DNA from: a virus
Virus record (IMG/VR): IMGVR_UViG_3300024344_000077
Coordinates: 1 to 31,132 of that record
Strand: one strand, 5' to 3'
DNA length: 31,132 nucleotides
In this document: positions 1 to 31,132 of the stretch, piece by piece
How the letters are laid out: each line of letters begins with the position of its first letter
Numbering within the stretch: the stretch's first letter is position 1
The notes under the pieces: model-generated
What the model saw: only the letters and a program-made list of their open reading frames with translations
What the model was told of the DNA's origin: nothing
The model's database searches: none
Translations under genes and position numbers: made by a program

Positions 1-2
1 TT

Positions 3-620
3 GTATTTAATGGAAATCGTTTTGTTCCTAAAATACGAGTTTTTGCCGCAAGGGTTCAAAGTACTTCAGTAATTGACCCTATGCCATTAGGAACACAAGC
101 AGGAATTTTAGATACAGTATTTTCAGGGCATATTTTATTTGATGATGATAATATAGCAAAACCAGTTAAAAGATTTGATAGGAGAGGAAGAGGTAAATTT
201 TTAACTACTGAAACGCCAGTATTATCTCAATTTTCTAAACTTGCAAGTTTCAAATTAGAACCAGCATTAGTAGATGGTAAAGCTATTGAACCTCTACCTA
301 TATTTCATTGTGTATCTTATAAAGGACCTCGTGAAATTGGATTAGCCTCGCACTTACAACCACAATTTCCATGTATTGGTATTACTAGAGAAGAATCTGC
401 ATCTGGTGAAGTAAGAACATTTTTAACTTCGGGTTATATAACAGATGATAGTTTCACATTTACGGAACCCGCAGGATCAGCTTTATTTGTAGGACAAACG
501 GGAGAAATTGTTACTGCACCTCCACAAGTAATATCAATTCAACAAATAGGTGTAGTTGTTGATGCTAATACAATATTAGTATCAATTAACCCGCTAATAC
601 ATTACGAGGAGGTAATATAA
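3..620 (+). CDS. Virion structural protein, 5' end missing (partial)
   Basis: The frame is open from the left edge, so the first ATG at 81 is probably internal and the real start lies outside the window. About 205 residues are visible. The C-terminal part, with an SGEV element, a GQTGEIVT stretch followed by a QIGVVV strand and a final NP, resembles beta-rich domains common in phage tail and capsid-decoration proteins. This is recognised by pattern only. No catalytic motif is seen. The stop overlaps the next start by one base (TAATG), with a strong GAGGAGGT site at 606-613, so the two genes are translationally coupled. It is the first of a plus-strand row of small tail genes, which supports a structural role. 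The exact function is unknown. Confidence 0.6.
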   Translation, partial: VFNGNRFVPKIRVFAARVQSTSVIDPMPLGTQAGILDTVFSGHILFDDDNIAKPVKRFDRRGRGKFLTTETPVLSQFSKLASFKLEPALVDGKAIEPLPIFHCVSYKGPREIGLASHLQPQFPCIGITREESASGEVRTFLTSGYITDDSFTFTEPAGSALFVGQTGEIVTAPPQVISIQQIGVVVDANTILVSINPLIHYEEVI

Positions 621-916
621 TGGCTAATCTAGTACCCCTTCATATAGATAAACAAACTGGTAAAATTGTTGCCAGAGGCGGTGCGGGTGGTCCTAATTTC
701 GCTACTAAAGGATTTTTATATGAACAATTAATACCTAGTGACTTTTGGGTTATACCACATAACTGTGATTCTGATCAATTAATAGTACAAGTTTATGATA
801 TAACCGGCATGTTCATTTTACCAGATGAAATAGAAATAGTTAACACTAATACCGTACATATACGATTTAATGTACCTATACAAGGAACAGGTCACATAGC
901 ATTTTTTAGGACATAA
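620..916 (+). CDS. Small tail protein with one divergent HNLG module
   Basis: 98 residues. After about 27 residues including a Gly-rich RGGAGG loop, the rest aligns with the module repeated elsewhere in this window: a W-V-I-P-H-N core (WVIPHN), a VQVYD strand, a LPDEIEIVNTNTVHIRF strand pair, then a G-G-H-I end. The usual HNLG is HNCD here, making it the most divergent copy. The strong Shine-Dalgarno GAGGAGGT and the one-base overlap with the previous gene fix the start. In phages such modules sit at the ends of tail-fibre or baseplate proteins; a free-standing copy suggests a small virion subunit or adaptor. That role is inferred from the neighbours. Confidence 0.6.
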   Translation: MANLVPLHIDKQTGKIVARGGAGGPNFATKGFLYEQLIPSDFWVIPHNCDSDQLIVQVYDITGMFILPDEIEIVNTNTVHIRFNVPIQGTGHIAFFRT

Positions 917-928
917 AGGATAACACAT

Positions 929-1156
929 ATGGAATTAAAAACAACAGATATAATTTTAGCAGCAGTTTTAAGAATTAAGGGTTATGCACTAAATGATATA
1001 ATTATTGATAATAATAAAGGTATCTTTATATTTGTTGATATACCAGAAGAATTGATTACTGAATTTGATTTAGGTCAATCACTAGTTGAACCAGTTGAGT
1101 TTAATAATGCAATAAAAACATTAACAACTAGTGTCAGACGCATGAATAGAAATTAA
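929..1156 (+). CDS. Small conserved phage protein, DUF5659-like
   Basis: 75 residues, start supported by AAAGGA at 915-920. The pattern KTTDIILAAVLRIKGY, then a short beta pair (FIFVDIPEE), then an acidic segment and a helix (FNNAIKTLTTSVRRM) resembles the small DUF5659 family (KT-D-LAA-L-G) found in many phages. The function of that family is not known. The assignment is from memory of the pattern, not a search. It is the last plus-strand gene before the inserted endonuclease gene; its TAA overlaps the convergent stop of that gene, so the insertion lies immediately behind it. Confidence 0.5.
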   Translation: MELKTTDIILAAVLRIKGYALNDIIIDNNKGIFIFVDIPEELITEFDLGQSLVEPVEFNNAIKTLTTSVRRMNRN

Positions 1157-2823
1157 TTATATATCCATACTTGACTACCACAATCCCAAATTCTATTCCA
1201 ACCATTATTTTGCATGTTTTCCCATTCTGTAAGATTTTCATCAAATATATTTAATAATTGTGGCAATTTATGTTTTTGAAATGTTATCCTAGAATGTAAT
1301 GTTAAATTTGGTAAATTAAAATAAAAATAATTTGGTGTTGAATTATTTACATATTTAAAGTTTAATTGTTTATACAGACCACCACTACTACGTCGTAAAT
1401 CTGCATAACTAATTACTGAACCATTATAATGTTTTTTAAAATGCATAAATAATTTACTAGCACCACCTACAACAGTATAATATTTTTTATTACAAAAACG
1501 CATTAATTCCCAATTATAATGCTTATTATATCGTGATTTACTAAAAGTCATTAATGCTACTATTTCTTCTTGATAATATAATCCCAATCTTACAGAAGCG
1601 TTTGTAATACCTTGTAAATGATGTTCTTCTTGAAACTTTTTAGCAATATTATATGAAATTTCTTTTATTATACATTTCCTTGCATATATTCTTTTTGATG
1701 CACATAAAGCATTCGTAATCATAGAGCACCAAATGTCCCTTTTTGTCAAATTAGACCATTCGTTTTCAAATATATGAAATAACTTAATATTCTTATCACT
1801 ACATAATTTTGTTTTTTTATAATGATAATTTTTGTCCTTCCCAATTAAATCAGAATGCCAAAAAATACCATCAAATTCTATAGCAAAATTATATTCTGGT
1901 ATATAAATATCCAATTCGAAAGGAAAAATAATACTTCTTGTATTGGTTATAATTTTACCATTATAAATACTTTTAATAAATTCTATTATTTCTTTTTCTG
2001 GTTTGCTAATTGGATCACGGATTATGGGAATATTAAATTTTGCTAATCGTTTTCTTATGGTTCCAACATGCACATTTAATTTTTCAGAAAGTTCTAATAT
2101 ACTTAATGTTTTATATTTCGTAGTCAACCACTCTTTATTACTTAATAATTGTAAATTATCTTTAGATATATGTGAATAAAAATGATGTTCTCTATCATAA
2201 ATAATTAAAGAAGTTTGTTTTGCCTTTTCCCTATTATTATAATTTTCGTCGCCGTATTTTTCTTTTTTTGTTACATTTATTTTATCACGCAGGTTTCCGT
2301 TTTGCCAATTATGTTCAACGCCATACTTATCAAGCATAGTCTGTTTCTGTTTTTCTCTTAACTCACCGTTTTGCCAATTATGTTCAACACTATACTTATC
2401 AAGCATAGTCTGTTTCTGTTTTTCCCTATTATTATAATTTTCGTCCCCATACTTATCAAGCATAGTCTGTTTCTGTTTTTCCCTATTATTATAATTTTCG
2501 TCCCCATACTTATCAAGCATAGTCTGTTTCATTAATTCTTTTTTCTCTACTGATTTTGCTGAACATTTCTTGCAATATTTTTTATATGTGTTTTTATGTT
2601 TACCACGTTGTTCCCAATATGCTTTATTATTACATGCAAAACACTGTTTTATTTTTTTTAATTTATGTTCTACATAATATAATCGTTCCCGAATGGGTGA
2701 ATTTTCTGGTAAAAATTGGGTATAATTTAATAATTCCAAATATTCTGGGTATAATTTATTGTTTACTTTAGGAATATTACCTAAACTTTTTGCTATTTTG
2801 GATTTTTCTAATAATTTATACAT
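1153..2823 (-). CDS. Homing endonuclease-like protein (Zn finger, repeats, HTH, Vsr/PD-(D/E)XK-like nuclease)
   Basis: 556 residues on the strand opposite to the surrounding tail genes. Four parts are visible. A Cys4 finger has C61, C64, C84 and C87. Residues 99-180 hold near-identical KQTMLDKYG repeats, a type common in phage mobile endonucleases. Residues about 239-266 form a helix-turn-helix (SILELSEKLNVHVGTIRKRL). From about 300 comes a nuclease core with FELDIYIP, AIEFDGIFWHSD and a following HIFENEW, as in Vsr-like/PD-(D/E)XK homing enzymes. The C-terminal 180 residues (EEHHLQG, MRFC, GGASKLF, SYADLRRSSG, RIWDCG) are the conserved partner domain of this group. No Shine-Dalgarno is evident. 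It probably cuts an uninserted allele of this locus; the target is unknown. Confidence 0.8.
   Translation of the reverse strand: MYKLLEKSKIAKSLGNIPKVNNKLYPEYLELLNYTQFLPENSPIRERLYYVEHKLKKIKQCFACNNKAYWEQRGKHKNTYKKYCKKCSAKSVEKKELMKQTMLDKYGDENYNNREKQKQTMLDKYGDENYNNREKQKQTMLDKYSVEHNWQNGELREKQKQTMLDKYGVEHNWQNGNLRDKINVTKKEKYGDENYNNREKAKQTSLIIYDREHHFYSHISKDNLQLLSNKEWLTTKYKTLSILELSEKLNVHVGTIRKRLAKFNIPIIRDPISKPEKEIIEFIKSIYNGKIITNTRSIIFPFELDIYIPEYNFAIEFDGIFWHSDLIGKDKNYHYKKTKLCSDKNIKLFHIFENEWSNLTKRDIWCSMITNALCASKRIYARKCIIKEISYNIAKKFQEEHHLQGITNASVRLGLYYQEEIVALMTFSKSRYNKHYNWELMRFCNKKYYTVVGGASKLFMHFKKHYNGSVISYADLRRSSGGLYKQLNFKYVNNSTPNYFYFNLPNLTLHSRITFQKHKLPQLLNIFDENLTEWENMQNNGWNRIWDCGSQVWIYN
2284..2529 (-). 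repeat. In-frame tandem repeats in the endonuclease gene
   Basis: Residues 99-180 of the endonuclease consist of two identical 19-residue units (57 bp each, KQTMLDKYGDENYNNREKQ) followed by two 22-23-residue variants with VEHNWQNG in place of DENYNN. The DNA of the units is nearly identical, which implies recent duplication or ongoing length change by slippage or recombination. Confidence 0.85.
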
Positions 2824-2873
2824 AATATATTATATCATCTCTGTATGTTTTAATCAAATTTTTTTAATTAAAG

Positions 2874-2881
2874 TATAAATA
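2874..2881 (+). promoter_or_regulatory. T4-type late promoter TATAAATA
   Basis: Exact T4 late octamer in the AT-rich gap between the inserted endonuclease gene and the large fibre gene, 72 nt before its ATG. In T4 this -10 element is read by gp55 with gp33 and the clamp. The octamer is not rare in such AT-rich DNA; its intergenic place before a virion gene is what supports the call. Confidence 0.5.
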
Positions 2882-2953
2882 GTAATTATAAAAAATAATA
2901 AAAAAAACATTTATGCATAAAACTTTTTTTAAAATTTAAAGGAGATTAAAAAT

Positions 2954-5900
2954 ATGGTAATTAATGGTAATTTAAAATTTCATACGGGTGGGTCTGGAGA
3001 ACTACAGCAAGCCCTTATGCAACGTTTTACGACAGTTGCTCGTGATGCGTTACTTGGTGGTGCTGAATTATACACTGGTCGTTTAATTTATAACACTACA
3101 ACAAACGAACTTAACTGGTATGATGGCACTGCATGGCGTGCTTTTGCTGGTATTGGTGTAGGTGCATTGCAATTTGAAGTAGATGCAATTGAAACTGCTT
3201 CTGGCGGCATATTTGATACAGATGGTACATATGTAGGATCTGTTCTTGATGCTGGTACTAACATCACTGCATCAACTAACCTTGCGAACGCAATCTTGCA
3301 GTTGGACACCGCGATTTCCGGTGCTGCTGGTGTTGATACGCTACCAGAATTGACTGACGTTGATTCAGCGTTGAATACGGGTATTGCTGATGGTGACTTG
3401 CTTCGTTATGACAGCGTTAATTCACAATGGGAAAAATCTGGATTTACTGCACTTGCAACTAATGACTTAATGCAATGGAACGGTACAAACTGGGTTAATG
3501 TAACACCATCAACTATTGGCGGTAATTCTTATGGTGCAGTAAATGCTGACTCTGGTTCTATTGCCGCAGCAAATACTTCTGATACGTTCGAAATTAAAAC
3601 TGCAACTAACGGTGGTATCGTAACTGCTGCAACATCACCTGGTACTGATTTAATCACTATCGCAATGAGTGTTGCTGGTTTAGCTGCTGGTACTACTTTA
3701 GTATTAGCTGATGAAATCGCTGTAAATGACGGTGGTTCTACTCTTCGTTATACCTTTACAGACATGGTTCAAGATTTGGATATTCCAAATGCAATTTCTG
3801 CTAATGGTTTAGTAACACGTACTGCTGCCGATACATATGCTTCACGTAGTATAACTGTTGATGGTGCTGGTGCACTTGATGGACTTGCTGTTACTAACGG
3901 TAATGGTGTTGCAGGAGATCCTACGATTGGTTTAGATATCAATGGTAATGTTGCTGTTTCAACTGGTGTTGCAGAAGTAACTACTATTGATTGTGCTGTA
4001 TCTTCTGGTATTGTTACTGGTGATTACTTCACACTTGATTCCCCAACAACTTCATATTATGTATGGTTTAATGTTGCTTCTGGTGGTGGTGATCCTGCAC
4101 CTGCTGGTAAAACTGCAATTCAAGTAAATGTTGCTTCAAATACTAACACTGTTGTTGCTGCCGCTGCATCTGCTGCTATTAATGGTTTTGGTGATTTTAA
4201 TACTGCTGATGGTCTACCACCTGTAGGTTTTACAGATTTCATCGTAACTAATGCCGCTGTTGGTGCTGTCACTGATGCTGCTGATGTTAATACAGGTCTT
4301 ACTATTACAGTAAATACACAAGGCGTTGATGCCGGTATCGCATCTGGTGATAAATTCATCGCATATGATATTGATGGTTTGGCTAATGTTAGCGTAACTC
4401 TTGCAGATATTAATAATGCTGTAATTAGCGATGGTATTGCACTTAACGACTTGTCTGATGTAGTTATTACTGCCGCTGCTAATGCTGATGTATTAATGCA
4501 TAACGGAACTTCATGGGTAGATACTGCTCCTGCTGCTGCACGTACTTCATTAGATGTTTATAGTAAAACTGAATCAGATACTAATTTTGTAGATGTTACT
4601 GGTGATACAATGACTGGTACATTGGCAATGGGAACAAATGTTATTACAATAACAAATGCACCTGTCGCTGATACTCAAGTTGCAAACAAAGCATATGTTG
4701 ATAGTTTGGTTAATGGTCTTTCTTGGAAAAATCCTGCCGAAGTTGCTACAACAGCTAACGTATCACTTACCGGTGAACAAACCATTGATGGTATATTAAC
4801 TTCTACGAGTAGAATCTTGGTTAAAGATCAAACTGCTCCGGCTGAAAATGGTATATATGTAACTGCTGCTGGTGCTTGGACACGTGCTACCGATATGGAT
4901 GCTGCTGCTGAATTTACCAATGCTACTATTTTTGTTAATACTGGTACTACACAAGCAGATACTTCTTGGACACAGGTAAATACTGTTGCTACTGTTGATA
5001 CTGATGCTGTTTCGTTTGTACAACAAAATGGTGCATCTGGTGTTGTTGCTGGTGCTGGTTTAGGTAAAACTGGAAATACTCTTAATGTAAACATGGGTGC
5101 TGGTATTATCGAATTACCTTCTGATGAAGTTGGTTTGGATTTCCATACCGGTGGTGGTATTTACACTTCTGCTACAGTAGGTGGTGTTGATGATACTACT
5201 ACTAACGCTCAGGTTGGTATCCGTATTGACGGAACAACTTTGTCACTTAGTAGTGCTGGTATTAAAGTTCCATTAAGTGGTATTACGGAAACAGAAATCG
5301 CAAGTACTGCACTTGGTAACGGTATACAAGGTGGTTCTGGTACAGTTCTTAGTTTGGACTTAGTTGCCGGTTCTGGTTTAGCGTTTACTGGTATTGAACT
5401 TGATTTAGTTTCTGTTCCAAATAGTGCATTAGCAAATAGTTCAATTACATTAGCTGCTGATTCTGGTGTTGCTGAAGTTGTATCATTAGGTCAAACATTA
5501 ACTGTTGCTGGTGGTACTAACATCGCATCTGTTGTTTCTGCAACTGATACAGTTACTTTAAATTGGTCTGCTGCTCTTACTGATTTAAGTGATGTAATTA
5601 TTACTGCTGCTGCAACTAACGATGTAATTCAGTTCAACGGAACCAATTGGGTCGATGTAACACCTGCTACATTAGTAAGCACGGTGAATACTGAAGATTT
5701 GGCTGATATTACTGCTGGCGGTACTGCAAGTGGTCAGGTATTAGTAACTGGAACAACTCCATTTAACTATACACCTAGTCAGATTCACTTTGTACATGAT
5801 CATACAACATCTGCTACTTCATGGACTGTAACCCATAACTTGGGTCAGAAGTTTGTGAATGTAACAGTATATGATAGTACGGATAATGTTATTATTCCAC

Positions 5901-6010
5901 AAACTATCGTTGCAACAAGTACAACTGTAACAACAATTACTTTTAATACTGCAATCACTGGTACTGCGGTTATTACTGGTGTTGCTGGTGCAGCGAGTGA
6001 AACTGTATAA
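2954..6010 (+). CDS. Large tail fibre protein (1018 aa)
   Basis: Clear AAAGGAG site at 2938-2944. The N-terminus has a fibre-type GRLIYNTTTNELNWYDGTAW segment. At least three copies follow of a DLSDV-x10-NDV-QFNGTNWVDVTP motif (around residues 170, 507 and 880), a typical fibre repeat. A TMTGTLAMG...QVANKAYVD linker known from T4 gp12/gp37-like fibres comes next, then the common phage SWKNPAEVATTANVSLTG / RILVKDQTAPAENGIYV domain near 635-710. The C-terminal 65 residues are one HNLG module (SWTVTHNLG). Composition is Ala/Thr/Val/Gly-rich with almost no Cys, as expected for trimeric beta fibres. It likely forms a tail fibre or baseplate spike that meets the host surface. It follows a late-type promoter and ends at a strong hairpin. 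Confidence 0.85.
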   Translation: MVINGNLKFHTGGSGELQQALMQRFTTVARDALLGGAELYTGRLIYNTTTNELNWYDGTAWRAFAGIGVGALQFEVDAIETASGGIFDTDGTYVGSVLDAGTNITASTNLANAILQLDTAISGAAGVDTLPELTDVDSALNTGIADGDLLRYDSVNSQWEKSGFTALATNDLMQWNGTNWVNVTPSTIGGNSYGAVNADSGSIAAANTSDTFEIKTATNGGIVTAATSPGTDLITIAMSVAGLAAGTTLVLADEIAVNDGGSTLRYTFTDMVQDLDIPNAISANGLVTRTAADTYASRSITVDGAGALDGLAVTNGNGVAGDPTIGLDINGNVAVSTGVAEVTTIDCAVSSGIVTGDYFTLDSPTTSYYVWFNVASGGGDPAPAGKTAIQVNVASNTNTVVAAAASAAINGFGDFNTADGLPPVGFTDFIVTNAAVGAVTDAADVNTGLTITVNTQGVDAGIASGDKFIAYDIDGLANVSVTLADINNAVISDGIALNDLSDVVITAAANADVLMHNGTSWVDTAPAAARTSLDVYSKTESDTNFVDVTGDTMTGTLAMGTNVITITNAPVADTQVANKAYVDSLVNGLSWKNPAEVATTANVSLTGEQTIDGILTSTSRILVKDQTAPAENGIYVTAAGAWTRATDMDAAAEFTNATIFVNTGTTQADTSWTQVNTVATVDTDAVSFVQQNGASGVVAGAGLGKTGNTLNVNMGAGIIELPSDEVGLDFHTGGGIYTSATVGGVDDTTTNAQVGIRIDGTTLSLSSAGIKVPLSGITETEIASTALGNGIQGGSGTVLSLDLVAGSGLAFTGIELDLVSVPNSALANSSITLAADSGVAEVVSLGQTLTVAGGTNIASVVSATDTVTLNWSAALTDLSDVIITAAATNDVIQFNGTNWVDVTPATLVSTVNTEDLADITAGGTASGQVLVTGTTPFNYTPSQIHFVHDHTTSATSWTVTHNLGQKFVNVTVYDSTDNVIIPQTIVATSTTVTTITFNTAITGTAVITGVAGAASETV

Positions 6011-6025
6011 TACAGTAAATAAATT

Positions 6026-6050
6026 AAATGGGGGCTTTTGGCCCCCATTT
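6026..6050 (+). terminator. Hairpin terminator behind the large fibre gene
   Basis: Ten-base perfect arms AAATGGGGGC / GCCCCCATTT with a 5-nt loop, 16 nt after the stop. It is by far the most GC-rich spot nearby. The 3' U-tract is short (ATTT), so termination may be partial and allow read-through into the next tail genes. Confidence 0.75.
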
Positions 6051-6076
6051 GACTACTTTATAAAGGGAGTTTATAT

Positions 6077-6724
6077 ATGAAGTTTCATGGAGATGTAGAT
6101 TTTGCAAGTGCTGAATCAGCATTAGGACAAATAAAACAACCAGGTATTGGTCTTGAAACATCTTTCCCCGAATCACCCATTGTAGGTCGTATCGTTTTTG
6201 TAAGTGAACAAGTATGGATTTGTGTTGCCTTGTCAACGGGTATCCCAGTTTGGGTTCCAATGACAAATAAAAGAGATACACATGTTCATACACAAAGTTC
6301 GACATCAGCAACTTGGGCAATCGCCCATAATTTGAATACAGTTAATCCTATTGTTCAAATTTACGATGATACGACACAAAAATTAATCATACCCGATGAT
6401 GTTGCTATTGTAGACAATAACAATGTTACAGCTACTTTTAGCATATCCTTAACTGGACGTGCTATTGTAATGTATGGTGATCCTACTATTGGTGTTGTGG
6501 AAGGAGCATTAGTTCTTCAACCAGATCAAGTAACGTTTACTCATACGCAATCAGTTGGAAGTACTGCGTGGGTTGTTACACACAACTTAGGTTACTACCC
6601 AATTACTAGAGTATTCTTATCAACTGATGTAGAAATTCAACCACTTTCAATAGTGCATGATTCTATCTTTCAGACAACAATTTCATTTAGCAGTGCTCAA
6701 ACGGGCCGTGCTAAGTTTGTATAA
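6077..6724 (+). CDS. Tail protein with two HNLG modules
   Basis: 215 residues, start supported by AAAGGGAG. Residues 1-70 (MKFHGDVDFASAESALGQI ... GRIVFVSEQVWICVA) form a fibre-type head segment of the sort that begins many tail fibres. Two HNLG modules follow: residues about 71-138 (ATWAIAHNLN, IPDDVAIVDNNNVTATF, TGRAIV) and about 150-215 (AWVVTHNLG, TGRAKFV). The tandem copies differ clearly, so the duplication is old. It lies in one operon with the following single-module genes (gaps of 11 nt). A virion role at the fibre or baseplate is inferred from domain type and place. Confidence 0.75.
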   Translation: MKFHGDVDFASAESALGQIKQPGIGLETSFPESPIVGRIVFVSEQVWICVALSTGIPVWVPMTNKRDTHVHTQSSTSATWAIAHNLNTVNPIVQIYDDTTQKLIIPDDVAIVDNNNVTATFSISLTGRAIVMYGDPTIGVVEGALVLQPDQVTFTHTQSVGSTAWVVTHNLGYYPITRVFLSTDVEIQPLSIVHDSIFQTTISFSSAQTGRAKFV

Positions 6725-6735
6725 GGAGATAAACA

Positions 6736-6960
6736 ATGGCTATAGAATCATTTACGGCTTTTGAACACACGCAAGCGGTTGCTTCTACAACTTGGACGAT
6801 TACCCATAGTTTAGGGACAAAAACGCCTGTAGTTGATTGTTGGGTTGATATTTTAGGTACGGATACAAAAATTATGCCTGATACAGTTACGGCTACTAGT
6901 ACAACAGTTGTAACTATAACATTTTCTACTGCATATGCAGGTAGAGCTTTAGTCGTATAA
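6736..6960 (+). CDS. Single HNLG-module protein (74 aa)
   Basis: The whole protein is one HNLG module: FEHTQAVASTTWTITHSLG, a V-D-C-W-V-D strand, IMPDTVTATSTTVVTITF and an AGRALVV end. TAAGGAGAT at 6723-6731 gives a strong start. A stand-alone copy of a domain normally found at the C-terminus of fibres suggests it is either a separate subunit binding to a fibre or a module cut loose by gene splitting. No other motif is seen. Confidence 0.7.
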   Translation: MAIESFTAFEHTQAVASTTWTITHSLGTKTPVVDCWVDILGTDTKIMPDTVTATSTTVVTITFSTAYAGRALVV

Positions 6961-6971
6961 AGGAGATAATA

Positions 6972-7187
6972 ATGGCTGAATATAATCATTTACAATCAGT
7001 AAGTTCTGCTTCATGGGTAATATCTCATAATTTGGCGGCTACTACAATTGATACGGATGCATTTATTGATGTTTCCGGTAGTTTAACTAAAGTTCTTCCG
7101 CTAAATGTGGTTCATACAGATAATAATACGTTAACAGTAACATTTTCTGCGAATCAAGTTGGTAGAGTACGAATTGTGTCGATTTAA
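6972..7187 (+). CDS. Single HNLG-module protein (71 aa)
   Basis: Another one-module protein: YNHLQSVSSASWVISHNLA, a TDAFIDVSGS strand, VLPLNVVHTDNNTLTVTF and a VGRVRIV end. AAAGGAGAT at 6960-6968 supports the start. It is closest in form to the preceding 74-residue protein and to the second module of the 215-residue protein, so the three genes probably arose by tandem duplication. The role in the virion is inferred only. Confidence 0.7.
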   Translation: MAEYNHLQSVSSASWVISHNLAATTIDTDAFIDVSGSLTKVLPLNVVHTDNNTLTVTFSANQVGRVRIVSI

Positions 7188-7200
7188 AGGGGAGAAAAAT

Positions 7201-7578
7201 ATGTTAATGGATACAATCCAATTTATTCAAGATTCTGACTGGAATTATGATATTGCTGGTTCAACACTTTCAAAACCTACTGATGGTGCAGTCCTTAGTC
7301 GTTTTCGTTGTACACGTGCAATGAAAATCCCTACTAATGCTAATGGAAGTACAATGAGTAGTGAAGTAGCAACAACAGGAATAACAACATACTTGTTAAA
7401 GAAAAACTCTGTTCAATTTGGAACATGTGCATTCTCTGCTGCGGCGAATGCCAGTGTATTCACTGTAACTGAAACATCGTTTGCAATTGATGATGAATTT
7501 ACTGTCGAAGCACCTGCTACTGCCGATGCAACACATGATCAAATTTCATGGACAATAACTACACGCTATACCACATAA
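7201..7578 (+). CDS. Small virion protein, unrecognised (125 aa)
   Basis: The start at 7201 is chosen because of AAAGGGGAG ten bases upstream and because an upstream extension would overlap the previous gene. The protein is beta-rich, Thr/Ala/Ser-rich, with one Cys near residue 36 and one in the middle, and no HNLG core. It reads like a short fibre-tip or decoration protein (FIQDSDWNYDIAG at the start, ISWTITTRYTT at the end). It is the last gene of the tail operon before a large hairpin and an endonuclease gene. Function not recognised. Confidence 0.6.
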   Translation: MLMDTIQFIQDSDWNYDIAGSTLSKPTDGAVLSRFRCTRAMKIPTNANGSTMSSEVATTGITTYLLKKNSVQFGTCAFSAAANASVFTVTETSFAIDDEFTVEAPATADATHDQISWTITTRYTT

Positions 7579-7602
7579 AATAAATATCGTTTTTTCACAT
7601 GA

Positions 7603-7635
7603 ATTCGTGTTATAATATATAATTATAACACGAAT
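7603..7635. promoter_or_regulatory. Perfect 14-bp palindrome with -10-like boxes on both strands
   Basis: Arms ATTCGTGTTATAAT / ATTATAACACGAAT around a 5-nt loop. Each arm contains TGTTATAAT, an extended -10 sequence (TGnTATAAT), one per strand. It can act as a hairpin that ends the tail operon and/or as a promoter for the following endonuclease gene. There is no U-tract, and no good -35 was seen. Confidence 0.55.
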
Positions 7636-7717
7636 ATTATGTATATTAAAAATATAAAAACTTGTAGAAGAAAAGCTTCAATGTAAGCATTTGCCTTTAC
7701 CAGAATGCAATTCCGAA

Positions 7718-8815
7718 ATGAAAAAATTAACAACTAATGAATTTGTAACTAACGCAAATAATATTCATGATGGCAAATATAAATATCCCGATGAATATAT
7801 TAACGCTAGAACTAAAATTAAAATTATTTGTCCCATACATGGCGATTTTCATCAAATACCTAATAAACATATAAAAGGATATGGTTGTTCTAAATGTTCC
7901 AATAAACATAAACCAACAACAAAAGAATTTATTCAACAAGCAAATAATATTCATGATGGCAAATATAAATATCCCGATGAATATGTTAATAATAAAACTA
8001 AAATAAAAATTATTTGTCCCATACATGGCGAATTTTGTCAAACACCTAGTAATCACTTACGGGGGTCGGGATGCAAAAAATGTGTATTTAAATATTCTAA
8101 TTTGAATAATATAACATTTCAAATACTTGCACATAATGTACATAATAATAAATATGTGTATTCTAATGATTATATAAACAGTTATACATTAATATCTATA
8201 AAATGTCCTATTCATGGATATTTCAAACAATTACCTAGAACTCATTTAAAAGGAAGTGGCTGTTTAAAATGCATACAATTAAAACAAAAATCAAATGCAT
8301 CTGAAAATTTTAAAATAAATGCTAGAAAAATACATGGTGATAAATACGAATATATAGATGATTATATATCATCAAATAAAAAAATTAATATAATATGTAA
8401 AAAACATGGAATATTTAAACAACGCCCCGGATATCATATAAACAAACAAACTAATTGCCCTTTATGTTCATATAAAAATTACTCAAAACAGGCAATATGT
8501 TGGTTAAACGAGATAAGTAAAAAAGAAAATATTCATATTCAACATGCAGAGAATGGTGGTGAATATTATATACCAACAACAAATTATAAAGCAGATGGTT
8601 ATTGTGAAGCCAATAATACAATTTATGAATTTTATGGTGATATTTGGCATGGCAATTTAAATATATTTAACGAAAATGAAGTACCCAGACCTTTTTTAAA
8701 AATGTCTGCTGGAAGTTTATATATGAAAACCATGCAACGTGAACAAGAAATAAAAAACTTGGGTTATAATTTAATTACTATTTGGGAAAATGATTTTATC
8801 AAAAGTTATAAATAA
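7718..8815 (+). CDS. Homing endonuclease-like protein, DUF723-type repeats plus Vsr-like nuclease
   Basis: The ATG at 7718 is preferred to the TTG at 7691 because it aligns with the start of the paralogue at 20142-21392 (MKKLTTNEF versus MKILTNEEF). About 365 residues. Four repeats of roughly 50-58 residues (F-x-x-x-A-N-x-I-H-D-G-K-Y-x-Y, I-x-C-P-I-H-G-x-F, H-L-x-G-S-G-C-x-K-C) are Cys/His-containing DNA-binding units of DUF723 type. The last 100 residues (WLNEI, HAENGGEYYIPTTNYKADGY, YEFYGDIWHGN, TIWENDF) form a Vsr-like nuclease. The gene sits between tail genes. No good Shine-Dalgarno is seen; the palindrome upstream may control it. The last 9 bases carry a late-type octamer used by, or inherited from, the next gene. 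Confidence 0.8.
   Translation: MKKLTTNEFVTNANNIHDGKYKYPDEYINARTKIKIICPIHGDFHQIPNKHIKGYGCSKCSNKHKPTTKEFIQQANNIHDGKYKYPDEYVNNKTKIKIICPIHGEFCQTPSNHLRGSGCKKCVFKYSNLNNITFQILAHNVHNNKYVYSNDYINSYTLISIKCPIHGYFKQLPRTHLKGSGCLKCIQLKQKSNASENFKINARKIHGDKYEYIDDYISSNKKINIICKKHGIFKQRPGYHINKQTNCPLCSYKNYSKQAICWLNEISKKENIHIQHAENGGEYYIPTTNYKADGYCEANNTIYEFYGDIWHGNLNIFNENEVPRPFLKMSAGSLYMKTMQREQEIKNLGYNLITIWENDFIKSYK
8807..8814 (+). promoter_or_regulatory. Late-type octamer in the stop codon of the endonuclease gene
   Basis: TATAAATA overlaps the Tyr-Lys-stop end of the endonuclease gene. It ends only 5 nt before the ATG at 8820, so a transcript from it would be almost leaderless. It could serve a later start or be fortuitous. 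Confidence 0.3.
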
Positions 8816-8819
8816 TACT

Positions 8820-10028
8820 ATGAAAACTAAAATTAATGATAAACTTAGTATTAATGTAAGTGGGCATTGTCTTATAAACGATGATATAGGAAATGTATTA
8901 TTAGATAAATGTAATGCAATCCACCCACAAAATATCGCCCGTGTTTTTGCACGTGGATTAGCTAACGAAAGCAACAATTTTATTCATAGAATAGCATACG
9001 GTAATGGTGGTACAATAGTTGATGTTGCACAACAAGTCACATTTAATCCACCAAACGATGGGCAACCACCTGATTTACAAGAATGGCGATCACGTCTTTA
9101 TAATGAAACATATTCTGAAATAATAGATGATAGCAATATTAATATTGGCGTTGATCCTGGTTCTTCTGGACCTGCCGCAGGTACAAGACCTGGTGGTGGT
9201 TCAGTTCCAACAAGTGATCCGGCTACAGTAGAACATGTTTCTGGACCTGGTGTGCGAAGCAGGGAGCTTGGTATCGTGTCTGAGGTCGTGATTACATCGA
9301 CTTTGAATCCTGATGAACCCATATCACAGATTCCGTCAGATCAAGCCCCAAATCCACTGTGCGTTGGCTGTGACCCTATAACTGATACAGAAAGTGCCTT
9401 TGTATTCGACGAAATTGGATTATACACATTTGGTGCTGTTGCTTCAGATTCTTCTGGTTTCCATCAAATTAATGTTCGTGGAAAAAATTCTGAAGATAAT
9501 TCTAATTTAGCAGTTAATACACCATATACATTTTTAGTATCTGTTGATGGTGGTTCAGACCAAACAGTAGCATTTACTACACCTGCATCTGGTACTGGTA
9601 TATCCGGTGCTATAACATATGGTGATCTTTGTGAAGCAATAAACACTAATGATCCTGTATGGGGAACACCTGTATTAAATGGTGGTACTATATCAATTTC
9701 AGATAATTCTGGAAACTATCCTTCTATAGCCGGTGCAAATACTTTTGGGTTTTTATTATTTAAAAGTAATACTACAGGAACTACTTCTACTATTGAAGCA
9801 AAAAATGGTGTTCTAAATAACATGTTCATTGCATTAAACAGTGGTGACGTGGTTTTTGAAACTCCTGTTGCAGGATTAAGTGCAGGATTACAAAATGCTC
9901 CTACTAATCCTACTAATGAACGAGAACGTCTTTTGGCCCACCTAACTTTTGCACCTGTGAATAAAACTGGCAATCGGACTCTCACCATTACCTACACGCT
10001 AACAATATCAGTAGCTAGAAGCACATAA
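8820..10028 (+). CDS. Putative virion structural protein (about 402 aa)
   Basis: Two starts are possible. The ATG at 8790 would overlap the endonuclease gene by 26 bases. The ATG at 8820 (MKTKINDKLSINVSGH) gives a natural N-terminus and is preferred, though neither has a clear Shine-Dalgarno. The N-terminal 110 residues (RVFARGLANESNNFIHRIAYGNGG) resemble the start of large structural proteins of T4-like marine phages. A Gly/Pro/Ser-rich linker follows at about 112-150, then beta-rich Thr/Ser/Gly segments (LYTFGAVASD, VDGGSDQTVAF) to the end. Bases about 9230-9380 are less AT-rich than their surroundings. Position at the end of the tail region supports a virion role. No enzyme motif is seen. 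Confidence 0.6.
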   Translation: MKTKINDKLSINVSGHCLINDDIGNVLLDKCNAIHPQNIARVFARGLANESNNFIHRIAYGNGGTIVDVAQQVTFNPPNDGQPPDLQEWRSRLYNETYSEIIDDSNINIGVDPGSSGPAAGTRPGGGSVPTSDPATVEHVSGPGVRSRELGIVSEVVITSTLNPDEPISQIPSDQAPNPLCVGCDPITDTESAFVFDEIGLYTFGAVASDSSGFHQINVRGKNSEDNSNLAVNTPYTFLVSVDGGSDQTVAFTTPASGTGISGAITYGDLCEAINTNDPVWGTPVLNGGTISISDNSGNYPSIAGANTFGFLLFKSNTTGTTSTIEAKNGVLNNMFIALNSGDVVFETPVAGLSAGLQNAPTNPTNERERLLAHLTFAPVNKTGNRTLTITYTLTISVARST

Positions 10029-10291
10029 TTCATATTTGAACTAATATTCTATTTGGGTGTCATATAAAGTATACAATAAAAACCAATTAACAGATGAAAT
10101 TCTATGCATTTTTGGTCTCCTGTTACAAAATCAATAGTGATTTCATTTAAATTTAGAAATACAATAGTTTACCGACATTGTGTATTTATCAGCTCTATTT
10201 GTAGAATTTAACTTTTCCCAATATGGTGTGATATTTTATACCAACCAGTGTGTTAAGTATAACAGGTTATTTGAACTTGTCAAGAAGTATT
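10029..10291. other. Convergent gap without a recognised gene
   Basis: 263 nt between the ends of a plus-strand and a minus-strand gene. Open frames here are short, overlap the fibre gene on the other strand and have no ribosome site. A weak imperfect hairpin (AATACAAT ... ATTGTGTATT, 10158-10187) is the only structure seen; no clear terminator. Confidence 0.5.
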
Positions 10292-11326
10292 TTAAAATTC
10301 TGCATCTGCTGTCCAATGATATATATATCGGAATGCACCACCATTCAATGCACTATGAATTACTGTGCCGAAAAGTTTTGTATTTCCTTGTGTAATTCCT
10401 AATGCTGTACGATTTGAACCCCCAGAATCATTTTCTGTAACTGTATTAGGTGTATTAGGTGTTATTGTAGAATATACTGTTCGTGTGGGAAAAATACGTT
10501 TGGGTGTTGCATATACTGGTGATTGAAATTGTACAAGTGCTGTATTTGGTTGACTAGATAAATAAGGAAATCCATCTGTTACAACTGATCCAATAGCTAT
10601 ATTTTCATCATATGATTTTTCATAATATCGTTGACATAATGATAATTCTATACCAAAACTACGTAAATCAAAATCTGATGCTATCCCGCCACTTTCTATT
10701 TGAACTTGTGCAATATCAAAAATACCCGATTGTTGTCCTAATGCATTAGTTCTTGCATCATTATCAGATCCAGATTCAAACCAAAATACTAGTTGCAAAA
10801 AATTATCATTGTTAGTTCCTATCATTTTTCCTGCTATTGATGGTATATTAATAGTCGTAGTAAATTTTTGCCAATTTGTTGTCAAAGCATGTGTTGTTAC
10901 CCCAATACCTGTTACAGTAGTAGATGGTGTACCACCAGTCCCAAATTCTTGTCTTAAATCAGATGCTATGTTTTTCGGTACGTCTGCTTTGGCATAAAAT
11001 GATAAAGTAATTGTATTACCTGCATGTGTAGAAACATCTTCAATTCCAGTTAATAATGATGCATAATTCCCTGTACCTACTACAGACGTTACAACACTTC
11101 TATGAAAATATTTTGCATTTTGTATATCGCCTAATATTATAGATTCACGCGTTGGTATTATTGTTGTCCCAACACTTTCATTCCCCCATCTATCTGATAA
11201 ATATCGTGTACCAGTTCCAGCAATTAAACTAGTCCCTCTTTGCCATATATCAAAATTCCCATTAATTATAATGTTCTTAGTAGTTTGCTTATTTGCATAA
11301 TCTGAAAGTTCTCTTGATTTTGTCAT
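10292..11326 (-). CDS. Tail fibre / carbohydrate-binding-like protein, inverted paralogue
   Basis: 344 residues with AAAGGA before the ATG. Residues about 18-32 (IIINGNFDIWQRGTS) start a jelly-roll-like phage tail module that continues through RYLSDRWGNES, TLSFYAKAD, TTHALTTNWQKFT, GIFDIAQVQIESG and LCQRYYEKSYDEN to about residue 235. Related phage modules are thought to bind glycans. The last 100 residues are the variable tip, ending in HWTADAEF. It lacks the long N-terminal shaft of the 555-residue paralogue and starts like the gene at 30607 (MTKSREL versus MTKAREL). It is the only intact fibre gene on the minus strand. Directly upstream is the remnant of another copy with the same gene-end/start junction as the plus-strand cluster. 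Confidence 0.8.
   Translation of the reverse strand: MTKSRELSDYANKQTTKNIIINGNFDIWQRGTSLIAGTGTRYLSDRWGNESVGTTIIPTRESIILGDIQNAKYFHRSVVTSVVGTGNYASLLTGIEDVSTHAGNTITLSFYAKADVPKNIASDLRQEFGTGGTPSTTVTGIGVTTHALTTNWQKFTTTINIPSIAGKMIGTNNDNFLQLVFWFESGSDNDARTNALGQQSGIFDIAQVQIESGGIASDFDLRSFGIELSLCQRYYEKSYDENIAIGSVVTDGFPYLSSQPNTALVQFQSPVYATPKRIFPTRTVYSTITPNTPNTVTENDSGGSNRTALGITQGNTKLFGTVIHSALNGGAFRYIYHWTADAEF
11235..11265 (-). repeat. 31-nt inverted repeat shared with the plus-strand fibre gene at 29634
   Basis: On the minus strand this stretch, encoding the INGNFDIWQRG core, matches 29634-29664 on the plus strand at 29 of 31 bases by eye. The copies are inverted and about 18.4 kb apart, so they are a possible site for recombination between fibre genes. 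Confidence 0.75.
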
Positions 11327-11338
11327 AAATTTATTCCT

Positions 11339-11425
11339 TTATAATTCTGCGTCTACTGTCCAGTGAACTGAATTTCCACTATTTGCAACACTACCGTCAC
11401 TTCTCCATACATTATATTTATGAAA
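11339..11425 (-). pseudogene. C-terminal remnant of another tail fibre gene
   Basis: 28 codons in frame, ending in SVHWTVDAEL and a TAA stop, match the unique C-terminus of the fibre paralogues (HYTADAEL, FTADAEL, HWTADAEF). A TAA stop cuts the frame just upstream, at 11426-11428, and no fibre sequence is visible beyond it. The junction GCAGAATTATAAAGGAAT before the next ATG is the same as the one at 30586-30603 between two intact fibre genes. This is therefore the tail of a lost copy that once preceded the gene at 10292-11326. Confidence 0.8.
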
Positions 11426-11451
11426 TTATGAAATTTCTAACAAATATGACA

Positions 11452-11485
11452 ATTAAAAGCACATGACTTATCATGTGCTTTTAAT
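11452..11485. terminator. Strong bidirectional hairpin terminator
   Basis: Perfect 15-bp arms (ATTAAAAGCACATGA and its complement) with a CTTA loop, flanked by A-rich and T-rich arm ends so that either strand gives a stem followed by U residues. It lies 15 nt behind the stop of the minus-strand gene at 11500 and separates it from the fibre remnant. Confidence 0.85.
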
Positions 11486-11499
11486 CTATTTGGAATAGT

Positions 11500-12012
11500 T
11501 TACTTTTTTTTGGCGGCAACTCTTTTATGCGGCGGTATTTTACGCGGTACAGGTTTGCGTCTTGTCTTAACTACGGGTGCAGGTGTGGGTGCAGGTGCAG
11601 GAGTTCTTGTTACTTCTTCAGGTACTACTACTTCTTCAAGTACTGCTGGAACTTCTTCTTTAACAGGGAATTTACGATAATTCTCACCAACGCCACGTCT
11701 TCCTTCTGTAGGCTTAATAATCTTACCTTGTGGGGTATAACATTTAACTAATTGATGAAAATAAGATAAAGCGTTGCTACCATTTCCAATCGTACAATTA
11801 CTCATAAGATCCCAAAGCTCATATAAGTTTGCATTTCGGTTATTAATAACCTTGAAAAGTCGCTGTTTATCAATACGATCTAGTTGATCCAACCTTATAA
11901 AATACAAACCAGAATCATCATTCTTCATTACGGCAATTTCAACGGCAATTCCGTCATGTTCTAAATCAATCCATGCAATATGTGGATATTTTCCTGGTAT
12001 AACCTCTATCAT
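11500..12012 (-). CDS. Conserved phage protein with basic Pro/Ala/Lys-rich tail (170 aa)
   Basis: AGGAG eight bases before the ATG and a late octamer 27 nt upstream. Residues 1-110 look folded (HIAWIDLEHDGIAVEI, NANLYELWDLMSNCT, GSNALSYFHQLVKCYTP). Residues about 118-170 are low-complexity: an acidic Val/Glu stretch, then APAPTPAP and a very basic end (TRRKPVPRK ... RVAAKKK). A basic tail suits DNA or RNA binding, or a head-internal protein. The family pattern seems familiar from T4-like marine phages, but I cannot name it. The late promoter favours a morphogenesis or virion role. Confidence 0.6.
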   Translation of the reverse strand: MIEVIPGKYPHIAWIDLEHDGIAVEIAVMKNDDSGLYFIRLDQLDRIDKQRLFKVINNRNANLYELWDLMSNCTIGNGSNALSYFHQLVKCYTPQGKIIKPTEGRRGVGENYRKFPVKEEVPAVLEEVVVPEEVTRTPAPAPTPAPVVKTRRKPVPRKIPPHKRVAAKKK

Positions 12013-12039
12013 TTACAATCTCCTAATTATGTTTAAAAT

Positions 12040-12047
12040 TATTTATA
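12040..12047 (-). promoter_or_regulatory. T4-type late promoter TATAAATA
   Basis: Exact late octamer on the minus strand in a 113-nt gene-free gap, 27 nt before the ATG at 12012, the usual distance for the late promoters in this window. Confidence 0.6.
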
Positions 12048-12125
12048 GGTAGATTTTTTATGTGTGCCAATTAGAATAAAAAGCTATTTCCCATATACTT
12101 ATTACATTATTGGTTAATTTTTTCA

Positions 12126-12386
12126 TTATCCTGCGTTTACATCACCGGAACCTGTAGCAGTATGTCCACATGATGCATTATCTCCCTGTCTACATACAAA
12201 TTTACCGCCAGCTTTAACGGTTCCAGATGAACCTATCATTGTTGCATTAGTGTGTGGACCAGAATCATGTGATGTAACTGAATCGTTTTTGACGATAATT
12301 GATTGATTATTGACCTTAATCGTTGTTACTGTGGCGATTAAAGAACCACCGGCATTATCTATTGTGTCTCTACTTATCCCAGGCAT
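12126..12386 (-). CDS. PAAR-type spike tip protein
   Basis: 86 residues with AGGAG before the ATG. MPGISRDT, the central VNNQSIIVKNDSVTSHDSGPH strand set and the C-terminal RQGDNASCGHTATGS are the classic PAAR repeat pattern. In T4 the PAAR protein gp5.4 caps the gp5 needle; in the family a few His/Cys residues (here H40, H45, C65, C73, H75 are candidates) bind a metal ion at the tip. It would form the sharp end of the contractile tail's cell-puncturing device. A CATAAATA late-type box sits 31 nt upstream. Confidence 0.9.
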   Translation of the reverse strand: MPGISRDTIDNAGGSLIATVTTIKVNNQSIIVKNDSVTSHDSGPHTNATMIGSSGTVKAGGKFVCRQGDNASCGHTATGSGDVNAG

Positions 12387-12411
12387 TTTAAACTCCTAAT
12401 TATGTAATAAT

Positions 12412-12425
12412 AATAAATATTTATG
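12412..12425. promoter_or_regulatory. Overlapping divergent late-type boxes
   Basis: AATAAATA (plus, 12412-12419) overlaps CATAAATA (minus, 12418-12425). They point to the holin candidate (ATG 40 nt on) and to the PAAR gene (31 nt on). Both are one-base variants of the T4 late octamer, so this is moderately supported. Confidence 0.4.
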
Positions 12426-12459
12426 AAACTACAAACATATTAAATTCAAGGATGAATAA

Positions 12460-12804
12460 ATGAACTTTTATAATAATTTAAATAAATTTAGAGCATTAAT
12501 GGCGGCTTTTGCTGAAACCATTGACATTTACAGAATCGCTCCAAGACTAATAGTGGTTGGATATGGATTTTTGGTATATGATATTATAAATTGGTTTATG
12601 TCGTTGGGTATAGAAGCAACTACCCAACAAACATCATTTGTAACTGCTATTGTATCTCTAGCGGCGGCGATTTTTGCATTTTATGCTAATACAGGTATAA
12701 ATTGGAAAGATTATAATTTTAAATCTTGGGATACAGATAACAAGAATAATAATTCTGTGCCAGAGTTTTTTAGAAAAGATGACGACGACGAAAACACAGA
12801 TTAA
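12460..12804 (+). CDS. Two-helix membrane protein, holin candidate
   Basis: 114 residues, AAGGATG before the ATG. Two hydrophobic segments are visible, about 28-49 (APRLIVVGYGFLVYDIINWF) and 58-80 (TSFVTAIVSLAAAIFAFYA), joined by a short loop with TTQQ. A charged Asp/Asn-rich cytoplasmic-type tail ends in KDDDDENTD. Small proteins of this layout (R-x-x-Y-x-W, T-x-x-Q-x-x-F, Y-x-N-T-G) are often labelled holins in marine phages. It is the only plus-strand gene in a 17-kb minus-strand block and its stop overlaps that of RNase H. It may time lysis together with the transglycosylase at 18145. Confidence 0.5.
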   Translation: MNFYNNLNKFRALMAAFAETIDIYRIAPRLIVVGYGFLVYDIINWFMSLGIEATTQQTSFVTAIVSLAAAIFAFYANTGINWKDYNFKSWDTDNKNNNSVPEFFRKDDDDENTD

Positions 12805-13712
12805 GCTGACAACAATTCAACATAATCATCGACACTTTTGCTTATGCCACCTAATTTATGTTTACCTAAAAACTGTATAAAACGCACCCAATTAAATTTA
12901 CCAGGATTATCGATACTTTCTAATATTGTATTAAATATTTGTTTTCGGATTTTTGCTGGTTGTTTAGTTAAATCCATAAGAAGTTCACCTTCTTTGAATA
13001 AATCACCTACTTTCATTACTCGTTGATCTAGCGGATGTATCCATGTATCTTCCATCATATTCAACTTGAGAAAAGGTTCATTATAAATTGTCTTTAATTT
13101 CGTCATACGAATCCCAGGAAATGAAGATTGAACATTATCACCTGTATCACCTCGTATACACTTAACAAACATGAACCATTCTTTATCATTATTCCAATCT
13201 GTTTTCAATGTAACATATTTAGCACTTTGAGGATCGAATAATTTAACTATATCATTAGTTAATTGCAAGAAATCTCTGTCTCTACTAATAATAGTAATTT
13301 TATCACCTTCATACGCTTGTGTGAACCCTGCAATAAGATCATCAGCTTCTAAATTTTCATGTGATAAACATATCATTGTAGTATGTTCACGAATCATATC
13401 TTCAAATTCACGTGTATGTTCTAAAAATTCCAAATATTTTTTATATTCAGATTTTGTCATATTTTTACGACGTTGACCTTTATAAATTTTTCGTGACAAA
13501 CATTTATCAGATTTCGTGTAATCCTTTCTCCATGACGAACCTTTATCAAAGACTGCTACTACCTTATCGGGCGTAAACTTCTTGTAGAAGGAATTTAAGG
13601 TTATTATAGCCGCATTTAAAGCCAATGCACCCTTATGCTCACCTTTGATATTAGGATTGCCAAAATAATTCCTATAAAGGATATTTGACATGTCAAATAA
13701 TAAGTAATTCAT
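12801..13712 (-). CDS. rnh: RNase H / 5'-3' exonuclease of the T4 Rnh (FEN) type
   Basis: 303 residues, as long as T4 RNase H (305). FEN-family acidic motifs are present: LLFDMSN at 4-10, VVAVFDKG near 52, LEADDLIAGF near 121, ISRDRDFLQL near 142 and IRGDTGDN near 187. It removes RNA primers and some adjacent DNA during lagging-strand synthesis in T4-like phages. The ATG is 7 nt after the stop of the previous gene with no good Shine-Dalgarno, so translation may be coupled. It stands with the clamp and polymerase genes. Confidence 0.9.
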   Translation of the reverse strand: MNYLLFDMSNILYRNYFGNPNIKGEHKGALALNAAIITLNSFYKKFTPDKVVAVFDKGSSWRKDYTKSDKCLSRKIYKGQRRKNMTKSEYKKYLEFLEHTREFEDMIREHTTMICLSHENLEADDLIAGFTQAYEGDKITIISRDRDFLQLTNDIVKLFDPQSAKYVTLKTDWNNDKEWFMFVKCIRGDTGDNVQSSFPGIRMTKLKTIYNEPFLKLNMMEDTWIHPLDQRVMKVGDLFKEGELLMDLTKQPAKIRKQIFNTILESIDNPGKFNWVRFIQFLGKHKLGGISKSVDDYVELLSA

Positions 13713-13718
13713 ATTATA

Positions 13719-14144
13719 TTATTCTGTTAAAGGTTCAGGTTCAGGTTCAACATTATCATCAGACATATCAACAGCTATTTGCTGTGACATAACTGAAATA
13801 TATTGTTGAATTAATATATCGTCATTTTCACCTGCAAACCCATTTGAGCGTAAATGTTTAATAAATGCATCATTCCAATCCATTTCCATTTTAATACCAC
13901 CATTTTCGGAATCAACAACATTTTTCATTTCAACCCACGGTTCATCGGAATCATATTTGGCTCTTTTTCGTTTTTCTTCTTTTTCCTGTTTATCAACAAA
14001 TGCACTAAATTTATTTAATGTTATTTGTTGTTCATTCAGCCGCATAGTTAGTTCCTCGATATCGTTTTTTAGTGTGTCGATATCATGCATTTGTATCTTT
14101 AGATTTTCATTGTATTTTTCTAGTAAAACTTTTTTATCGAACAT
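13719..14144 (-). CDS. Coiled-coil protein between clamp and RNase H genes (141 aa)
   Basis: Starts within the clamp stop (TAATG overlap), so it is translated with it. Residues 1-60 form a long heptad-like coiled coil (LEKYNENLKIQMHDIDTLKNDI...), followed by a KEEKRKRAKYDSDEPWVEMK segment and an acidic end (DDNVEPEPEPLTE). Similar small proteins occur beside replication genes of other T4-like phages, but I do not know a function. It could be a clamp or polymerase accessory. It does not show the short hydrophobic C-terminal clamp-binding end of gp33 or gp55. Confidence 0.6.
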   Translation of the reverse strand: MFDKKVLLEKYNENLKIQMHDIDTLKNDIEELTMRLNEQQITLNKFSAFVDKQEKEEKRKRAKYDSDEPWVEMKNVVDSENGGIKMEMDWNDAFIKHLRSNGFAGENDDILIQQYISVMSQQIAVDMSDDNVEPEPEPLTE

Positions 14145-14818
14145 TAAACTGCCTTTACCATAATATAGAAGTCAAAGCCGTTGACATTTATCTTTAAAAT
14201 CCCTTTTGAACTTATAACAAATTCACCTGTAGTATTTTGTTTCAATAAGGATAAAAGTATTTTCAATGAATATTTATTAGCAAAAGTATTAGGAGTTTCA
14301 AAGAACTCATGCTTAAATACATCTTTATTAAATTCAGATAAAACAAAACTAACACTTTGTCCATCACTGTTTATAGATACTAAATCATCAGATGCAACAG
14401 ATGATGCCGCTTTAGTTAACATAACCACGTCATCTTCAGTAAATTCGATAGTATAATCAAATGAATCATTAATAGACTTAACCGCCGATATATTATTAGG
14501 ATTACCACAATTGAATTCTGTCTTAGTACGATCTTTTGATATAGTAAGATTTTCAACCCAACCAGCATCATTGAGTGACGCTGATACATTAACATTATCA
14601 GTAATATTAAGCCTAGTGTTTAAGACATCAAGTCTAGTAACTCCCATAGCATCAAATTCTAATGTTGGTATATTTTCTGTTTGTAAAATAAATGCATCTC
14701 TTGTTTCAGTAAGCCCACGTATCATATCACTTTCGATAATAATAGTTTCAAGACCAATAAGTTTTGCTGCTGATATAGTGTTTTTGATAAAATCTATTGT
14801 TGTAGTTTCTAATTTCAT
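14144..14818 (-). CDS. 45: Sliding clamp (T4 gp45-like)
   Basis: 224 residues against 228 in T4. N-terminal KLETTTIDFIKNTI helix, the domain-joining region and the C-terminal GEFVISSKGILKIN...GFDFYIMVKAV strands fit gp45, whose trimeric ring tethers the polymerase and, in T4, also activates late transcription. Sequence identity to gp45 is low, so the call rests on length, beta/alpha pattern and position directly after polymerase. AGGAT precedes the ATG. The presence of many late octamers in the window agrees with a clamp-dependent late system. Confidence 0.75.
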   Translation of the reverse strand: MKLETTTIDFIKNTISAAKLIGLETIIIESDMIRGLTETRDAFILQTENIPTLEFDAMGVTRLDVLNTRLNITDNVNVSASLNDAGWVENLTISKDRTKTEFNCGNPNNISAVKSINDSFDYTIEFTEDDVVMLTKAASSVASDDLVSINSDGQSVSFVLSEFNKDVFKHEFFETPNTFANKYSLKILLSLLKQNTTGEFVISSKGILKINVNGFDFYIMVKAV

Positions 14819-14836
14819 TATATATTATCCTATATG

Positions 14837-16024
14837 TTATATGTTAAATAAATCATTATCCAATAATTGGGGTTCTGATTTTGATTTTTTTGATTTTTTT
14901 ATGGTTTTATTTTCTATTCCATCTATACTTAATAAATCATCTTCCATTAATAATTGCTTTGAAGGTACTACTAAGTTCGCTGGATCTAATATTGATCGTA
15001 GCGGTTTATTGACTAAAACTTCTATTTGCCTATTTACATCAACTAAAGGTTTAAAATCCTGAATAAACCAATTAGGTATTTCTTCTATATCTGTAGGTAT
15101 TGCTATGCTATTAAAACGTTCAAAATTTTTGATTAAATAGAATACGCGTATTTTCATACCAGATGTTATTTTTGGACTAGCATTATCTTTATATTCTTCT
15201 CGAACTTTATTGTAAAAAATTGAAGCAGCAACATGTCCAGGTAAGTTAGTTTTATTATCCAATGCATACAATTCAGAATACATATCCATATTTTTAACAC
15301 CAATGGGTTTACCTAGCATTAAAACATTTTTTGTATCAAACTTTTTTAATTCTTCTATATATGCAACAACATCTCTCTTAGTTTCATCCCAATCTTCACC
15401 TGATAATAATTTTTTTACAAATCCTGTAAGTTTAATTGCGATTTCTTTAGGTATAGTAGTTCTTTTTAATGCAATACCCATCATCTTAAGTTTTTCACAT
15501 GCAACGCCTTCATTATTAATAATAAATCCAAGATACATTTTCTTTTTAATGTATATTGCCTTAGACGCTACAATTTCACGTGCTGCTTGGATTTTATTAT
15601 TATACCCATCTGGCAATAAAAATGTTTCACGCATAAATTCTTGAAATGTTTCATTTACTTCTTTTCCAACTGCATCAGCGATTAGAATTGCATCATTTTT
15701 ATTATCGGCATATGTTTTAAAGTATGAACTATCAGTATCACCTGCTACTAGAGCATCGCCTTTATAGTCATAAATATCATTCAATAATTTATTAACCATA
15801 GCTGATTGATGTTTAATAATAATACGTCCGGTTCCCGTTGTACTACTACCAAGTCGCATATCATAAAACTTAAAAAACGCATTTAACAAAGCACCATATA
15901 AACTATTAAGACGTATTTTGTATACATATTGAATACGATCATAATAGTTTGCTTGTTGTATTAATTCATCGTATCGTTTTGCATCTTCATCTGATATTTT
16001 AATATTATTTCTTATTTGTGTCAT
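14837..16024 (-). CDS. 43B: DNA polymerase, C-terminal part (palm/fingers/thumb)
   Basis: 395 residues. Motif B (KIRLNSLYGALLN, residues 36-48) and motif C (AGDTDSSYF, catalytic D96 and D98) are intact, as is the downstream region KLKMMGIALKR. The final LLDNDLFNI resembles the hydrophobic clamp-binding peptide at the end of T4/RB69 gp43. Motif A and the exonuclease are missing because they are on the separate gene 16212-17777. Together 521+395 residues equal a full gp43 (898 in T4), so both parts probably assemble into one enzyme. Split gp43 genes with the cut between motifs A and B are known from Aeromonas T4-like phages. The ATG overlaps the end of a small membrane-protein gene. Confidence 0.9.
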   Translation of the reverse strand: MTQIRNNIKISDEDAKRYDELIQQANYYDRIQYVYKIRLNSLYGALLNAFFKFYDMRLGSSTTGTGRIIIKHQSAMVNKLLNDIYDYKGDALVAGDTDSSYFKTYADNKNDAILIADAVGKEVNETFQEFMRETFLLPDGYNNKIQAAREIVASKAIYIKKKMYLGFIINNEGVACEKLKMMGIALKRTTIPKEIAIKLTGFVKKLLSGEDWDETKRDVVAYIEELKKFDTKNVLMLGKPIGVKNMDMYSELYALDNKTNLPGHVAASIFYNKVREEYKDNASPKITSGMKIRVFYLIKNFERFNSIAIPTDIEEIPNWFIQDFKPLVDVNRQIEVLVNKPLRSILDPANLVVPSKQLLMEDDLLSIDGIENKTIKKSKKSKSEPQLLDNDLFNI

Positions 16025-16178
16025 CTGATTTTAAATATCCTATAGCCTGACTTTTTATTAACCACCCATGATTCATAAAAAATTGACCAAAAATAAGGAT
16101 AAGAAAAAATATGCATCCACACAAACCTAGAAATATAAATGTACTACCTTCTTTAATTTTTGAAAAATATCTACCCAT
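16005..16178 (-). CDS. 57-residue single-pass membrane protein inside the split polymerase locus
   Basis: An intact frame from ATG at 16178 to TAA at 16005, overlapping the start of the polymerase C-part by 20 bases in another frame. One strong hydrophobic helix covers residues about 13-34 (TFIFLGLCGCIFFLILIFGQ), preceded by a basic MGRYFSKIK and followed by a polar tail ending in DDTNKK. A GGAG lies 13 nt upstream and an exact late octamer 34 nt upstream. The hydrophobic pattern and the promoter argue that it is a real gene and not random spacer. No homologue is recognised. It might be a lysis or superinfection factor, or simply a passenger of the event that split the polymerase. Confidence 0.6.
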   Translation of the reverse strand: MGRYFSKIKEGSTFIFLGLCGCIFFLILIFGQFFMNHGWLIKSQAIGYLKSDDTNKK

Positions 16179-16211
16179 GATAAAATAAAATCTCCATAAT
16201 AAGAACAGTAA

Positions 16212-17777
16212 TTATTTATATTTTTCTAAGATTTTTTGTGCTTCTTTATAGCATCTTTTTCCTTCGCCTTTATATTCTTTTCTCATAGCAAACCATTCCT
16301 CAAGAATCATAGGAATAATGCCTTTTTCTTTGAGATCGAAAACTGTTCCATAACCACTTATAGACCAGTTTAATTCTAAAAGTTCTTCCCGCCATTCTTT
16401 CGCAGATTTTGTATATTCTATGCCATTTTTTTCTAATACAAGAGTTAGTTCTGTATCAGACTGTTGTTTAATTAAATCTACAGACTCTACAGTTTCTTTA
16501 AATTGTCCGCGTAATGTTTCTGGGCTGGCGTTTACGCTCATAATAGCACTAGGATACAGGCTTGTTATATCAATACTACCTATCCAATCATAAAACCCCG
16601 GAATTGTATCTAATACATATGCACCTTCGGCTCTATCACCATCTTTATTTTCATCATTATCTGGTAAAATCAAATTGTGTTTGTGTAAACAAAAATTCCT
16701 AATTACAATTTCAGCAATTCTAACTGTACCTAATAAATGACTCCATTGGCAACATGATAAATGACAAATTTGATTTGCCAATTCCATATATCCTAATTCT
16801 TCTTCAAATGCTTTAAGAATTTCAGTATCACGAATGTTATATCTAACAAAATATGCAAAATCTTTTACATATAATTTTGCTAATGATCCTTCATATTCTA
16901 ATTTTGGTAATTTATCACCTAATTCTTCTTCTGCAATAGATTCAAGTTTAAAAGATTGTTTTTCTGATGGATCATATTTTTTATATAATTCCAAATAATC
17001 AGAGTTTATTCTACCACCCCAATCTACTAATATAGAAGTACTACCATATTTTTTATCAATTACTTCACGAAACTTAACTGATTTAAATGATTCCTTAAAT
17101 GATAATTCTTTAAGAGCATGTTTACCACATGTTTTTTCTATACGTTTTGTAATATACGGATCATCAAACCGAGAACTATTCCAGCCAGACAGTAAATCAC
17201 TATCTTCTATTTCCGTTAAAAAATATTTTAATAACTCTTTTTCTGTGTTAAAAATATGAATATCAATATTCATATCTTCTGGTAATGGAACCTTTTCGTT
17301 AACTGCTTCCAGAAGTGTTTCTGAATTCCAATCCTGTCCGTCTGGTGGAACTGCTAGAAGGACAAACTTTTTATTCCATGTATGATATAAGGATATTGAA
17401 TTAATTGGTGCATACGGGTTCTCAATGCTTGCATGACCTATTTCCATATCATAATCATTCTCGATATCATAAAAGGTCACATGCAACTTTGGTGCAGTAA
17501 CTTCATTATATTTATCTGAAAGAATTTTCAACTCGGGTGATACATCTCCATCAAATATTTCATTTGCTTGAAATAATGCTTTTGCATCCACCATTTCCTT
17601 ATTAGTGCTGAATTCATGTTTTATTAATGCATCGCCAAATAAGCTTTTATATTCACCATTTCTGTTCTTGGTATAAAAATAAAATGGTGCTGAATATTCT
17701 TTAAAAATTCTTCCTTCTTCGGTTCTTTCCCAAACTAATACTTTATCACCTTTACGTTCTGTACTAATATATGACAT
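16212..17777 (-). CDS. 43A: DNA polymerase, N-terminal part (exonuclease and start of palm)
   Basis: 521 residues. The 3'-5' exonuclease motifs are Exo I FYDIEND (D104, E106), Exo II GWNSSRFDDPYI (D205 or D206) and Exo III VRYNIRDTEI (D317). Polymerase motif A is SIDITSLYPSAI (D403). The protein ends in the fingers region (KEYKGEGKRCYKEAQKIL), before motif B, which is on the next gene. The break sits at the tip of a long helical hairpin, where separate chains can still pack. It starts inside the stop of the upstream small gene (TAATG), with GAGA as ribosome site, so the two are coupled and share the promoter at 18109. Confidence 0.92.
   Translation of the reverse strand: MSYISTERKGDKVLVWERTEEGRIFKEYSAPFYFYTKNRNGEYKSLFGDALIKHEFSTNKEMVDAKALFQANEIFDGDVSPELKILSDKYNEVTAPKLHVTFYDIENDYDMEIGHASIENPYAPINSISLYHTWNKKFVLLAVPPDGQDWNSETLLEAVNEKVPLPEDMNIDIHIFNTEKELLKYFLTEIEDSDLLSGWNSSRFDDPYITKRIEKTCGKHALKELSFKESFKSVKFREVIDKKYGSTSILVDWGGRINSDYLELYKKYDPSEKQSFKLESIAEEELGDKLPKLEYEGSLAKLYVKDFAYFVRYNIRDTEILKAFEEELGYMELANQICHLSCCQWSHLLGTVRIAEIVIRNFCLHKHNLILPDNDENKDGDRAEGAYVLDTIPGFYDWIGSIDITSLYPSAIMSVNASPETLRGQFKETVESVDLIKQQSDTELTLVLEKNGIEYTKSAKEWREELLELNWSISGYGTVFDLKEKGIIPMILEEWFAMRKEYKGEGKRCYKEAQKILEKYK
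16213..16220 (-). promoter_or_regulatory. Late-type octamer in the stop codon of the polymerase N-part
   Basis: TATAAATA overlaps the Tyr-Lys-stop end of the gene at 16212-17777 and lies 34 nt before the ATG of the small membrane protein. It would give late transcription of that gene and of the polymerase C-part. Confidence 0.5.
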
Positions 17778-18055
17778 TAAGAATTCTCTTCAAGTACACC
17801 TTCATAAAGCAATTGGAACATTTCATCTTCAGTAACCATTTCTGAATAATTATGTTTATGCATAGTTCTGGCTAATTTATTGATTAGTTTTTTAGGAATC
17901 GAAAATTGTGTCGATGCTTCCTCTACAATTTCATTTTTTGCTTCTCTTTCTGAATCCATGCGAATAAGGCAATTTTCTACTTCACCTAGCATACCTCTAA
18001 GTTTCTGCCTATCTTTAGGATTTGATGGCAATATTACATCTGTTACTTCTGTCAT
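17777..18055 (-). CDS. Small helical protein, first gene of the polymerase operon; perhaps DsbA-like dsDNA-binding
   Basis: 92 residues, AGGAGA before the ATG. Almost wholly helical: NPKDRQKLRGMLGEVENCLIRM, then KNEIVEEASTQFSIPKKLINKLARTMHKHNY and an acidic FQLLYEGVLEEN end. The PKDR...IPKK...ARxxHK layout matches what I remember of small dsDNA-binding (DsbA-type) proteins of T4-like phages, which bind near late promoters, but I cannot confirm it without a search. It is the first gene after an extended -10 promoter and leader hairpin, and overlaps the polymerase start by one base. Confidence 0.5.
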   Translation of the reverse strand: MTEVTDVILPSNPKDRQKLRGMLGEVENCLIRMDSEREAKNEIVEEASTQFSIPKKLINKLARTMHKHNYSEMVTEDEMFQLLYEGVLEENS

Positions 18056-18074
18056 TTGTTTCTCCTGAATACAA

Positions 18075-18093
18075 CTTATGGTTTGTCCATAAG
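18075..18093 (-). promoter_or_regulatory. Leader palindrome CTTATGG-N5-CCATAAG
   Basis: Perfect 7-bp inverted repeat with a 5-nt loop between the -10 box and the ribosome site of the polymerase operon. In mRNA it would form a hairpin about 9 nt upstream of AGGAGA. It could be a translational operator, as T4 gp43 uses for its own mRNA, or a DNA operator. Confidence 0.55.
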
Positions 18094-18108
18094 AAGTTAT
18101 AAGACAAT

Positions 18109-18117
18109 ATTATACCA
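18109..18117 (-). promoter_or_regulatory. Extended -10 sigma70-type promoter of the polymerase operon
   Basis: TGGTATAAT on the minus strand, a perfect TGnTATAAT, 54 nt before the ATG at 18055. No good -35 is seen, which is usual for extended -10 promoters. No MotA box was recognised. Confidence 0.65.
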
Positions 18118-18144
18118 CGAAAGTTTCAGAATGTATAGAACTTT

Positions 18145-18753
18145 TTAAAATATAGTTTGTAACGTAAGATTTTCGTTTTCTTCTAAATCTGTTTCTTTAT
18201 TCATGGGCATAATTTCGTTAGTAATCCACTTATTTACCCTACGTACATATCTATGTTTATGTGGTTGTTTCAATTTCAAACCATTTCCATACCCTAAATT
18301 ATATGACGCTAATGCTTTAGATATATTGCCCTTAGATTTAGTTAACATAATTTTAAAATATGCTGTCCCAAATTCAATTGCAGCAACATCATTTTTGAGC
18401 AATAACTTACGAATTTTTTGCCATGTAACTTTTTTGCCACGCTTCACATCTTTAAACCATCGCCATTGCATATATGGGTCTTCTGACATAACATGAAGTG
18501 CTGCTGCTGGTTTTACTTGCATTAATCCTACTGGTCTATCATGTTTACGAAATCTACGCAGACCATCACGATTGCCATGATTAATCTTCCCAGCATGTGT
18601 TTCTTGCATAACAATTCCCTGTATAATAACGGGTAAACCAATGCTACGTCCCTTATCATAGGCCATACTAAGGATTCTTTTTTGCTTGTCTGTTAGATCG
18701 GCCAATGCCGTGTTTGCTAAAGCAATAAGTACTAAAAATAGTAATTTTTTCAT
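18145..18753 (-). CDS. Secreted SLT-type lytic transglycosylase (endolysin candidate)
   Basis: 202 residues. Residues 1-18 (MKKLLFLVLIALANTALA) are a signal peptide with a likely cut after ALA. The lytic transglycosylase core follows: GIVMQETHAG with catalytic E51, GLMQVKPAAA, then FGTAYFKIML and ALASYNLGYGN. It would cleave the glycan strands of peptidoglycan in the periplasm. T4 lysozyme has no signal peptide, so here export by Sec could replace or assist a holin. The late octamer 12 nt upstream of the ATG agrees with lysis timing, but no Shine-Dalgarno is seen. It could instead be a virion-associated enzyme, though a signal peptide speaks against that. Confidence 0.85.
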   Translation of the reverse strand: MKKLLFLVLIALANTALADLTDKQKRILSMAYDKGRSIGLPVIIQGIVMQETHAGKINHGNRDGLRRFRKHDRPVGLMQVKPAAALHVMSEDPYMQWRWFKDVKRGKKVTWQKIRKLLLKNDVAAIEFGTAYFKIMLTKSKGNISKALASYNLGYGNGLKLKQPHKHRYVRRVNKWITNEIMPMNKETDLEENENLTLQTIF

Positions 18754-18765
18754 AAGCAGAACTTT

Positions 18766-18773
18766 TATTTATA
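18766..18773 (-). promoter_or_regulatory. T4-type late promoter of the transglycosylase gene
   Basis: Exact TATAAATA 12 nt before the ATG. The expected transcript would have a leader of only a few bases, matching the lack of a ribosome site. Confidence 0.5.
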
Positions 18774-18807
18774 AATTAATTTAATAAAAACGCAGCAGAA
18801 TGCTATC

Positions 18808-18828
18808 TACTGAAAATGAAAATCAGTA
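18808..18828. other. Small hairpin TACTGA-N9-TCAGTA in the gap behind the oxygenase gene
   Basis: Six-base perfect arms with no U-tract, in a 172-nt gap without a gene. It may be a weak terminator of the oxygenase gene; otherwise nothing is seen here. Confidence 0.3.
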
Positions 18829-18925
18829 TAACTTAGTAATTTTTGAATGTCAAGCTTTTAAATCAGTTGCATTAATACAACGAATATGGTTATCTAATGC
18901 TAATGGTATTACGCTACATAAGTAA

Positions 18926-19555
18926 TCATGCAAATTTTTCAAACCATTGTGTATAATTGCCAGGAAAATTTTCTGGTACATATGTAAAAGGTAATAATCC
19001 GGCCAAATGAAATCTTACTTGAAATAATTCACCAGCTTCTATTATACTTGTATTGTTAATAAAATGTGGTCCAGATGGAAAAATAATCATAGTTCCTAAT
19101 TGTGGATTAAATCCAAATTTAAAATTATAGAACTCTAATTTCCCACCATAAACTTCAAAATCACCATCAAATGGTAATTTATCACGATAATCTGATAAAA
19201 ACAATATTGCTGTTAAATCACGATCTTTAGTTCTAGCCCATTTTTTACTAACATAAGAACTATTTTCACAATGTGGCTCTTCACCTGCACAACCTTCTGG
19301 GAACCATTCAAAATGCATTGGTTCTGTTCCACGATAATTGAAAGAAAAATACTCCTCTATATCTTTCAATTTTGGTGACAATTTCTCAAATATCACTGCT
19401 TCCATATGTTCATTCATCTTTTCAGATTTTATGGGTTTATCATCCTCACTTACATCGGGGTATATGAAATTAACTTTATCTACAATTTCGCCACATAATT
19501 TTGGCGATAAGAAATTTTGATACACCATAAATGGTGAGTGTATTTTATTATTCAT
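18926..19555 (-). CDS. 2-oxoglutarate/Fe(II)-dependent oxygenase-like protein
   Basis: 209 residues, AGGATA before the ATG. The layout is that of phage prolyl-4-hydroxylase-like oxygenases: NFLSPKLCGEIVD at the start, HCENSSY with H95 and E97 as the first iron ligands (H-x-D/E), ILFLSDY, then FPSGPHFINN with H164 as the distal histidine and FQVRFHLAG with R181 as the likely 2-oxoglutarate anchor. Glu instead of Asp in H-x-D is tolerated in some members but should be noted. Such enzymes are frequent in marine T4-like phages; substrates are unknown (protein side chains or nucleic acid). An AATAAATA box lies 31 nt upstream. Confidence 0.75.
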   Translation of the reverse strand: MNNKIHSPFMVYQNFLSPKLCGEIVDKVNFIYPDVSEDDKPIKSEKMNEHMEAVIFEKLSPKLKDIEEYFSFNYRGTEPMHFEWFPEGCAGEEPHCENSSYVSKKWARTKDRDLTAILFLSDYRDKLPFDGDFEVYGGKLEFYNFKFGFNPQLGTMIIFPSGPHFINNTSIIEAGELFQVRFHLAGLLPFTYVPENFPGNYTQWFEKFA

Positions 19556-19586
19556 TATGTATCCTATCTTTTATGATTGATAGAAG

Positions 19587-19594
19587 TATTTATT
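19587..19594 (-). promoter_or_regulatory. Late-like box AATAAATA before the oxygenase gene
   Basis: One-base variant of the late octamer overlapping the stop of the previous gene, 31 nt before the ATG at 19555. The spacing fits the other late boxes; the sequence alone would be weak. Confidence 0.35.
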
Positions 19595-20117
19595 CTTTTA
19601 AAATATCAGCAAATGAAATATCATGTTCTTTAATCAAGTCTCTTATTTCTTGAATAGCAAACACACGTTTATCAACTATTTCTATTTTGTTATCAGATTT
19701 TTCGCTAATTGATACATGAAAGCCTCCTTTCTTTAAGGTAGATTTACCTATAAGAACCTTATGTTCCATCGTATCTCGATTATTAAGATTGAACTCTTGA
19801 TTGTTCATTTCTTTTCCATTAAGCGTAATATCCATTTTTACAACAGGACGACTTTCGGTTTGACCATCGCTGTTCCTAACTTGAATCCACGTTGCTTCCA
19901 TCGTAACAACATTATCACATAAAGCTTCACATTTAAATGCCACACGCCCATGCTCTAATGCTTTCCATTGATCTGCGTGTAAAGAGTTCATCGTAGCACC
20001 GGTATCCATTTTTGCGGGAACTTTAGCGTTAAACTGGCGGAATTCTACTGCTGCTTTATCAGGAATGACTGATGATTTGTTATTTGTAATTTCTTCGTTT
20101 TCTTCTTCGTAATTCAT
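19590..20117 (-). CDS. Retropepsin-like / RimB-type protease-fold protein
   Basis: 175 residues, AGGAGAA before the ATG. AKMDTGATMNSLHA (D38-T39-G40-A41) is the active-site loop of the aspartic-protease-like family that includes the RimB or 'ATP-dependent zinc protease' proteins. A VAFKCE strand, KMDITLNGK and HKVLIGKSTLKKGGFHV with the family's L-I-G turn follow. In bacteria some of these act with RimK-type ligases; phage copies have no settled role. An exact late octamer 25 nt upstream suggests late expression, so processing of a virion protein is possible. The substrate is unknown. Confidence 0.75.
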   Translation of the reverse strand: MNYEEENEEITNNKSSVIPDKAAVEFRQFNAKVPAKMDTGATMNSLHADQWKALEHGRVAFKCEALCDNVVTMEATWIQVRNSDGQTESRPVVKMDITLNGKEMNNQEFNLNNRDTMEHKVLIGKSTLKKGGFHVSISEKSDNKIEIVDKRVFAIQEIRDLIKEHDISFADILKE

Positions 20118-20141
20118 GTTTAATTCTCCTAATACGTTTAA

Positions 20142-21392
20142 TTATTTATAATTATTTTCCCAAATAGTAATTAAATTATATCCTAATTTTTTTATTTCTC
20201 GTTCGCGTTGCATTGTTTTCATATACAATGCACCAGCACATTCTTTTAAAAATGGTCTAATAATTTCATCTGCATCAAATAAATCAAGATTGCCATGCCA
20301 AATATCTCCGTAAAACTCGTATATAGTATTATTCTCTTTACAATATCCATCAGCTTTATATTTTGTTCCTGGTATCCTATACTCACCATCATTTTCCGCA
20401 TGTTGAATATTAATATTTTCTTTTTTGGCTATTTCATTTAACCAGGATATTGCTTTTTGTGAATAAGTTGATTTTGCACATTCTGGACATCTGGTTTTTT
20501 TATTAATATGATCACTAGGACGTTGATAAAATTCTCCATGTTCGGGACAAATAATTCTTATTTTAGTTTTCGAATTTACATATTTATCAGGGTATTCATA
20601 TTTACCATGAATTATATTAGATTTTTCTGCAAATTTATGTAATACTAGGCATTTAGGACAGCCATTTTTTTTATTAATATGATCACTAGGACGTTGATAA
20701 AATTCACCATGTTCGGGACAAATAATTCTTATTTTAGTTTTCGAATTTACATATTTATCAGGATATTCATACTCATTATGAACTATATTTGCTTTTTGTA
20801 TAAATTCATTCGTGGAATATTTATATTTTTTAGAACATTTTGGACATTTCCCGCCAGATAAATGATATGAAGGAATTTGATTAAAAATGCCATGGATGGC
20901 ACATATTATTGAAACAGGATGTTTTGTATCAATATAAGTTATTGATGAATAATCGTATGAATTATTATGTATTACATTTGATTTTTTTATGAAATCTTTT
21001 TTATTTAATATATTTTTACCAGAACATTTACGGCATTGTTGTTTTTTAGTAACATGTGCGTTGGGTGTTTGTTCAAATACACCATGTATAGGACATTTAA
21101 TTTTTATTTTAGTATGGGCATTAACATATTCAGAAATATATTCATATTTTCCATTATGAATTTTGTTTGCTTCACTAATAAATTCTTTTGTTGTTTTTTT
21201 GTTGCAATTTTTACATTTAGAACATCCTTGACCTTTTAAATGTAACACAGGTGTTTGTTCAAATATACCATGTATAGGACATTTGATTTTTACTTTTATT
21301 TTGGATGTTTTATATGGCGTTATATATAAAAATTTATTATTATGAATTTTATTTGCACGTTTTACAAATTCTTCATTTGTTAATATTTTCAT
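20142..21392 (-). CDS. Homing endonuclease-like protein, DUF723-type repeats plus Vsr-like nuclease
   Basis: 416 residues, paralogue of 7718-8815. Five DUF723-type repeats (I-H-x-x-x-Y-x-Y ... I-x-C-P-x-H-G-x-F-x-Q ... H-x-x-x-x-C-x-K-C) cover residues 1-305. The last 105 residues are the Vsr-like nuclease (KAISWLNEIAKKENINIQHAE, YKADGYC, YEFYGDIWHGN, LITIWENNYK). It is nearly the same in the paralogue, whereas the repeat number differs (five versus four). The start overlaps the exonuclease gene by 20 bases and lacks a good ribosome site. It is inserted between a DNA exonuclease gene and a late gene. Confidence 0.8.
   Translation of the reverse strand: MKILTNEEFVKRANKIHNNKFLYITPYKTSKIKVKIKCPIHGIFEQTPVLHLKGQGCSKCKNCNKKTTKEFISEANKIHNGKYEYISEYVNAHTKIKIKCPIHGVFEQTPNAHVTKKQQCRKCSGKNILNKKDFIKKSNVIHNNSYDYSSITYIDTKHPVSIICAIHGIFNQIPSYHLSGGKCPKCSKKYKYSTNEFIQKANIVHNEYEYPDKYVNSKTKIRIICPEHGEFYQRPSDHINKKNGCPKCLVLHKFAEKSNIIHGKYEYPDKYVNSKTKIRIICPEHGEFYQRPSDHINKKTRCPECAKSTYSQKAISWLNEIAKKENINIQHAENDGEYRIPGTKYKADGYCKENNTIYEFYGDIWHGNLDLFDADEIIRPFLKECAGALYMKTMQREREIKKLGYNLITIWENNYK
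20143..20150 (-). promoter_or_regulatory. Late-type octamer in the stop codon of the upstream endonuclease gene
   Basis: TATAAATA formed by the Tyr-Lys-stop end of the gene at 20142-21392, 25 nt before the ATG at 20117. Confidence 0.5.
20501..20762 (-). repeat. Two near-identical 91-nt direct repeats in the endonuclease gene
   Basis: 20501-20591 and 20672-20762 differ at one base by eye, with a period of 171 nt, and encode the fourth and fifth DUF723 units. This implies very recent unit duplication or gene conversion. Confidence 0.8.
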
Positions 21393-22038
21393 TAAACATA
21401 TTTATTCTGTCTTGTAGTGGTTTTATATAAGGATATATAGTATCAACAAATACTAGAGGAACCATGCCTTTTTCGACAGCAATTAATATAACTATTTGTT
21501 CTATTAATATACCAAACATTTCATAATACATTATTGCATAGGCAGTACATTGTAATTTATAATCATATATGGCCTCGCCTTCTTTATGATCATTTGAAGT
21601 TTTAAAGTCTATTACAGATAATATTTTTTTATATTCAGCTATAAGATCCACTCTACCGGCAAGTTTTAATACATGACTATACAATGGAATTTCCTGAACG
21701 CGAATATTATTAATATTTTTTAGTGCGAATTTAAGTTTATTAAACAAACCTAAGTCTAATGAAGTTTTATTTAACGCATATGTTTCATCATTATTAAGAT
21801 ATAATTCAGCCATTTTATGTACTGAGTTACCTCTATTAGCACATCTAATTATTTCTTTTGATGCTTTTACCTTACCCAGTGATTCTTTCCATTCATTCAA
21901 CCATGGTTTATCTTTTACACTAAGCACAGTAGTAACAGATGGATACTTAATGCCATTAGGCGTTAAGTACCATCTTTGTCCATTTATTGTTTGTGTTTCT
22001 AATTCCTTGAATTGTGGTCTATCACAATGTATGAAAAT
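21373..22038 (-). CDS. PD-(D/E)XK exonuclease (MGME1/RecB-like), non-canonical start
   Basis: The frame is open back to a TAA at 22051-22053. The only GTG (21927) would remove the conserved N-terminus (FIHCDRPQF, NGQRWYLTPNGIKYPSVTTVLS). The motif YPSVTTVLS is typical for this family, so translation must begin upstream, at ATT (22038) or ATA (22032). From ATT the protein has 221 residues. Family motifs: RGNSVHKMAELYL, AGRVDLIAEYKKILSVIDFKTS with catalytic D and D-x-K, and LQCTAYA (Q-x-x-x-Y). Such enzymes trim single-stranded DNA in replication and recombination. The ATT is one base past the stop of the upstream gene, so reinitiation is plausible. Confidence 0.8.
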   Translation of the reverse strand: MFIHCDRPQFKELETQTINGQRWYLTPNGIKYPSVTTVLSVKDKPWLNEWKESLGKVKASKEIIRCANRGNSVHKMAELYLNNDETYALNKTSLDLGLFNKLKFALKNINNIRVQEIPLYSHVLKLAGRVDLIAEYKKILSVIDFKTSNDHKEGEAIYDYKLQCTAYAIMYYEMFGILIEQIVILIAVEKGMVPLVFVDTIYPYIKPLQDRINMFNENINK

Positions 22039-22039
22039 A

Positions 22040-22321
22040 CTATTTACCCATTAATCTTTTATTGATTCTTGAAACCATTTGGGAAACACTCTTTCTTTTA
22101 GCAATTTTGGTTTTCATTATACGAACACCTTTTTTTAATCTCATGGATTTTTTGCCGATACGTTTTCTTTTAGGATCTATTCTAACACCACAATTACCTG
22201 GTTTAATAACTAATTTGCCTTTGCGTTTACCACTAGAACAACGATATCTAGTAACTACTTCATTTTTTCCAGGTAATTTTTTCAATTGTCGGGTTGATTC
22301 TAATATTTCTTTTAATTTCAT
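22040..22321 (-). CDS. Very basic small structural/DNA-binding protein (93 aa)
   Basis: The ATG at 22321 is chosen over the GTG at 22330, with AGGTG upstream; it follows the stop of the previous gene by one base. After MKLKEILEST the protein has a conserved core VTRYRCSSGKRKGKLVIKPGNCGVRIDPKRK and a Lys/Arg-rich end (GKKSMRLKKGVRIMKTKIAKRK, NKRLMGK). More than a quarter of residues are Lys or Arg. Similar small basic proteins with the RC-SG-RKG pattern are found in large myophages and often labelled structural or prohead-core. Coupling to the acidic coiled-coil gene upstream suggests that the two act together in the head. Confidence 0.6.
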   Translation of the reverse strand: MKLKEILESTRQLKKLPGKNEVVTRYRCSSGKRKGKLVIKPGNCGVRIDPKRKRIGKKSMRLKKGVRIMKTKIAKRKSVSQMVSRINKRLMGK

Positions 22322-22322
22322 A

Positions 22323-23582
22323 TTAAGCACCTATATCATTAGTAGCTTCGCGTTTACGCATTTTATCAACTATTTTAGAACGTTGCATATCTAAACGTAA
22401 AATATTCTGTTGATCGACCTTATCTTCCGGATCTTCTATATTACTTACAGAACGTCTTTTTTGTGCTAATTTCTGTTTAGAGAACTTATCCATACCCATA
22501 GCACCCATTTTTTTTCTTTGCATTTTGAAATTAGCTAATGCTTCTGCATCATCCACGATTGCACCAGAAGGGTCACGTTCCACATCGGCGTCCATTTCTT
22601 CTATAGGACGCCCAGTAGATTTGTGTAATGCATTTTTTACTCTACTACCTAAATCAAGCCGACTTTCAAATGTAGACATCTTTCCACCTTTACTTAAGGC
22701 TTTACCAGCATCACGGGCTGTATCATGTCTGTATCTAGCCATTTTAATAAGTTTATCTGCTTCTTCCCTATCAGACTTTTGCTTACCATAATAATCTTCC
22801 ATGTCAAGAACTTCTTCTTCACCTTGCATTTTTATATTAGCTAAGTCTACTGCATGTTGTGCTTGTTTTGCTTTAGCTTCGGCAGTTTTTGCGTCTGCTT
22901 CTGCTTTTTTAGCATCTGCATCAGACTTCATCATATCGATAACTTGTTGTAATGCAGTAGTAGCATCACCCCCACTATCTTGATTAAGTGCATCATCATC
23001 TCCAGCGGTCATATCTTCTTCATTCGGATCCAATCCTTCTACATCACCATCTTTACCACTGGGGTCTAATCCTTCTACATCACCAGAACCTTCTGCACCA
23101 GATTCGACATTTTCTTCTTCATCTTCTTCGATTTCATCCCAGTTTACATCGATAATATCAAAATCATCTTTAAGTTTAAAAATAATTTCTGCGATTTCCA
23201 TATCACCATCTTCAGGATTATTTTCATTAGGCGTTAATGCTGATTGTAATGCTTGCTCAAAATCTTCGCCTTGATCTTTAGGAACCCATACTTTAACTAA
23301 ATTCCCTGTTTCATCTTCTAATGCAAATGCAATACTTTCTTCGTGTTTAGCAGATCGTGTATCATTTTTTAATTTAGAAATTACTTCATTTGGATCAAAT
23401 TGGCTACCATCTTGACTTTCGCCGATTACCTTAAACCCATATAAATGACGACGTTTCATAGGTGTTTTTTTGGTACGTTTTTTATCGCCAATAAAACTGC
23501 GAAACCCTGCTATAGAACCGGCTGATGTAACACCAACACCACCCGCAGCACCCTCGTTTAATATTTCGTTTAGTAAAGACAT
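22323..23582 (-). CDS. Acidic helical protein, prohead core/scaffold candidate (419 aa)
   Basis: The N-terminal MSLLNEILNEG helix resembles short tags on head-internal proteins, and the next gene starts with a like helix (MKLKEILEST). Residues about 150-215 are strongly acidic with a duplicated GDVEGLDP unit. Residues about 215-260 are an Ala/Lys/Asp coiled coil (DADAKKAEADAKTAEAKAKQAQ). The C-terminal half is charged and helical. This composition is like T4-type prohead core proteins (gp22, gp68), but identity cannot be shown here. A late octamer lies 26 nt upstream and a terminator isolates it from the genes before, which supports a late morphogenesis gene. Confidence 0.5.
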   Translation of the reverse strand: MSLLNEILNEGAAGGVGVTSAGSIAGFRSFIGDKKRTKKTPMKRRHLYGFKVIGESQDGSQFDPNEVISKLKNDTRSAKHEESIAFALEDETGNLVKVWVPKDQGEDFEQALQSALTPNENNPEDGDMEIAEIIFKLKDDFDIIDVNWDEIEEDEEENVESGAEGSGDVEGLDPSGKDGDVEGLDPNEEDMTAGDDDALNQDSGGDATTALQQVIDMMKSDADAKKAEADAKTAEAKAKQAQHAVDLANIKMQGEEEVLDMEDYYGKQKSDREEADKLIKMARYRHDTARDAGKALSKGGKMSTFESRLDLGSRVKNALHKSTGRPIEEMDADVERDPSGAIVDDAEALANFKMQRKKMGAMGMDKFSKQKLAQKRRSVSNIEDPEDKVDQQNILRLDMQRSKIVDKMRKREATNDIGA

Positions 23583-23608
23583 AATACAATTCCTTTATTT
23601 ATTTAGTG

Positions 23609-23616
23609 TATTTATA
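23609..23616 (-). promoter_or_regulatory. T4-type late promoter TATAAATA
   Basis: Exact octamer 26 nt before the ATG at 23582. It begins in the T-tract of the preceding terminator, so transcription from the helicase side stops exactly where the late unit begins. Confidence 0.65.
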
Positions 23617-23618
23617 AA

Positions 23619-23640
23619 AAAGTCCCAATAAAGGGACTTT
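23619..23640 (-). terminator. Intrinsic terminator of the gene at 23659
   Basis: On the minus strand AAAGTCCC-TTTATT-GGGACTTT forms an 8-bp stem with a 6-nt loop followed by a run of T residues, 18 nt after the stop. Confidence 0.85.
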
Positions 23641-23658
23641 CTTATTGTATTATACTCT

Positions 23659-23961
23659 TTAAGATATAGATGTTTTTTCGTTTTCAAAAACTCTCCACTT
23701 TAAATCATCTTTCATCTCGTATCCAGAATGTGATAACCATGTTCCTAGATTGAATCTCATTCTTGTTTGCATTTCAACATATTCTGCATATTCTTTCATT
23801 ATTGCCATAAAATTTGTTGATTCTTCGGCAGTCATTTCAGATATGTCTACAGCATAAATGCTTTCATTATTCCAAGAAACTGGAACTATTTTTACTGTTG
23901 TTTCAGCTTTTTCGCCGTATAAGATATCAGTTTCTTTATATAAAGTTAATGGTGGTTTCAT
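23659..23961 (-). CDS. Unrecognised small protein (100 aa)
   Basis: AAAGGG before the ATG. A short beta-rich first half (KPPLTLYKETDILYG, TTVKIVPVSWNNESIYAVDIS) is followed by a helix (ESTNFMAIMKEYAEYVEMQTRMRF) and LGTWLSHSGYEMKDDLKWRVFE. No known motif. It is the last gene of the unit that begins at the helicase promoter and ends at the terminator at 23619, so early or middle expression is likely. Confidence 0.6.
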   Translation of the reverse strand: MKPPLTLYKETDILYGEKAETTVKIVPVSWNNESIYAVDISEMTAEESTNFMAIMKEYAEYVEMQTRMRFNLGTWLSHSGYEMKDDLKWRVFENEKTSIS

Positions 23962-24003
23962 ATAAACCCTTTTAGTTTAAAATAAGTATCTCGTCCTGTG
24001 AGG

Positions 24004-24312
24004 TTATTCCGTTTCTTCAGTATCAGGATCAGGCAAATCAACAACTTCATCAAGTGATGATTCTTCTTTTCCTTCTTCTGTCGTATCAGCAGGTGGGTTT
24101 AAATGATCTTTTACCTTTTGTGCTAATTCAGCACCAAGACGACTCATAGCATATTGTGCACGTAAAAATTCGCTTTTTGTTTCGAGTTCTTTGACACGCC
24201 ATTCGTCATACAATTCTACAATTGCTTGTATTTCTGTTGGCAAATCATCAATGTTAATACTAGTATCTTCGTCGATGTTTATCGTTTTGGTTGGCGTAAA
24301 ACTTTTAATCAT
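24004..24312 (-). CDS. Small protein with helical pair, DUF6447-like (102 aa)
   Basis: GAGGAG before the ATG. The strand INIDEDTSINIDDLP is followed by two helices (TEIQAIVELYDEWRVKELETKSEFLRAQYAMSRLGAEL) and an acidic, disordered tail ending in DPDTEETE. The order 'short strand - DDLP - helix - helix' resembles small phage proteins grouped as DUF6447, for which no function is known; this is a weak resemblance. It lies in the helicase transcription unit. Confidence 0.5.
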   Translation of the reverse strand: MIKSFTPTKTINIDEDTSINIDDLPTEIQAIVELYDEWRVKELETKSEFLRAQYAMSRLGAELAQKVKDHLNPPADTTEEGKEESSLDEVVDLPDPDTEETE

Positions 24313-24345
24313 TATAATCTCCTCTATTGTTATTATTATATTGCT

Positions 24346-25698
24346 TTATTGGTTTGTATTTAAAAAATCAGTTAAACTTGCAGATTCTTCTATTATTATA
24401 GTTTTATCTAACTTATCTATGCCATCTTCGACAGCACCAGATTTTCGTTTATCTGTTCTTTTATTTATACTATTCATATTAATGCCTGTTGGATCCGTAA
24501 TCCTCATTGTTACTTCATCAATATGTAATGGTATTCTAGTGCCTACTCCGCTACTTGATCTAGTTTTTTCTAAATATACTTCTAGTTCACCAGATGCTAA
24601 CATCATTCTTAAACTTGCATATATATCAGTAGTATTTATTTTACTAATACCACCTGCAATATGTGAATGATCGCGTTGGTCAGCATTTACGGCACCCCGA
24701 TTTAACTGGGATGCAGTTATTGTATAAGCATTATATTCATCGCCTATATCTCTAAATTCTTCAGAACAAAATTTATCTTTTGTAAATGTATCTGCGGAAT
24801 TTGCATCATTTATGGGACGCATTAAATCCAAATAATCACATATTACAAAATCCGGTATGTTATTAGTTTTTAATTCATATTCTTTTAAATAAGATCGTAT
24901 ATCATTTGCTGTAGTACCCAATCGCATTTTTACAATATGTAACCCACCGCGTGTATCTTTGTTATATAGTTGTATTTTTTTTGTAACATCATCAATATTA
25001 CTTTTCCAACTAGTTCTACTATATCCACTGGTCATCATAAGAAAACGTTCATATACAAGTTCTTCTGATAATTCTAAACTAATATAAACACCGTTTAATC
25101 CATATTTAACAAAATTTAAACCAATATTCCCCATGAATATAGATTTCCCACCACCAGATCCAGCAGAAATTAACAACATTTCTTTTCTATTCATACCACC
25201 AAATAATGCTTCATCTAATTTAGTATATCCAGTAGGTTGCATTAATTCTGTTTGCGTTAATCTATCTATCATACGTTCATAATCATCAAAAAATGATGCC
25301 CCCAAATTATTATGTAACGAAACTAATAGAGAATCCCTTACATTTTCAACTAACGCACCATAATTACTATCATAATTTTTAGTTGTTAATTCATTGGCTG
25401 CATGTAATATAGATGTTACAAAAGCACTATGTTTGCAAAAATCTTCTATTTCAGAACAACAATACTTAATTTTTGAAGGTGTTATTTCTTGCTTAGACAG
25501 TTTAACGCCTGTATCAACTATAATTTGTTCTATATCAGGCAAATAATTAAACTTATTATAATACTCTTGTATATAACCTATAGTGTCTTGAAATTTTACT
25601 TCAAAATATTCTTTTTTAATAATTTTATTACAGATAGCGAATGTATCTGGTGACGAAATTAAGTATTCAATTAATAATTTTTGTTTATCTTCAGTCAT
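24346..25698 (-). CDS. 41: Replicative DNA helicase, DnaB-like (T4 gp41)
   Basis: 450 residues, T4 gp41 has 475. The N-terminal helical domain (1-130) is followed by the RecA-fold motor: TGYTKLDEALFGGMNRKEM, Walker A AGSGGGKS (K185), ISLELSEE, Walker B DFVICDYLDLM (D288) and sensor TASQLNR (Q331). The arginine-finger region (YLEKTRSS) lies near 376-382. It unwinds the fork as a hexamer and works with primase. The C-terminus (SLTDFLNTNQ) may be a partner-binding peptide. AAAGGAGAT gives the start. It leads its own transcription unit from the promoter at 25716. Confidence 0.92.
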   Translation of the reverse strand: MTEDKQKLLIEYLISSPDTFAICNKIIKKEYFEVKFQDTIGYIQEYYNKFNYLPDIEQIIVDTGVKLSKQEITPSKIKYCCSEIEDFCKHSAFVTSILHAANELTTKNYDSNYGALVENVRDSLLVSLHNNLGASFFDDYERMIDRLTQTELMQPTGYTKLDEALFGGMNRKEMLLISAGSGGGKSIFMGNIGLNFVKYGLNGVYISLELSEELVYERFLMMTSGYSRTSWKSNIDDVTKKIQLYNKDTRGGLHIVKMRLGTTANDIRSYLKEYELKTNNIPDFVICDYLDLMRPINDANSADTFTKDKFCSEEFRDIGDEYNAYTITASQLNRGAVNADQRDHSHIAGGISKINTTDIYASLRMMLASGELEVYLEKTRSSSGVGTRIPLHIDEVTMRITDPTGINMNSINKRTDKRKSGAVEDGIDKLDKTIIIEESASLTDFLNTNQ

Positions 25699-25708
25699 AT
25701 ATCTCCTT

Positions 25709-25744
25709 TATGTGAATTATAGCATATCCACATAAGAAAAACAA
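25709..25744 (-). promoter_or_regulatory. Sigma70-type promoter of the helicase gene with palindrome over the -10 box
   Basis: Minus strand: -35 TTGTTT (25739-25744), 17-nt spacer, -10 TATAAT (25716-25721) with upstream TGC giving an extended -10. The inverted repeat TTATGTG / CACATAA (25709-25715, 25729-25735) encloses the -10 box and is a good operator candidate. Confidence 0.7.
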
Positions 25745-25757
25745 TATTTTTTATTTT

Positions 25758-26807
25758 TTAAATTTCTTTGATATGTGGAAATACAGACCGTTGGAGGGTT
25801 TTAAAACCAAAAAGTTCCCGTGTATCATAAAAAAATGAAAGTTCTGAATTTGTTGCATCGACATCGCTAATATCTATAAAACTATCAAGAATTTTATCGA
25901 CATTGGCATAGGGATCTTTTGCTAATAAAATCAACATGTCATTTTGTGCAAAGTTTGTTATGGTAGTTGTACCATCAGTCAAAGAAGTGAAATAGAAGGA
26001 AGAACCATTTTGTATTATGCCGTTTCGCATTTCTGAAATAAGTGCAGAAAAACTGCGAACTGTATAAAATCTACCACGAATAGTTATTTCTCCGAAATCA
26101 GTCCACGGCGAAGTGACTGAGGCGGAACCAATATTTTGATATGTATGAGAAATATTTGCTGAGGGCGAAATATATTCCAGCCCAACATTTACAGGAACTA
26201 CTGGGTTAATTTTTTCATTTAATGTGGCAATAGTTAACTCTGCTTCAAACGTCGGATTATCCGATATTTCGGTATTAGTTAACTGGATTATACTTGATTC
26301 TTCCTCTATTACATCATCTTCAATATCTAGTGCAGAGGAGCGAGCGATTAATTGTGCAATTCCTGATTGTAATTCATCAAATCGAATTAAAATTTCATTT
26401 CGGTTAATGATTTCTATACTTGCAGGTGTATCTTCTACTAAAATAGTACCACCTGTTTCGCCACGACTTTCACATGGTATTTCTGTTATATCGCCTATAA
26501 TTATAGATTTTTCTACTAAAACTTGTACAGATGGAAATACACCTAAATTATGAACTATTCTCCATTCTGTCGCGGCTATTGTTTGTGTATGATTATATAA
26601 AATGCGTCTTGGTGACCAATCAGCCAGACCATTCACAGCAGGAGGAAATTCACCACGAATGAAATCATCTTTCTTTTCAATGCGATTCATGAATCCTCTA
26701 CATCCATCTGTTATAATGCAACGACTAATAATTTCTAAACCGCCCTTTTTTTCGGGAAGTTCAATTTCTCGTTTACAAACCGTGCATTCAAAGCGTATTA
26801 TAGCCAT
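25758..26807 (-). CDS. Zinc-ribbon plus HNLG-module virion protein (349 aa)
   Basis: AGGAAAAA before the ATG. The N-terminus has CTVC (C8, C11) and a second Cys pair, CIITDGC (C30, C36), likely a zinc ribbon. An HNLG module with a long inserted loop follows at about 70-165 (YNHTQTIAATEWRIVHNLG, then IEIINRNEILIRF and SGIAQLIA). The rest (about 180-349) is a beta-rich part with DFGEITIRGRFYTVRSFSALISEM and a C-terminal RELFGFKTLQRSVFPHIK, not recognised. It is the only HNLG protein on the minus strand. A CATAAATA box 23 nt upstream agrees with a late virion protein; the zinc ribbon is unusual for a fibre and may serve assembly. Confidence 0.6.
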   Translation of the reverse strand: MAIIRFECTVCKREIELPEKKGGLEIISRCIITDGCRGFMNRIEKKDDFIRGEFPPAVNGLADWSPRRILYNHTQTIAATEWRIVHNLGVFPSVQVLVEKSIIIGDITEIPCESRGETGGTILVEDTPASIEIINRNEILIRFDELQSGIAQLIARSSALDIEDDVIEEESSIIQLTNTEISDNPTFEAELTIATLNEKINPVVPVNVGLEYISPSANISHTYQNIGSASVTSPWTDFGEITIRGRFYTVRSFSALISEMRNGIIQNGSSFYFTSLTDGTTTITNFAQNDMLILLAKDPYANVDKILDSFIDISDVDATNSELSFFYDTRELFGFKTLQRSVFPHIKEI

Positions 26808-26829
26808 TTTTTCCTAGTTCTGTTTGATA

Positions 26830-27210
26830 TTATTTATGTTTTCGTGCTAATTCTCTACGCTTCTGTCGTGCTTGCATAGCATCCATACCAGAAAAATCAT
26901 TTTCATCAATATATAATGTTTTTGTGACTTCTGGGATTTTTATTTTGTCTGTTTCTACTGTTGGTATAGGAATTTCTATAATATCTGGATTTTCATCAAC
27001 GATAACACCTATATCTTTTCCTTTTAATATGGGTATTCTAACTGAATCATATGCTTTAGGAACATCTGGTCCATTTAATGTGGTATAGACCCTAATTAAA
27101 TATTCTAATTTATCAGATGTTACGTTCATACCATTATACATCCTAATGGCACCTTCTATTGTATGGCCTGGCCCATATCTATGTTCTATTACATTGTAAT
27201 TTAATAACAT
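26830..27210 (-). CDS. Unrecognised late protein, possibly LysM-like (126 aa)
   Basis: Starts 10 bases inside the previous gene with no own ribosome site, so it is probably coupled. The segment HTIEGAIRMYNGMNVT ... KAYDSVRIPIL loosely resembles a LysM-type fold ending in 'D-x-x-x-I-P', as in the T4 baseplate protein gp53, but gp53 is longer and the match is weak. After about residue 65 come PDIIEIPIPTV, KIKIPEVTKTLYIDEND and a basic end QARQKRRELARKHK. Placement after a late promoter suggests virion or assembly function. Confidence 0.45.
   Translation of the reverse strand: MLLNYNVIEHRYGPGHTIEGAIRMYNGMNVTSDKLEYLIRVYTTLNGPDVPKAYDSVRIPILKGKDIGVIVDENPDIIEIPIPTVETDKIKIPEVTKTLYIDENDFSGMDAMQARQKRRELARKHK
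26831..26838 (-). promoter_or_regulatory. Late-like box CATAAATA in the stop codon of the upstream gene
   Basis: Formed by the His-Lys-stop end of the gene at 26830-27210 and located 23 nt before the ATG at 26807; one-base variant of the late octamer. Confidence 0.4.
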
Positions 27211-27725
27211 ATTATATCATTATATTCTAGTGTTGAACATCTAGCCGCATAAAATGCAGGAATTCCAAAAAATATTATTTCTGCTCCACTTTCTATTCCT
27301 TCGACTAAATTGTTATTATTATATGTATATTTTAACATTTCTACCATAATTTCCCTTGTAATAACGTCCATATTTTTATGACCGCGTTTATCAGAATTTT
27401 TAATTTCTGTATTATAAATATATTGATATCCATCTACTGGAAATATGAAAAATGGTTCTTTATCTTCTTCTTCAATCAATGTTGTATATGTAAACAATGA
27501 TCTTTGTCGTAAATTATAAGTATGCTTAAATGCTTCATTAAATGCTGTAGTAAAATCATCTTCTTTTTTTTTGGCACGAATTTTAACTCGTTGTACATCT
27601 TGATATACACATGGCAACATTTTAAATAGAGGAATTCCATTAGATTCTCTTAAAAATTCGGTACACATTTCGTGTATTATTTGAATCGGTGAATCTATTT
27701 TTTTAATAATATCGTCAACTAGCAT
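27201..27725 (-). CDS. Unrecognised late protein (174 aa)
   Basis: AGGATTC before the ATG and an exact late octamer 21 nt upstream. Helical N-terminus (LVDDIIKKIDSPIQIIHEMCTEFLRE), then VKIRAKKKEDDFTTAFNEAFKHTY, LRQRSLFTYTT and a beta stretch FFIFPVDGYQYIYNTEI; it ends in IIFFGIPAFYAARCSTLEY. I recall similar proteins in other T4-like phages but no function. No catalytic motif can be claimed. Coupled to the 126-residue gene behind it. Confidence 0.5.
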   Translation of the reverse strand: MLVDDIIKKIDSPIQIIHEMCTEFLRESNGIPLFKMLPCVYQDVQRVKIRAKKKEDDFTTAFNEAFKHTYNLRQRSLFTYTTLIEEEDKEPFFIFPVDGYQYIYNTEIKNSDKRGHKNMDVITREIMVEMLKYTYNNNNLVEGIESGAEIIFFGIPAFYAARCSTLEYNDIICY

Positions 27726-27746
27726 AAAAGAATCCTGTAATATTGT

Positions 27747-27761
27747 TATTTATAATAAATA
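27747..27761. promoter_or_regulatory. Divergent late-type promoters
   Basis: TATAAATA on the minus strand (27747-27754) points to the gene at 27725, 21 nt away. Overlapping AATAAATA on the plus strand (27754-27761) points to the fibre gene at 27788, 26 nt away. The layout is like that at 12412-12425. Confidence 0.55.
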
Positions 27762-27787
27762 ATAGTTATACATTTAGAGGATATGTA

Positions 27788-28918
27788 ATGACAGGAATAA
27801 AAACATTTCAATTAGATATAGATACAGAACTAACATTAAATGGTGGTGACCCCATTAATTCATTAGGTGCTGCCACAAAACAATATGTAGATTCTAGGGG
27901 TAGTAGTACTAATGCTATTATTAATGGAGATTTCGATATATGGCAACGTGGAACTTCATTAGGTTCAGGTACAGGTGGAAGATATGTGGCCGACCGTTGG
28001 AAAAACGAATCTATAGGCACAACATATGTGCCATCACAACAATCTTTTACATTGGGGCAACCAGATGTTCCAAATGAACCTGAATTTTATCATAGACAAG
28101 TAGTAACTTCCGTAGCTGGTATAGGAAATAATAGTACACTTAAACAACATATTGAAAATGTTAGAACATTTGCAGGAGAAACAGTAACATTATCATTTTG
28201 GGCTAAAGCCGATACAGCAAAAAATATTACTACAGAATTTGTCCAAAATTTTGGTACTGGTGGTTCACCTTCGGCTGATGTTAATGCATTAGGTATAACA
28301 ACACATGCATTGACAGCAAGCTGGCAGAAATTTACAGTAACAACAACAATACCTTCAATATTGGGGAAAACATTAGGTTCTAATTTTGATAATAGATTAT
28401 CACTTATTTTCTGGTTTGATGCTGGTTCTAATTTTGACTCTAGGACTAATACATTAGGTCAACAGTCAGGTACTTTTGATATTGCACAAGTTCAAATTGA
28501 ACGCGGTGCAATATCTACTAATTTTGTTATAGAAAATATATCAGAAATTATTATTAAATGCCAAAGATATTATGAAAAAACTTACCAATTAAATACGAAT
28601 ACAGGAACAGCAACTTTTTCGGGTGCGAAAACATCATTTGATTCATCAGTGCAAACCCCCAATGGTTCTATTCACTTAAGCCATGATTTTAACACAATAA
28701 AACGGATAACACCAACTGTAGTAATACACAGTCCAACAACACCGGCGGCAAACAGAATAGCAATGGTACAAGGAGTAGGTGCAGTAATTAACTTTGTTGT
28801 AACTAGTGTAGGAAGTAATGCAAAAGGAATCGTCAATGTGCAGGTTAATAATGGTTTAGCCGTTACTGATACGACAAGAGTGTGGAGTCTTCACTATACC
28901 GCCGATGCAGAATTATAA
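27788..28918 (+). CDS. Tail fibre / carbohydrate-binding-like protein (376 aa)
   Basis: The ATG at 27788 is chosen because AGAGGAT lies 8 nt upstream; an earlier in-frame ATG at 27743 lacks a site and overlaps the promoter. Residues 1-38 carry a short fibre linker with NSLGAATKQYVDS, a pattern seen at T4-type fibre shaft ends. The module from INGDFDIWQRGTS to ERGAISTNFVIENISEIIIKCQRYYEKTY (about 43-262) matches the paralogue at 10292. The C-terminal tip (263-376) is unlike the other paralogues until WSLHYTADAEL. It is the first of three tandem fibre genes. Likely a receptor-binding or side fibre. Confidence 0.82.
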   Translation: MTGIKTFQLDIDTELTLNGGDPINSLGAATKQYVDSRGSSTNAIINGDFDIWQRGTSLGSGTGGRYVADRWKNESIGTTYVPSQQSFTLGQPDVPNEPEFYHRQVVTSVAGIGNNSTLKQHIENVRTFAGETVTLSFWAKADTAKNITTEFVQNFGTGGSPSADVNALGITTHALTASWQKFTVTTTIPSILGKTLGSNFDNRLSLIFWFDAGSNFDSRTNTLGQQSGTFDIAQVQIERGAISTNFVIENISEIIIKCQRYYEKTYQLNTNTGTATFSGAKTSFDSSVQTPNGSIHLSHDFNTIKRITPTVVIHSPTTPAANRIAMVQGVGAVINFVVTSVGSNAKGIVNVQVNNGLAVTDTTRVWSLHYTADAEL

Positions 28919-28927
28919 AGGATAAAT

Positions 28928-30595
28928 ATGAAACATTATGGATTAAATATAGCAGAAGGAACAGAAATAACCAATACTACTGTAGCCACTGGTACTGCTG
29001 ACCCATCAGTTACACCAAATACAGGCGAATTATTTTTCAGAACTGATTTAGGTAAATTACGAGTACATGATGGAACCAGTTGGACATCATTATTAGAAAC
29101 TGGTGATGGTGGTGCAGTAACATTTCCATTATTAGCTACACCAATAGGTTCAGTATCCGCACCAGCATATTCATTTTTGGGTGATACTGATACAGGTATA
29201 TACAGTAGCACACCAGGTGTTATTAACTTTACTACTAATGGTGTAGAACGACTTGAAATTGAAACAAACGGTACACTTAACGTAGCAGGGACTACAACAT
29301 ATGAAACGTTAGTTACTGACGATGATGATATTCCCAACAAAAAATATGTTGATGATGTATTTGGTGGTGCTAACAATATAGAATACACATATACAGCCAC
29401 GGCAAGTCAAACTACTTTTACTGGTGCTGATGATAATGCTGCTACTTTAGCATATACAGTAGGTTTTGTTAGTGTTCATGTTAATGGTTCTAAACTAGTT
29501 GATACTGATTTCACTGCTACTAATGGTACTTCTGTGGTATTAAATACTGGTGCAAGTGTTGATGATTCAGTAGTTATTAATGTTACTAATGTTTTAAGAG
29601 AATTTGCTGATACAACAATTCATAATGCTGTTATTAATGGTAACTTTGATATATGGCAAAGAGGTACATCATTAGCATCTGGTACGGGGATAAGATATTT
29701 AGCTGATAGATGGGCAAATACATCAACAGGATCAACATATATCCCGTCCCAACAGTCATTCACGCTAGGTCAAACAGATGTTCCCAATGAACCAGAATTT
29801 TATCATAGACAAGTAGTAACTTCAGTAGCAAGTGCTGCTAATAATTGTATATTACAACAACGTATTGAAAATGTCAGAACATTTGCTGGACAAGAAATTA
29901 CCTTATCTTTTTATGCAAAAGCTGATGTTGCAAAAAATATTGCTACAGAATTCGCCCAATTTTTTGGTACTAGCGGAACCCCATCTGCTGATGTTAATTC
30001 TATTGGTATAACTACACATGCATTAACAACAAGTTGGCAAAAATTTACAGTAACAACAACAATACCATCAATAACTGGAAAAACAATTGGAACAGATAGT
30101 AATAGTAGTTTTTTTCAATTACTTATTTGGTTTGATGCGGGATCTTCATTTGATACTAGAACTAATACTTTAGGACAACAATCTGGAACATTCGATATCG
30201 CTCAAGTTCAAATAGAAAAAGGAGCTTTTGCTACACAATTTGAGCAAACCAGTATTGAACAAACTATAAACCTTTGCGAAAGATATTTTATGAAAACTTT
30301 TAATATTAATGTAGTTCCTGCTTCAAATGCTGGGACTAATGGTGCTATATCAAATGTAGCTAGTGGGTCTATATTGCGATTACATAGGCCATTTCCGGTT
30401 AGAATGAGAACCGTGCCGACTGTAACAACATATAATCCTAATGCCGGTGGTTCCGGATGGCGAAGAGCTGATAATGCACAAAGTATTGCAGCAGGAGTTA
30501 CTACTATAGGAGATTCGGGTTGTGGTTTTACCGGAAATGGTGCGACAGCAAACAACAATTATAGACTTAACTTTACGGCAGATGCAGAATTATAA
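28928..30595 (+). CDS. Tail fibre with shaft and carbohydrate-binding-like module (555 aa)
   Basis: AAAGGAT before the ATG. Domains in order: N-terminal GELFFRTDLGKLRVHDGTSW (about 33-52); a fibre repeat with SFLGDTDTGIYSS and LEIETNGTLNVAG; a PNKKYVDDVF linker near 136; a TATASQTTFTGADDNAATLAY...GTSVVLNTGASVDDSV domain (about 155-220) common in phage fibres; then the NGNFDIWQRGTS module (about 238-460) with FYAKAD and LCERYFMK. The variable tip ends in NFTADAEL. It is the longest member of the cluster and probably the one able to anchor itself to the particle. Confidence 0.85.
   Translation: MKHYGLNIAEGTEITNTTVATGTADPSVTPNTGELFFRTDLGKLRVHDGTSWTSLLETGDGGAVTFPLLATPIGSVSAPAYSFLGDTDTGIYSSTPGVINFTTNGVERLEIETNGTLNVAGTTTYETLVTDDDDIPNKKYVDDVFGGANNIEYTYTATASQTTFTGADDNAATLAYTVGFVSVHVNGSKLVDTDFTATNGTSVVLNTGASVDDSVVINVTNVLREFADTTIHNAVINGNFDIWQRGTSLASGTGIRYLADRWANTSTGSTYIPSQQSFTLGQTDVPNEPEFYHRQVVTSVASAANNCILQQRIENVRTFAGQEITLSFYAKADVAKNIATEFAQFFGTSGTPSADVNSIGITTHALTTSWQKFTVTTTIPSITGKTIGTDSNSSFFQLLIWFDAGSSFDTRTNTLGQQSGTFDIAQVQIEKGAFATQFEQTSIEQTINLCERYFMKTFNINVVPASNAGTNGAISNVASGSILRLHRPFPVRMRTVPTVTTYNPNAGGSGWRRADNAQSIAAGVTTIGDSGCGFTGNGATANNNYRLNFTADAEL
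29634..29664 (+). repeat. 31-nt inverted repeat shared with the minus-strand fibre gene at 11235
   Basis: 29 of 31 bases match the reverse complement of 11235-11265. In addition, 29795-29823 and 28082-28110 are identical 29-nt direct repeats between the two neighbouring fibre genes. Confidence 0.75.
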
Positions 30596-30606
30596 AGGAA
30601 TTAAAA

Positions 30607-31132
30607 ATGACAAAAGCACGGGAATTAGCAGAATTAACTAATAGTAACACAATTAAAAATCATATTATTAATGGCAATTTTAATATATGGCAACGCGGAA
30701 CAAGTTTTACTGCTGCTGAATATACAACAGATCGATTTGAAAAACAGGCTGTAGGTTCACATGGCTCTACTGTAACACGATCAACATTAGTTCCAACACT
30801 AGCCGAATCGAATACAAAATCAAATTATTCGTTACGAACTGATATAACAACTGCCCAACCTTCATTGGGAATTAATGATTATTTAATTTATTTTCATGCA
30901 ATAGAAGGATATGATTATGTTAATATTGACGGAAAAACAGTTACTTTATCATTTTGGGTTAAAGCTACAAAGACGGGAATTAATAGTGTAACATTTAAAA
31001 ATGCCGGAAATGACAGATCTTATGTATCAGAATATACTATTAATACGACTAATACATGGGAAAAGAAAACTGTAACTGTATTATTAAATGATTCTGCCAA
31101 TGGAACATGGGATTTTACTAATGGCCGTGGTT
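30607..31132 (+). CDS. Tail fibre / carbohydrate-binding-like protein, 3' end missing
   Basis: AAAGGAAT before the ATG. 175 codons are open to the window end. MTKARELAEL and NGNFNIWQRGTSF at the start parallel the minus-strand gene at 10292 (MTKSREL, NGNFDIWQRGTS). DRFEKQAVGS and TLSFWVKA place it in the same module family, but it diverges strongly after about residue 40, so it belongs to a different subgroup. The stop of the previous gene and this start form the same 'DAEL-stop, AAAGGAAT, MTK' junction as seen at 11321-11350 on the other strand. Confidence 0.8.
   Translation, partial: MTKARELAELTNSNTIKNHIINGNFNIWQRGTSFTAAEYTTDRFEKQAVGSHGSTVTRSTLVPTLAESNTKSNYSLRTDITTAQPSLGINDYLIYFHAIEGYDYVNIDGKTVTLSFWVKATKTGINSVTFKNAGNDRSYVSEYTINTTNTWEKKTVTVLLNDSANGTWDFTNGRG

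Follow-up and report, generated by a model that had tools for sequence, protein, structure and literature searches.

The locus analysed here raises the question of why a phage should encode free copies of the domain that ends its own long fibre. An earlier note on the window (the whole stretch of DNA that was analysed, 31,132 nucleotides of an IMG/VR virus record) had described seven copies of a small beta domain, the HNLG module, several of them as one-domain genes, and had proposed either an exchangeable set of tip subunits or a module which is duplicated and re-attached to different carriers.

The copies were first of all real. A profile built from the module copies of PaBG, NCTB and pEa_SNUABM_5 only, with the window left out, recovered all seven at the places given before (Table 1), with E values of the module proteins from 1e-37 to 7e-11, while the best E across 50 sets of shuffled window ORFs was 5.2e-4. 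When the 74-aa protein was used as an independent query against the window, the same seven places and none besides were returned. The copies matched the profile significantly over the ~65-aa module with its conserved H, P and G columns, and the motif W-x-[IV]-x-H-N-L-G was correct as the signature of the module. Six of the seven copies were full-length. The copy said to lie behind a zinc ribbon in the 349-aa protein was present but split by an insertion, and a 316-aa ortholog of this protein, also with a module, was found in the record of the relative L014 (E 3.8e-24). The copy in the 98-aa protein had been called divergent, which agreed with its long branch in the module tree but not with its profile match, which was not weak. 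Since the window is a virus record of 31 kb and possibly a fragment, the genome has at least seven.

Table 1. Genes of the window that carry the HNLG module or lie next to such genes (E without further label, leave-window-out module profile).
Feature	Position	Strand	Domains, matches and signals
179-aa protein	81..620	+	phrog_4368 and phrog_30025 match it and also the central part of the 422-aa protein of L014
98-aa one-domain gene	620..916	+	module ~701-907; Shine-Dalgarno gaggagg; E 3.7e-17
1018-aa long fibre	2954..6010	+	N-terminal attachment domain ~2954-3151; shaft; C-terminal HNLG module ~5777-5983; E 2.2e-17 (C-terminus)
215-aa 'mini-fibre'	6077..6724	+	fibre-type N-terminal domain ~6077-6271; modules ~6269-6478 and ~6524-6721; E 1e-37 (two copies, E of the protein)
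74-aa stand-alone module, first of two	6736..6960	+	E 2.8e-24; Shine-Dalgarno; AlphaFold2 model
71-aa stand-alone module, second of two	6972..7187	+	E 4.8e-18; Shine-Dalgarno; module tree
gene after the 71-aa module, ~125 aa from ATG 7201	7201..7578	+	phrog_22757 E 1.8e-10; phmmer from PaBG gp260
349-aa protein	25758..26807	-	N-terminal CxxC zinc-ribbon-like segment; module ~26340-26606 with ~20-aa insertion; E 6.8e-11

Three of the module genes were free-standing one-domain genes as claimed, each with a Shine-Dalgarno site a few bases upstream (gaggaggtaatataATG before the gene at 620, aaggagataaacaATG before the gene at 6736 and aaaggagataataATG before the gene at 6972). The TAATG in which the 98-aa gene starts also contains the stop codon of the 179-aa gene, and these two genes correspond to a single 422-aa gene in L014. 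The long fibre matched phrog_16122 (virion structural) and phrog_11518 (tail fiber). The gene behind the 71-aa module has a Shine-Dalgarno site of its own (aaaggggag) and matched only the C-terminal part of the ~190-aa phrog_22757 protein. A perfect 10-bp hairpin (6026-6050, aaatgggggc-ttttg-gcccccattt), which may be a terminator or a site of processing, was seen by eye in the stretch that separates the fibre gene from the two-module gene. The word TATAAATA of T4 late promoters was not enriched and did not occur just before 6077, so no late promoter is claimed.

The module was modelled as one small beta-sandwich. With 106 module sequences, AlphaFold2 gave the 74-aa protein a five-strand single domain at high confidence (pLDDT 95.5, pTM 0.80). 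For the 215-aa protein (pLDDT 84, pTM 0.46) both modules were predicted well, with an uncertain placement of the domains relative to each other. Foldseek returned no significant match among solved structures for the single-module or the two-module model. The best resemblances, weak and non-significant, were to CBM32 domains and the fibre end of T7 gp17, which is a point for the reading of the small proteins as tips. Among predicted viral proteins there were 58 Foldseek matches at E <= 0.001, from many phages and often of single-module length; the module is therefore common in phages, without a solved close relative. Pfam and NCBIfam held no usable model for it, and sequence searches of the PDB gave chance matches only. 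Matches of the 71-aa protein to filamin and aspartase fell below the cut-off and were dismissed.

PHROGs already holds the families of this cassette, mostly unnamed: phrog_21918 for the two-module protein (200 aa), phrog_28944 for the stand-alone module (73 aa), phrog_16122 for the fibre (526 aa), phrog_24148 for an upstream ~270-aa protein and phrog_22757 for the following ~190-aa protein. They are the same proteins, but their function is absent or doubtful there and they are not connected as one module set. The phrog_24148 proteins (L009:5148-5957, L008:6954-7775) are conserved tail-region proteins of ~270 aa whose C-terminus is an HNLG module, and the label 'HNH endonuclease' of this family is likely a misannotation.

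The most suggestive anatomical fact, absent from the earlier note, concerned the other end of the 215-aa protein. Its first 60 residues align with the first 66 of the long fibre (hhalign probability 95.5, E 1.5e-8, 52 columns), while a reversed-profile decoy gave E 0.2. With the profile of the two-module N-termini, the fibre N-terminus was missed in a single-sequence search and found by profile-profile comparison. An N-terminal domain homologous to that of the fibre, followed by two end modules and no shaft, makes this protein a shaftless 'mini-fibre'. Its site of attachment could be that of the fibre itself or lie along the fibre.

The cassette was widely distributed. Orthologs of the 215-aa protein were found by tblastn in PaBG, NCTB, fHe-Yen9-02 and some 50 records of Erwinia and Dickeya jumbo phages, mostly near full-length, and their neighbourhoods contained, in the order of the window, a fibre of 500-1000 aa with the module at its end, a two-module protein of ~200 aa, a stand-alone module of ~73 aa and a protein of ~190 aa. 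The order fibre, two-module and stand-alone gene was kept in all 28 loci that were treed (window 2954-7187 and 27 others, including PaBG, NCTB and Alexandravirus/Rivsvirus jumbo phages), and a second module gene came next in line in 15 of them, the window included. Proteins of ~270-630 aa encoded upstream also carried the module. A scan of IMG/VR with a 7-sequence alignment gave 63 further loci; a scan with only the 215-aa protein as query confirmed none. Some of the Erwinia jumbo phages have a ~310-aa gene, with no Pfam match, between the two-module and stand-alone genes (L013:9022-9954, and the matching gap between these genes in L029, L030, L038-L041, L043 and L047).

The module set was thus not special to one phage, since 5 to 9 copies were present in all 20 relatives searched whole (5 or 6 in six named phages, 6 to 9 in 14 IMG/VR records) and PHROGs holds the two-module and single-module families. 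A pattern scan of 84,980 bacterial and archaeal genomes gave a single distant one-module match only, so the module looks like a phage family. Literature searches gave no description of the module set and, as far as could be found, none of a fibre that is accompanied by its own shaftless homolog and by its end domain in free copies. This composition is unusual; otherwise the cassette is an ordinary conserved structural gene set.

Two phage groups with different replication genes share the cassette. The DNA polymerase of the window is of T4 type; its N-terminal part had no match in PaBG, pEa_SNUABM_5 or NCTB, and was matched in nine IMG/VR relatives with the cassette. The window therefore lies outside the PaBG/Alexandravirus group as defined by the same replication genes as PaBG. 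This polymerase was observed in two reading frames (14837-17777, minus strand; 521 aa and 395 aa, ~190 bases apart), and in most cassette-bearing relatives it is one open frame over the matched part. Smaller and more distant phage contigs (L055, L056, L057, L062, L070-L076), about nine distinct loci, have a small module gene (71-242 aa) with, directly behind it, a gene that has a module near its end, so the pair of small module and fibre may be of general occurrence.

A tree of 159 modules grouped them by cassette position, not by phage, although it was built on only 70 columns and its deep forks were not resolved. The 28 fibre copies formed one clade and the two copies of the two-module protein formed two nearly pure groups; position labels needed 14 changes on the tree, compared with 103.5 in shuffles. 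As the copies cluster by position and not by genome, sequence comparison indicates old, fixed paralogs with a common ancestry. Most single stand-alone genes of PaBG-type phages grouped with the 71-aa gene, which makes the 74-aa gene the additional one, and its type was found in relatives with two stand-alone genes. The tandem of stand-alone genes, the single family of free and fused modules and the link to the fibre C-terminus, all proposed before, were borne out. Re-attachment to different carriers was also found, as an occasional event: in L015 the second stand-alone module forms the N-terminal end of a 589-aa protein, and in L021 that of a 218-aa protein, another fusion is that of L014, and two further genes of L016 consist of the N-terminal domain and one module.

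The idea of exchangeable tips fared differently. According to it, the stand-alone and two-module proteins would be host-specificity tips, namely alternative receptor-binding subunits on the fibre end, and the module does form the end of the fibre, as well as that of many further phage tail proteins. T-even phages are known to have small tip adhesins, for example gp38; in the T4 gp37/gp38-type tip, the gene of a small protein follows directly on that of the long fibre, and this protein is regarded as sitting on the end of the fibre. But gp38 of PP01 and its relatives is a variable receptor binder which is not homologous to its fibre, whereas the free proteins of the window type are conserved and have their homolog in the end of the fibre itself. 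When related phages were compared with Dickeya phage AD1, their fibre, two-module, stand-alone and upstream module proteins were as similar as the neighbouring core genes, while genes 088-091 just downstream were often missing or unrecognisable. The stand-alone protein was identical in AD1 and Erwinia phage pEa_SNUABM_33 (L032). Median dN/dS was 0.14 for the stand-alone gene and 0.11 for the two-module gene, rough values with dS near saturation, which indicate purifying selection on the cassette modules. The faster evolution or exchange relative to neighbouring structural genes that marks a gp38-type gene was thus not seen in the cassette. Position-specific orthology in the 28 loci, core-like conservation beside variable neighbours and the identical Dickeya/Erwinia module argue together against exchangeable host-range tips, which we consider quite improbable.

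The small proteins could instead be fibre assembly chaperones, which would bind the C-terminal modules during folding or trimerisation and be absent from the finished virion. Their genes always lie directly behind the fibre gene, and chaperone-assisted fibre assembly, said to be common, is reportedly used by Pam3. In PaBG, whose tail region gp252-gp263 is an orthologous cassette, MALDI-TOF of gel bands identified the fibre ortholog gp257 and its neighbours gp261 and gp263 as virion proteins, and the computed mass of gp257 (57,162 Da) agreed with the 57,163 listed in the table (PMC7412058). The two-module gp258 (22 kDa) and the stand-alone gp259 (8 kDa, the only one in PaBG as compared with two in the window) were not among the 14 identified bands of this list (PMC7412058), and the modules are not described in the available text of the paper. 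The gel was, according to the same text, a Coomassie-stained 10% gel, from which an 8-kDa protein would be lost; the absence of gp258 from the band list is a real, if weak, point for chaperones. On the other side, a fibre-type N-terminal domain on the two-module protein is more typical of an incorporated part, and homology to both ends of the client is not usual for a free chaperone. A role as chaperones is judged unlikely.

The module might also be a generic beta-sandwich with unrelated jobs in baseplate, collar and fibre end, the stand-alone copies forming a separate structure such as 'hairs'. Its occurrence in the zinc-ribbon-like protein and in the upstream ~270-630 aa proteins would fit this, and hairs are reported on AD1-type phages, with their proteins not known (PMC6143709). 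However, the constant gene order after the fibre, together with the domain that these proteins have in common with it, speaks for a joint function. Nothing was found that links the module to hairs, and the accessible account of PaBG morphology mentions none, although PaBG has the cassette. We regard this explanation as very improbable.

An analogy is offered by XD2/XD3 of CBA120 TSP4 and T4 gp10, small beta-jellyroll domains which act as trimer docking joints (PMC8825819). Like them (XD ~60-70 aa; PMC8825819), HNLG modules are small, all-beta, tandem-repeated and found in tail proteins; XD domains sit at the N-terminal side of spikes, unlike HNLG modules, which are C-terminal or free. The N-terminal part of TSP4 was the top Foldseek match of the two-module model, though not a significant one (E 0.03, probability 0.66), and TSP4 was not among the matches listed in the single-module fold search. 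No sequence relation to TSP4 appeared when the module alignment was compared with its residues 1-336 by hhalign (probability 1.5%). The identity with XD2/XD3 expected from the sequence layout of TSP4 was supported neither by the profile comparison nor by the single-module fold search, so it was kept as an analogy only.

Several other genes were annotated in the window. Three paralogous tail-fibre proteins of phrog_4492 (10292-11326, minus strand; 27743-28918 and 28928-30595, plus strand) have a common C-terminal part of ~300 aa beginning NGNFDIWQRGTS, with a weak CBM_4_9 match in one, and are candidates for variable receptor-binding fibres outside the module set. Repeated zinc-finger-like segments were seen in three further genes (1153-2823, minus; 7691-8815, plus; 20142-21392, minus), with matches to DUF7487, CapR and DUF4379; two of these genes have a common C-terminal part (KADGYC.ENNTIYEFYGDIWHGN-like). 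They resemble mobile endonucleases that have inserted around the fibre cassette and at other places. The minus strand also encodes a PAAR-like protein (12126-12386), whose match was slightly under the Pfam cut-off, a 2OG-Fe(II) oxygenase-like protein (18926-19555) and a putative ATP-dependent zinc/aspartyl protease-like protein (19590-20117).

The ordered set is thus probably a fixed building kit of the host-attachment apparatus, and not a pool of swappable tips. The cassette proteins may be assembly subunits of a multi-protein fibre complex, with the HNLG module as assembly joint in this phage group, a reading to which we give a probability of about 0.5. Such a complex would be carried in the virion and consist of the long fibre ending in a module, the mini-fibre with the same attachment domain and two modules, and one or two free modules. 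Contacts between modules would link the free and two-module proteins with the ends of the fibre or with one another, and the joined modules would form a fixed cap or hub, which would stabilise the fibre end or hold variable adhesins encoded just downstream. The host-specific parts would then be supplied by the variable neighbouring genes.

A tentative and rather unlikely refinement concerns the stoichiometry. If the complex is built on one repeated joint and the fibre is a trimer ended by three modules, the mini-fibre and one free module (2 + 1 = 3) could make a matching pseudo-threefold cap at its tip. In that case the single-domain proteins would be separate 'plug' subunits of the fibre end, and the second free module would be a further, different plug.

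At least five unnamed phage protein families thereby become one connected set with a testable role. In a wide group of jumbo phages, the fibre region has a conserved core of module proteins beside a variable part, and the variable genes, which likely encode host range, are thus separated from the shared scaffold.
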